A stretch of DNA of 64,000 nt. Origin: Azorinus chamasolen. Taxonomy: Eukaryota > Mollusca > Bivalvia > Cardiida > Solecurtidae. The position numbers were made by a program, and so were the translations under genes. The notes under the pieces are model-generated. The model made no database searches, was not told where the DNA came from, and was given only the letters and a program-made list of their open reading frames with translations. Location: NCBI GenBank assembly GCA_963576725.1, contig OY755240.1, positions 15,306,378 to 15,370,377 of the forward strand. Direction: 5' to 3'. Shown in pieces: positions 1 to 64,000 of the stretch. Positions within the stretch are counted from its first letter, which is position 1. The number at the start of each line of letters is the position of its first letter.

Positions 1-700
1 TTTATATGTAGATGTATGTGTGTACGTACGTTTGTGTGTGCTCTTCCCAAGTACTTGCTAAGAGTGTATTTAAGCCCAACCCAAACAGGGTCTACATAGT
101 TTGTATTAATATTAATATATAGATGTGTGTGTATCCTTTACAAGTAGTATAATTGCAAAGAGTGTAATTGTATTTTGCAAACAATGGATATTTTGAAGAA
201 GGGATTCGTGTTTGACCCACCCAAACAGGGTCCATAGAGTGTGTTACTTTGCAACACATCTATAGCTATAATAGATATATGTCAATATTTATTTAAATTA
301 ATTATCATGTACACACTTACTTATTTTGTAGTATAAGGCTGTGTGCATATAGTATGGATATGTGTAAGTGGATCTATACTTGTACTATAGAAGCCTAAAA
401 ACTATCTTTAGATGCAAATTAAGATATGAAATGGAAATAAGACATACATGAGTAATAGCCATTAAGAACTGACATAGAACATGAATCTTTCTCAATTAAG
501 TATGAGAGGTTTTTAAGCAATCCCCAGTCACATATACTGAAATATTACGACACCATGCATGGAGAGGAGTATAAGGTAATACATACAGTTTAAAAAAGGG
601 ATATTAATATAAAGCAAGCATAAAAAGGTTCATCCGGACGTAAAGGAACTGTCAGTACTTGTTACATGATAATGGTGCCATGTACTTCGACCCACTACCC
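1..700. other. AT-rich non-coding stretch
   Basis: No coding region is recognisable. A short motif (CCCAAACAGGGTC) appears near 80 and again near 222, each followed by short GT/AT-rich runs. I see no other structure. Confidence 0.4.
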
Positions 701-799
701 ATTAGGTGTTAGGAGCCGGAGGTAACCATCCGCTCCATCCGAACGAGTCTAGTCTAGATATAGGGGGAGCATCTTTTTCACTCCGAGACATCTTTTCCA

Positions 800-1140
800 T
801 TCCAAAACACAAAAATGCGACTCTCAATTCGGCAGCCATTCGGCATTATTTCTGCAACGATTCGGCATCCCTTCGGCATGTTCTGCAACGGTTTCGCAAC
901 CTTTCCGCAACCTTTCCGCACGATCGGAAACCATTCGGGAAGCATTCGGGAGGTAATTCTCAAGGTTTCGGCATGATTCTGCATCACTTTGACGTCTGTT
1001 CCGCAACGCTTCGTAAGCCACTTCCCGAATACTTGCGGAATGCATGCCGAATGACCCCGAATACAAAGCTGATCCCGAATGGTTCCCGAATCGAGCAAAA
1101 TTTATTCGGCAACCCTTCGGCAAGGCTTCGGCGCTGTAGT
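800..1140. repeat. Degenerate 10-11-bp periodic TTCGGCA/TTCCGCAACC array
   Basis: A GC-richer island in AT-rich DNA is built from about 10-11-bp units such as ATTCGGCAGCC, TTCTGCAACGG and TTTCCGCAACC. From about 930 onward the reverse-complement form (CCGAAT, GCGGAAT) dominates and alternates with the forward form. The lack of stop codons leaves long open frames on both strands (706-1167 plus; 824-1174 and 778-1098 minus). These are best explained by the repeat, not by a protein. The array ends about 15 bp before a truncated retroelement at 1153. Confidence 0.6.
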
Positions 1141-1152
1141 GGACGCCAGGCA

Positions 1153-1980
1153 TTAGCAAGCATATAGATACCATAAACTACGAAATACTTTTATTATCGA
1201 ACTCTTTCACTTATTGGCAAGTACAGATTTAATCTCAAGGCGCTCCTGTGACACGGTATTTCACATCTTGAATTTGATAGTAATGTGATTTACAAACTTC
1301 GTAAAATTATTGGACACGCCTATTTTTTCACGTTGTTCACCAAAAATGTTAAAAAATTCATCCATAGTACTACAACAGACATGTTGTTTGGTTGTCAACC
1401 CTTTTACAGTTGGTTATCATGCTGGCCTCTTTGCATGTACGCCGACAAGAAAGGTTTAGTACACTATGAAAGCGACCTCTTAAATCCGTAAACGGAAAGA
1501 GGAAGTTGATATCTGTACTATTTCGTTTTTGTCGTACCCTTTATTACTTTTCTACAGTTACTCTGTTTGCAGCTCAATCATCGAGTACACTAGTTAGCGA
1601 TAGGGGGATACAGTTTGTTTTACTTAAATGTTTTTGTTTTACATTCACTTTACCACGATTTGCCATCGCGGTTGTTGTAGCTTAGTCGGAGAGGGGATAC
1701 GTTTATTTACACCGTTTGTCTTTTAGGGTGGGGATGGAATAATGTGTGAAGTTGAACGCCCCAAAACCGGTTTAACCCCCCTCTCCCAGTGACTTTTGTC
1801 ACTGACCGTTCAAAGGCGGTACATCCATCCTCCCCCTATTGTTAGTTTGTTTTGTCTTTGTGTGTCTTTTTATTTATTTGCTATTTATGTACATTTGCTG
1901 TGTTTTTGTGTTGCTGTTCGGGCGGCTGTTTGTTCTGTGTGTGGTGTTTCCTACATGACTCATATTTGTATTTTTTAAGT
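1153..1980 (+). mobile_element. Penelope-like retroelement, 5'-truncated, family-1 tail
   Basis: The segment starts inside the C-terminal part of a reverse transcriptase. It matches the end of the longer copy at 23.4-25.7 kb (the region reading as GYRYHKL, then YKCNLK and YGDVIYKLRKIIG). Single-base changes break the frame. After the RT end near 1490 comes the 3' untranslated part and the family-1 tail. The tail holds the palindrome AAACCGGTTT, the hairpin at 1787-1804 and the terminal CCTGCATGACTCAT near 1950. It is a dead copy. Confidence 0.85.
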
Positions 1981-1989
1981 CTATTTAGG

Positions 1990-2890
1990 TACACTGATAT
2001 CATCAAAAACCGACCACGGGCGGGACGACCACATTAGACGACTCAACGTGAAGACCATTTAATAGTGACGTCTTCAAGACGTCATCTGTGAAGACGTCAT
2101 CTTTTTGTAGCCGAAAAGCTTACAGGCCAACTTCGTAATGTGACAGGTGCAACGATAGCTACTGAAATTGCTAGAAACTGTCAGATCCGCCCGTCTACAT
2201 GCTAACGTGCGTAAGTTGAAATTCCATTTTGAGCCCGTCACCGTGTTATACGCCGTGATTGAGCTCGTGACCATTTGAGATGACACAGAAATCGATGGAA
2301 TAAAATCGTTTTCACGGATGACTCACGGTTTAATCTCCAGGGAACCGACGGTCGCATACGGGTTAGAAGACGTAATGGTGAAATCCTAGATTCAACTAAC
2401 GTCATAGAACGCGATCGTTATGGAGGAGGTAGCGTGATTCTTTGGGATGGAATTGCATACAGTGGTAATACCGACCTCATGACCGCTGGAAACCTGAATG
2501 TTGTCCGATATTGTAATGTCGTTCCTGTCATCGTGTCGTACGTTATCAACGGAAACGTCGATGTTTTGCAACAAGACAATGCTAGATCTCACAGCGCAAG
2601 GCACACAGAGAATGTTGTCAGGGGAAACAATGTCGAGACACTCGACTGGCCAGCTAGATATTTAGATCTGTCATCAATTTAACATATTTGGGATTATCTG
2701 GGACGCAAAGTATATGAACGACTTGACGAACGTAACATCCGGGATTCGGACAAATACCTACCAAGGTCATTAGAAAACTCAAACAGCATGAGACGGCGGT
2801 GTTTTTCTGTTATCGCTATACGAGGACATACGAGTTATTGAACTCTTAAGGACTTTTGATTTAAGATGCGTCACCTTTACTTCAATGTGT
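1990..2890 (+). pseudogene. Tc1-like transposase relic (DD34E)
   Basis: Fragments of a Tc1/mariner transposase are visible on the plus strand: a helix-turn-helix remnant (TGATIATEIARN, 2135-2185), the first catalytic region (VFTDDSRFNLQGTDGR, from about 2310) and the second (VDVLQQDNARSHSARH, about 2557-2604). The conserved end motif reads LDWPARYLDLSSI-stop-HIWDYL. Thirty-four residues separate the second Asp from the position of the third acidic residue, as in Tc1 DD34E enzymes. That Glu codon is now TAA at 2680-2682. Further stops and frameshifts occur upstream. No terminal inverted repeats were identified. It cannot encode an active transposase. Confidence 0.9.
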
Positions 2891-3224
2891 AATGATTTTC
2901 TACAAAATGTACGAGAATGAGGTTTTGAGTTATGTTATTAGAGTTTACTATATTGATACCAGTTAAACGCGTTTAACCCTTTGCTCAGCACTGACTCGTC
3001 TTTTTTTTATCTTAGTATATAATAACAGTAACACAACTCTATAAATTACACCCTGATCAGACAGTGCCTGCAACCAGGCGGGTATTTGTAGGCTGTTTAT
3101 GATGTGGATCTAATCTGTCCAAAGAAGAAAATAAGTTCTACTTCAAAAAATATTTAATACCTATATCTGTTTCATGAGGCAATATTAGTATTTGAAATGA
3201 AGGGGAGAAGTGGTTCAATGAAAA

Positions 3225-3473
3225 CATACAATAAGTACAAAAATGAGTCATGCAGGAAAAACCACATACAGAACAAACAGACACCCGAACAGCAGCACAA
3301 GTAAACAGCAAATGTACATAACTATAAAAAACATCAAGAGACGCACAAAGACAAAACAAGCATACAAAAGGGGAAAGATGGAAGTACCGCCTTGGAACGG
3401 TCAGTGACAAAAGTCACTAGGGGTTAAACCGGTTTTGGGGCGCCGATCCTCACATTTATTCCATCACCACCCT
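3225..3473 (-). mobile_element. Penelope-like family-1 3' tail
   Basis: Minus-strand copy of the tail module only: the CCTGCATGACTCAT end near 3240-3256, the hairpin at about 3402-3418 and the palindrome TAAACCGGTTTT near 3425-3436. It is 5'-truncated within 25 bp of the splice donor of unit C exon 3. Confidence 0.85.
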
Positions 3474-3496
3474 ATGGTTAGATTTCAGATACTTAC

Positions 3497-3581
3497 TAGT
3501 AAGATCTGAAACGAGGCAAATTGTGTTGACGGAATACCTTATACGTTTGAGACCACGTCTTCTTCAGAACATCAGAGTGGC
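3497..3581 (-). CDS. Unit C exon 3 of secreted EF-hand gene family
   Basis: An 85-nt exon lies between an acceptor (ATAATAACAG, ending 3582) and a GTAAGT donor (3496-3491). After the split codon from exon 2 it reads HSDVLKKTWSQTYK, then about 13 more residues ending RFRSY. It aligns with exon 3 of units A and B but is one codon shorter. The missing codon is the first Cys of the RC(F/Y)RSC end, and the second Cys is changed to Tyr, so both conserved cysteines are lost. Retroelement fragments lie within about 25 bp on each side. The exon looks spliceable, but its gene's exon 4 is not in the window. Confidence 0.8.
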
Positions 3582-6500
3582 CTGTTATTATAAACAATTA
3601 AAAACGGCGAATGTACATGCATATCAAAATACACAAAGAGACGCACAGAGACATCACAAACAAACAATAGGGGAAGGTTGAAGTACCGTCTTGGAACGGT
3701 CAGTGACAATGGTAACTGGGCGTTTAAACCGTTTAAGGGCGCCAAACCTCGTGCTTATTCCATCCCCATCCTAAAAGACAAACCGTGTAAATAAACCTAT
3801 TCCCTCTCCGACTTATCTACAACAATCGCAATTAGAACATAGTATGAAAACGTCATGTCAAAAAATAATTACGAAGTTTGTAAATCACATCAACATATAA
3901 TTCAGGATGTGAAATACCGTGTCACAGGAGCGTCATAAGATTTCACTTCTGCTTGCAAGTAAGTGAGACATTTCGATAATGTTTGTCTTTGTTCTTAAAA
4001 ATGGTAATCAATCTATGTCGTTGCTATTTGCAAATCCTTAAGGTTAGGCTTCGTACATGGAGGCGTCTCCCAGCCATTCTAAGACTAACCACCATCCTAA
4101 AAGAATAAAGATGCCGGGCCTGTCTAACGAAGGTCGTACAATCAAACTTGTATGCTAATACAGGGACTGTTCGAAAAGTAATGACAATAGCTCTATTGTG
4201 TTCGGACAAGTCCCAAGTTCGTTTGGCCATTCTTTGTGAGCCCTCTGATCAGAGCCTGCACTGTTAGCGACTTCAGAACAATGTCTGTAACATATCCGTA
4301 GTTCCTAGTAAAAAAAATCATATTTTGGTTTCAAAATATCTGCATTGGATGTAAAAGGTATTTGGTTTTAAACGAATTACATTATTTATTTATTTATATA
4401 GTCTCATTGGAGGTTTATGAGTTGTTTACTTAAGGTACAAAGTCTGGTATATTACACTGTTCTTTTTTATACAAACATGGTACCTGTACATTTATGTGTA
4501 GATTATATCGTTTCAAATATTTATTTTTAATTCTTTCTCCCACATATACATTTAAACATATTTACAGAGTAGTTTCAGATCTAAAATATCCTAAAGAATA
4601 TGTTTCACTTTTCACTGCTACATTTAAAGATGATAAAAATACTGTACATATCAGTTAACACTACTATTGTCAGTGAAAATTAGTTATTTTCTATTTTTTA
4701 AACTATTTATTCAATAAAATATTCATCAAAAATACATGTATAGATAAACGGATAAAAGTTATAGAATAATAAGCTTATAAGAATAATTATTGATTTTGCA
4801 CATGATATAATGAGGAATATTAGTGTTTTGCTTTTCCCTTTGCTACTCGTAAAGAAGGATATGTCCTCATGTCTGTTCACAAAATAACTTCATCCATATA
4901 ATTTAGTCATTGTACGGATGTAAACCATTTCTTGGTCGACATGGGCATCAAGTTCAAAAACAAAGGTTTTCCAAATAAAAGGAACTACAGTGAAGCTTAC
5001 TTATAACGAAATCCTGGGGACCTTAATATTTATTTCGCTATATCCAAACTTTGTTATATCGATAAGACGAAATTTCGTTATAAATGTTTGGATATAGCGA
5101 ATTTCGTTATAGTATACCAAGGTTATGAAAGTTCTGATCCTGACCAGAAGCCACATTATAATTTAGCTACTGACCAGTCTACATGCATACAGCTGGGGTT
5201 GTCATGTGTTTGGTAATTTCATAGCATGGCTCTTATAAAATGTAAAGGAAAAGCAATTTCACACCAGTTATAAATAACAACATTGGTGAAATGAGTTGAC
5301 CATTTGCTTCCCTATATCAATGGCTCAGTGCAAAACTGACTCTATAGTTATTCTAGTGAAGAGAATGTCTTATATGCATGTAAGTGCACACTTCAATTAT
5401 TTATCACATTTATGTTTTTATTCCTGGTGTCGTGGTGATTCGTGTACCTTCAATCATTTTTCATAAATCTATAATATGTGCTTATCTATGTATCACGGCA
5501 TGGTGTATTGGTCTTACCATCGGATTTTGCCTATTTCGGTGCAGATTGTTCGAAAAATATCTTAGAATATAGTTATCTGCGGCTGCTTCAATGCAAAGTA
5601 TGAAGTTGCAACAAATATTCTGACAAACGTTTCTATTGGCCGAAATCAAAATATACGGTAGGAAATGAGAACATTCTTCCAATCAGATGCACGGTTACTA
5701 GTCGATTACGATTGCGACTGGTTTCAATCACGTTATCGAAATTGTTAAATAAAGCGGGATACCATTCTTCCATCAGATTCGTCCCTTTTGCATTCGGACT
5801 CAGTAGTATGTTTATGCCTCGCACGATGCCCACAATGTATATTTTATGCGCCGTTTTCATTGTTTGTGGGAATGATGCAATAGTGTGTCCTCGACAGAAA
5901 ACTTGACCATTAACAAAGATTGGGACATATGTACATACAGTGTGGTCAATCACTTTCATTAAGTTTCAAACTGCGACATTCAGTTGAGTTTGTAATAACC
6001 GAACTATTTTTCATAGAAATTTCGTTCTCGGGACAAGGAAATAACTTTGTCTTAGCCGAATTTTCGTTATAACCGATTTTGTATTAAGCAGGCAGATGTG
6101 AATAGAAACAAAGAAGGAAAAGATCGGGGAATTTGTTTTCTTTTGTATTATCCGGTGTTTCGTTATATTCGAGTTCGCTATAAGTGAGCTTCACTGTATG
6201 CCTTTTTTGCAAAGCTTCTACTTTTATAAAGAGCAAACAACCAACTAATGTCCCTCATTGTCATTAAATTAGTAGTTTTAATAATGCTATCAACACCAGA
6301 AGTGCTTCATTTCTACTGTCTCTTATTTAGCTATTTGTTGTAAAAATAAAGATAACTAATCATTGACTGTGTATTCCTGTTCTATACCCGACCTTTGCTC
6401 TTCTTTCTACTTCCTAGCTATGTCCTTCTAAAATCATATCAGCACCAGAAGACTAGCCTTTCGTACACTTGTATATTTGCATTTTACCAGCGTCTATACT

Positions 6501-9500
6501 TTATAACTTTGCTTAAGAAATAAACGCTATGCATCTCTCTAAAAAAATCAGGTAATGCCTATTAAGCAAATAACCAGGTTTACATATTGGTAAGTTTTGT
6601 TTTGCCGCAGCATTTACCCACATTACCGTACATATACAACGTTTTTTACTTGTTTCATATTTCTTGTGGTTAGCATATAAGCTGTTGCCGTAGATGTGGG
6701 GTGTGATGTTTAAATGATTTGCCTGATGAACTTTCAAGTACATATGCTTTATGTGGCTAAGACAAATCTGTGCAGATGAAAATACACAATCAAGGATAGT
6801 GGTATATCTTGAAAGTGTATGATCCTTCGAAAGCAACAATGGCACAAGAGAAACTTGCATACTCTGTCTTATTGAGTCTGGGGACCCGTGTCTTTTTTGA
6901 AAAGCTTCTATTTTTATCAAGAGCAAGCAACTAACTAATGCCCCTCATTGTCACGATTTTCACAGGTGAGAGCCATATATTAGTAAAAAAAGTATGTTCT
7001 TTATGAATCTTATATTTTATTAATATGCATGTAAACCTCCGTCTGTTCTGCCTATGCATCTAAATATGGAATTAAAATATCAAACGATGTATATCTCGCC
7101 GTTGCAAACTGTACAGAATGAACTATGTAATAACAGCAAACAGAGGAAACCGTGAGTACAGGAATTATATATGTTTGTATTAGAAAATAGGCACGGCGAA
7201 ACTAAGCGTTTAAGTGTCTTTATTCAAAGGATTACTGTGGTGTCGCTCCTTTACGAGAAAATGGGATAATTTTGTCAAATGCCAAAGATAAATATTGGAT
7301 TCTAAACCGACAATTGTTCTCTGTTTCTACCAATGATCCATATCCTAGTTTATCTGATCGAGGTCCTAGCTCTTATTCAAGTATGCCAGACATCCAATTT
7401 ACTGTAAATGGAGTCAAACTATTACTGGCAGACTTGGATTTCTACAAATGTTGAAATATTGTGGAAATGAAATAGCACCTAGTTAACTATTCTATTTAAT
7501 AAAAGTACAAATATGGTTCGTGCAGGAAACACCGGATATAGAACAAACAACCGCCAGAACAGCAACACAAGAAATTAGAGCAAATGTACATATTAAATAC
7601 CATATACATAAAGAATCGCACAAAGACAAAACAAGAGCATGTGAAACGAAAACATATTTAAGTGAAAATAACTGCATCAAACTATCGCTAGTGTACTCAA
7701 TGATTGAGCTGCAAACAGAGTAACTGTAGAAAAGTAATACGGAGTACGACAAAAACAGGAAAGTACAAATATCAGACGTCCTCTTTCCGTTTCCGCCAGC
7801 TTTTCAAATTTAGGCCGACAATAAAGATTTAGTACTCTATGAAGGCGACCTCTTAAATCCGGAAACGGAAGGAGGACGTTTTTGTCGTACCCTTTATAAC
7901 TTTTCTACAGTTACTCTGTTTGCAGCTCAATCCTTGAGTACACTAGCGATAGGTAGATACAGTTGCTTCACTTAAATATGTTTTCGTTTTACATGCACTT
8001 TACCATTGTATTTGCCATCGCAGTTGTTGTAGATTAGTCGGAGAGAGGATACGTTTATTTACACTGTTTTTCTGTTAGGATTGGAATTGAATAAGTGTGA
8101 GATTGGGCGCCCAAAAACCGGTTTAACCCCCGGTGACCTTTGTCACTGACCGTTCATTATAAGTCGTAGCCAATCTGTTTGAAATCTTATAAGTAAGACC
8201 AATATACTGATTTAAATTATAAGGTGTAGGCAAGCTAAGGTTCTTACACAGTAAATAATTTGCATATTTACATGTTTGATATATATGGTTATCATATAAC
8301 AGTTATTAAATCTACTGTTTAAAAAATCACAAACCTTATGATCTGTATTGGCAATTTGGAGGTAAAAACTAGAATTTTATAAGGGTAGCATTCATGGAAA
8401 TTGCACTTAATAATAGTCCTTTTGTGAAGGTCTTATTGGTAGTTTACTAAATTTAAAGGGGTTGTACAGTGAAACACTTCCAAACCGGACATTTAGTACA
8501 CAAAAAATTGGAGGTGTTATGGAAATTACTGCTCCATGTAAAGGGCTGTTTGTATGACGTTCATCTTGCATTAACCGTTTCCCTAATGGATATTTATGCG
8601 TGAATTGATAAAATCACATGACATTTTATTGATTAACTGTATTAGCCAAATACCGAATGATTAAATCAATATCATTATAAGCGCAAACAAAGCAGATCTT
8701 GATCAGATGGTTGTCTGCACGAGCCGTCTGGTCTGAGTTAACTCAGTTTACAAAACTGTTCGAATGCGTTTGTAGTAGGAAAGGTATGAACTGTGTTCTG
8801 TCTTAAATATTGACATTGATACTAATCAAACTGTGTGTTTAAACTGTTTTACTGTATTGTGTATGACCAACCTGTATTATCTGCATTTGCAGCAATGCAT
8901 GTTACCATCAGTATCTGCAAAAAAAAATGTGATTAAAGCTATCTTCTGCGAAATTCATTTCGAAAGACGTGTTTTTAACATTTTACAGTAACTCAAAACT
9001 TGTATCTAATACGTTGCTGTACCGGTCAGAACGTACTTGCTACACTCATTGGATATACACCTTTTATAAGAAACATTACAACAGTACAGACACTTACTAA
9101 TTTAAATGGGTTGGTACCTGATCAAGTGTTACGTAATATGCAAGGATGGATAACATATTATAACATGATAAATGAACAATTATGTACTTTATGACCAGAT
9201 ATGCAGTCGACAGCGACGATGCTTGTATTGGTCTACACTGTTTGAGTTGCACTTTGTAGTAGAGAACAACCCAGTTGCCTCTTTACCTGTTGAACATTCA
9301 TAGAACAAATAACTACATTATTAATGCTTATAGGTAAAATGAACAAGAAGTTTTACCTAGGTAAAACATTGCAACCATACCTATATAATCAAGAGCACAT
9401 AAACTGATCATACGGTTGTTACAAGACCCCGTTTGAAATAAATATAATGATAAAGGTTTGAAGAGGTGTCCCTCTCAGATAAAGGGTTTATAGAACAAAG

Positions 9501-9529
9501 TGTCTTACCAATAAGACCCCTGCCTTCAT
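3497..9529 (-). CDS. Unit C: partial secreted EF-hand family gene (exons 1-3)
   Basis: Three phase-compatible exons: 9529-9509 (MKAGVLL), 8914-8872 (ILMVTCIAANADNT plus one base) and 3581-3497. Joined, exons 1 and 2 give a typical secretory signal peptide with a likely cleavage site after AANA. Exon 2 ends with one base and exon 3 starts with two, so the frame is kept. Exon 3 ends TA, so the missing exon 4 must start with C or T to avoid a stop. The 5.3-kb intron 2 holds a 1.2-kb DNA transposon, an inverted pair of retroelement tails and another retroelement. An EF-hand exon is expected left of position 1. The gene may be functional or decaying; loss of the exon-3 cysteines argues for divergence. 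Confidence 0.7.
3600..3985 (-). mobile_element. Penelope-like fragment, RT C-terminus plus tail
   Basis: Minus-strand copy running from the RT C-terminal region (about 3870-3985; conserved TCTGTGACACGGTATTTCAC-like stretch) to the family-1 tail, with the hairpin relic near 3701-3718. It is cut off 3' within the TGTACATTTGC segment and abuts the splice-acceptor region of unit C exon 3. Confidence 0.8.
3990..4985. other. AT-rich intronic sequence
   Basis: This lies in the predicted intron 2 of unit C. I see no coding signal, only AT-rich sequence and one CTGATCAGAG-type motif near 4238 of the dispersed palindrome family. Confidence 0.4.
4988..6196. mobile_element. TIR DNA transposon, pogo/Tigger-like ends, TA target duplication
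   Basis: The element is flanked by TA on both sides (4986-4987 and 6197-6198). Its ends are inverted: CAGTGAAGCTTACTTATAAC at the left and, read from the right end inward, CAGTGAAGCTCACTTATAGC. About 24 bp pair with two mismatches. A sub-terminal inverted repeat (CGCTATATCCAAAC near 5036, reversed near 5086) and many CGTTATA motifs lie inside. The 1209-bp body has only short frames (for example 5633-5959 minus and 5712-5906 plus) with no DDE motif I recognise, so it is probably non-autonomous. The pogo/Tigger assignment rests on end sequence and TA target only. Confidence 0.8.
6810..6885 (+). repeat. Fragment of the ~240-bp interspersed repeat
   Basis: Matches the 5' third of the repeat seen complete near 38.6 and 42.75 kb: GATCCTTCGAAAGCAA, then AAGAGAAACTTGC and CTTATTGAGTCTGG. 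The internal CAGACTC...GAGTCTG hairpin is partly decayed. Confidence 0.6.
7495..7795 (-). mobile_element. Penelope-like tail, left arm of an inverted pair
   Basis: Minus-strand family-1 3' sequence (end motif TTTCCTGCACGAACCAT read on minus). At about 7640 it continues directly into the segment that normally lies upstream of the hairpin, so the hairpin block is deleted. It faces the plus-strand copy at 7800-8155. Confidence 0.75.
7800..8155 (+). mobile_element. Penelope-like tail, right arm of an inverted pair
   Basis: Plus-strand copy of the post-RT region, from the segment reading GAAGGCGACCTCTTAAATCC to the family-1 hairpin. It ends abruptly just after GTCACTGACCGTTC at about 8155. Confidence 0.8.
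8872..8914 (-). CDS. Unit C exon 2 (signal peptide core)
   Basis: A 43-nt exon between acceptor TTTTTTTGCAG and donor GTTGGT. It reads ILMVTCIAANADNT plus one base. It starts in phase 0, matching exon 1, and ends with one base, matching the two-base start of exon 3. Exon 2 has the same length in all three units. Confidence 0.8.
9509..9529 (-). CDS. Unit C exon 1 (translation start)
   Basis: ATG at 9529 opens seven codons (MKAGVLL) followed directly by a GTAAGA donor at 9508. An in-frame TAA lies six bases upstream of the ATG, so the start is well defined. The surrounding few hundred bases are conserved with unit B near 36 kb and more weakly with unit A near 52.95 kb. Confidence 0.8.
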
Positions 9530-9590
9530 CCTTTAAGTCCTGTTAGAGTTGATGCAATCACTGGTGCAACTGTTGTTTACAAAGTACAGC

Positions 9591-9596
9591 TTTAAA
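9591..9596 (-). promoter_or_regulatory. Candidate TATA-like box for unit C
   Basis: TTTAAA lies 62 bp upstream of the start codon. Unit B has the same motif at the same spacing (36068-36073) and unit A has TTATAG at equivalent spacing. Between box and ATG is a conserved GCACCAGTGATTGC / GTACCAGTGATTGC stretch that could contain the initiation site. This is inference from conservation and spacing. Confidence 0.45.
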
Positions 9597-9989
9597 CATT
9601 TACCTGATGAATATTCATATAATACATAAGGACCAATTACAAATAATTGTTCCAAACGACTACATGCACTTATGAACGAATGGGTGTTTGGCCTTGGCAG
9701 AGAAAGAAGAACCGTGTCTAAATTATCCCATAAGCAACTTAACAAAATCGGATTACATGGTTCTTCCTTTACAAACCGATCTGGATATACTATTTTACAA
9801 CCGCAGTACAATACGCCTCAGACAGACACACGTCTTTGATGTGCTGTCGTATCTAAATGAAAATCTACTGCTCGTCTAAATAAGATAATTGGCATTCTAC
9901 ATAATCTTAATTAAGACAACAATAATGATAGATATTTACTGATGGTAGATACTTGCTGAATTTCTGAGCTAATGCAGATTTACTAACTG

Positions 9990-11090
9990 TACACTAGAGA
10001 TAGGTGGATATAGTTTGCTTCACTTACATGTTTCTGTTTTAAATGCACTTTACCACTGTATATGTTATCGCGGTTAGATTAGTCGGAGAGGGGATACGGT
10101 TATTTACACTGTTTGTCTTTTAGGGTGGGGATGTAATAAATGGAAAAGTAGTAAAGTCAAGCAGGCAAAGCCACATGCAAGACGCAACCACCACCAAAAC
10201 ACCGATAGACAGCATGACACACACACACACAACCACACACCCAAACGCACTCACACGCACACACACGAAATGAACACAGAAAACAACAAAAGAGACACAA
10301 GAACCAGGGACAAACGTTCCACAACATGAACAAACCACAAGCACAAAGACGCAAGGCAAACAAAAAGAAGGGTGACAAAGAGAGTACCGCCTTGGCACGG
10401 TCAGCAGCAAAAACACCACTGGGGGTTTAAACCGGTTTACGGACGTCCTAACATCGCACTTCTCTCAAAGTCACCCTAGCTTTACAAATATTGTAAATAA
10501 AGGTATCCCCGCTGGACTTACCCACAACATAGACGACGGTGAACACGGGACAACATGTAAAACATAGCATAATAACTGTGACAATCCGTCAAATATGTAC
10601 TCAATGACTTTGCTGAAGTCAGAGCACCTGCAGGTAAGCCGTTAAGGGCACGACAGGGAAAAAATAATACATGAGTCTGGTAAGCTCCTCTTGTATCCAA
10701 GTTTAAGAGTATACCATCATAGAGTACTACCCTCGGCCTGTCATCGCGCAAGCAAAGAGGGAAGCGTAGCTACCGACTGTAAAAGGGTCGATAACCAAAC
10801 ATGCAGTGTGTTGCAATATAATAGGATCATAACCTTTCTTTTTAAATGTTTTAATGCGTTTGGGGTTTGGGTTGAGCGCCCCAAAACCTGTTTAAGCCCC
10901 TAGTGACATTTGTCACTGACCGTTCCAAGGCGTCACTTCCATCTCCCCTATTGTTTATTTGTTATGTCTGTGCGTCTCTTTGTGTCTTTTATATACATGT
11001 ACACTTGCTGTTTGTCTTCGTGGTGTTGTTTGGGCAGTTGTGTGGTTTGTTTGCGGTATTTCCTGCATGACTCATACATGTTCCTTTAGA
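9990..11090 (+). mobile_element. Family-1 Penelope-like tail split by a nested insertion
   Basis: Plus-strand family-1 sequence at about 9990-10138 stops after GGGGATGTAATAAA and resumes at about 10865 with GGGTTGAGCGCCCCAAAACC, the sequence that normally follows. It then runs through the hairpin (near 10900) to the CATGACTCAT end near 11075. The interruption is a minus-strand family-2 element. Confidence 0.85.
10140..10862 (-). mobile_element. Family-2 Penelope-like 3' end nested in family 1
   Basis: The minus strand reads RT C-terminal remnant, post-RT region, palindrome AAACCGGTTTAAAC near 10430, the family-2 hairpin (near 10411-10430) and a GT-rich tail ending GGCTTTGCCTGCTTGACTTT near 10155. 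A CA/CACG microsatellite at 10206-10268 is part of the tail; the other family-2 copies carry a similar GT tract. It is 5'-truncated. Confidence 0.85.
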
Positions 11091-11099
11091 GCAGGACAC

Positions 11100-12310
11100 A
11101 TCATATCTAATCTATTAAAATGGAACGGTTGTATGTCTATGTGGTTTTATTCAAATGATTATTTAATACAGAATGGACAGATTTTCAACTAGGAACTCTA
11201 TTATCTAAGTGTACATGGGTTGCCTATGTTCTTATTAAGATTTTAATGAATGCCACGCCTTTTTATCGCCTTTGCAAACTAAAAAACCCAGAATCTGTTC
11301 TGCTGGTTTATGATATAATATATATATATACGTCTACTGCTTCTGGTATAATAACAAGTCCTTGGTTCAATGTGCAATGCTAAACAATTTTAATAAACAT
11401 TTAACGGTGATGTTTGAAATGAATGCCATGCCTTTGTATCGCCTTTGCAAAGTAAAAGACCCGGGGTTTGTTCTGCTGCAAATATAACCCATGTTTAAAT
11501 ACTGTTGCCCGCGCTTTAACTTGATACAGACTATAGCATTTTCGAATTCCGCTTGCTATAGCCCGTTTCATTATTTATACTTACCTGTATATGTCCATGG
11601 TTGGAAAGAGAGAGTGAACCGGTTTGGTAGTGTCTGAAATATGCGTGCGAGGATAACGTGACTACTTTAGTCACGCGACACGGATTAACGTGCATCACCT
11701 CCTTTAGCCCCCAATCTCATTCTGGCTCTAATTCTTCCAGTGAAGACATCGCACATCTTCTTATAATATTCGTTACTTCGTTACTTTGTTAGGCAGGCTT
11801 CACATTACGACCAGCTGGTGAGTTTACTTGGTTTATGTATTAGTTGAGTATACGGAATCGCTTGAATATTGTATGTATGCGTATTTGACAACGCTGCATG
11901 TACTGAACTTTTGTCTGTTGTGCAGACCCTATTATACTCCATTACTCTACGACTCTATTATATTTTACATTATTGTTGGAGAATATACACAACGAACTCC
12001 ACTAGGATGTTGTCATTATTTCTACCCTGGTTACACAAACTAAAAGACCCAAGATATGTTCTGCTGGGCTATCACCTTTGCAAACTAAAAGACCCAGGAT
12101 CTTGTATTCATGCTGTCATTACTTCTTGCAGGGGTAGCCATATATTGTTTACCAGTTGAGCCATCCGACGGAAACGCCGGTGACTTTTGAGCTAAATGAG
12201 ATGTTTAATTCTGCACCGATGCCGTCTGTTAAATTTGAATACCCGTATTTAAAACGATAACTTGCATACATATATGTACATAATTATCAACATTTGCTTA
12301 GTGAAGCGTT
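11100..12310. other. Duplicated non-coding flank
   Basis: No gene is seen. Segments around 11230-11400 match 36960-37160 (the ATCGCCTTTG / AAACTA / TCTGTTCTG block and the following TCTACTGCTTCTGGTAT). 12185-12310 matches 40920-41130 (AAATGAGATGTTTAATTCTGC block). TTTGCAAACTAAAAGACCC-type blocks recur at 11270, 11440, 12030 and 12080. Confidence 0.5.
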
Positions 12311-12311
12311 T

Positions 12312-12455
12312 AAAAATTCTGAAGGGTGGTGATCCCCCGAAAGCAAAAATTGCAACACAAAAAGAGAAAATTGCAGACTCGGTTTTATTGAGTCTGTTCA
12401 TGAGCAGTAATTGAAAGTGCAACACTGCTCACGCCCCCCCCTAGCAACCCTTCAC
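12312..12455 (+). repeat. ~240-bp interspersed repeat, 5' part
   Basis: Starts AAATTCTGAAGGGTGGTGAT and runs through AGAGAAAATTGCAGACTCGG and the hairpin CAGACTC...GAGTCTG to CACTGCTCACGCCCC. The 3' half is missing. Confidence 0.8.
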
Positions 12456-12991
12456 CTCAGAGATACACATGTTGACATTCTAAAACACAATAAAGTCAAA
12501 CTGACCATCTGAGTATTGTCTTGTCTGTTTTATTATAGTCAATAACTGATCTGTTCACATGTCATTTTAAACATTCAGCTAATAAATATTCATGTTGTCA
12601 ATATTTAGATCATCCATATTTATATGAGATATAGATACACTGGTGATAACCTTTTGGTTTAGACAAAGACATGTTGTCTGTGTTAATTACGTCACAACAA
12701 AGTTTTCCGACATAATTACTAAAGTCATATTGCTAAATGTAGATTTGAATAGAATAACGGTTGGTGATTCCACTGAAGATTGAGGTATTAATAAGATAAA
12801 TATGGCAGTATTAATTTCAGTGTAAGTATTAACAAATAACGAAACGAAGTAGGACACACAAGGACAACCAGTACACAAGAACGTTAAAATAATAACAAAT
12901 AATCGTAAAATATAACACATTTTAACACATTGTATTCTGGAACATTTCGTGTCTTCACAATACATTAATCCTTCTCGTGTGTTCAGAACCA

Positions 12992-13372
12992 TCAGTTGTT
13001 GAACAATTGATATTTGAACGCGAGGAAAATTCGATACCTTTTCTTTGATTCATCTTGTACAGTAACATACCCTATCGATGCCGCAATCCAATCAAATACC
13101 ATATTTCATGTATCACCAGGGAGTAAGACATCGAAATGTTGTTGGGTTTCCTCCATTCCAAAGCATAAGCACATGTATTCAAAGTAGAATTCCTCTACTG
13201 AGATGAATCTGTTTTTGACAGCATCAATATATTGCATTTCTAACGTTAGGTTTCCACAAGTGTGCTTTACCAGCGTTTCGCAGTTCTGACAGAATCTCCA
13301 CAAACTTCGTCTTTGGTAATTGCTGTACCATTTCCTAATATGGTGTTCAAATATATATTAACTGCAATCTGC
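12992..13372 (-). pseudogene. Unit B second exon 4 (E4'), decayed EF-hand exon
   Basis: A splice acceptor (CCATGTCAG, ending 13373) has the same phase as the intact exons 4. The reading then matches QGAVNVF as QIAVNIY. Frameshifts and a deletion follow. The middle is readable as KFVEILSELRNAGKAH in another frame, then GNLTLEMQYIDAVKNRFISVEEFY in a third frame (given in two frames of similarity to the intact exon). The EF-hand loop has lost its Gly (DAVKNRFISVEE). PGDDG is now PGDT-stop, and weak similarity continues to the end (RYRIF matching MYRLF) and a terminal stop at 12992. It cannot encode a full domain. Confidence 0.85.
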
Positions 13373-14235
13373 CTGACATGGAAAGGCGGGATATTATTAA
13401 CGGGGTTAATTCCAGTAACTTACTACAGACATGTCCGTATAACAACTAGTAATTTTAAAAAAAACCAATATTTTCGTGGCAAAAGCACTAGAATCAAATG
13501 TGGATTATTACATACCCATATAAAGCAAATTTACCGACAGTATATTTGCGTGTAGATGATTTGCCAACATAGTAGACCAACATTGACACAGATATGAGGA
13601 CGCCTATAGAAGTCGTTTGATGAATGCCTGCTCTCCATGCTATATGGAGACAGAACCTGCGTGGCCAAGTGGTTCAGTCTATGACTGAATATCACAGTCC
13701 CTTGCCGTCCTGATTCAAATCTCGGTCTAGGCATTTTAGATTTCTCTCGGCAGGAAACAATCCAAGTGGCTTGCGGTAGACTAGTGGTTCTACATGGCTG
13801 TTCTATGTACTGAAATTTCCCTCCATTTGTAGTTGGGTGGGTGGCCAATATGTAACATGAAAATGATTGCATGGATAATTATAGTATCGTTAAGGTACTA
13901 TGGGCACGACTAGTTACTTTTTACCTCAAACATTTCGCTCCATGATGTACATTGTTAATATATCAACCCTTCCACCTCACGCAAGAAGTTTTATTGTTAT
14001 AAAAAATAATAGAATGGTTTTATTCCTTGATCGGTTTCAATGAGTCAACATTTTACTTGACTGATATTCAATTAATACGTTTTACCATCATGCCATGAAT
14101 ACTTATCACATGATGTTATTTTTACAGAGTAATAAAATCAGATTTGTTAAGACTATAAACAAGCAGAATATATCCTGATTAGATGTCATCGGTAACCAGA
14201 CAGTGTTTGTATTGTATGTCTGTCCTCTATCAACT

Positions 14236-14310
14236 CTATTTGCAAAACCGAGTCGTGATTTGCATTGCTACTTTTTCTTTCAAAGGATCTCCCACTTTCA
14301 ATATATATCG
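14236..14310 (-). repeat. Fragment of the ~240-bp interspersed repeat
   Basis: Minus-strand 5' end of the repeat: GTGGGAGATCCTTTGAAAG, AGTAGCAATGCAAATC, GACTCGGTTTT. The open frame over it (14183-14434) is repeat-derived. Confidence 0.65.
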
Positions 14311-14914
14311 TATTGGTAACTACATTGAGGACTTAAAACTACCTCTGCAGAACGTGAGTATCAATATGAAATACCGGGTAACTCACCGCCGTATCGTCAG
14401 TTATCACTGCCAATACACCGACAAAGATGTATAATATTCAAATTCCCAGACAGCCGTATCAAACTGATTTTGTATAATAATACAGCCGGGTACATACCAC
14501 ACACGCATACGCGTTTTATTGTACAGTAAATCACTTTTAAGCCGGAATTCTGGTAGATAAGATTGTAGATGCTTTTAGGCAGGTGGCTGTTAAATGCGTG
14601 ATGAAAGTCTCAAAGAAAGCTCCTAGAGGCGATTTCTGACATTTACCCTACATTAAGCTGCTACATGTCTCAAAGACCGATATTTATACTAAACGTCTGG
14701 TTTAGAGGGGTATTACTGTATTCGCAAAGGAGTAAACGCAGATGAGATGGCTCCTACAGGAGTGCCTGCTCTGTGTGGCAAAACTGTTCCGTATTCATAT
14801 ACTATGATAAAAGTGCGTTTAATGAATATCCACCATGTTATTATTTCACCAATTAAGCTTTTAACTATGCTTCAACTTAAACAGGCATATATTAAGGAGT
14901 TAAAAGCGTGTGTG

Positions 14915-15167
14915 GCGGCCGTAAAAAGTCGCCCCGTACTTCATTTTCAGTGTTGTAATATTTCCTGTCCTTCGGGATCACTAGTTTTGATGGTATAAGT
15001 TTTAAAAAAATGAATACTGCTTAAGCCGGTGCTAAGGGAGCGTAAGAAGTGTTTCTATTTTAATTACTACTCATGAACAGACTCAATAAAACTGAGTCTG
15101 CAATTTTCTCTTTTGGCATTGTTACTTATGGTGTCGAAGGTTCACCCAGTTTCAGAATTAATCAAAA
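14915..15167 (-). repeat. ~240-bp interspersed repeat, near full length
   Basis: The minus strand runs from TTCTGAAACTGGGTGAACC through AGAGAAAATTGCAGACTCAG and the GAGTCTG hairpin to ATGAAGTACGGGGCGACTTT and GGCCGCC. It lies between the intact exon 4 of unit B and its decayed partner. Confidence 0.8.
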
Positions 15168-15316
15168 TATTGGCTGACATATAATGAAAACCGAAACTGG
15201 ACGGTATAAAGAAAACAAAATAGAAATAGCTTCAATATAGTGCATTCAGAATAATTACGTATTTTAGCACGCAGATAATATTTATGTGCTCAGTTATTTA
15301 TTGTTGTTACACTCGT

Positions 15317-15701
15317 TTAGGTCGTTTTTGACACCTCGTAGACTTGATACATTTCACTTGGATAATATGCATCAGTAGCATATTTAACCAATTCTGCAAT
15401 ATAATCAGCAACTGGAATTCCATCATCTCCAGGGTAGTAAATCTTGAAGCCAATCTTGATTATATTCAGATCAAAGCCTAAACATAAGTATTCAGTGTAG
15501 TATTCCTCTCTAGAGATAAATCCGTTTTGGTTATAATCAAGATACTCTGTCCCCAACGTTATGTTTTTACGAAAGCTATTTACAAAATCGTCTTTGTTGC
15601 TTGTATATGCGTCTAACAGAAAATCAACAAATTTTGATTCTGTATATCTGTGTACCTCGTATCCCCATCTGGCATTCCGATATACATCAACTGCACCATG
15701 G
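15317..15701 (-). CDS. Exon 4 of secreted EF-hand protein (unit B)
   Basis: The exon follows a good acceptor (TTCGTTTCCGTTTCAG, ending 15702) and is open to a stop at 15317-15319, giving 127 residues. One base completes a codon begun by exon 3, then HGAVDVYRNARWG starts. A conserved N-glycosylation sequon (NIT in FRKNITLG) precedes a canonical EF-hand loop, DYNQNGFISREE, with Asp1, Asn3, Asn5, Gly6, Ile8 and Glu12. A second, degenerate EF-like loop follows (YYPGDDGIPVADYI, one residue short). AATAAA on the minus strand about 15 bp past the stop could be a polyadenylation signal. Role: extracellular calcium binding is inferred. It aligns along its length with exon 4 of unit A. Its upstream exons are probably those at 30-36 kb. 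Confidence 0.85.
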
Positions 15702-18700
15702 CTGAAACGGAAACGAACGGCAGGGTTATTCGAAGTGAGAGCGATCCTATTTTAGGATCATTAACATTTATCAAATGGGAATAGTCTGGTAAGAAATAAT
15801 GACACTTATTAATTGAGTTTATGTATAATGATGCATGAACACAGGGTGATTTGGGCATGACAAAAACTGTTTATATATTATGTACATAATTATATAATTA
15901 CACATGCCTACAGAGCATAACCATATAAGACGGTTCATGTAATCAGACGGCTACTATACAAGTCGTTTGATCTGGCCCTTCTCTGTTTGCAACGTCAACA
16001 TAATGCGTTTCTTCAAGGGAAGGTGTAAAATGGTAACATTTGATTTCATGGGTAAAAACAGAGAAAAAAACTATTTTTCAATTCAGTGTGATCAGCATTT
16101 TGACATTTCGAACGAAGTGGAATATGCTATACTAAGACCATCTTGGATTGTCTTTACTGGACGTTCGGTATAGACGGGTGTTCCATGCTATCAAGCTAAT
16201 TATTATTACTTTAATAATGTTTACTTTTTATTCAATAAGGCAATATTACTGTTTACTTTCAAGGGAGTAACAGAATCCGTATCGAATTTGTGGCCCAACT
16301 GTTTTCAATGACACGGTCTATGGAAGGAAACATGTAAATATATCGACTAATATCACACACCACAGATACTATTTGTTAAACATAAGCAAAGATGCATTCG
16401 AAAGGTAGAGACAACCCAGTATCCGTAGAACGGCAGGAATGAGTTATGGGTCGCTGAAATCCAGAATTCAATTTGGAACTTGATTTCCCTTTCCCTAACG
16501 AACAAGCGAAATCAAAACCATTTCAAGATATTCAGTCAGTAATTGTATTAAGTAATTGGAAACCATTGCCAGTAAATAAAACGTATTAATTCAGTTAAAA
16601 CTAATAGGCACGAGCAGAGATTAATAGTTATCAAAGCAATACAATTATAACTTCTATTTGTGAAAAACTCCGCAATGCAAGTACAAATATGAATCATGCA
16701 GGAAACACCACATACCAAATACAAAACAAACAGTCGCCCGAACAATCACACAAGAAGACACAACAAATGTATATAACTAGCAAAACCATAATGAGACACA
16801 CAAAGACAAACAAACAAATAATAGGTTGAAGATGGAAGTACCGCCTTGGAACGGTCAGTGACAAATATCACTGGGGGATTTAAACCGGTTTTGGGACGCC
16901 CAACCTCACACTTAGTTCGCACTTTTGTTGTATGCGACGTTTATTTTACCTTAATCGTTCACTTGAGAACCCCTTTCACGCCGTGTCAAACATAGAGGCA
17001 TTCTATACTACAATGTATTACCGCGTTGGCCAGATAGTGTTACCGTGCACCACCGTTTGACCCTTTCAATGGGTACCAGGGTGTTCGGTAGGGTCTGCTG
17101 AATGGAAATAAAAATGTACCAATTAAACAACTCATTCTCGCTATGGGTATGTCTACAGTTTGCATGTCAATCATTTGTCTGGACAACGACGGAGGGTAAA
17201 TGTTATCATGTAGTATATCTATGTAATTCCAGGCTCTGAGATTAAAAAGTAATTTAAGACATTGATCCTTAATACACATATGTTTTTGCTAATCATATTA
17301 ACATAATCATGAATATTAATGAGATAATCGAAAATTAAGGGATAAAGACGAATATGGCGAAAACTAGATCTTAAATCACATGTCATGCTACAAATACTCC
17401 CAAATATGTCTCGATGGCTTTACAAAATTTTAGTATTAAATGGTGTCGAAGAGAACATGTTGAGTCTAATGCTCTTTCTTGTTGGAAAAAACTATTTTTG
17501 ATATAATTGATAAACGCATTTCCTTTTACAGCTCTAATAAACACCTTCTTCCACCTAAACCTAGAACTTCTTTTAGACATCTTAAAAAGGGTTTACAGGA
17601 TTTCCATTCAAAATACGCGTTTTTGTTCCTGCTGATAAGGCATCAACTAATGTGATTATTATTTGACGATTACATTATATCGATGTCTTGAAGCAGGAAA
17701 TTATTAATACCAAGTTATACATTTCAGTTACCACTGACGAAAAGACCATCATTTCAGACCATGTCAAAAAGTGTGAACAATTTGGAACCGATATTAAAAC
17801 TACACAACATAAACTTCCTACAATGTATTGGTTACCAAAACTACATAAAAAAATATAGCGCGTTTCATTGCTAATTCTAGTTCATGTACAACTACTAAAT
17901 TGTCTATACTTTTGACTTCTTGTTTAACGAAGGTAAAGGAACATGTAAAATTCTATTGTGATAAGACTGGATTCTGGAATGAATCTCTTCTGGTCTATTA
18001 AGAACTCTTCAGAAGTCTTAAACAAACTTAAGAACAAAAGGTATCTTGCATCCACTGTAAGCACGTGCGATTTTTCTACTCTGTACACAACTCTTCCTCA
18101 TATTTTAATTAAGGATAAGCTTACTAACTTGATCCAGAAAGTATTTGCCCGAGAAAAAACATCATTCTTGGCATGTAATGCTGAAAAAGCTTTCTTTACT
18201 GACGAGCAAATGAAATATTACACCAATTGGACTTGCTCAGAAGTTTGCGAAGCACTAACCTTTCTTTTGGATAATATATTTGTACGTTATGGGAATGCTA
18301 TATACCGTCAGGTAATTGATATTCCTATGGGTACGAATTGTGCACCAATTGTCGCAGATTTGTTTTTGTACTGCTATGAGAGAGATTTCATGTTGCGTTT
18401 GAATCCTCAATCACAAGAAGATGTTATAAAAGCCTTCAATGAAACTTGTCGATATTTGGATGATATTTTTAACTTAGATAACCCTTTCTTCGATGCTCTG
18501 ATTCCTACAATTTATCCTAAAGAACTCAAATTGAATAAAGCTAACCCGTCGGACTATTATGCAGCGTTTCTTGGTCTAGACCTTAAAATTAATAATGGAA
18601 CGATTTCTTCTAAAATATATGACAAAAGAGATGATTTTGATTTTAATATTGTAAATTTCCCTCATCTTGACGGGGATGTTCCCCGTGCTCCATCTTACGG

Positions 18701-21700
18701 GGTTTATATATCTCAACTTATTCGTTTTGCTAGAGCTTGTTCATCTATTGACGATTTTAACAGTCGAAATCTCATTTTAACTGAAAAACTGCTTAAGCAA
18801 GGGTATAGATACCATAAACTAAGAAAAACTTTCTCTAAATTTTACTATCGAAATCTCTCGCTTATTGGCAAGTACAAATGTAATCTCAAGGTGCTTCTGC
18901 GACACGGTATTTCACATCCTGAATTTTATGGTGATGTGATTTACAAACTTCGTAAAATTATTGGACATACCCATTTTCTCACTTTGTTCATTAAATATAT
19001 AAAACAATTCATTAAAAATGGATATGATCCTGTAGTACTACAACATACTGCATGTTTGGTTGTGAACCCTTTTACAGTTGGCAATCACGCTGGCCTCTTT
19101 GCATGTACGCCGACAAGAAAGATTTAGTACACTATGAAGGCGATCTCTTAAATCCAGAAATGGAAGGAGAACGTCGGATATCTGTACTATTTCATTTTTG
19201 TCGTACCCTTTATTACTTTTCTACAGTTACTCTGTTTGCAGCTCAATCATTGAGTACACTAGCGATAGGTGGATACAGTATGTTCACCTAAATGTTGGTT
19301 CGTTATACATGCACTTTACCACTGTATTTGCTGTCGCGGTTGTTGTAGATTAGTCGGAGAGGGGATACGTTTATTTACACTTTGTCTTTTAGGATGGCGA
19401 TGGAATAAGTGTGAGGTTGGGCGCCCATAAACCGGTTTAACCCCCCCCCAGTGACTTTTGTCACTGACCGTTCCAAGGCGGTACTTCCATCTTCCTCCTA
19501 TTGTATGTTTGTTTTGTGTTTGTGCGTCTCTCGTTGTTTTTGCTACTTATGTACATTTGCTGTTTCCTTGTGTTGCTGTTCGGGCGAGTGTTTGTTCTGT
19601 ATGTGGTGTTTCCTGCATGACTCATTTTTGTACATTTATATGTATTTTAATGAGTTCTTAGCGTATCCTTAGCAGACGTACGACCGGACAGCGTCGGCGC
19701 ATAGAGAAGATAATATTATTTTTCAGTGCCTACGAGAACTGGTAGCTATTTCTTTTGAGTAAATAATCCATTAACTCAGAGCAATTGATTTATTAACTGG
19801 ATAATTCGGCTTTATCGCAAAGCCTTTGCCAACACACAGAGATGTGGTCAGTGGGCGTCACATGACTTTGAGTCGTGACGTGACACAAGGAGAGGGTCAT
19901 ACACTGTTGGCAGTTCCAATCCCTCATCCCGGTTGAGTGATGGTCGCCGCTGATTTATTAGTATGGCTTCTTTCATCCTACATTTGAGATGCATATACTC
20001 TGACGTCAAGACCTTGGTGTTAGTTACGAGGGTCATTGTGGTGACCAGTGGCTTCCCAATGTTCATGTAATGCTGAATTGACTCTAGACACATGCGCTTT
20101 CGTTCTTGTTTCTAGAGGTCGACCTGTCTCCGCTACATAGTAATGTTTGCTTTGCTCGCACTTCATATAATACACCACGCCACATTTCTTCATTTTGTGC
20201 GTCTTGTCTTTCACATGTGTGATTTGGGAGCGAAACGAGTTGAATGGACGGTGATACATGTTTACCCCATGTTGTTTTAAAGTGTAAAGTGTCTGAGGTG
20301 CCTCGAATATAGGCGATGCCGACATTTGGGGTTCTTTTGATGGTATTATTTCTTGTCTATTTTATATTTGTTAGGGATAGCCAATTGCTCATAGTGCTCA
20401 CTTGACAAGGTATTGTTCCGTCTTTCTGTCTGAGTCCTCTGTGACTAATTCATCAGCTCGACGGAGCAATGTTCTTACCACAGATCGCCTGTGCTCTTGG
20501 TGGTGATTTGAACTTGGTCAGTGTAAGTAGACTTCCTGTAGACTGTGGCTTTAGTGGATCCGTCATCCTTGATATGGCCACATGTGTCAAGAAATGGTAT
20601 TGTGCCAGCCTCCTCGCTCTCTGAAGTGAACTTGATGCGCTTGTCAATGAAGTTTAAGTGATTAGAGAACTCCGCTACGCGGTACTCATGAAGTTTGGTC
20701 ATGGTATAATCGACATATCTAAACCACATGGAAGGTAGGTTTCAGGCTGTGTCCGATGCCTCTTGCTAAAAATGTTCCAAATGTTTGCTCCGATGGGATA
20801 AACCGGTTACCCAATGGCCGCCCCTTGTTTCTGTTGGAAATATTGTCCGTTATAAATGAAATAGGTGTTGTTCAATGCCATTTCCAGGAGGTCACAAATA
20901 CTGCTTACTGTAAGCGTGGTCCTGTTGTGTAGGTCACTGTCTTGTTCCAGTTTTTGTTTAATTACTATCATAGCTTGCTTCACCGGACTTCTAGTGAACA
21001 GAGCCGACACATCGTATGACACGAGTTTGATTGTGGGAGAACAACCTTCATTGTGGTAGCTAACAGTATCAACTTGTTACCAACAATAAAATAAATACAC
21101 TGATCTTTCATTTAGAATATTATATTGTTAATAGGTTCATTAGCATATTCATGAATATTATTGAGAAAACAATGAGAGAACAAGACAAGAAAACATATGT
21201 GATGCTCAACATGCATATTTTGTACATGAGATGTGTGTATGTGTGTGTAATCTCAGAGTAATCTAGCTGATACTACGTAAAACGCTCGTCTCTATGTGTT
21301 ATCGACATTTTATTGAATTAGTGTTAGAGTTTTCATAGTAAATGTACGTCCTGACAGCGTCAACGCATAGAGAAAATAATAACGTTATATCACAGTATAT
21401 CGAAATAATCCAACCGCTTCCAAATTATTATTTAGCTGGTTGTATATCAAAGGATATTTCTGTGTCCGTTATCTTCTATATACGGGCATGATTATGCACC
21501 TTTCTGGTATGAAAACAAATGAACAGATTAGATGCAAATAACATTTTAATTTATACGTGTGATATGAAACTTTAAAATCTGCTTACTTTTATATTCCTTA
21601 CAATGAGTAGGATATAAAAAAGCCGCGAAATGATTTAGCCAGCGTCTGACTTAAGCCAAGAGTAATATAATGAACCAAGAACTTATTAAGACTAAACGGA

Positions 21701-24700
21701 GTATGTGTAGGCTGATGTCTCGGCTCATTTGCATAGTTGACACATACGAAAATCTTAGTTGTCTTTTTCCATACCAGTACACCACAGCAATGATGTTTAA
21801 ACATAATTTCTAAAGTATCTGGTTTTGAGGAGACGTTAATGTAATAACGTGCCAATTACAATCTGCCAGTATTGATGAGGACGTCGAAAGGCAATATAAC
21901 ATGGTTTGTAAAGTAGAAATGAAACCAGACTTTTTAACTGGTGTATTTCGTAAAGCAAGTCAAGACCGAATAATATAATGATCTTCAAAGAACCATTCTT
22001 CATAATCACATCTGCCACAAGAGTCTACTCCACACTGTCCACTGTGCATTGATGAATCAATCCACTCTCAATCTATTATTGAACCAGATGATAATAGTAG
22101 GGCATCGCACGAGTCTTTCTCTGTATCCGCTCACCTATTTTGGGGGTATCAAATAAGCCCAAAATAGGCAGAAATGGGCGTTAATCACCGGAATCAACCA
22201 ACCAACTTTTCTACAAGGTGTTTTAATTGTGTGTCCCAGAATTTGTTAAAATGAAGATCAATTTCTCAGGGCAGATGTAAGAGACAATGACGCTAAAGAA
22301 GGTTTTATGGACAATCCCGCAAGGTTCTTCGAGTTGTTAGAATACTGGCAACATGGATATAGTTTAATGCATCTATACAGAGAACAAGACTGCACGACTG
22401 TTATAACGCTAGCCAATGACATAGTGTTCGTACTGTGTGATTGCACTGACAGTTTTAAATGTGTGAATGGCAAGTTGGTTCTTCATGCTTACTGTGACTC
22501 TACCAGCACATTTAAGAGACAGGACTGTATGTCACCAAACAAAATGACCCTTGGAAAACTTCACTAGTAAAAGTACATGTATGAGCCATGCAGGAAACAT
22601 CGCATACAAAAAAACACAATCGCCCAAACAGCACCACGAATACAAGCAGCAATTGTACATGTTAATAAAAGACACAAAGAGACGCGCAAACATAACAAAC
22701 AAACACTAGGGGGAAGATGGAAGTACCACCTTTGAACGGTCATCGACAATCGTCACTGGGGGTTAAACCGGTTTTGGGCCGCCCAGCCTCACACTTATAA
22801 CATCCCCTACCTAAATAACAAACAGTGTAAATAAACGTATCCCCTCTCCGATTAATCTACAACAACGGCAATGGCAAATACAATTGTAAAGTGCATGGCA
22901 AACTATAACATTTAAGTGAAACAAACTGTATCCACCTTTCGCTAGTATACTAAATGATTGAGCTGCAAACGGGGTAACTGTAGAAATGTAATAAAAGGTT
23001 TGACAAAAACAAGATAGTACAAATATCCGACGTCCTCCTTCCGTTTCCGGATTTAAGAGGTCGCCTTCATAGAGTACTAAACCTTTCTTGTCGGCGTACA
23101 TGCAAGGAGGCCAGCGTGATTGCCAACTGTAAAAGGGTTGACAATAAGATGTTGAAGATATGGTTTCTTCTATTTACCCAAAAGAACTTACTTTAAACAA
23201 AGCGAACCCATCTGACATTCAGGCTTTCCATCACTAATGATAAAGTTTCGTCTAAAGTATACGATAAAAGGGAAGATTTCAATTTCAAAATTGTTAATTT
23301 TCCTTTTCTAGATGGAGATGTTCCACGGTCTACATCTTATGGGGTTTACATTTCTCAACTTATTCGCTTTGCCCGAGCCTGTTCTTTGCTAGTAGATTTT
23401 AATAGTAGTAATTTAATTATAACACATAAACTTCTACCATCCTTGATAGATTTTAATTCTTGTCGAGTTCAGATTGCGGAGGCTTTACAGAATTTTAGTA
23501 TTAAATGGTGTCGAAGAGAACATGTTGAGTCTACTGCCCTTTCTTGTTGGAAAAAACTAATTTTTGATATAATTGATAAACGCATTTCCTTTTACAGCTC
23601 TAATAAACACCTTCTTCCACCTAAACCTAGAACTTCATTTAGACATCTTAAAAAGGGTTTACAGGATTTCCATTCAAAATACGTTTTTGTTCCTGCTGAT
23701 AAGGCATCAAATAATGTGATTATTATTTGACGATTACATTATATCGATGTCTTGAAGCAGGAAATTACTAATACCAAGTCATACATTTCAGTTACCACTG
23801 ACGAAAAGACCATCATTTCAGACCATGTCAAAAAGTGTGAACAATTTGGAACCGATATTAAAATTACACAACATAAACTTCCTACTATGTATTGGTTACC
23901 AAAACTACATAAAAAACCATATAAAGCGCGTTTCATTGCAAATTCTAGTTCATGTACAACTACTAAATTGTCTATACTTTTGACTTCTTGTTTAACGAAG
24001 GTAAAGGAACATGTAAAATTTTACTGTGATAAGACTTATGAAAATTCTGGAATAAATCTCTTCTGGTCTATTAAGAACTCTTCAGAAGTCTTAAACAAAC
24101 TTAAGAACAAAAGGTATCTTGCATCCACTGTAAGCACTTACGATTTTTCTACTCTGTACACAACTCTTCCTCATATTTTAATTAAGGATAAGCTTACTAG
24201 CTTGATCCAGAAAGTATTTGCCCGAGAAAAAACATCGTTCTTGGCATGTAATGCTGAAAAAGCTTTCTTTACTGACGAGCAAATGAAATATTACACCAAT
24301 TGGACTTGCTCAGAAGTTTGCGAAGCACTAACCTTTCTTTTGGATAACATATTTGTACGTTATGGGAATGCTATATACCGTCAGGTAATTGGTATTCCCA
24401 TGGGTACGAATTGTGCACCACTTGTCGCAGATTTGTTTTTGTACTGCTATGAGAGAGATTTCATGTTGAGTTTGAATCCTCAATCACAAGATGTTATAAA
24501 AGCCTTCAATGATACTTGTCGATATTTGGATGATATTTTTAACTTAGATAACCCTTTCTTTAATGCTCTGATTCCTACAATTTATCCTAAAGAACTCAAA
24601 TTGAATAAAGCTAACCCGTCCGACAATTATGCAGCGTTTCTTGACCTAGACCTTAAAATTAATAATGGAATGATTTCTTCTAAAATATATGACAAAAGAG

Positions 24701-27700
24701 ATGATTTTGATTTTAATATTGTAAATTTTCCTCATCTTGACGGGGATGTTCCCCGTGCTCCATCTTACGGGGTTTATATATCTCAACTTATTCGTTTTGC
24801 TAGAGCTTGTTCATCTATTGACGATTTTAACAGTCGAAATCTCATTTTAACTGAAAAACTGCTTAAACAAGGATATAGATACCATAAACTAAGAAAAACT
24901 TTCTCTAAATTTTACTATCGAAATCTCTCGCTTATTGGCAAGTACAAATGTAATCTCAAGGTACTTTTGCGACACGGTATTTCACATCCTGAATTTTATG
25001 GTGATGTGATTTACAAACTTCGTAGAATTATTGGACGTACCCACTTTCTCACTTTGTTCATCAAATATATAAAACAATTCATTAAAAAGGGATATGATCC
25101 TGTATTATTACAACATACTGCATGTTTGGTTGTGAACCCTTTTACAGTTGGCAATCACGCTGGCCTCTTTGCATGTACGCCGACAAGAAAGGTTTAGTAC
25201 TCTATGAAGGCGACCTCTTAAATCCAGAAATGGAAGGAGAACGTCGGATATCTGTACTATTTCATTTTTGTCGTACCCTTTATTACTTTTCTACAGTTAC
25301 TCTGTTTGCAGCTCAATCAATGAGTACACTAGCGATAGGTGGATACAGTATGTTCAATTAAATGTTTTTTTGTTATACATGCACTTTACCACTGTATTTG
25401 CTGTCGCGGTTGTTGTAGATTAGTCGGAGAGGGGATACGTTTATTTACACTGTTTGTCTTTTAGGATGGGGATGGAATAAGGGTGAGGTTGGGCGCCCAT
25501 AAACCGGTTTAAACCCCCGGTGACTTTTGTCACTGACCGTTCCAAGGCGGTACTTCCATCTTCCTCCTATTGTATGTTTGTTTTGTCTTTGTGCGTCTCT
25601 TGTTGTTTTTTCTACCCATGTACATTTGCTGTTTCCTTGTGTTGCTGTTCGGGCGAGTGTTTGTTCTGTATGTGGTATTTCCTGCATGACTCATTTTTGT
25701 ACTTTTCTTAAGCAAGGCTACAGATATCATAAAATTCAGATTTCTATGGTGATGTTATCTACAAACTTAGGAAAATTCATGATCATATCCATTTTCATGA
25801 TTAAACGCATTACAACTTTTAGGAAGAAAGGTTATGACCCTATTATATTGCAATACACTGCACGGTTGGTTATCGACCCCTTTACAGTCGGTCGCTACGC
25901 TTTCCTCTTTGCTTACACGATGACAGGCCGAGGGTAGTACTTTATGATGGTATACCCTTAAACCCAGAAATGGGATGAGCTTACCAGACTCATGTATTAC
26001 ATTTTCTCTGTCGTGCCCTTAACGGCTTCCATGCAGTTGCTCTATCTTCAGCAAAGTCATTGAGTACATATTTGATGGACTTTCACAGTTGTTATGCTAT
26101 GTTTTACATTTTGTACTGTGATTACTGTCTTCTATGTTGTGGGGAAGTCCGGCGGGGATACCTTTATTTACAATGTTTGTTTAGCTAGTGTGACTTTGAG
26201 ATAAGTGTGAGGTTAGGACGTCCGTAAACCGGTTTAAACCCCCAGTGGTGATTTTGCTACTGACCGTGCCAAGGCGGTTCTCTCTTTGTCACCCTTACTT
26301 TTGTTTATCTTGTGTCCTTGTGCTTGTGTTTTGTTCATGTTTGTCTCTGGTGCTCGTGTATTTGTTGGTGTTTTCTATGTTATGCTCGTGTGTTTGCGTG
26401 TGTTTGGTTGTGTGTGTGTGTGTGACATGCTGTCTATTGATGTGTTGGTGGTGATTGCGTCTTGTATGTCACTTTCTACTGTATGTGTGTGTATGAGTAT
26501 AAATTACTATGGTTTCTGTAGGTGTTTTGGTGATTGTGACGTTTTTTGTGTGGCTTTTCCGGCTTGACTTTACTACTCTTTCATGCAGTATATTGTAGTA
26601 CTATTGGATTATATCCCTTTTTAATTAGTTTTAACATATTTGATGAACAAAATGTAAAAATGGGTATGTCCAATAATTTTACGAAGATTTGAAATCACAT
26701 CACCATAAAATTCAAGATGTGAAATACCATGTCGCAGGAGCGCCGTGAAATTACATTTGAACTTGCCAATAAGTGAGAGATTTCGATGATACAATTTAGA
26801 GAAGAAAGTCATAGTTTATGGTATCTATATCTTTGTTAAACAGCTTGTCATTTAAAATGAGATTTCGACTGTTAAAATTGTCAAAAAATGAACGAGCTCT
26901 AGCAAAACGAATAAATTGAGAAATATAAACCCCGTAAGATGGGGCATGGGGAACATCTCTGTCAAGATGAGTCTTAGAAAATTGAGCTATTTTAGCTGAC
27001 CCTATTGGTGAAAAAAACTCATTCTCATATACAAGGTACGCTGAATTGAAGCTTCTGCAATTTAAAGAGAAGCGCGAAGATAAGCCAGTTGGTGATTTGC
27101 ATAATATTGAATGGGATCTTTGCCGCCTTGTAAAAAAGTGCTTTGTGAGGCACATTTGACGGGTTATCTATCAATTATTGCGAATTTGGATGAGCTCACA
27201 TATAGCCTACCCAGTAATACCCCCACCCAGCCTCATAGGCATATGCCTGGAGCCATATCAATGTGGTTTTGGGCCATTCAATTATGAATCGGCGGTTACT
27301 TGCCTCCACAAGTCATAATAGACATTATTTAGGAGAATCTTGAGGCAAATGAAAAAGATAAAGAATTGGGATCTTTGAATATACTGGTATCATTTGGACT
27401 ACACTTGCATTGCAATGAGTACAGATATGGTGATGAATTAATGTATAACACAGAAATGTCGTTTTATGTAAACCGGCTGATTCATTCTTTACAACATTCA
27501 GTGACATAACGTTTTGTACATATACTAAGGCGACAATAATATAATGATCTGTAAATATACTTAATAATATATGCAACGATTATTTCAATGTTACTTGTAC
27601 GTCATGGGATGCCGCCTTGATGTTTCTGTTAGTGTCTATTGTAATTCTACGTTACATACCTCGTTTCATTGCCTTATCTGCCGATAAATTGTAGTGTACA

Positions 27701-30700
27701 AGTCATTAGATTGGCATCTCCTCAAAAGTTGATACTTTTAATAAAAATATATTTTTCAATCATCATTACTGTGATGTACTGATGCGGATAACACAAACGA
27801 AATATATATACAACTCAAATGATCCGAGACACCAGCCTACATACGATCACTTTAGATTACTTAATAATGTTTTGGTCAGGTCATTTCATTTCAAATCATT
27901 TTATGATCATTTGTGATACCGAAATCATTACTGATGAATAGGCAAGTTAGCATGATGATTTTGATCAGCCTTAATCCATCTAGGTTTTATTTGAATGTGA
28001 TTTACATTGTCATATCATACTTGAAAATTTAAAAACAGTCTGTTATTTGTATCTTAATGGTTAATTTGTTTTCATACCAGCAGGGTATCGCATGCAAACA
28101 ACAAAGCAATTACCGGATACAGACATAATCTTTTAATATAATACCAGCTAAATTATAAACTGAAAGCTATTAAATGTATTTCGATGTAGCCCAAACTTGT
28201 TTCGGTATACTTGGAGCAAACAGGATAAATTAAGAATTCATTTCTACAATTTTTTAAATAATATTTCTTTGTTTTGTTTGAATTAAAAACCATTGTATTT
28301 TTATATATTTGGTAATAGATTGATAATGTTAGCCCCAGCTTCTCAAGACCCTTTGATTTAACGTTATTACATTTCTATGTGTTGACGCTGTCAGGACGTG
28401 CATTTGTTATGGAAACTCAATAAAATGCAGATAGCCCATAGATGTGCGTTTTCACATAGTATCACCTAGATTACTCTCCTTGAGTTTTTTTATATTAGAT
28501 CATATCTCTATGCATTTGGAGCATGACATATGCTTTCACCTTTTCCTTGTCTTGTTCTCTCAGTTCGTTTGATTTTCACATTTATATTCATAAATATGCT
28601 AATAAAGCTATTAACAACATGCTATTCTAAATCAAATACCAGTGTATTTATTTATTTGTTTGGTAACAAGTTGACACATAATGTTATCTTCTCTATGCGT
28701 TGACGCTATCCGGACGTACGTTTGCTATGGATACGCAAAAATCCGATGAGAATAAAAAAGACACAGAGACACGATTTTGTTTTATATAAAAGTACAAAAA
28801 TGAGCCATGCAGGAAACACCACATACAGAACAAACAGTCGCCCGAACAGCAACACAAGGAAACAGCAAATGTACATAACTATAAAAACAACAAGAGACAC
28901 ACAAAGACAAAACAAACATGCAATAGGGGGAAGATGGAAGTACCGCCTTGGAACTGTCAGTGACAAAAGTCACTGGGGGGGGGGGGGGTAAACCGGTTTA
29001 TGGGCGCCCAACCTCACACTTATTAATACTGTCCATGAGGATGTTTTATGTACAAAAACAGCATCACGGGCGATTTCAGATTAAGTCTTGACCATCTTCT
29101 AGTTTTTTTCTGCATGTTTTAGTTTTCACATTAATATTCATGAATATAGAAATGAGATAAATAGCATAACTATACATTTGTATTTGTAATTGAGGACCAG
29201 TATCTTACCTTTAATTTGGCACCAGTTTCAAACTCTCGGTGTCCCCAATAGCATATATATACAACGTTTTAGCTTTTACCCACGTTCGTTGTCCAGACCA
29301 ATGTTTGCCATGGAAACGGTAGAAATAGCCATGGCAGGAATTAGCGTTTTCATGGGTACATTTTTACCTCAATTTAGCAGACCCTTCCAAACACTCTGTT
29401 AGCCATGAAACGGTAACCCTACCTGGGGTATATGAAATACCAGAATATTCCGTGTCCATGTACTATAGTTCGATTTCGAGCGCTGAGCCTTGACTGCACT
29501 TTTCTATTTATAGAAGTTGCAACCATTCTAATTTATGGGTAAGTGGACAATGATTGTGACACGAAGCTCGTAGTAATCGTGCTGAATTGGTATATACAGT
29601 GAAACTCCGCTAATACGACCATCTAAACGATATATAATTCTGGATGCTAGATGCATGTGTTAGCTTAATGCAGGACAAAAGCAATGCAGAAAGCTTTCTG
29701 CATTACTTTTGTCCTGCATTAAGCTACAACCTGCTTATAAGGAAAACAATGTATATTCATTAAGTGGTCGCATTAGAGGAGTTCTACTGTACATGCTTAT
29801 TACAGGTCTGTATAACCACAGGTAACTCCGGAACAAATATATGGTTTGTGACGCGTTTTACCTCCACGGGTGGACTCGTCCTAAAGGTTACAGCTCACGG
29901 GTCAAAATCGAACTGTACCTGTTAAAACATAATTATGAATTCACTGTGTCTTACATTGCTATTCAGGAGGTAATTAATAAACATGACAATACCAACTAAA
30001 TAATGTACATGAACAATGTATGTATACTGTGGTTTCTCTATTTATTTCTCAGGTACTTACTCACAAGATCTGTAACAACGATTGTTTTGGCGATGATTGA
30101 GGAGCAGATACGTTTGACGCCACTTCTCCTTCATTATGTCTAAGGGATCTGTTATTATATACATGATTATAGAAGTCTCGTAACCGAACCATTATATATA
30201 TGAGATCATAATGTTTAATACTTTATGACTAGAATTGCAACATACTGAAATAATACTTTGCCATCAGAACGAACCACTGTATTCTCGTCATATTACGGTC
30301 AATATCTGATCGGCGTTCTATTGTTTTCTGTTACAAATCAAATAAATTCGCAATGATATATACATTTCCTGGTGTGTCTCATAAACCTCATCTAAAGAAG
30401 TCTCTTTTGTACAATTGAGGGCCATTCCAAAGTCAAAAGCAGTATTGTATATCTATTGTATATTTTTCATTGACCTGGTTAGATAATCATGTGGATCCTA
30501 CCGGTTAGTGGTTTTATATTCATTGTATATCTATTGCATATCTTTCATTCACCGGGTGGATAGTCATGTGGTTCCTACCGATTAGTGATTTTATATTCAT
30601 TGTATATCTATTACATATATTTCATTGACTGGATGGATCATCATGCAGTTCCTTCCGGTTTTATTTCATATCTATTGTATATCTTTTGTATATCCTTTAT

Positions 30701-33700
30701 TGACTAGATGGAAAATCATGCGGATCGTTCTGACTAGTGATTTTATATTTATTGTATATGTATTGTAAATCTTTCATTGTCTAGATAGATAATCATGCGG
30801 TTCGTTCCGATTATTGATTTCACCCATGTGCAGCGCTTTTGAACAACGCACATATATTGTGTCAACAGAGCGCTATATAATTTGGTATAATAATAATATG
30901 TGTGCTGTCAATTGGTTTTGATCTATCTTTGTGAATATTACCGGTACTATTCATGCAAAACTCATTTTATCATGATTATGCATCTAATTATAGAATTTAC
31001 ATATCAAATGATGAATACATTGCCTTTTCAATCTATACAGAATCAATTCTGTAATAAACGCAAACAGAGGTTTGTAATGTATTAATATGCGTCTCTTTGA
31101 TTAAAAGGTTACCTGGGTGTTGTACGAAAAATGATGTCAATTTACTAGGTTCTACTACAATTGTGAGATTATATCCCAATTACACGAACGAACTCAATGT
31201 TTTGATGTTTTAAGCTTGTTTAAACAATATGTGATACCGTTCGGAGAAAACAAGCCTGTAGTAAAGCAAAAACATCGATACGTTTCTCAAATCGTTTGGA
31301 GTGTTTGTCACTCTAAATATGATTGCATTGTCATGTCGTTGTGTTTTATTGAAGTTGTTGTCGTGTAGTTGTTCATGTCGCCTTAAGATTACATAATCAA
31401 TTTTAAGATATTCATCAGATATTATAACCTGACTTAGGCGACCATTAAACTAAGTTTACTTATTGGTATTTGAGGTAGATGGTACCATTTTCCTTGGCAG
31501 AAAGAAACTGACTGTACGGCGTCTACCCGTTTTGCAAAATTGTCAAAAAGGTGCATGTGTACAATTAACGGTTAATGCATGTGCTTTGTGCATGACGTTT
31601 GCACTGTACCTATCAATTACCCGATGTTTCTGACTCTTACGCATAATCGGTAGGTAGATATAACGCCGATAAATATGTTAGCATTTATTAGATATTTTCT
31701 AAAAGAATAGACTTGAAACGTATGTCTTATTTTGTTTGATCAATGTTGTGACACATTACCTGATAGAATTATCATTTAACGCTATTTTAGCTGAGTAGAT
31801 TCAGGAAGCTGCCTATGAAATTTCCAACTAAATTGAATGTGGCTTCGTTCACTAATTCGTCTATATTATGTATACCATGATTAGACAGGTTTTAAAATGA
31901 TCTGTATGATCTGTGTGTTTTCTGTATGCAAATGGTTACTTGTATATTGTATGATAAATGTAAAAGTACAATGTTTTGTCTTTGAGAGATTCGGTCCTAG
32001 TTTCACAAACAAACAGGAACAAACAGATAAAAAGCTGTAATGCGAAGTAGTATATAGGTGGACACGATTTATTTTACACTTCCAATTTGATAAAGGTATT
32101 GTCTTCTTTCGAAGGATGGATAAACAAAACGTGAAAAACGTGGAAATAGGACATTTATTTGTATCTCGGAAACGTCCTTAAATACTTTATATATAGGAAA
32201 TCTAAAATATAGGTTGGAAAAGCAGTTAGCTGGCAAGAGACAAATCAGTTAGAATAAAGACGTGAGTCATGGAAATAAGTAAATTAGTAAAATCCGTCAT
32301 TATTTAGCAGTTTAATAAAATTTATTTCAATTTAATATATAATGTGTTGTATTTAATCATATTCCAGTGTACAAGATCCGTGTGTTTTCCATTGAAGGCT
32401 TTAATAATATTTTTGAATATTTTCTATCTTATGTCGCTTATTATTTGTGTTACGACTGGAATGTCACATGGACACCTTTCGGCTCCTAAACAGTGTGATA
32501 TCATAGGCAGAAAGTCTTAACGGTATGATCATTATACCATTGATATTTAGTATTTCCTATTTTCAGAAATTGCCTTCAGAATACGCTATTTTTGTCTAAA
32601 TAAGGCATTGTGCTTTTATTTCCAACTGATGGTTTAAATTACCTTATTTGCATACTCATGAATATTAATGAGAACGTTAAACATAGTAAACAAATATAGA
32701 AATAACGTAAACCTTTCATTTTTTATCCTACAAATATCAGAAAATAACTTCAGATGCAGTTTAACGTGATGACAAAATCCCCAGGAAACAAAATATCAAA
32801 TTGAAGGCATTTAAAGCATTAACTTTAAGTACCGTTTTCACCATTTTCATGTCAACACCCCAGTTTACGTAATGATGGCCCGTACCTGCAAAACCGTCCA
32901 TATCACAGTCAGTTTTTGTCCTAAACCTATTAAACTGGTACCAAATTGGAGATAAGACATTGTGCTTTTATTTCCAGCTTGTTTTTTTTAAATAACTTAT
33001 TTGCATAGTCCTGAATATTAATGAGAACATTAAAATACAAAAACAAATATAGAAATAAGGTAAATAATGTAAACTATTCACTTTTATCCTACAAATATCA
33101 GAAAACAACTTCAAATGCAGTTTAACATGATGACAAAATCATCAGAAAACAAAATATCAAATTTGAGGACAATTCATTTCACTCTCTTCACGCATATTTT
33201 GTTAGTCGACAACTACCTACAAAAATCTTCCATATAACAGAAAGTGTTTGTGCTAACTGTATAAATTTGCATACACATGAATATTAATGAGAATAAATAA
33301 AAAATAGCAAAAAAATACTGAAATAACGTCAACATCTCAATTTTTATCCTACCAATATCAGCGAACAACTTCAAATATAGTTCAAATTGATGACAAATAC
33401 TCAGAAAGCAAAGTATCTAAATTGATACCCAAACAATGAACTGTAAGTAACATTGTAACGGTTTCCATGGTAACCGATCCTTTCACAAATTTTGAATGTT
33501 TGACATCTACCCGTAATACTCCGGTAGATCGCAGTTATTTATGATGAATCATGAAATCAATTGTTACAAACATAGATTTGAGGCAATGCTTTAATAGTAA
33601 ATATTACTTTTTTATACAAACTAATTTGCATATGTATGAATATTTATGACAATATTAATAGATGTTGAAATTTTCGACAGACACCAGTCTTTCTCTTATA

Positions 33701-36006
33701 AAGCAAACAAATTACACACTTTTGAAGTTTTCCTGTTCTATAGTTAATGTTACCTTTCGGTACATTAATTCAAATAGGTTGGGTCTAAAAACGTCTAGGA
33801 GGGAATGCGTTAAAACGAGTGTTTAACATTGTTTACTGTATTGTGTATGACTCACCATGATAATCTGTATTTGCAACAATGCATGTTAACATCGGAATCT
33901 GCAAACGACAACTGTGATTAAAGCTATATATTACGAAAATCATTTTGATAGACGTCATTTTAACAATGTACAGCAACCAAAAACTTTTATCTAATAGTTG
34001 GTCATACAAGCTAGAAAGTTCTTGCTACACTTGTTTGATCTACATTATATAATCGGCAAAAAAAGGCGCAATAGCCTATATCTTTGCAATTATTTTCATA
34101 ATCTTAGATAGAATACTGTAAATGCATATATTTTCTAAAATCACTATTCAGTACCGTTACAACTTACAACCATACTGGTTTTGTCGTAATTAACACCTTT
34201 ATAACTGCACAAATTGGTGTTTAATCTGCTTGGTCGGTCCATAAAAATTGCAAAATATGCACGAGTTTGGTATGAGTGAAAACAATGTTCTCGTGTGCGA
34301 CTGGTAATCAATAACCGATCACTTTAATAGCTCATTTTCAGCTCAACCATTGACATGCATAATTAATTGCCGAATTAAACAGAATATCTAAATGAATAGA
34401 ACTCGTCCGCTTAACCGATTGTCCGACACCGACCGAGGCTGGATGGAGTACTCATGATGTTGCTGTATTGTTTGGTGTGCACATTATAACGGTATTTCAA
34501 CTGAGATAACGTTACCGTGACACAGGCAGCGGGAAGAACAGGGCAAAGTCTGGTCGACCAAAGGTCACTACTGTCCATAACGACCGGTACATTTAAGTCT
34601 ATGCGGCACGAAATCGTTTCTTGAACAATGGGGACTTACGTCAAAGAGTGACGCATAGAAAAGACCCTGTTGCCCGACCAATGTCGTACCAAACTATCCA
34701 AAATAGTAATGAAATTATACGTTAAATGAATTTTATTTACAACTACACGTTTATTTGATAGGAAATCATGTTTTTACACAATATTGACTTTATTTGACCC
34801 GTTAAACCAATGAATATTGCCAATCGTTATGCATATAACTTCAAATCTGCCACCATTTGTGCAACTGTAAGAGGTATATCGCCATGCTCTATATCACAGT
34901 ATACAGCTGGCTGTCATTAAGGATGATACTGTGTTGAATCTGGTACCAATGTAATGCGCGGTTGATGTAGATTAGTCTGAGAAGGGATACGTGTATTTAC
35001 ACTGTCTTTCAGGGTAGGGATTGAATAAGTGTGACGTTGGTCGCGCTTTAACCGGTTTGAACACCCAGTGACTATTGTTACTTGTCGTTACAAGGCGTTA
35101 CTTCCATCTTCCTCCTATTGTTTTTGTTGTCCTTGTGCGTCTCCTTGTGTTTTGATAGTTATGTGCATATGTTTTCTTGTTGTGGTGCTGTTTGTTTTGT
35201 ATTTCGTGTTTCCTGCATGACTCATATATGTACTTGTATACGTCTAGACAGTATGAGTTGAAATAGTGCCATTTTTAATAGATAATAGCTCATTTGACCA
35301 TTTTCCTGTTGTACATTTACATCAGAAATAATGTCATTATCAATATTAATTGGTGGAATTCGTAAAATGGCATTACAAACAATATATTTTGCCTAGGCCA
35401 AAACTGTGGAACCAGACCATTTCATAATCAAGGAAACGTGACATTGATTATACAAGGTAACTCCCTGGGAGTGTTCTTTCTTATGATATCAACATTATCA
35501 TAATCGGACCAGAATGTTTACCTTTATCGTAAAAAGGAGGCTATTGCATTCATGTTTTTGCCGAGTATATGATATACAATACACTGAAACAGTATAAACA
35601 TTTAGTCACCTCCTTGAATTGGTACCTGCACAAACGTACACTATGATCAGACATGTCATCGTCAGCGACGAGGCTTGTACTAGTCTACACATTCTGAATT
35701 GCAATAATGTCACTTTTTATCAGAGAACAGCCCATTTGACTATATACCTGTTGAACATTCATATACAAATTACATTATTAATGATATTATTAATTGACAG
35801 AATTTGTATAATGGCAATACATGTTTACCTAGGCAAAAACTGCTGAATCAAACCTATGTTATCTAACAATCAAGGAAAGCAGACACTGATTATACGGTTG
35901 GTACAATACCCGTCTGGTCTAGATATACAAAGGAGTGAAGAGGTGTTTCTGTCAGATAAAGAGTTTATAAAAGACAGTGCCTTACCAGTAATACCACTGC
36001 CTTCAT
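15317..36006 (-). CDS. Unit B: secreted EF-hand family gene with long TE-filled intron (exons 1-4)
   Basis: Exons at 36006-35986 (MKAVVLL), 33898-33856 (IPMLTCIVANTDYH plus one base), 30148-30061 (PLDIMKEKWRQTY..., ending RCYRSC plus GA) and 15701-15317. All junction phases match: 0, then 1, then 2. The predicted protein is about 178 residues: signal peptide, a short cysteine-bearing linker, and an EF-hand domain. Exons 1-3 are clear. The link to this exon 4 rests on order, strand, phase and the absence of another intact candidate. Intron 3 would be 14.4 kb and contains the main retroelement cluster. Pro in the signal core is unusual. The alternative is that exons 1-3 and exon 4 belong to two incomplete copies. 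Confidence 0.6.
15860..16670. other. Non-coding sequence upstream of the EF-hand exon
   Basis: 15900-16040 resembles 49190-49330 upstream of the unit A exon 4 (the GTAATCAGACGG / TTCTCTGTTTGCAACG type block and GTGTAAAATGGTA). Shared intron flank is therefore part of the duplication. The open frame 15967-16173 is not supported as coding. Confidence 0.45.
16675..16920 (-). mobile_element. Penelope-like family-1 3' tail
   Basis: Minus-strand tail: end motif CCTGCATGATTCAT near 16690, hairpin relic at about 16856-16873 and palindrome AAACCGGTTTT near 16882. It is 5'-truncated at about 16920. Confidence 0.85.
17040..17345. repeat. Arm of a large inverted duplication (outer segment)
   Basis: Read in reverse complement, this segment resembles 29100-29430: the CATGAATATTAATGAGAT block, the GTTGTCCAGAC block, the GGGTACATTTTTA/TTCC block and the AGACCCTACCGAACACCC block. 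Similarity is patchy but in the same order. Confidence 0.5.
17958..19127 (+). pseudogene. Reverse transcriptase, C-terminal two-thirds (broken copy)
   Basis: An open frame of about 389 codons without a natural start. Visible RT motifs: motif A TCDFSTLYTTLPH, motif B QVIDIPMGTNCAP (the usual Gly is Asp here), and motif C RYLDDIFNLDNPF with the catalytic LDD. A conserved block after the palm follows (YDKRDDFDFNIVNFP, YGVYISQLIRFARACSS). The frame ends ACTPTRKI. The N-terminal part lies upstream in other frames (HVKKCEQFGTD near 17760). The motif order and the fingers motif LPKLHKKP point to a Penelope-like RT; the exact clade is not assigned. Confidence 0.8.
19449..19466 (+). other. Family-1 tail hairpin (CAGTGAC-TTTT-GTCACTG)
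   Basis: A perfect 7-bp stem with a TTTT loop, followed directly by ACCGTTCCAAGGCGGT, which can form a second short stem. The same block recurs in most tail copies of the window. Confidence 0.75.
19672..19722. repeat. Piece of ~310-bp satellite unit
   Basis: Contains GACCGGACAGCGTCGGCGCATAG, the unit-boundary motif that recurs at about 21345 (same direction) and at about 28385 and 28695 (inverted). The Penelope relic starts where this unit breaks off. Confidence 0.55.
19722..21062 (-). pseudogene. Penelope retroelement relic with RT and GIY-YIG endonuclease
   Basis: The minus strand reads RT motif A (SYDVSALFT, about 21018), motif B (QKQGAAIG, about 20810), motif C decayed to WFRYVDYT (about 20725) and the following IDKRIKFTSESEE...FLDTCGHI...VYRKSTYTDQ. 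The GIY-YIG region is CGVVYYMKCEQ...YYVAETGRPLETR (about 20190-20085), where the usual YIGxTG reads YVAETG. The C-terminal RRPSLNRDEGLELPTVYDPLL lies near 19900. Several frameshifts separate these pieces, so it is inactive. The family is canonical Penelope, distinct from the RT at 17-25 kb. It is inserted in the satellite unit. Confidence 0.88.
21062..21395. repeat. ~310-bp satellite-like unit (left copy)
   Basis: Runs from ATCAACTTGTTACCAACAAT through a CATGAATATTATTGAGAA block to GTCCTGACAGCGTCAACGCA. In reverse complement it matches 28374-28686 throughout. Confidence 0.65.
21396..22250. other. AT-rich sequence without recognised features
   Basis: I see only short frames and no match to the other repeats, apart from a weak TGGGCGTTAATC segment near 22165. 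Nothing further can be supported. Confidence 0.35.
22253..22567 (+). CDS. Orphan open frame, possible captured exon
   Basis: An open frame of about 104 codons on the plus strand reads EDQFLRADVRDNDAKEGF, then MDNPARFFELLEYWQHGYSL, then a Cys-rich part with DCTTVITLANDIVFVLCD and KLVLHAYCDSTSTFKRQDC. The composition is protein-like and not low-complexity. I do not recognise the family, see no signal peptide and cannot define splice sites. A TAA lies in frame just upstream at 22247-22249. The frame ends next to a minus-strand retroelement tail at 22568. It could be an exon of an unrelated gene, a decayed gene fragment, or chance. Confidence 0.25.
   Translation, partial: EDQFLRADVRDNDAKEGFMDNPARFFELLEYWQHGYSLMHLYREQDCTTVITLANDIVFVLCDCTDSFKCVNGKLVLHAYCDSTSTFKRQDCMSPNKMTLGKLH
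22560..23150 (-). mobile_element. Penelope-like fragment, family-1 tail and RT end
   Basis: The minus strand begins in the last codons of the RT (near 23145, GTTGGCAATCACGCTGGCC) and continues through the post-RT region to the tail, with hairpin relic near 22740-22757 and end motif CCTGCATGGCTCAT near 22590. Confidence 0.85.
23155..23440 (+). mobile_element. RT C-terminal piece of a second subfamily
   Basis: Reads NKANPSD, then YDKREDFNFKIVNFPFLDGD and YGVYISQLIRFARACSL, then NLIITHKLL. This is the C-terminal part of a related but distinct RT. It sits directly upstream, same strand, of the N-terminal part of the long copy, giving a tail-to-head tandem junction near 23440. Confidence 0.7.
23440..25710 (+). 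mobile_element. Penelope-like retroelement, best-preserved copy
   Basis: Contains an RT that is open apart from one TGA (23728-23730), the post-RT region and a family-1 tail (hairpin near 25519-25536; end CCTGCATGACTCATTTTTGT near 25680). It is nearly identical to 17.4-19.65 kb over about 2 kb. No endonuclease domain and no target duplication were found. Confidence 0.88.
23752..25197 (+). CDS. Reverse transcriptase, Penelope-like
   Basis: This frame of 481 codons is the longest in the window. Motifs: MYWLPKLHKKPYKARFIAN (about residues 46-64, fingers), STYDFSTLYTTLPH (about 131-144, motif A with catalytic Asp), FVRYGNAIYRQVIGIPMGTN then CAPLVADLFLYCYE (motif B) and RYLDDIFNLDN (motif C, catalytic DD). 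A conserved thumb-like part ends ACTPTRKV. The N-terminal continuation is open upstream in the same register (about 23440-23727: RREHVESTALSCWKKLI..., FVPADKASNNVIII) but is cut by a TGA at 23728-23730, shared with the sister copy. It would copy element RNA at target DNA. No GIY-YIG or other nuclease is seen, so it may depend on another source of 3' ends or have lost it. Confidence 0.85.
   Translation: MKQEITNTKSYISVTTDEKTIISDHVKKCEQFGTDIKITQHKLPTMYWLPKLHKKPYKARFIANSSSCTTTKLSILLTSCLTKVKEHVKFYCDKTYENSGINLFWSIKNSSEVLNKLKNKRYLASTVSTYDFSTLYTTLPHILIKDKLTSLIQKVFAREKTSFLACNAEKAFFTDEQMKYYTNWTCSEVCEALTFLLDNIFVRYGNAIYRQVIGIPMGTNCAPLVADLFLYCYERDFMLSLNPQSQDVIKAFNDTCRYLDDIFNLDNPFFNALIPTIYPKELKLNKANPSDNYAAFLDLDLKINNGMISSKIYDKRDDFDFNIVNFPHLDGDVPRAPSYGVYISQLIRFARACSSIDDFNSRNLILTEKLLKQGYRYHKLRKTFSKFYYRNLSLIGKYKCNLKVLLRHGISHPEFYGDVIYKLRRIIGRTHFLTLFIKYIKQFIKKGYDPVLLQHTACLVVNPFTVGNHAGLFACTPTRKV
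25710..26590 (+). mobile_element. Family-2 Penelope-like 3' end
   Basis: An RT C-terminal remnant (KKGYDPIILQYTARLVIDPF, about 25827-25886) with internal deletion is followed by the post-RT region and the family-2 tail: palindrome AAACCGGTTTAAAC near 26226, hairpin 26243-26262, a GT-rich tract near 26390-26430 and end GGCTTTTCCGGCTTGACTTT near 26551. Confidence 0.85.
26243..26262 (+). other. Family-2 tail hairpin (CAGTGGT / GCTACTG)
   Basis: A 7-bp stem with two G-T pairs and the loop GATTTT, at the same position relative to the palindrome and the ACCG...GGCGG element as the family-1 hairpin. Both stem strands differ from family 1, yet pairing is kept. Confidence 0.7.
26590..27165 (-). pseudogene. 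RT C-terminal relic of Penelope-like element
   Basis: The minus strand reads YGVYISQFIRFARARSFFDN, NSRNLILNDKLFNK, then KLYHRNLSLIGKFKCNFTAL and HGISHLEFYGDVI. It is interrupted by frameshifts and begins near 27165 with short non-matching sequence. It faces the family-2 copy tail to tail. Confidence 0.8.
27170..28370. other. AT-rich sequence without recognised features
   Basis: I see no coding region or repeat copy here, only a small TGATCATTT-rich stretch around 27880-27960. It lies inside the proposed long intron 3 of unit B. Confidence 0.35.
28374..28740. repeat. ~310-bp satellite-like unit (right copy, inverted)
   Basis: The boundary motif GTTGACGCTGTCAGGACGTG near 28382 is repeated as GTTGACGCTATCCGGACGTA near 28699, a spacing of about 312 bp. 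The interior matches the reverse complement of 21062-21395. Confidence 0.65.
28790..29035 (-). mobile_element. Penelope-like family-1 3' tail with G-run
   Basis: Minus-strand tail: end CCTGCATGGCTCATTTTTGT near 28800, hairpin near 28959-28975, then a run of 14 G at about 28975-28988 where other copies have five, and palindrome TAAACCGGTTTA near 28989. It is 5'-truncated near 29030. Confidence 0.85.
29100..29430. repeat. Arm of a large inverted duplication (outer segment)
   Basis: Patchy reverse-complement match to 17040-17345, in the same order, with the retroelement tail between it and the satellite unit as in the left arm. Confidence 0.5.
29597..29789. mobile_element. 193-bp MITE with TA target duplication and long central hairpin
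   Basis: TA flanks both ends (29595-29596 and 29790-29791). The inverted ends read CAGTGAAACTCCGCTAATAC and, from the other end, CAGTAGAACTCCTCTAATGC, pairing at about 21 of 25 positions. The centre, 29661-29726, is a 66-nt palindrome with 33-bp arms, no spacer and a single mismatch. The ends resemble pogo/Tigger-type elements. Confidence 0.82.
30061..30148 (-). CDS. Unit B exon 3 of secreted EF-hand gene
   Basis: An 88-nt exon between acceptor ATATAATAACAG and donor GTAAGT (30060-30055). It reads, after the split Asp codon, PLDIMKEKWRQTYLLL and then to RCYRSC, ending with GA. The GA is completed to Asp by the first base of exon 4. It shares W, QTY and the two end cysteines with unit A. Confidence 0.85.
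30440..30822. repeat. ~77-bp minisatellite, about five copies
   Basis: A unit containing TTTTATATTCATTGTATATC, TTTCATTGACTGGATGGAT and AATCATGCGGTTCCTACCGA recurs with starts at about 30512, 30589, 30659, 30740 and 30817. Spacing is 70-81 bp. It lies in intron 2 of unit B. Confidence 0.8.
30826..30898 (+). repeat. GCGCTATATAA-type 3' tail of a SINE/LINE
   Basis: CAGCGCTTTTGAACAACGCA followed by AGAGCGCTATATAATTTGGT and ATAATAATA resembles the common 3' end shared by many animal LINEs and SINEs. No body is recognisable upstream. Family not assigned. Confidence 0.5.
31100..32630. other. AT-rich intronic sequence
   Basis: Part of the predicted intron 2 of unit B. I see no coding region or repeat copy here. 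Confidence 0.35.
32635..33680. repeat. Tandem ~270-360-bp repeats with CATGAATATTAATGAGAA motif
   Basis: Successive units start with TTTGCATANTCATGAATATT at about 32647, 33000, 33267 and (decayed) 33627. They share TTTTATCCTACAAATATCAG, AACTTCAAATGCAGTTTAAC and GATGACAAAATC in order. Three units are clear and the fourth keeps only the start. The near-palindromic TCATGAATATTAATGA motif also appears alone at 17313, 21135 and, in variant form, 29125 and 41205. Confidence 0.75.
33856..33898 (-). CDS. Unit B exon 2 (signal peptide core)
   Basis: A 43-nt exon with acceptor TCGTTTGCAG and a consensus GTGAGT donor. It reads IPMLTCIVANTDYH plus one base. Phase and length are identical to the other two units. 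Confidence 0.82.
34395..34695 (+). pseudogene. Tc1-like transposase N-terminal relic
   Basis: The plus-strand frame reads LTDCPTPTEAGWSTHDVAVL, then FGVHIITVFQL, stop, RYRDTGSGKNRAKSGRPKVT, and ending LRQRVTHRKDPVARPMS. This is the paired helix-turn-helix and linker (GRP) region of a Tc1 transposase. The catalytic part is missing. It lies in intron 1 of unit B. Confidence 0.82.
34930..35240 (+). mobile_element. Penelope-like family-1 3' tail
   Basis: A diverged plus-strand tail: TTTAACCGGTTTGAACACC, hairpin reading CAGTGACTATTGTTACTTG (partly unpaired), and end TTTCCTGCATGACTCATATA near 35210. It is inserted in intron 1 of unit B. Confidence 0.82.
35986..36006 (-). CDS. Unit B exon 1 (translation start)
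   Basis: ATG at 36006 opens MKAVVLL, followed by a GTAAGG donor at 35985. The region from about 35950 to 36160 is conserved with 9490-9690 (unit C). Confidence 0.82.
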
Positions 36007-36067
36007 CCTTGAATCCCTGTTCGAGTTGATGCAATCACTGGTACAAATGTTGTTTACAGATAGCAGT

Positions 36068-36073
36068 TTTAAA
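36068..36073 (-). promoter_or_regulatory. Candidate TATA-like box for unit B
   Basis: TTTAAA lies 62 bp upstream of the ATG, at the same spacing as in unit C, within conserved upstream sequence. Inference only. Confidence 0.45.
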
Positions 36074-36599
36074 CATGTACCTCGATGGATATTTATGTAA
36101 TACCAATTGCAAATGAATGTGCTAAACGATTTCAAGCGCTTATGAAGAGAGGATTGTTTGGTCAATGCCGCGACTGTAGGACGGTATCTATTAATAGAGG
36201 ATCTTACATGAGTGTTCATTACAAATTCTGAAACGACTTTATTATAATAATATGAAACGAACGTTAACGAATATTATATTTGTTATAGTAAACCAGTTTC
36301 ATGACAACTATTTTAAATGAACAGGAATGCAAGATTATTTGATGATATTTCATAAAGAACATGACACAGCTTGACTAGATGGTAAGTCATTGATCATACT
36401 ATCCGATCTGGATCTACTGTGTGACATAGGCGGTGAACGTGCCTCTATCAGACATAGGGTTATCGTCGATGACGTTACCAAGTCCCGTTTATCTAAATGA
36501 AGATCTACTGCACGTCTTAATAAGACTGAATTAGAATTCTACATTATTTTAAGTATAGTCAAGACAGCAATAATAGATATATCCCGTCTGAAATTTGAT

Positions 36600-38470
36600 G
36601 CTTCTTCAATGTTCTAACTTTATATTAAAACTTTGTTGTTGTTTTTTTAAAAAATGACAGCACTAGGGTCAAGCTGTGTAGATCCTTATAAGCCGATTGA
36701 CAATCCCAATCGAATCTAGATCCAAACTGTTTGCAAATGTCATCAATACGCGGTTGTCAGGATAAGGGTTAGAGCAGACAGGACACATACACTTGTCTTA
36801 TTTATTAGGCATCTTGCAAACGTATACAGTTTCTAGTCTGTATAAATACGAATGGCATGTGAAGTGGTCTCCTCGAAATGACTATTTGGAATAAACTGTG
36901 CACACCTTGATAAGAGGTAAAACAATAGGAACCCTTCGTCTGAATGTGCATGATTTGCCTTTGTCCTGATTAAGTAATAGTCTAATACATGCCTGCGCGC
37001 TTTTATCGCCTTTGAAAACTATAAAGACACACAGTCTGTTCTGTATATCTGTTCTTGTGTATAATAATTATGTTAAAGATATACTTCTACAGTTCCTGGT
37101 ATGATACAATGTCATTGGGTCGAATTGAATTTCTAACAGTTTCATGGTGTTCTTTGATCCTTTGAATGTTAATAGAGTAAATGGTTGAAGAAGAAAATGC
37201 ACACATTGAGAAAGTGTATTATGTCGAAGCGGGATGCCATTCAAACCGCAATCTGGTCATATCAACTACATTAATAAGTGTAGTAACGAGTAATGCATTA
37301 ACTAGTTGCCTCGAATCACTACAATACAATCGGATGCTGGATAAGTCTCACCGAAAACTTAGAAAGCTAATCGTTTTCTTCAAAAATACGTCTTTGACTC
37401 ATTTTCAAATACAGAAGACGAGTCCTACAGGAGCCGCCGTCTGAACAGGCTCTATTATGTTTGCCTAAGCAACTATGTAGAACGTACATGTAAAATACTG
37501 ACTAAATAATTTGAAAGAGCTTGGGTCTCAAAGAGACTATGAGCGTTGCCGTGTAAATTCGGAACATTGCTGTTTGTTTGGGTTAAATAGACATTCTTAA
37601 GATTAAGGCGGTAGGACGACCTCAACAATAAACTATTAAATATGGAAAGAATGACTTTCTTCGGAATTGTATTGCTTAACTCTATATGGAACTCTTAAAC
37701 ACTCGAGGCAATCCATTCCTTTCTGTGATTCAATATCATACATTGCCAATGCCTAAAAATAGCTAGACACCGGAATCACTTTATCTCGAGGGTAGAAAAT
37801 GTCTCCATTTGATTGTCTCCATTTTAATGTCCAAGCAGACGTATATAGTATGATATAACTTCTCAGACGGGTTTTGTTAGCATCTAAGACCTATACACTT
37901 AACGTGCTTTCCATGTGTATAAAAATGCGGCACCATTGTTAAAGGACGGACACATAATGAAACAAACCATTTCCTCACCACGCGTTCCCACGCAAGACAG
38001 TTTAATTGGAAAGCTGTATCATTATTTCTAATGAATCCTATCTAAGATATGTGCCTCTTTATAACACTATTTACTAATTTTCTAAAAACATGCCTTACTT
38101 TTAACGTTATTGTAATTATTACAAACCCAGTTGGACGGCTCTGCCTTTTTGGAATTATATAGATCTTAAGCTGCAGTTTTGACATAGAACCAAACAATGA
38201 CATCAATACATATTTATGGGTTAAATTTGCAAGGAAGTTTATTCCATATGTAGGCATCACATTCCCACCCACCTTCTACCATACACTTGCTCACAATTAC
38301 GTACGCACATATATCACATATATTTGGATATAGTGTATCTGAATAAGGATATGGCAAACAATAAGTAGTAAATTTGCATGTTTTCTCTTTTAATAGTGCT
38401 ACTCTTGTTTTCGAGGGTTGTTCTACTGACACAACTTATATACTCCGCAATAGCGGCAGGTGTTAAGTGC
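36600..38470. other. Non-coding upstream flank, partly duplicated
   Basis: 36940-37160 matches 11200-11400 upstream of unit C, and 36690-36830 matches 53620-53720 upstream of unit A (GCAGGATAAGGGTTAGA / GTCAGGATAAGGGTTAGA block). The duplication therefore includes the 5' flank. The open frame 37181-37444 has no recognisable product. Confidence 0.5.
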
Positions 38471-38471
38471 T

Positions 38472-38555
38472 CGTGTGACAGTCATACACTGTCGCCCCGT
38501 ACTTCATTATCAATGTTGTTGTATTTTTTGGTCATTCGGTGCCATTACTTTCCAT
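38472..38555 (-). repeat. 3' end of ~240-bp interspersed repeat
   Basis: The minus strand ends AATGAAGTACGGGGCGACAG then GTGTGACTGTC-like sequence and CACGAGCACTTAACACC. It sits head to head with the next copy at 38605. Confidence 0.7.
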
Positions 38556-38604
38556 GTTATTGGTAATGTTTTTAGCTATGAAAAAGTAATATCGATTAAT
38601 GCAA

Positions 38605-38850
38605 AAGTAGTAAATTCTGAAGGGTGGTGATCCCCCGAAAGCAAAAATTGCAACACAAAAAAAGCAAATTGCAGACTCGTTTTTATTGAATCTGTTCATG
38701 AGGAGTAATTGAAAGTGCAACACTGCTCACGCCCCCTAGCACCGACTTAAGCGGTATTCAATTTTCTGAACAAGAAGTACTGAAATTCATGATCTCGGAG
38801 GATAAGAAGGTATAACAACACTGAGAATGAAGTACGGGGCGACGTCAAAC
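38605..38850 (+). repeat. ~240-bp interspersed repeat, near full length
   Basis: Runs from AAATTCTGAAGGGTGGTGAT through CAGACTC...GAATCTG, CACGCCCCCTAGCACCGACT, TTCAATTTTCTGAACAAGAA to GAATGAAGTACGGGGCGACG. Confidence 0.85.
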
Positions 38851-38854
38851 AGGA

Positions 38855-39380
38855 AAAGCCACACAAAAAACACCACAATCACCAAAACACCAACAGAAAT
38901 TTATTAATATAGCAATTTATACACATACACGCATACATACAGCCATCGAAAGAGGACAGCGACCAATCCCACAAACACACGAGATGAACACAGAAAACAC
39001 CAAGAAACACACAAGCACCAGAAACAAACATAAATAAACGCACAAGCACTAAGACACAAGACAAACAAAGTAAGGGTGACAAGGAGAGTACCGCCTTGAC
39101 ACGGGCAGTAGCAAAATCACCACTGGGGGGATTAAATCGGTTTACGGATTCTAACATCACACTTATCTCAAAGTCACCTTAGCTAAACAAACATTGTAAA
39201 TAAAGGTATTCCCGCCAGACTTCCCCACATCACAGAAGACAGTAATCACAGTACAAAATGTAAAACATAGCATAACAACTGTGAAAGTACATGTATGTAA
39301 CATATGTACTCAATGACTTTGCTGAAGACAGATCAACTGCAGGGAAGCCGTTAAGGGCACGACAGAGAAGCCGGTTCTAG
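38855..39380 (-). mobile_element. Family-2 Penelope-like 3' end
   Basis: The minus strand has the post-RT region, palindrome-like TAAACCGATTTAAT near 39130, hairpin CAGTGGTGATTTTGCTACTG (about 39106-39125) and an end near 38860 (GGCTTTTCCTGTTTGAC). Confidence 0.85.
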
Positions 39381-39384
39381 GGTA

Positions 39385-39500
39385 CCTGAGTAATGTTGCA
39401 CTTTTGATATCTACTCATGAACAGATTATTAAACCTGAGTCTGAAAGTTTTTCACATTGCTACTTTTGCTTTCGAAAACTCTACTATTTACAAAATGTAT
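39385..39500 (-). repeat. Fragment of ~240-bp interspersed repeat
   Basis: The minus strand reads TTTTCGAAAGCAAAAGTAGC, AATGTGAAAAACTTTCAGAC, then CTGTTCATGAGTAGATATC. The open frame 39417-39743 overlaps it and is not supported as coding. Confidence 0.65.
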
Positions 39501-39504
39501 ATAT

Positions 39505-42340
39505 ATGAACCTTCTGACCATTGCAAAGTGTACGGAATGTGTGCCCAATGCGTTCACCGGCAACACAATTATTACAGAACTCCATTCCAAAATAAAATGT
39601 GTCACTGTAGTAACCTTCTGATCATTGCATGCTTTACAACTTATGTTCCAAAAGGTACATTGGCAGATTTATTCTTACAGAAGCTTTATTTAAAAAAACC
39701 AACCTTTTTTCCTTTAAAATACGTTGTTGGGCAAGTGTGCTAAGAATATGCGACTCCAAGTGTTTTCCCCTTACCACATACTGAGCTTATTTTTAAACAG
39801 TGTCCTTTAGAAACCGTCTATTCAATATAAAGCATGCTTAGTAAAGGGATGACGAGCGTAGAACTGATTGTAAACTTTCTGTAATTATGACATATTTGCA
39901 AACAGAGTACCCATATCAAACATGTCTCTTAGAAACAGCCTAATCAATATCAAACCTCTTTGTTAAGAAAATATGTAGCACTGTCATTACAGGTTTTACA
40001 GTTCCTGTAATGACCAAATATTTCCCTCTTTATGTGACATGTCTACATTCAGTTGAGTAATATGCATATGAAGACCAAACAGAACGCATGTATCCATAAA
40101 TTTAAGGTTGAGTCCATATACTTTGACATTAAATTCATATTACCTATGCATAAGGTATTTCTGTGCGTCGTCAGTATCCACATCGTGTGAAACATGGGCG
40201 CGGTGGTCAATAGAAATTTAACAAAATGCGAATAAAGTAATATTGATATAGTGATTTTTCGTTCTTGTATTTCATATATTCGACTGAGGTGAACACATAT
40301 ACTGCTATAATTTTTTACTAATAGGTTAAAATCAGTTAAAGTCAGTAAACCTTATTGCACAAGCATATTCTTGATTTCCGCTACATTAGAGATCTTTGGG
40401 AAAAGGATTTCTCAGGATTATCAGAACTGAGAATGAGTTCATGAAAGGGTATTGTATTTAGATTTCTCATGTATGTCGCTTGTGCTCTTTTGATATATAT
40501 GCACATGCACTGTATTTGTATTAAAATATATAGTATAAACATCAGTGTATTTTTATCCATGAGATTATATCGGCGTAATTTCCGGATTCAAACTGTCAAA
40601 TAGTATACTAAGGTCGTATGACTCAGGTGTAGCTCAAATACCACTGTGTATGTTTTGTATTGTATTTGCAAACAAAAGTACGACCTTGTCAAATGGCCCA
40701 TATAGGACGAAGCGATTGAGGTAGGGTCTACTCTGTTTCCCTATGGAATGCATGTATAAAATTCTACAGTGTCTGTCATGGCCATGGCTTTCACTAGCTT
40801 TTGATAAATTGCCATTTTATATAATTCAAAAAGAAAGTCATGATGCCATTATCTGTTACATGAATATGATGTTACTGTATTAATCGTTGGTCAAATCCCG
40901 ACTGAAAACATCAATGATTTTGGATCTAAATGAGACGTTGAATTCGGCACCAATGTCGTCTGTTACAAATCAAACATTTATAATAACATACTTTTTTTAA
41001 AATGTATAAAACATATATACAAAGGTGTTCCGTGCAATGTCCTATTACTTTCATCGAGTATAAATCTATATAAATCGATATCACACATATATGCATGTAC
41101 GTGTATTTGACTACCAACTTTGTACTTAGTGAAACGTTTTACTATATTTGCGTATGTAACTGTTTTATTACTTGATCAAATGTCAGATATAACGAGTTGA
41201 TGAATATTAATGTACGACGGTAAATCATTTATTGCATGGTTTTATATTTACAGAGTATTTCAATCAGGGCAATATTACCATATCTGTCTTTGCAACGGTA
41301 GTAAAGTACAAAGGCACAAACATGCACAGAGCAGTTCCTGATCAGATTATACTGGTCACCAGATGTTGACTGTAGTATATGTCTCACCCGTGTCTGCCCT
41401 ATTTGCAAAGGCGTCCAAGGACGATTTCATCATGCAATATTTTGGATGATACCTCGACATAATTTGAATCCAAGTTGGATGTCTGCGCGTGCATTCTACT
41501 TTCAAAGTTACAGTATACACAATTTATTTACCCTTTCGAGAACATTTAGAGCTTAACATGTTATGTGTTGCACAATGTACGTAGAGCTAGAGAGGGAGAG
41601 ATATAATAGAAGAGGGAAGGAGGTAGACAGGGATGTAACGAGGGAGAGACGTGTATATGTTTATAATGTAACATAATCATTTTCAAGAGAGGTTTTGGCT
41701 TAGATCAAAATTGCAAGATCTTGTTTATATGTTGTCATACGCAAACAGGTCAGACCCTTATAAGTCGGCTCATGTAGGAGATGTTTGCAAAGGCATGCAA
41801 ACGAATTCCCATTAAGTACATGTCATAGATTGCCAACAACTGATTTACGGGTGATGGTTTATGATGTAGATGACAGGGGATAACGCCTTTCTGGTTCTGA
41901 TTTTCTTGTAAGAAAGCATATTTGTTTAAGAAATGGTCAGTGTTTTTAAGCATATTCAAACAGGTCAGAGTACACATATGCTGCATTTAATCTGTAGTCA
42001 TACAAATTCAATTTTAATATAGAGAGCTTTGTATTATTATTGGCATTCATATGATACGGACGGAAAATTGGTTTTTATAAAAAAAATAATATGAGTATGT
42101 AATGATGATGATTATTATTTAGAAAATTTGTTTACATAATATATGTTTTAAGAGCCAATGTTCTTGTAGGATGTTATAAATGTTGAGAAGAGGAAAGCAT
42201 GTTTATCGAATGTGACCCAGTCGATAATTATGACCTAATATACTCGTATACAATAATTTTTGCGTAAGTGTCACAACAACGTAGAATGAGTTCTCTTTGT
42301 ACTTTCAATATAAAACTGTAGTGTGTGCTTTGGAGGAAAA
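39505..42340. other. Non-coding sequence with duplicated blocks
   Basis: No gene is seen. 40920-41130 resembles 12185-12310. 41190-41420 resembles 14080-14240 (TTTATATTTACAGAGTA / TATTTTTACAGAGTAATA and following blocks). A GAGAGGGAGAGA-rich stretch lies near 41590-41660. Confidence 0.45.
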
Positions 42341-42347
42341 ACAGTTG

Positions 42348-42420
42348 TAACTCGACTGGGACTCGAACCCAGGGTCTCTGGCTTACCATGCCAACACTCT
42401 ACCAACTGAGCTACCAAGCC
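42348..42420 (-). tRNA. tRNA-Thr(GGT)-like gene or pseudogene
   Basis: A 73-nt cloverleaf on the minus strand: D stem GCTC/GAGT, anticodon stem TTGGC/GCCAG with loop ATGGTAA (anticodon GGT), five-base variable loop, T stem CTGGG/CCCAG with loop TTCGAGT. The A box (TAGCTCAGTTGG) and B box (GGTTCGAGTCC) are intact. The 7-bp acceptor stem pairs only with four G-T wobbles. A GGT anticodon is unusual for eukaryotic Thr, so a decayed or repeat-derived copy is likely. Confidence 0.6.
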
Positions 42421-42647
42421 ACACAGTAAAGCCTATCAACTTATTTCACCATAATCTCTACCCGGCTACACACACCCCCTCTACACAAGAATTCGTCCCG
42501 AATTCTTACTCAAAGAACACTCAACGAGTGTCTTATTATTACACATTATCTTCATATAATCTTCATATAAGCTTCATATAAATCACCTTATGGGTTATTT
42601 ACGTTGGGGGCCAAATGTAACCGGGTGTTCTTATAAAGAAACATACC

Positions 42648-42720
42648 CGCTCAGACCCGGGATCGAACCCGGGTCGCCAGGTTCACAGTCATGCACTCTA
42701 CCACGTCGCCATAAAAGCGC
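42648..42720 (-). tRNA. tRNA-like sequence (pseudogene or SINE head)
   Basis: A-box-like TGGCGACGTGGTAGAGTG and a perfect B box GGTTCGATCCC within a CCCGGG/CCCGGG T arm. The anticodon arm does not pair well (loop CTGTGAA, GTG). It lies 230 bp upstream, same strand, of the Thr-like copy. More likely a relic than a working tRNA. Confidence 0.5.
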
Positions 42721-42747
42721 GCTTGTACAGCAAGGCCGTACAAGTGA

Positions 42748-42960
42748 TGATAATAAATTCTGAAAGGGGGTGATCCCCCGAGAGCAAAAATTGCAACACA
42801 AAAAGAGAAAATTGCCGACTCGGTTTTATTGAGTCTGTTCATGAACAGTAATTGAAAGTGCAACACTGCTCACGCCCCCTAGCACCGGCTTAAGCGGTAT
42901 TCAATTTTCAGAACAAGAAGTACTGGAATTCATTATCTCGAAGGATCAGAAGGTATAAAC
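42748..42960 (+). repeat. ~240-bp interspersed repeat
   Basis: TAAATTCTGAAAGGGGGTGA through GACTCGGTTTTATTGAGTC, CACGCCCCCTAGCACCGGCT and TCGAAGGATCAGAAGGTATA. The 3' GTACGGGGCGAC end is lost. Confidence 0.85.
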
Positions 42961-43069
42961 CTACACACTGTGACAATAGGAAGTCCGTTACCAGTAATCA
43001 CATGACCAGCTGGAGAATAGCAAACTTTTGAAGTGGCGCAATCTCAATTATCAGGAATATTATCATTAA

Positions 43070-43290
43070 GTCCACTATTCAATATCTTGAGTTTACACTG
43101 TTCAAAGTCCTAGCAGGATTAGACTGATTTTGTAATAACTATATGTTGCCGATCAAATGTGCATTTTAACGCATTTGCAAACGGAATAGACCCGGTTCAG
43201 ACATTTACTGGATGGTTGCTCTGCTTTTTGACGGGAATACTATATTCTACAGATTCTGACATGGTCAAACTTTCTATATTCATATACATT
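43070..43290. repeat. Duplicated segment (copy of 48030-48260)
   Basis: Shares GACTGATTTTGTAATAAC, the GCATTTGCAAACGG block and AGATTCTGACATGG, in order, with 48030-48260, which lies just upstream of the EF-hand exon region of unit A. Confidence 0.65.
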
Positions 43291-43439
43291 ATATTACATA
43301 AAATCATTGCTCATGTCATTTTTCTTACATGAATATTCATGCGTTGTATTCAATAATTCGGAATCTAAAATACATGCAAATTGATGTCACGAAATCATTT
43401 CATCATCAATTTTAAGGTATAGATCAAGAAAAGCTGCAT

Positions 43440-44165
43440 AAGTGTAGGAAGGGTTAGCTTTATTCAATTTGAGTTATTTGGGTAAATTGTTGGAATCAGC
43501 CCATCAACGAAAGGGTTATCTAAGTTAAAAGTATCATCCACATATCAAGAAGTTTCATTAAATACTTTTATAATATTTTATCTTCTTGCGATTGTGGATT
43601 CAAACGTAACATGACATATCTCTCATAGCAGAACAAATACAAATCGGCGACTACTGGTGCACAATTCGTACCCATAGGAATACCAATCCCCTGATGGTAT
43701 ACAGCATTCCCATAACGTACACATATTTTATCCAGAAGAAAGGTAAGTGATTTGCAAACGTCTGTGCAAGTCAAATTGGTGTAATATTTCATTTGATCGT
43801 CAGTAAAAAAAGCTGTTTTAGCATTGAATGCCAGAAATGAATTTTCTTCTCGGGCAAATACTTTCTGGATTAAGGTAGTAAGTTTATCTTTTATTAAATC
43901 ACGAGGAATAGTTGTGTACAAAGTAAAACAAATCGCATGTGCTTACAGTGGATGTTTTGAAGTATGTTTACGACATCTGAAGACTTCTTAATAGACCAGA
44001 AGAGATTTATTCCAGAAGTCTTATCACAATATAATTTTACATGTTCTTTTATCTTTGTTAAACAATAAGTCAAAAGTATAGACGTTTTTGTAATTGTACA
44101 ATAACTAGAATTTGGAATGACACGCGCCTTATATATTTTTTATGTAGTTTTAGTAACCAAACATT
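43440..44165 (-). pseudogene. RT relic of Penelope-like element (central part)
   Basis: The minus strand reads ...LIKDKLTTLIQKVFAREENS, YYTNLTCTDVCKSLTFLLDK, YGNAVYHQGIGIPMGTNCAP and FCYERYVMLRLNPQSQED. It is flanked by decayed fingers and C-terminal parts in other frames. It lacks the 3' tail. Confidence 0.82.
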
Positions 44166-44199
44166 GTGGAAAACCACCATTTCCATGATATTTACTACT

Positions 44200-44605
44200 T
44201 TTTATTTCAAGGATTGCCGTCAAATTCTTGTAATAAAGTGACTGTGTTAAGCTAGGAATGTGAGGTTCGGACGTCCGTAAACCGGTTCAAACTCCAGAGG
44301 TGATTTTGCTACTGACCATTCAAAGGTGGTACTCTCTTTGTCACCCTTACCTTTGTTTGACTTGTGTTTTTGTACTTGTGCTTTTGTTCATGTTTGGAAT
44401 GTTTATCTCTGGTGCTTGTGTGTTTGTGTTTTATGTGTTCATCTCGTGTGTGTGTGCGTGTGTTTGAGTATGCGGTTGTGTGTGTGGGGGTGTGTGGTCG
44501 TGTGTGTGTGTATGTGTGTGGCATGCTGACCATCGATGATTTGGTGGTGGTTGCGTCTTGTATGTGGCTTTGCCTGCTTGACGATACTGCTTTTGCATTT
44601 ACCTA
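44200..44605 (+). mobile_element. Family-2 Penelope-like 3' tail
   Basis: TAAACCGGTTCAAACTCC, hairpin region near 44292-44312 (one stem mismatch), a GT-rich microsatellite at about 44448-44521 and end GTGGCTTTGCCTGCTTGAC near 44565. Confidence 0.82.
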
Positions 44606-44609
44606 TAAT

Positions 44610-47590
44610 CAAGGTAGATAGATGATCGCCTTCAATATATTTAATTGTACTAACCTTTCGTTAAGCATATGGCTTAATACAGACAATACGGCACTATGTC
44701 TAGCGGTAGCTTTAGTGAGTCTGTGGTGGAGCTTCAAACCGTTTGAATCAATACAAAAAGCTAAGTAACTCGGTAGCTCATGAGGATTCAAACTGTTTCA
44801 CATTTTACCTAATTATTATTTATATAACGACAATATGAATATATATTTTATGTATTTCTACAATTACATTCCGAAAAAAGCGCTATTTCACTCAGCTTTT
44901 AAAACTTTATAAACAAGCTGATGGTACCAAAATAATGAGCTGTTTGTCCGGGCATACTCAGAGTTAAATGGCACCGAAATGTGTCTGTAAGGTAAATGAC
45001 TGACATTTGTGGTAATAAGATACGACTGTAGGGTTTGCTTTCTTCAAATGTTCTCCGATTCTGTGTAGGATTCGTATGTGTGGCTAATCACGCTTCATCT
45101 GCTTCAAACCTGTTAGGAAATCAGATAGGTTGCACGTGACATTATAAGATTTCAGATAGGTTAGCGTAATACATATATTCTTACTTATATACTATTTATG
45201 TTATTCCATATTAAAGTTTGAAAACGATTCACTTTTCATATTAAAGGAACACAAGAACGGAATTGTATGATATGTTTAATAAACCGTGCTTTGTACTGGT
45301 TCAATAACTGTGCAATCTGAGCAGAAACCGATGCAGGTATTATATACTTGCCTAGGTCAACGCCATGCGCTCGCACATGTATCCAGACAGAAACGTAACG
45401 TATATCAGTCATACATCTCCATAAATTGCTTTGTGAAATCATCCTAATGAATTTGCTATACGTACATGCGATTTAAGATTACTGTTCTCTAAAGGTAAAC
45501 GATTTAGATCTAGCGTCCTGTGGTGAATTATATTAAATTTTGGAACTTATCAAGTTTTGCATGTTCAGGGGACGTGCAAGCAAACCATATGCAATGGGAT
45601 CGAGGATGTATCTATACAAATGAGCGACGAACTTCCCAGAATGTTTTATGAATTATGAACCCAGACAATGTGCAATACGTTAAACAATTTTATATAGTCC
45701 AGAAACAACAAACAAGCATAGGCATTTTAACGTATACCTTGATTGGATGGTTTAATTATTTTGGTTATGGAATATGGAGTTTGTGTTTCAAAGAGACCCC
45801 CTTTATGCCGCGTAAACTAAGGACAATACTGTTTGTTGGTATCAAATGTACATGGTAAAGAACGCACCATGTACAGAATATTTAACATGACAACATAGTC
45901 GATGCAATGAATATATTTAACACGTACGCGCGAGAAATCGCGAGTTTGCCATAACCTTATTCAGCCGAGATAACGCACGTTTTCTTATTCCCTGTTTTTA
46001 GATGGAAAGCAGGGATCTGTCCATTAACGTGTATAAGTGGGCTTGAACACGTGCAATATTTGTCTGCTAATATTTCATTTTTCTATTTAAATTTCTATAT
46101 CCGGATGCCTACACCTTTAAAAGTGCGTTAAAGATGTATGCTTCGCAAATTTCCGCAAAGTTTGCCTTTCAAACTGACTTCAGAATCGGGATCCATGTAC
46201 CTTAACACTCATTTAACACTGAACAGCACGGTTAGTAAATGGTTGATTATTTTAAAAAGATTAGAAAAATGGTTTGCCACCGACACCAACGAAATAGCAT
46301 TCGCCATTGTCCAGAATTTGTTGTCAGAGTCAAATTTAAATACTGGAAATAATCATTCGATGTATATGTAGGTCAACAACCAGTATGATAACAACCTAAG
46401 TAATATGCAATGTGTTGTTCCGAATTAGAATCGCAGTCATGCAGAACTTTGCAGATGTCCGCTGCTTTCCGTACACAATCCCCTTTTCTAAAAAGGAGGC
46501 TCCTTTTAAAGAATTTAGATAACGATAATATTTTCTATCGGAAAATTGGTTGTAAGCATTATTTTCATTGTATGTATACGTGTTCTGGTGTTGATCGATT
46601 AATACGAAAAATGAGCATACTTCTTTAATATATCTTGTGAAATATCAAATTGAATACTAATGTTACTACATAAAATTATTGCAATAAAAACGAGACTGAA
46701 GCCGAGTGGTATACTATTTTTTATGATCGGTGATCACAGTACACCATGGGTATAATGCTATACGCACTATTCGTCACTATTCGGAAAATTCGAACTATGC
46801 CGATAATTAATCACACGAAAAGTTTCCACTGTCGGCAAGGTCAAAATCAAAACACACACACCGACGGATATGGGGCAATAAAAATTCCGCTCCACAAAGT
46901 AAATATAATCCGAAGAAGGAGTAGAAAAAATATCAATCACTTGACTGAGTTAATCAACCAAATTAATCAATAAAGCGAATCATGTCTGGGAGTTCATTCA
47001 TTAACAATGAAACAGGATCTCGCTTGAACGCTTATCATGTTTGTTTATCAATATCCAAACTCTCTGAAGTGATATGAAAAGAACAATTCATTCTTAAGCG
47101 CCAATCAGTTTAGATCTTGATGAAATGACAAGCTATGAGGCGTCTCATCTACATCAAAACTGGTTAAAAAGATAACAATCAAGGAAACTGCATTTGTATA
47201 GACTCAGATCAGTAACTATTAGATCTTTATTAATGCATACAAATGCAAATGAAACATACCAAGAAAAGTAAATGAATTGGGGTAGTGTAAACATTGTAGT
47301 CCCAGTTTAGCAGCCACTTCTCCTATGCGACGTCTGATCAAGATCTACACTGTTTGCAGGGTCATAGGAATACATAAAGTCGATTCTGGTGATTTTCAAA
47401 CTGTGAATCAGATGTTGCATGCGAGATGCTGCTGATTTGAGACTACCCTCTTTGAAATTCTACAAATCCTCAAATGTCCTGGAGCCCGGCTCAAATGTAT
47501 GATCAAACGGAAAATGTTTAAAGAAAAAACATAGCAACTATGTGTTAGAATTTCTTGATAGGAAACAGTTGTATTCTTTTAATTCAGTGG
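44610..47590. other. AT-rich sequence without recognised features
   Basis: Only short frames are present (for example 46138-46371 and 45655-45858) with no motif I can name. I see no clear copy of the repeats listed elsewhere. Confidence 0.35.
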
Positions 47591-47600
47591 ACATACATAA

Positions 47601-47820
47601 TTATTCGGTATAATATTCCTCTGCAGGGATGAATCCGTTCCGGTCACCATCAATGTACCGTACCCAAAATGTTATATTTCCACGAATGTTGTCTGTAAAC
47701 ACCTTAATGTTATTTATGTACATGTATACGTTTAGCAGACTTTCGAAAATTCTATCCTGATAATTAACTGTGCAGGTTTCCCAACGTGTTTCCCAATATA
47801 CATTACCAATGTCAGCGGGG
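47601..47820 (-). pseudogene. Unit A second exon 4 (E4'), truncated by a stop
   Basis: Acceptor TCTGAATTGTAG ends at 47821, in the same phase as the intact exon 4. The frame reads PADIGNVYWETRWE, then IFESLLNVYMY, NIRGNITFWVRYIDGDRN and GFIPAEEYYTE before TAA at 47603-47601. The EF-hand loop DGDRNGFIPAEE is fully canonical and the NIT sequon is kept. The stop replaces the Tyr of EYLCLGF, and LCM follows it before similarity fades, so the second half is lost. It lies about 0.8 kb downstream of the intact exon 4. It could be a dead duplicate or a shortened alternative last exon. Confidence 0.8.
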
Positions 47821-48029
47821 CTACAATTCAGATACATGTACTACGCTTATTGACACGGTACCTTCTCGTGATCAACAAAATGTGTAAAGTTTGTCCATAT
47901 TAAACTTATGCAAAATAAATATTGTTTACACGTCCCTGTATTTATAGGCAGTAGTAATTAATATTCGACATTTAATATACATGCATTTGTTTTTATGTTG
48001 GTTACCTAGTAGTGTCCCGTGCCTTATCA

Positions 48030-48260
48030 ATTTACTCTATTCAAAATTCTAGATTTTACACTATTTAAAATCCTCAAAAAACATTATCAGACTGATTTTG
48101 TAATAACAATGCGTTGCCTATCAAATCTGTTTGAACGCATTTGCAAACGGCATAGACACGGATAAGACGTCGTCTACCAAAGAAGGAGTGGTCTAGTGTC
48201 TTATGGGATAAATATACATGTATATGGTTCTTAAGATTCTGACATGGCCAAATTGTTCTG
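48030..48260. repeat. Duplicated segment (copy of 43070-43290)
   Basis: Contains CAGACTGATTTTGTAATAAC, CGCATTTGCAAACGGCATAG and AAGATTCTGACATGGCCAAA in the same order as 43070-43290. Confidence 0.65.
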
Positions 48261-48586
48261 TTCTCAAATAATTCAGCCTAGATTTAATCGCCAACAGACA
48301 TGAGTTTATGTGCTATTATATCTGATTGAGCTTAGCAGCACTTACTGTAGTATACACATACTCGTGGTTCGAACTGATTTAATAATGTTTCTTTAATAAT
48401 TTTACAAAATATATATTTGCTCAGAACAGAACAGATGTTGGCGTGTTACCATAAATCTGCACATATTAATAACATGAAGTTAATTTAGAATAGGACGACC
48501 TTGACTAATAAATAACTAAAGACATAGATTTCAACATATTGTACTACGAATGTTCAAACGTATGCAACATTTGTCTCGTGTGGTTT

Positions 48587-48989
48587 TTATTCTGCATTGC
48601 TGCTCAAATTGTGTTCGATTTCCTCGAAGAGTCGATACATTTCATTTGTTTCATTTGCGCCAGTACCATACTGTACCAATGAGGCAATGTGGTCATATAC
48701 CGGAATTCCGTCATCTCCAGGGTGGTGAACACCGAAGGCCTGTTTGGTTCTCTCTATTCCAAAGCCTAAACATAAGTATTCAACGTAGAATTCCTCTGCA
48801 GAGATAAATTCGTTGTGGTCAGCATCGAGATACAGTACCCCTAACGTTATGTTTTTACGGAAGCTGTTCACAAACGCTTCTTTGTTTTTTGTGTATTCGC
48901 CTGTCAGACTCTCAAGAAATTTCGATTTTGTTGATATATATACATCGTGTCCCCATATGTCGTTCCAGAATACATTAACTGCACCCTGG
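48587..48989 (-). CDS. Exon 4 of secreted EF-hand protein (unit A)
   Basis: Acceptor TACTCTCTATTGCAG ends at 48990. One base plus 133 codons run to TAA at 48589-48587. Start QGAVNVFWNDIWGHD; the sequon NIT (SFRKNITLG) is followed by the EF-hand loop DADHNEFISAEE, in which the usual Gly6 is Glu. Then come FYVEYLCLGFG, a degenerate loop HHPGDDGIPVYD and a C-terminus with MYRLFEEIEH. An ATG at 49015 is in frame but lies across the acceptor, in intron sequence without counterpart in other copies, so I did not take it as the start. Confidence 0.88.
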
Positions 48990-51900
48990 CTGCAATAGAG
49001 AGTAAATATGTTCATACATGTGCAGATGTTGTGCTAAAATATTACACATGTAGTGACATTCCGCCTTTATCTGGGAAGTATTCTTGTAAGACATAATGAC
49101 ACACTGATCAATTGAGAGTGTATAATATATCAACAGAGCATGCTTTAGCCATAAAAAACAACAGCAACAAATATGTGCATAAATCCTAAAGATTGCAAAA
49201 CATACTCTGATCAGATAGTATATGTAATCAAACGGGTACTTATATGCGCATTGTGATCTTGCCATTCTCTATTTGCAAATGTGTCAAAAGGTATCTCACT
49301 CAGTGAATGTGTAAAATGGTATTTGATAATAATTTGAAAAGATATTGAAGGCGGAGAAAATACATTCTACTCTGAATGTTTTAAACTTCGAACAACGTCT
49401 AGTTTGTTATATTGGTTTGCACATAGTATGTTGATTTCTGAGGATTACATTTTGACTGCAGATAAGAAATCGAGTGACCCAGTGTTTAAACTAGATTTAA
49501 TGTGTTTAACTCCCTCCCATTCCGCCGGCTCCTCTCCCCTTAATGCACCCTTGTAGCTCAGAGTACAAAGAGTGTAATGCAGTACTCTAAATGAACCGTG
49601 GAACTATTTCATGTTCATTATGAATAATCATTAATGTTTAGTAACTATCAAATTCATCTTATTTTAAGATCGGCATCATTGCTAAGATAGTTGCATGATA
49701 GTACTTAACTATTATACACCTAATATGTATAATTATGCAGCTTGGAGCCAAATCCGACTCATGTTCCATTATATTGTTTGTCGTGAAGTGTTTTATTTAG
49801 TGGTGATATATTCATTGAAATCAGTGGTGTTACGAAAAGTATTTGTTACCATAGTAACCACATGTTGGGCTCAGATTGGTCGAAACTTAGATATTGTTCG
49901 ATGTAATTGAGATATTGTTCGGTGTTGATGATAATAATTATATATGTCCGGATATTTCGGTACTTCAACTTGATTTGAAATAATTTAGACAATATCGATT
50001 GCCATGACAAACGAATGTTCTGATTCACAGGTTCTGATTCGTCTCAATTCAGATATTGTTCGATTTTACAGCAATTGGCATGTATGGGTATTTTGGTACA
50101 CCGACCTCATCAAATATGGTTTGCAAGAAACTGGCGTGGTAGCGGCATGATTGCAACTGAAAGGTCACGATTTATGTATTCTTAGATAGTGTTTCGAATT
50201 GGATAAAATTTATTATTATAATTTGCTCATCGATACCTTTGACCTGTTTCGTTTGGATGGCATTCTATAACGGATTTCGTTACAATTACATCTTATGAGT
50301 AATATTTACTACGCTGTATATTTTTCATGAGGCACTATAAGTATTTCAAATAAAGTTACAAGTGTGACATTGGTATGCATTCCCTTTATACGCAGTTCTC
50401 AAGTACTTACTCGCAAGATCTAAAACACCGAGGCGAACTGTGTTTATGGAGTAGCGTATACGTTTGAGACCACGTCTCCTTCAAAACGTCAGAGGGGCCT
50501 GTGGTTATAAACAGAACTATGACAACTAATGCACCGTCACATACGTCACATTTATAAGATCAGATAAATATATGTTATTACATGTTGCTTTCTATTTATA
50601 TGCTGAAACATGAAATTGAGTCCGAAAGAAACGTGTTTGTTATATTAAGACCGTTAGCTTATCGGCGCTCTGATTATAGACGACACAATATTCTGTTTTG
50701 TTAATCACATAGAAATCGCAAAGTGTAAAACTATAGCTGATAGAGAAACATTTGCAAACGGATCTGTCAATACTGCCGTCTGAAGCCGACATAACAAATA
50801 CAACACTTCAGATGCTCTTCCTTGAAAAATGACGATCAACATGTATGATGGTATGACATAAATGATATCAAAAAATATATTCCTGAAAAAATGGCAATAA
50901 ACATGTATAATGGTATGACATTGACGATTTCATGTTTTTTAAATGAATATAAACATATGTTTATGATTCGTGAGTTTTCAGTTTGCAAATGTTTTCTTTT
51001 TCTTAAAGTGTTACGCGGATTTTATATAAATAATGTGACATAGCAAAATTCTAGTCTCAGTTTCTAGAGCGAAAGTAGGGTTTGACTGAGGTTTCGTTTT
51101 ACGACACTCCTATTATAAGAACGGTTTGGAAGGAGAACACATAAATTAATCCATATTCAAGACAACATGCCAGCGTTGGGCATTTATTTAAGATAGCCCC
51201 TGACCTTTAAACATGTTTGAAACACCCATAGTATATTTTAAACTCTTTTCTGGATGCTGTCTATGCCATCAAATGTAAAATGGCTAATCTGATATATCAG
51301 GTAAATGGTTAAAATATTGATCCTGTTGTTAACTAACATAACTAACATATATACACATATTTGGCAGATGACAGTCACGTATTGTTCATGTGCGTATAAA
51401 TGTAACAGTTGTTAGTAGATTTTGCCTGTTTAAAGTAGCTATCTAGGAGCTGTTCCGTGTAGGAGCAGTTTGATAAGAATCTGATTTAATTGTTTATACA
51501 ATATACCAATTCTGAAGCTACTTAATTTGTCTTATTGACTAGTATTATATAAAACTATTTAATGATTAATTCAATATTCCTAATGGTTGGAGTCTACTTA
51601 GTACTAATGCCTAGTAAAGTTGTATGGATCCGCATGCCTGATTACCCCAAAAACAGACCGATATTTAGTGCTTGCTCAGTGCAAGTGACAACCTTAATGA
51701 TTAGCAAATCAGTTTATATGTTGTTATAAATTAAGTTAGCTTCTAATGACACAGAGATACATCATCCCGATCAAGTACAAAACACAATGACACGGCAGGA
51801 AAAATAATTAGTCAAAAACATCTATTTGGGAAAAGGTCATATTTACACAATATTTCAAATTCACTGTTTATTGTTCGTCAGTAACAATTAAAAGTACACA

Positions 51901-52964
51901 AATGAGTCATGCAGGAAACACCACATACAGAACAAACACTGGTACTCTGTTGCTTATAATTGGTTACATTTGCATGCATGTTTGGTCTCATCATAATCCA
52001 AACTAATTTATGCATTGTAATTGGTATGAAATAATATTAAACATTGACATGCTATGAAGACAACAGCTTTTGTGGAAGTCATGTCATTATATAGGGATCT
52101 TGCTATGCATCTGTCCTCCTCCATTAATCCTTTCACTGATGAACATTTATGCGTGATATTTCTGTATTAAGGTATATTATTTCAAATGAATTATTAGTTT
52201 AGACAAACTTGTAGGATCATATTTATGTTAACTGTATAAGTGAATCGACCTATCCTTCACAAGTGACTTGGGTATATTCTGGTTGCATTTGCGTGAAAAT
52301 GTGTTTATATCTATGGAATAACTAACCTGCTGTCTGTCTAATAGATTAATATTAGTACGAATTTGAATATCTGGTACAGAACTCAGATTTATTGTAGCTA
52401 CTGTTACTGACCTCTTTGGTCTGAGCCTGTACAAATGCTCGTCAACAACAGAATCTGCGAAAATAAGATATGCTCGTCAACAACAGAATCTGCGAAAATA
52501 AGATGTGATTACATATGTACGTTACGACTATCATTTCAAAGTGGTTCAACATGTTCAACAAAGTTATCATATATGCTTGAAATGTCTAATACTGTTGAAC
52601 TTCGATATCTCCAAATCAGATTACTCGAACTTCGGATTAGTTCAAAGTAAAATGTCCACTTGTTACAATTCAGAAATCTTCTAAACATATCACTAGGAAT
52701 ATCTTTAAAATCATGTAACAGTTTACGCATGTCGAAGGTAATGCTAAATGCTTCTTTTCATGCCCTATATTTATGTTAGGCTTATGTATTCTGAAAGGCT
52801 GAAACTATGAAATAGTATCTCCTAAAACATCAGACAGAATGGCTACTTCAGGAGTCAGTCCTCTAATAGGGATATAGTCTGCAAACACATTTAAACATTT
52901 GTCAGGCAATGAAACTATGTATAGTAGAATGTCTTACCAATAAGAGTACTAACTTCATCCTCAT
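48587..52964 (-). CDS. Unit A: complete secreted EF-hand family gene (4 exons)
   Basis: Exons: 52958-52938 (MKLVLLL; an in-frame ATG at 52964 would add MR), 52454-52412 (ILLLTSICTGSDQR plus one base), 50498-50411 (GPSDVLKETWSQTYTLLH... ending RCFRSC plus GA) and 48989-48587. Junction phases 0, 1 and 2 match throughout. The product of about 184 residues has a signal peptide with likely cleavage near CTG/S, a short region with two cysteines, a conserved N-glycosylation sequon and a single clear EF-hand. It is predicted to be secreted and to bind calcium; a shell, plasma or mucus role would be guesswork. Introns are short (0.5, 1.9 and 1.4 kb) and nearly free of transposons, unlike units B and C. 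I do not recognise a named family. Confidence 0.82.
49020..50390. other. Intron 3 of unit A
   Basis: Non-coding. It holds part of the flank shared with 15.9-16.05 kb (49190-49330). No transposon is recognised. Confidence 0.5.
50411..50498 (-). CDS. Unit A exon 3
   Basis: 88 nt between acceptor TGTTTATAACCACAG and donor GTAAGT. It reads PSDVLKETWSQTYTLL and on to SPRCFRSC after the split Gly codon. Two cysteines five residues apart, counted inclusively (CFRSC), are shared with unit B. Confidence 0.85.
50520..52400. other. Intron 2 of unit A
   Basis: Non-coding. The only recognisable insertion is a roughly 55-bp fragment of a family-1 tail at 51893-51945 (minus, GAGTCATGCAGGAAACACCA). Confidence 0.5.
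52412..52454 (-). CDS. Unit A exon 2 (signal peptide core)
   Basis: A 43-nt exon with acceptor CTTATTTTCGCAG and donor GTCAGT, reading ILLLTSICTGSDQR plus one base. The acceptor and first half of the exon are duplicated just upstream (52471-52505). Using that distal copy would shift the frame into a TGA, so only the proximal acceptor gives the protein. Confidence 0.82.
52436..52505. repeat. 35-bp tandem duplication of splice acceptor and exon 2 start
   Basis: TGCTCGTCAACAACAGAATC followed by TGCGAAAATAAGATA occurs twice in direct succession, with one difference at the last base. Both copies carry a CAG acceptor on the minus strand. Confidence 0.9.
52938..52964 (-). CDS. Unit A exon 1 (translation start)
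   Basis: ATG at 52958 (or 52964) opens MKLVLLL, followed by a GTAAGA donor at 52937. The start at 52958 aligns with units B and C. The flanking GTCTTACCAATAAGAG and GGTACAAATGCAGG are conserved. Confidence 0.8.
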
Positions 52965-53017
52965 GTCAGGGTAATTACATTCACTGGTACAAATGCAGGT
53001 TGTATGTCAGATGACGG

Positions 53018-53025
53018 CTATAATA
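53018..53025 (-). promoter_or_regulatory. Candidate TATA-like box for unit A
   Basis: The minus strand reads ATTATTATAGCC about 60 bp upstream of the ATG, in the position of TTTAAA in units B and C. Inference only. Confidence 0.4.
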
Positions 53026-53149
53026 ATCTATCTGATGATTATTCATGTAGGAAATAATGACTTAATGAACGTTTGTTGAATGTTTTCAACCGCTTAAGGG
53101 CACGGGTGTTTAGCTATGACATATGTTGTAGAATGGTGTCTATATGATG

Positions 53150-54030
53150 TAATGTATAATGTAGAAGACGGAAACACAATGAGATAAACTTTGTATATTG
53201 CGTGGTGCGCTGTGGTATAATAATGCAAAACACCTGGATTATTATTTCTCATCAACCATATCTAAGAACGAATCAGATCACAATACAATGTGTTTGATTT
53301 AAATCACAGATACCTGGTACTTGTATGGATATTTTGTCTAGGTATAAACACTGCTGACAATTTAATATATTACTAATTTTCCTTGATGACGCTAGTACGT
53401 GCCGCTTTATCTCAGTTACAATCTACTTCAAATCTACATAAGATTGTATATGCATTTTGCATTATTCTAATTATGGTTCAGAGAATAAATCAAAATCCAT
53501 CCAGCCTCCAATTGCTTAAACGATGACTTTTAACGCCGAATTTCAATTTAAAGTTATTTTATAAATTATTGACCAATGGTTTATAATGTTGGTCCTTATT
53601 AAACGAACGTTCAATCGCAATCTCATATGAATCCAACACAGGTTGCCTTTGGCAGGATAAGGGTTAGATACGGGCACTCAGCTTTGTCTTGTTTGGTAGG
53701 ATTCTGGATAACGTATACAATAGTAGATTAAATATTCTGTTAAACAGAAAGTGCAGACACTGCACAGAGGTGGTACTTTAGTTTGACAAACACTTTGTTT
53801 TATTATGTTTTCACAGATAACGCTTTGCAACGACGGGAGACGAATGACATGCCCCCCTTTATGATACAATTTAGATCTGATCGCATATATTCTGTCATGA
53901 CTAGATCCCTTGTCCATAGTGTCATCATTATAACAAATCAACTGGAGTGAATCCCATTGTTTTCTCAGCACCTAAAGGAGTTTACGTTAATACTCCATAA
54001 GCGATTCAATGCGTTTATAAACATAATATA
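53150..54030. other. Non-coding upstream flank of unit A
   Basis: No gene is seen. 53620-53720 matches the upstream flank of unit B near 36760-36830 (GGATAAGGGTTAGA and CTTGTCTTGTTT/CTTGTCTTATTT). Confidence 0.45.
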
Positions 54031-54034
54031 AGTA

Positions 54035-54415
54035 CGGGTATGAGTCACACAAGAAACAACACATACAAAACACAGATCCGCCCGAACAGCATCACGACGG
54101 CAACAACAGCAAATATACATTTATATCAAAGACACAAAGAGACCCACAAAGACATGACAAACAAACAATAGGGTGAAGATAGAAGTACCACCTTGGAACG
54201 GTCAGTACTGTGAGTTTAAGCCGGTTTAGGGGCGCTCAACCTCACACTTATTCCATCCCCAACCGAAAAGACAATGTTAATAAACATATCCCCTCTCCAA
54301 CTGACCTACGCGATTGCAAATACAGTGGTAAATTGCATGTAAAACGAAAACATATTAAACAAACTGGACGCACGTATTGCTATTGTACTGTATGACTGAA
54401 ATGTAAACAGAGTAA
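54035..54415 (-). mobile_element. Penelope-like family-1 3' end
   Basis: The minus strand starts in the post-RT region near 54415 and ends near 54040 (CTTGTGTGACTCAT). The hairpin block is reduced to TCAGTACTGTGAG by a deletion. Confidence 0.78.
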
Positions 54416-54551
54416 CTGTAGAAAGTACAAGAATGAGTCATGCAGGAAACACCACATACAGAACAAACAGCCACCCGAACAGCAACACAAGGAAACAGCA
54501 AATATACACAACTATAAAAACATCAAGAGACGCACAAAGACAAAACAAACA

Positions 54552-54948
54552 TGACGTCATTTAAATGATGACGTCGCTTGTTTACATCTAACGTTTATTT
54601 CAAATCATTTCATTTTGGCAGACATCGTTATGCATGTTGTGGAGTTGTCTGGAGGGGGAATTTTATTTACGTTTTGACTTTGGTGAAAGTGGGATAAGGA
54701 CGAGGTTGGGTACCCGTAAACCAGGTTTAAGTCCCCCAGTAGCTTATTTTAGTTACTGGCCGTTCCAATGCGGTACTCCTGCTTTTAGCCTATGGTCAAT
54801 GTTGTTGTTTAATATGCTTAATGTTTAATGTTTATCGTCTTGATATGCGTCCTGTTATGTTTTGTCTTGTGGCTTTACCGTTTCTTGTTTGATGGTGCTT
54901 GGTGCGGTGACATTTCGTGTGTGGCTCTCCCTGTTTGACTATTTTTCC
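54552..54948 (+). mobile_element. Family-3 Penelope-like 3' tail, nested
   Basis: Begins at a palindrome (GACGTCAT...ATGACGTC, 54553-54575). It carries GTAAACCAGGTTTAAGTCCC, a third hairpin version (54737-54758), GGCCGTTCCAATGCGGTACT and an end GTGGCTCTCCCTGTTTGAC near 54920, like family 2. Confidence 0.75.
54737..54758 (+). other. Family-3 tail hairpin (CAGTAGCT / AGTTACTG)
   Basis: An 8-bp stem with one G-T pair and loop TATTTT, in the same context as the family-1 and family-2 hairpins but with different stem bases. Confidence 0.68.
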
Positions 54949-56254
54949 ATATACAATAGGGGCAGATGGAAGTACCGCCTTGGAACGGTCAGTGACAAAA
55001 GTCACTGGGGGATAAACCGGTTTATGGGCGCCCAGCCTCACACTTATTCAATTCCCACCTCAAAAGACAAACATTGTAAATAAACGTATCCTTCTCCGAC
55101 TAATCTACAACAACCGCGATGGCAAATACAGTGGTAAAGTGAATGTAAAACACATTTAAGTGAAACACACTGTATCAGTCTATCGCTAGTGTACCAAATG
55201 ATTGAGTTGCACACAGAGTAACTGTAGACAAGTAATAAAGGGTACGACAAAACCGAAATAGTACAGATGGCTAACGTCCTCCTTCCGTTACTGGATATAA
55301 GAGGTCGCTTTCATAGAGTACTAATTCTTTCTTATCGACGTACAAGCAAAGATGCCAGCGTGATTACCAACTGTAAAAGGGTTGACATCCATACATGCAG
55401 TATGTTGTAGTACTATAAGATCATATCCCTTTTTAAAGATTTTTTTAACATTTTGATGAAAAAAGTGAGAAAATTTGTATGTCCATTAATCTTACTGAGT
55501 TTGTAAATTACATCATCATATATTAAAGATGTGTAATACCGTGTCGCAGGAGCGCCTTGAGATAATATCTGTACTTGCCATCTGTACTTGCCAATAAGTG
55601 ACGGATTTCGATAATAAAATTTATATAAAGTTTGTGTTAGTTTTCTTAGTTTATGGTATCTATATCCTTGCTTAAGCAGCCTTTCAGTTAAAATGTGATT
55701 TCATTTGTTCAAATCCTCAACGGATGAACAAGCTCTAGCAAAACGAATAAGTTCTATTCGAATATATATATATAAACCCCGTAAGATTGGGCACGGGGAA
55801 CATCTTCATCAAGATAAGGGGAATTTACAATATTAAAATCAAAACCATCTCTTTTTTCATATATTTAAGAGGAAATCATTTGATTGTCAAGTCTAAGGTC
55901 TAGATCAAGAAAGGTGCACAAGTGTTGGAAGTGTTATCTTTATTCAATTTGAGTACTTTAGGGTAAATAGTAGGAATCAAAGCATCAAAAAAGGGTTATC
56001 TAGGTTTAAACTATCATCTAAATATCGCGTTTTCATTGAATGTTTTTATACCATCATCTTGTGACTGTGGATTTTAACGTAACATGAAATCTCTTTCATA
56101 GGAGTACAAAACAAATGAGCGACAAATGGTGCACACTTCGTATCAATAGAACTATCAATCACTTGACGGTATATAGCATTCCTACAAACGTACAAATATG
56201 TTATCCAGAAGAAAGGTTATAGTGATTCACAAACTTCTGAGCAAGGCAACAGTC

Positions 56255-57390
56255 ATCACGGTTGATGATCATCCGCTACGCCCCGTTTTTCAGACATCAA
56301 CTGATACTGAGTGAAACACACAATGCTGTCTCGAGACGCAATCCAAGTGGTTTCAAGAGATATTGGGCTATCCCCACCGTCAAGATCCACCATCCAGCAC
56401 AATGCGACTCCAAAGTGCCATCAAACAGTGCCCAACTAAATAACTTACAGGTAATTACTCGACTAATATCTACCAGTCCTAGTAAAATATGTTGCAGAAA
56501 TGCGTTTTTAGACATCTTTTAAAAGATTCAAGTGATGTGTCATATTTGATGCCAGATTGCAGAGCATTCCAAAGTTTTGGAGACTTCTATCCCCGTATTT
56601 ACTGTCCGACATTTCGGCACAACCAACGACACTGAACTACTTGCTGACTATAACTCTCTGCATGGCCTCTACACGTCAAGCATGTTGACAATGTACTTGA
56701 GGGATTCATTGTACATGACCTTGTACGTAAGTGGCAACATTTTGAATTCGATCACATGTTGAACCGGCAACCAGTGAAGTTCCTTCAAGACCGGAGTGAT
56801 ATGATTATATCGAGAAGTCTTGGTTATAATATTTTAGAATTAAACAACGCACTAAGCCCTGAATGACTCAAGTCATTCTAAATAGTAATAATGAGAGAAA
56901 TAAATGTTTTATATGTATAAAAAAAGAAATCTGATGAACATCTTGACATTTTTAGAATAATAATGATATATGTATTGATTAGCAGAAGGTATCTGAGAAA
57001 TGTAATATATTTTACACAACAGTTGCTTCTAAACTGGTTGTAAAAAAGCCTAAGTTTCTGTATAGGTATGGGAGGGCTTTTGTTAAGTTTATGTTGTTTT
57101 TGTTAGGACCAGACTTAAAAGTATTGCACATTTGCCATGTTCCGAAACTATATCTTTTTCAGGTGTTTGAACTGTAATGAAATAATCAATTTTATACAAC
57201 ATGTATTCTATTTCCGATGGAAATCTGCATTATTCCTTATCTAATAAAGACTGACAAGAAAAAACACGGTGCCAAAGGCATGAAGATGTGTTTCAATTAG
57301 ATATAGTATTAACACAGAGCAGACTAATGCATTATGGTTTATGTAGGGGTTTTTTAACAGACGTTGCTCTGCTTCCTTATGATATATATA
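56255..57390. other. Non-coding sequence
   Basis: An open frame at 56262-56522 and its complement (MSKNAFLQHILLGLVD...) have no recognisable product. Nothing further is seen. Confidence 0.35.
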
Positions 57391-57394
57391 TATC

Positions 57395-57725
57395 TGCTTC
57401 GTTTAACATGCAATTTACTTCTGTATTTGCCATGTCAGTTGTTGTAGATATGTCGGAGAAGGGAACATTTTCTACACTGTTTGTCGTTTTGGGTTGGGAT
57501 TGAATAAGATAGATAGGCGCCCCTAAACTGGTTTAAAACCCAGTGACATTTGTCACTGACCGTTCCATGGCGGTACTTCCATCTCCCCCTATTGTTTGTT
57601 TGCTATGTCTTTGTGCGTCTCTGTGTGGCTTTTATATGCATATTTATTTGCTTATTAATGCCGTGGTACTGTTAGGGCGGTTGTGTATTTTGTACGTGTT
57701 GTTTCCTGCATGATTTATAAATGTA
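57395..57725 (+). mobile_element. Penelope-like family-1 3' tail
   Basis: Post-RT region, CTAAACTGGTTTAAAACC, hairpin CAGTGACATTTGTCACTG at about 57541-57558, ACCGTTCCATGGCGGT and end TTTCCTGCATGATTTAT near 57700. Confidence 0.85.
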
Positions 57726-57764
57726 TTTATAAAACAGAGATGACTCCCCCGCTGCTAAATAAAT

Positions 57765-57965
57765 TCTGAAGGGAGGTGATCCCCTGAGAGCATAAATTGC
57801 AACACAAACAAGAGAAAATTGCAGACTCGGTTTTATTGAGTCTGTGCATGTAGTAATTGAAAGTGCAACACTGCTCACGCCCCCTAGCACCGGCTTAAGC
57901 GGTATTCAATTTTCAGAACAAGAAGTACTGAAATTCATGATCTCAAAGGATCAGAAGGTATAACA
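57765..57965 (+). repeat. ~240-bp interspersed repeat
   Basis: AAATTCTGAAGGGAGGTGAT through GACTCGGTTTTATTGAGTCT, CACGCCCCCTAGCACCGGCT and GGATCAGAAGGTATAACAAC. Confidence 0.85.
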
Positions 57966-58199
57966 ACAAGATTGCATTATTATTCTAGGTATGGATAAAA
58001 CAACACTCTTGAATATCCAGCCAATAGGAGCGTTTGTTACGCTCATATGTTTGCTCGAACGTTAACATTTAGCATTGCATTCATTTTCTAATCGTTTGAA
58101 CGTTTTTGAAATTATTTACCGAGTGTCATACAATTTCGGATCCTATTTTAGTCGTGTTACTCTGCGTTTAACACGTTCCCTCCTAATCTGTCTGAATAT

Positions 58200-58500
58200 C
58201 TGTCTTTGTTTCTCTCTCTGGCTGTATGTATGTATGACCGACTGTCTGCATGTCAGTATATCTGCTTTTGTTTGTGTGTGTGGTGTATATGTCTGTCTGT
58301 TTCTATTATCTCTCTATATATCTCTCTTTTTTGTGTGACAGAGAGAGATAGAGAGCGAGAGAGAGAGAGAGAGAGAGAGAGCGTGTGTATGTGTGAGCAT
58401 ACGATTGTATGTACCTATGGGACACTTGCTTTCTATCGGTATGTTGTTGGTGGTTGTTTCTTATGTGTGGGTTTTCCTCCTGGACTTCACTATTTTTTCA
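58200..58500 (+). repeat. TCTG/GA/GT microsatellites with a family-2 tail end
   Basis: A (GA)n run at about 58337-58382 follows TCTCT- and TGTCTG-rich sequence. The 3' end (GTTGTTGGTGGTTGTTTCTT, GTGTGGGTTTTCCTCCTGGA, CTTCACTATTTTTTCAT) matches the end of family-2 tails, so this is an expanded microsatellite within such a tail. Confidence 0.6.
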
Positions 58501-58509
58501 TTCAAAACA

Positions 58510-59765
58510 TTACTTGTGTAACTGATAACCTGCGGTTGAAAGTGGACCACCATCTAATGGAATCGTACTTAACAATAACATTGCTATAAAAAGGTATACT
58601 GACTAACTCGGGTAGGTATTAACAAAACTCCTTTATTCTCAGTGTTTTTATAAGTTCATATCGATAATATTTTGTAGCAAACAACAAACTTGATCAGATG
58701 GCTGCAGATCTAGGTTTATTCTCTCTGAAAGTGAAATTAAACCATTTCCTCTATGCATATTTGCATCATGTTTGTTCATTAACTAAATATTTATAACGGC
58801 ACTATGAACAGGCACTGTAGAATCAGATCTTGATAATTAACAATCAGATGGCTATTGATAAGTCTAAGGGTCTCCTCTGTTTGCCACAACTCCATTGACT
58901 ATACTTAGTACAGGTGGTCTCTTATCAATCTCCAAACAATTTTATTCCCTGTCTACCTGAAATAAAATTAAATATACATTCACTACCTGTAACAATACCC
59001 GTTGATAGTGCTACTATGAAAAAACAGCAAATACTAAGTTAGTTCAACTTTCCAAATTATCATATAGGTCTGACTCTTAATTGGAAACGATTTAACCCAT
59101 TTGTTCCCACGATCCTATATATGGGATGTAGACAAACAGTGTAGACCCTGATCAGACGCTGCATGATGCGGTGTCTGATCAGTGTCTACACTGTTTCTGA
59201 TAGGAATTTCAAAATGAAACTGAAAATTTATGCCAGGCACCCTTAGATAAAATGGACTAATCCAATATATAAACATGGAATAATCCACTGGACGCAAATG
59301 TGTTAAGTAGTAATAATTAAATTCTACTGACGCTATTGTATTCATCCAAACAACCACGAGTGGTTGGAAGCGGTTCCAAAATAGGTAACTCATTTATCAG
59401 CATATGTTCGAGAGCGATCATCAATTTCTAATACGGGACTCATTTATTGGTTGTAGGAATATATTCCATGTATATCCAGACTAGTTTCCCTGTCGACACC
59501 ATGCCATTAGATATGGAAAAACACCATTTGAATAAATCATTGAAATAAATCAAAATGTGACGTAAAACCCTAATCAAATATGTGTCCTTGTCCGACCTTT
59601 ACTGCTTGTAAAACTGTATAGTCTAAATAAGTTTCAGTGTATAATTTGTCGACGATGACCTGTCTATCGTCGATCATCGTCTATCATCATGCCTGGACCT
59701 TGAGTACCAAGATACATCGATACATCACTAGCAAACGCAAAGGCATATAGATGCATTGTTTATCA
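58510..59765. other. Non-coding sequence with a long hairpin
   Basis: No gene is seen. Contains the perfect-type palindrome at 59134-59196 and related half-motifs near 58690 and 58850-58905. Confidence 0.4.
59134..59196. repeat. 63-bp palindrome (TGATCAG/GTAGAC hairpin family)
   Basis: Two 24-bp arms (AAACAGTGTAGACCCTGATC then AGAC, and the inverse) pair with one mismatch around a 15-base centre. Related palindromes occur elsewhere in the window. Confidence 0.8.
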
Positions 59766-59774
59766 TTAAAGTCA

Positions 59775-60000
59775 TAGTAGAAATGCGAAAAGCGAAAATT
59801 GCAGTTTTTTTGAGTTTGAAAACATCAAAGCTAATGACACCGAAGGACTAGAAAATATAACAACGCTGAGAATGAAAAACGTCATTTAAGGACTTCACAC
59901 TTAGCAACTGTTGTTTTGAAATACATATATTCTGAAAGTAGGAGCAAAAGTAGCAATGCGAAAAGAAAAAGTTACAGACTCGGTTTTACTTTTAACATCA
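59775..60000 (+). repeat. Two tandem pieces of ~240-bp interspersed repeat
   Basis: 59775-59890 carries an internally deleted copy (CGAAAATTGCAG...AACGCTGAGAATGAAAAACG). After a roughly 40-bp link, a second copy starts at about 59938 (TATTCTGAAAGTAGGAGCAA ... CAGACTCGGTTTTAC). Confidence 0.7.
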
Positions 60001-60011
60001 TACCATTATAA

Positions 60012-62885
60012 GACAAACAGTATGTTTTTGTACTTTAGGATCATTTCCCTTTTACTGACATCTTAGCATATTGATCGACAAAGTAAGATTATGGGTATGT
60101 CCAACATTTTTAAGATATTTGTAAAGTACGTCTCCATAAACGTGAAAGGCCGTCTCACAGGAGTGCCTCAAAATTACACTTATACAGTACAGATCTCGCG
60201 GAACTTTCGCAAAACGCGATTCATCGCGATTTTGACCTTTCGCGGGAAGAAATTATCTGCCGCGATTTATAGAAAATCTCGAAAACCCATCGCGTGTGAC
60301 ATCGCGTTTTGAATCTGCGACGGGTCATGGCGATTTTCAATAAACGTTATGATACATCGCGATTCTAATTTACCTGAGTTTTTGCTCTTCAAATAATGAA
60401 TTGTCAGCTTCAACACTACACAGAACATGTACAAGCACTACTCGCAACCTAGCTTTATTATTGACTTTTTTTTTTAAAACCAACAGTTTAGTTTCGAAAG
60501 AGTAACTGTGAATTTCGTCCTCAAACCATTTCACACATAAGACCAATCGCATTATAACTGAGTTTCCCTTATTACCGACAAGAATCCCAACTCCCCATTT
60601 TGTTTCACCAGAAAAAAATATCCCAATGTTCAAATAAACAAACAAAACAATCAAACAGGCTCACCTCTGCTATCCTGACCGGAACTATCCAAATCCACTC
60701 CAAATATGAATTTAATGTAACTTTGATAACCTTGAGCTTGAAGCATGCAATATACGACGTGTGTTTTTCAATGCGTGTTGCCATTTTCACGATTTGAAAA
60801 GTATTGAACAGTGCACACTATTTCTTAACCCTTACCCTCATATAAACGTGTGTTCACGCATTTGCAATCAGAGTAGACCCAGATCATATGGTACCTATAA
60901 TCGGAGGCGTCTGACCGGGGTCTGCTCTGTTTGCTAATGGAATTTGATAAAATATGTTTATTTACTTTCTAAACTGGCTACAATGATCCACCCTCCATAT
61001 TTCATAATCATTATTTTTTGGTCCATATTAACGTTCAATAGATATGTGTTGAAATTTGTAATAAACATACAGGGGATTGGTTAAAAGTGTGCTGGACTTG
61101 TGTCCAAAGGAGCTTTATGCAAATTAAGGGCAGGGGACCTCTGGAGAAATTAGCTTTATTCAAATTAGGTTATGGCAGGACCCTGTTCGGCTCACAGGGC
61201 TGCTGTGTTAATATCCTCCCAGAGTGAACACCTGCATTACCGTAAAGTCTCCAACTGGTTAAAATTTGAAACCTTCACATATGCATTTAAATCGGCGTTA
61301 TTTTACTTAAAAAACACATGGAAGCTCAAAAAAGTTATTGGGGCACATATTTAGGAGGTAAAAAGAAGGAAAACAAATTTGTTTTTGCCTTTTATATACG
61401 CCTCCTTATTGAAAATAACACGGTTAATATGGGAAAATACGGTACATGTCATTGAAGAATTTATATTTCGGTACCGATCTATGACATCAAAGAATTTTCT
61501 TTGAGAACTAAGTGGAAAAAATACATGGAAACTGATCAAAGTAACAAACAAATGCCGCAAACCGTTAGGGTAAAGACCGTGCAAATTTAAAACACGACCG
61601 ACCCTTTTGAACTAGTAGTAGTTTTTCGCACTTTGAAATAAAATTCTGTGAATAATTTATCAGATGTAATCGTGTGACAAACTTATTAAGCTAAGATTTT
61701 CAGTCAATGGTGGAAGTCAATTTTTGTACTAATTAAAGGTCATGTTGATGGATGATAATTAATGTTCTTAAGATTATTATTGGATGCAATTGTCAACAAC
61801 TGTGCAGTGCAATTCTTGGACTATTAACTCCTTACGAGAGTTGTCGTACCTTGTTGAGTACTTTTGTGACAGCAAGTTGCAGGTCAGAGTGCCAGGATTT
61901 TTTTTTGCACGACAGAGCAGGTACATAGTATTTCATTTATTATAATGGATATTATATTACATGTATTTCTCATTCCCTGAAAACCTATCTCGACTATTTC
62001 AATGACGCAGCGACTGTATGTTTGCATGCCCATATTAACATGGGAGCTGGCGATTTATTTAGTTATTAACTATTAACACATCTTCCCACATAAAAGTGCG
62101 TTTTGTAGCATTAGAAGCATTTGTATTCAATGATTTTTTTTTTAAGTTCATGATGTGAACGCAAGGGTGTCGGACATTTCGTATTACTGTCAATTTGTCT
62201 ATAATAAATGAATTTATGTAGGAAATGAGAATATGTTTCGTCTAAATGGCAGTCGTAAGTTGCCTAAGCAAAACTATCAGATATGATTACAGACCATTCT
62301 CTATTGCATCTAGAATATCATACAGTGTCGCTGTGACTGTATGTCGGCCAATTTTGTCACCTTATAATTATCGTTCGATTTTATATCATAACATAGAACT
62401 TGTTCTGAATTTTGAACGTGTAAATCGAGTGAGCTTCGGAAACGAAAACAATAACTGAATCAATGTGTGTGCATTTTTTTTAAAATTATCAATTCAAATA
62501 ACACAAGTACAACTGTAAACAACAGCAAGTGAATATGCGTGCATTGTACATGAAACATGTACTGTACAACATTCACAAAATGCTTGCACTGCATTACCTG
62601 TAAATCGCGATTACTCGTCGTGATAAGCGAGGCACTCGATAGCCATGGATGGCGGAGATCGCCGCGGTCGTTCCCACGTTGAGCTTCGTGAATAATTATG
62701 CATCACGATGACAAATCGCGGTAAAATCACGAGCATTATCCGCGAAGCCAGCCAAAACCCCATCGCGACATCGCGGGCTTTGAAAGTTCCGCGAGATCTG
62801 TACTGTACCTACAAATGGTAAAATTAGATAAAGATTTTCGTAGTTTATGCTATATATATATATATCCTTCCTTCAGCAATGGTAA
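60012..62885 (-). mobile_element. Penelope-like RT relic split by a DNA transposon
   Basis: 60012-60184 and 62806-62885 together match the uninterrupted copy at 62953-63195 (minus-strand RT C-terminal remnant with TTGGACATACCCATAATC and CTGAAGGAAGGATA). The interruption is the 60185-62805 element. Confidence 0.82.
60185..62805. mobile_element. 2.6-kb TIR DNA transposon with TA duplication and CG-rich ends
   Basis: Perfect 24-bp terminal inverted repeats begin CAGTACAGATCTCGCGGAAC and continue TTTC. TA flanks both sides (60183-60184 and 62806-62807). The uninterrupted paralogue near 63125 (CACTTATACCTACAAATGG) shows the empty site with one TA. Both ends are rich in TCGCG. The interior has frames up to about 94 codons (60370-60654 minus) without a DDE motif I recognise, so it is probably non-autonomous. 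Confidence 0.88.
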
Positions 62886-62952
62886 ATTGCATGCAAAAGG
62901 AAGACATGCGTACGTGAAACAACTTACCAAATGTTAAAATGTTTACAACCAG

Positions 62953-63195
62953 ACATGTTGTATGTTTTTGTACTTTAGGATCATTTCCCTTTTACTGACA
63001 TCTTAGCATATTGATCGACAAAGTACGATTATGGGTATGTCCAACATTTTTAAGATATTTGTAAAGTACATCTCCATAAACGTGAAAGGCCGTCTCACAG
63101 GAGTGCCTCAAAATTACACTTATACCTACAAATGGTAAAATTAGATAAAGATTTTCTTAGTTTATGCTATATATATCCTTCCTTCAGCAGCTGTT
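62953..63195 (-). mobile_element. Penelope-like RT relic, uninterrupted copy
   Basis: Nearly identical to the split copy at 60012-62885 and placed 70 bp after it in the same direction. This indicates a tandem duplication or a second linked insertion. Confidence 0.8.
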
Positions 63196-63309
63196 CGGGG
63201 AAAATTGAAGTACCGCTTAGTGACAATAGTCTACAACAGTAAAAAAAATAATAAAATACATGTTTGTCTTGCAAGCACCACAAGCACCAATGGTAGCTCT
63301 CATGTATAC

Positions 63310-63490
63310 CAACGACAAAAGTACATATATGAGTCATGCAGAACACACGACATACAAAACACACAACCGCCTGAACAGCAACACGACGAAAATTTACATG
63401 CACAAAAAGACAAAAACAGACGCAAAAAGACATAACAAACTAACAATAGGTGAAGATTGAAGAACCTCATTTGAATAGTCAGTGACAAAT
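63310..63490 (-). mobile_element. Penelope-like family-1 tail end
   Basis: The minus strand ends TGCATGACTCATATATGTAC near 63320 and starts near 63490 (ACATTTGTCACTGAC), keeping only one strand of the hairpin. Confidence 0.75.
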
Positions 63491-63810
63491 GTGGGAGATC
63501 CTATGAAGGCAAAAGTAGCCGTGCAAAAAAGGGAAAGTTGCAGACTCGGTTTTATTGAGTTTGTTCATGGGTAATATTAGAAGGCAACGCCATTCAATAC
63601 CCCAAGCACCGGCTTAAGCAGTTTTCAATTTTCAAACCTAATAGCATCAAAAACTAATTATCTCGAAGGACAAAACAATATATCATCACTGAAAACGAAG
63701 CAATGGGCGAATTTTTACGACCGCTACACTAACACTTAACACCTACTGTAAAAAGTAAATACATTCTGGAAATGGAGATCCTTCGGAAAAAATGCCAAAG
63801 TATCTACCTC
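63490..63810 (+). repeat. ~240-bp interspersed repeat plus start of a second copy
   Basis: 63490-63725 is a full diverged copy (GGGAGATCCTATGAAGGCAA ... CAATGGGCGAATTTTTACGA ... CACTTAACACC). Another start (TTCTGGAAATGGAGATCCTT) follows at about 63764, again head to tail. Confidence 0.7.
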
Positions 63811-64000
63811 TTCTCCCACATATGCAACGCATAAAGAAATACATACTACAAACTATAAATGCAGTGTCACATGCAGTGCTTGCAATTTGCGTCAGAAACA
63901 ATGTCTCTATGAACATCTTAATGTGGATCTGGTACAAATTAGTTATCTAGTTGGCCATTTGTGCATATCGAGTCATTACAGCCGTTATGTTTGACCTTTT

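Follow-up and report, generated by a model that had tools for sequence, protein, structure and literature searches.

Sarcoplasmic calcium-binding protein (SCP) is a cytosolic protein of muscle. Secreted EF-hand proteins of the molluscan shell are represented by EFCB1 and EFCB2 of Lottia (PMC4094399), SMP5 of abalone (PMC10741955) and the EF-hand genes of Pinctada (PMC3120837). SMP5 is described as an Asp-rich protein of 134 aa with three EF-hands, and other Lottia entries as 43-90% identical to EFCB2. The family described below is like these proteins in being small, with predicted signal peptides as in several of them, and, by comparison of the descriptions, it may resemble EFCB1/2 and SMP5 in working but not in membership; neither EFCB1/2 and SMP5 nor the Pinctada EF-hand proteins were among the protein-collection matches of the gene copies used as queries. 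Mussel mytimycin precursors, as described in PMC8004829, are likewise bivalve products that are secreted, carry the EF-hand on its own exon and occur as many isoforms. In mytimycin, however, a dibasic site is preceded by an antimicrobial peptide rich in cysteine, which has no equivalent in the present family. A link with mytimycin was rejected on the basis of cysteine content, three conserved Cys being found after the leader in genes A and C and in six readings from contig C16 (see below). As judged from sequence, the exons examined here very probably constitute a tandemly amplified family with 145 exon-4 places, of which the predicted secreted product is likely derived from SCP with loss of the EF1 loop and retention of the EF3 loop.

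The window, the whole stretch of 64,000 nucleotides analysed here (C6:15306378-15370377 of the 1.72-Gb genome of Azorinus chamasolen), contains genes A and C in full, exons 1-3 of another gene (B) and three decayed exons 4, all on the minus strand. The first-pass annotation had counted three sets of exons 1-3 and four exons 4; the three sets were recovered, but the exons 4 proved to be five, two intact and three decayed. Exon 1 of gene A (52938..52958) consists of seven codons with a phase-0 donor, and a second in-frame ATG is present at 52964. Exon 2 (52412..52454, 43 nt) encodes the remainder of the predicted signal peptide and ends with a phase-1 donor. Exon 3 (50411..50498, 88 nt), probably equivalent to the first coding exon of SCP, encodes the EF1 entering helix and CxxxC, the loop being lost. 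Exon 4 (48587..48989 with the stop), equivalent to the second coding exon of SCP, encodes an EF2 remnant, EF3 and EF4, and includes the EF3 loop DADHNEFISAEE at 48791..48826 and the N-glycosylation motif NIT at 48845..48853, of which the Asn aligns with a Cys found in all 63 SCP rows. The junctions that had been proposed, 52938/52454, 52412/50498 and 50411/48989, all show GT..AG and matching phases, and the predicted spliced product reads through 184 aa without a stop, the length originally given. Of a duplicated acceptor in gene A, the upstream copy was rejected because it runs into a stop.

Gene C has the same organization, with exon 1 at 35986..36006, exon 2 at 33856..33898 (43 nt), exon 3 at 30061..30148 (88 nt) and, after an intron of 14.4 kb, exon 4 with the stop at 15317..15701. 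The EF3 loop DYNQNGFISREE is located at 15503..15538 and the motif NIT at 15557..15565; the NxT sequon and the EF-hand loop of the window copies are in place as claimed. The predicted spliced product of 178 aa is stop-free. The 14.4-kb intron contains repeated sequence. The length of exon 2 is 43 nt in genes A, B and C alike, and exon 3 is 88 nt in A and C and 85 nt in B, as had been noted. The decayed exons 4 are located at 13004..13384 (in-frame stops and a 14-nt deletion), 47575..47826 (a stop, truncated) and 37702..37911 (a fragment). Six other open reading frames of the window, starting at 17949, 20020, 2284, 706, 23197 and 58152, gave nothing in Pfam at E 0.01 (the long reading frame 23731-25197 was left out of this set).

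The level of chance similarity was estimated with the gene A exons as queries against 60 dinucleotide-shuffled windows. Exon 1 matched the other window copies with 38.3 and 32.6 bits (best shuffled score, 26.8), exon 3 with 102 and 69.7 bits (best shuffled, 28.3), and exon 4 with 265, 168, 91.1 and 46.8 bits (best shuffled, 32.6). Exon 2 on its own was not above chance in this set of 60 shuffled windows (25.4 against 29.7). It was accepted on the basis of a position scan of the 5.8-kb interval in gene C, where the selected site agreed in 38 of 64 letters and the runner-up in 30, and of its recovery in a stretch of C16, where 13 of the 16 matches at E <=1e-3 showed AG, 43 nt and GT.

The tandem amplification of small, predicted-secreted genes with one EF-hand, as proposed in the first-pass annotation, was found on a larger scale. 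Exon 4 was identified at 145 places on ten contigs, fragments and decayed copies included, as the union of 142 places from one search and three from a second. The 142 places form 24 groups when a gap of 400 kb is allowed, and 125 of them fall in groups of at least three. An exon-3 query across the genome gave 57 places, and for 56 of them a same-strand exon 4 is located downstream within 15 kb (median, 1.5 kb). The four-exon layout recurs in a 200-kb stretch of C16, which contains 18 exon-4 pieces and 11 exons 3; complete clean gene models were obtained for six of the 18 pieces, the other 12 being without one under the model rules used. Hydropathy and inspection of exons 1-2 from the window and C16 indicated hydrophobic leaders, which are predicted to be signal peptides. 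The canonical EF1 calcium loop, of the DVNHDGKISIED type, was absent from all 14 exons 3 read (three in the window and 11 in C16). Among 78 open exons 4, 40 carry the N-glycosylation motif in exactly this alignment column.

The identity of the family, left blank by the first-pass annotation, can now be filled as a likely derivative of SCP: the comparison of profiles, a model guided by SCP and the intron phases shared with the SCP genes of this genome all point the same way. In a search of PDB, a profile of A and C gave a sole significant match, the SCP of Pinctada fucata (9l5m, E 8.1e-5), the next EF-hand protein being at 0.51. A profile of 68 SCP-type proteins, which had been retrieved by a profile holding A and C beside 9l5m, scored gene A at 33.8 bits and gene C at 31.9, the best of 1000 shuffles reaching 7.1. 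The 78-row family profile and the SCP profile matched with a probability of 98.3 and E 1.2e-14 (for a single comparison), and a Mercenaria SCP as a lone query matched members of the family, the best at E 1.1e-8 and the others more weakly. Single exons 3 of the window resemble SCP weakly, their scores being reached by shuffles in 23 (A), 65 (B) and 8 (C) of 400 cases. The exon-3 profile matched 63 of the 68 SCPs with a best score of 19.3 bits, the best of 680 shuffled SCPs being 4.8 bits, and 29 of its 31 matches above 8 bits start at SCP residues 2-4. An AlphaFold2 model of gene A exon 4 from two rows was discarded (pLDDT 38). The SCP-guided model of exon 4, which leans on SCP rows, fits the SCP fold over EF2-EF4, and its fold-level neighbours among the matches listed share 8-24% identity.

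The window copies gave no match at E <=1 among 5.8 billion proteins and no Pfam family above the cut-off; the family may thus be called hidden, as was claimed, with respect to these queries, which were all window copies, and a joint profile with an SCP row added retrieved SCP-type proteins only from the same collection. No recognisable report of a secreted, amplified SCP family was found among the literature matches listed, which covered few subscription papers.

This genome itself has two SCP genes, located at C13:60.28-60.30 Mb, as well as two SCP-like genes and, on C2, a distant match. In the SCP genes, the long exon shows 66-69% identity to an SCP of Mercenaria mercenaria. The two coding exons of SCP have their equivalents in exons 3 and 4 of the family, and a predicted signal peptide is added by exons 1-2. 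The intron between the two SCP coding exons is in phase 2 in both genes, the same phase as family intron 3, and both SCP genes have an acceptor-like AG 5 nt before the ATG, in a phase that agrees with family intron 2. The family is thus like bivalve SCP (P. fucata 9l5m and the C13 genes) in its co-linear EF2-EF4, EF3 loop, GIP(V/I)xD stretch and both intron phases, and the EF1 entering helix DYLxxKWxxWY is retained in C16 members. It is unlike SCP in the predicted signal peptide on two additional exons, the loss of the EF1 loop, a shorter link between EF1 and EF2, an additional three conserved Cys, an N-glycosylation motif in place of the SCP cysteine, and the number of exon-4 places as against the few SCP-type genes.

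The likely origin from SCP may be pictured as follows. Two new leader exons would have been spliced onto a copy of an SCP gene by use of the acceptor-like AG upstream of the SCP start codon, and this start codon would have been lost. The EF1 loop may have decayed to a stretch of the RRCxRTC type, and the N-glycosylation motif may have replaced the conserved SCP cysteine, with local duplication, dispersal to ten contigs and frequent decay of the copies. Calcium is at millimolar concentrations in seawater and body fluids, and a lone EF-hand outside the cell would be permanently loaded with calcium, acting as a structural staple and not as a sensor. The product would be an acidic, often N-glycosylated extracellular protein; the acidic pI of exon 4 (median, 4.4) may be inherited from SCP. 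As its site of action we tentatively favour the calcium-rich mantle or extrapallial fluid, where it might take part in shell formation.

The main rival to a role in shell formation is a secreted repertoire for binding ligands or microbes, in innate immunity or in the carriage of small hydrophobic molecules, in which the calcium-stapled SCP scaffold would provide variable surfaces or a cavity and diversity would be promoted by the number and turnover of the genes. The 145 clustered and partly decayed exon-4 places with fairly fast change are in line with such a repertoire, as is the tandem expansion of C1q-domain proteins reported in bivalves (PMC6835236). Of the 60 pairs compared, however, 57 had a dN/dS below 1 and three above 1, and diversifying selection is therefore without a general sign; this rival is considered doubtful. 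In an extended form, regarded as equally doubtful, a muscle calcium buffer would have been made extracellular via two leader exons on a pre-existing acceptor and then amplified to about 145 loci as a calcium-stapled binding repertoire, missed by annotated proteomes owing to the shortness (21-88 nt) of all but one of the four exons.

Alternatively, the array might be mostly a graveyard of duplicated copies and fragments with few or no expressed genes. Three of the five window exons 4 are decayed, internal repeats cover 37% of the window, stops occur in 17 of 142 exon-4 matches (24 of 139 in a second search with longer matches), and the dN/dS of 0.71 between genes A and C has a bootstrap interval (0.45-1.16) that includes 1, being indistinguishable from no constraint. 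Against this, 125 of the 142 matched stretches are without a stop, the median dN/dS over the 60 pairs is 0.57, and the C16 stretch shows the same splice sites again, together with exons of 43 and 88 nt. Furthermore, the EF3 loop is retained among the 78 open exons at D1 (77), D3 (72), N5 (66), S9 (75) and E12 (77). These observations render a mere graveyard improbable. Convergent EF-hand similarity, or descent from another EF-hand group (calmodulin-like, SPARC or the mytimycin extension), is highly improbable, since the low identity to the SCPs listed (17-28%) and the single copies without a Pfam match above the cut-off are set against the sole significant PDB match, the profile-profile E value, the GIP(V/I)xD stretch also present in P. 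fucata SCP and the intron phases matching SCP.

If a secreted derivative of SCP is indeed encoded, it would offer a traceable case of an intracellular calcium buffer becoming a secreted protein, with the parent-type gene, exon correspondence, intron phases, and lost and gained residues all readable in one genome. Given the size of the family and its absence from the proteins searched, the secretomes of bivalves, shell and immune proteins among them, would then be under-annotated at genes that start with exons of 21 and 43 nt and with long introns. Many members retain an intact EF3 loop, so that their calcium binding and glycosylation, as well as the part played by the three cysteines, are open to direct test; gene B, which is without all three, provides a natural control. 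Exons 1 (9509..9529) and 2 (8872..8914, 43 nt) of gene B are C-like and lie inside alignments with gene C of 592 and 244 columns, respectively, and exon 3 (3497..3581, 85 nt) is A-like with both Cys lost. Its exon 4 likely lies beyond the window, from C6:15302276 towards lower coordinates, and gives a 171-aa reading. A 25-nt match at 4261-4237 was also considered for exon 2 of gene B, but it has a broken donor and an in-frame stop, and 8914-8872 is better; the match is weak and could represent the remnant of an exon 2 of the A-like type.

The exons named by the first-pass annotation are present on the minus strand; their splice sites are canonical and their phases fit together. In gene A (52958-48587, minus strand; reading MKLVLLLILLLTSICTGSDQRGPSDVLKETW...) and gene C (36006-15317, minus strand; reading MKAVVLLIPMLTCIVANTDYHDPLDIMKEKW...), which are 53% identical to each other, the exons measure 21, 43 and 88 nt, followed by 403 nt in A and 385 nt in C, and the introns have phases 0, 1 and 2. 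A search inside the window matched exon 4 to exon 4 at E 2.9e-42, and three further exon-4 pieces in the window are decayed. In gene A, a perfect 35-nt tandem duplication (52435-52504; 2.0 copies at 100% match) leaves exon 2 with two acceptors and a second set of its first bases. Only the downstream acceptor keeps the frame; the duplication looks like a very recent, polymorphic or assembly matter. A 77-nt tandem repeat (30444-30822, about 4.9 copies) lies about 300 nt upstream of gene C exon 3. Within gene C, the 14.4-kb intron 3 includes two 2.2-kb copies (17416-19637 and 23481-25706, 96% identical) with long ORFs that resemble a Penelope-like reverse transcriptase; the one ORF tested of the two copies (17949-19127) gave no Pfam match at 0.01.

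As judged from the sequence, the family appears to be a variant on the known sarcoplasmic calcium-binding protein (SCP): SCP-derived, predicted to be secreted, with one conserved EF-hand loop and in very many copies. In the SCP genes of this genome, one coding exon covers residues 1-34 and a second residues 34-180, separated in both genes by a phase 2 intron (AG/G or AG/A split in Arg34); family exon 3 also ends in phase 2. Both genes carry an acceptor-like AG 5 nt before the ATG in the first coding exon, and family exon 3 starts in the phase that this AG would give as an acceptor in that frame, two codons nearer to the Asp. The SCP entering helix is carried on family exon 3 (SCP, NDYLIAKWKLWY; a member on contig C16, PSDYLIAKWRVWY). 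Single window exons 3 were individually unconvincing against SCP. The exon-3 profile matched 63 of 68 SCPs, with a best score of 19.3 bits (among 680 shuffled SCPs the highest was 4.8 bits). Of 31 matches scoring over 8 bits, 29 started at SCP residues 2-4. In a parsimonious history, the first coding exon of an SCP gene would have been joined to two new upstream leader-encoding exons. Two SCP-like genes, L031 (G000:C13:60337440, G000 being this genome) and L032 (C12:3063549), with 35% and 32% identity to Mercenaria SCP, have an EF3 loop, DVN(H/Q)DGFISEEE, that is by eye nearer to the family loop than ordinary SCP loops are, and are possible relatives of the family ancestor.

Unlike SCP, the family lacks the EF1 loop and has a shorter EF1-EF2 link, around the exon 3-4 join. 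The EF3 ligands are kept among 78 members (D1 in 77, D3 in 72, N5 in 66, S9 in 75 and E12 in 77). The Asn of NIT in genes A and C aligns with Cys of SCP in all 63 SCP rows, and an N-glycosylation motif occupies this exact column in 40 of the 78 members; with an offset of up to three residues allowed, the number is 49. Three cysteines are characteristic, two in exon 3 (RRCxRTC) and one in exon 4 (LCLGF; cysteine present in 75/78). Among nine genes read for both exons, all three are present in eight and all are absent in gene B (3497-3581 and locus L054, C6:15301850-15302359; RFRSY, YLSSDF), the frame of which is open; this single case suggests that the three cysteines may act together, for example in disulfides.

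Calcium outside cells is millimolar; at that level the EF-hand of a secreted product, with its one conserved loop, would be always loaded and thus structural. The exon-4 peptides are acidic (median pI 4.4, range 4.1-7.0). An acidic extracellular protein of the shell-forming fluid is the tentatively favoured reading, because secreted EF-hand proteins, including a paralogue group in Lottia, are described from mollusc shells and mantle (PMC4094399, PMC10741955, PMC3120837). The main rival would be a ligand- or microbe-binding repertoire, in line with the binding of small molecules by SCP-fold proteins of marine invertebrates (PMC5754374). With the window copies alone as queries, searches of 5.8 billion proteins, in which 96 and 391 candidates were scored, gave nothing at E <=1; candidates had to have a five-residue word in common with the query and to fall in a set length range. 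Addition of 9l5m (the Pinctada fucata SCP structure) to the queries recovered SCP-type proteins only, indicating that the collection holds bivalve proteomes. Among the papers listed by the literature search, none was recognisable as a report of such an SCP-derived, secreted, amplified family.

The whole genome (1,723,440,353 bases, 137 contigs) was screened with exon 4. The query from gene C gave 142 matches at E <=1e-3 (150 scored of 155 candidates) and that from C16 gave 139 (150 of 160), altogether 145 places on ten contigs. This total counts fragmentary and decayed copies as well as a few near-identical pairs, possible assembly duplicates, and omits the decayed window piece 37911-37702, which neither query listed. 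Stops interrupted the matched stretch in 17/142 and, for the longer matches of the C16 query, 24/139. At a 400-kb gap the 142 places form 24 groups, single places counted as groups, and groups of three or more hold 125 of them. The largest, at C16:17.52-17.94 Mb, has 35 places on one strand throughout, followed by C6:14.97-15.70 Mb around the window (23), C13:21.95-22.29 Mb (16) and C15:10.57-10.74 Mb (13). Of 93 exon-4-like hits in fetched sequence, 78 were open to the stop codon. In a tree of these 78, with few columns for the number of rows and seven rows outside any group, clusters stay together, with 8 label changes for eight groups (minimum possible 7, shuffle mean 38.4), indicating that amplification was mainly by local duplication with occasional dispersal. 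One exon-4 pair (G000:C19:32895426 and C79:19579) is near-identical in the tree and another (C5:90354916 and C5:90443590) is inverted with equal score; both may be assembly duplicates, lowering the count slightly. The exon-3 query identified 57 places (124 candidates), 56 with a downstream same-strand exon 4 within 15 kb (median 1.5 kb).

The layout is repeated along 200 kb of C16, with 18 exon-4 pieces and 11 exons 3. Clean complete four-exon readings were obtained for six of the 18, for example MKDVISLFLLLTCIRVNADNEGASDYLMSKWHDGYTV...RRCFRTC...SLSESQYMEYMKNEY...ISEEEYYTEFLCLGFGLDLIKNLFD; among the other 12, an exon is missing in 11 and a clean acceptor in one under the rules used. Exons 1, 3 and 4 outscore the best match obtained in 60 dinucleotide-shuffled versions of the window; exon 2 alone falls below it. 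A position scan backs exon 2, as does the C16 stretch, in which exon 2 matched 16 times at E <=1e-3 (13 with AG + 43 nt + GT) and exon 1 gave eight matches, all with ATG + 21 nt + GT. By substitution-only simulation, the chance that exon 4 stays stop-free on both branches without constraint is about 0.006. The dN/dS between A and C, 0.71 (0.45-1.16), does not by itself exclude neutrality, and their differences are nearly even over codon positions (53, 49 and 57). Among 60 family pairs of 60-97% identity, which are not independent, the median dN/dS is 0.57, with values above 1 in three.

Gene B resembles C in exons 1 and 2 (alignments of 592 and 244 columns, flanks included) and A in exon 3. 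Its likely exon 4 lies outside the window; the next same-strand exon-4 match found, starting at C6:15302276, clusters with gene A in the tree and brings gene B to a full reading of 171 aa. On this reading, gene B is a mosaic with a C-like head and an A-like tail, for which repeat-mediated exchange could be the explanation. Two stretches of a single dispersed repeat (3221-3474 and 3597-3832), which has further copies in the window, flank a 122-nt gap that contains gene B exon 3. A sequence between gene B exons 2 and 3 (4261-4237) matches gene A exon 2 weakly over 25 nt; its donor is broken, and it is possibly a decayed A-like exon 2.
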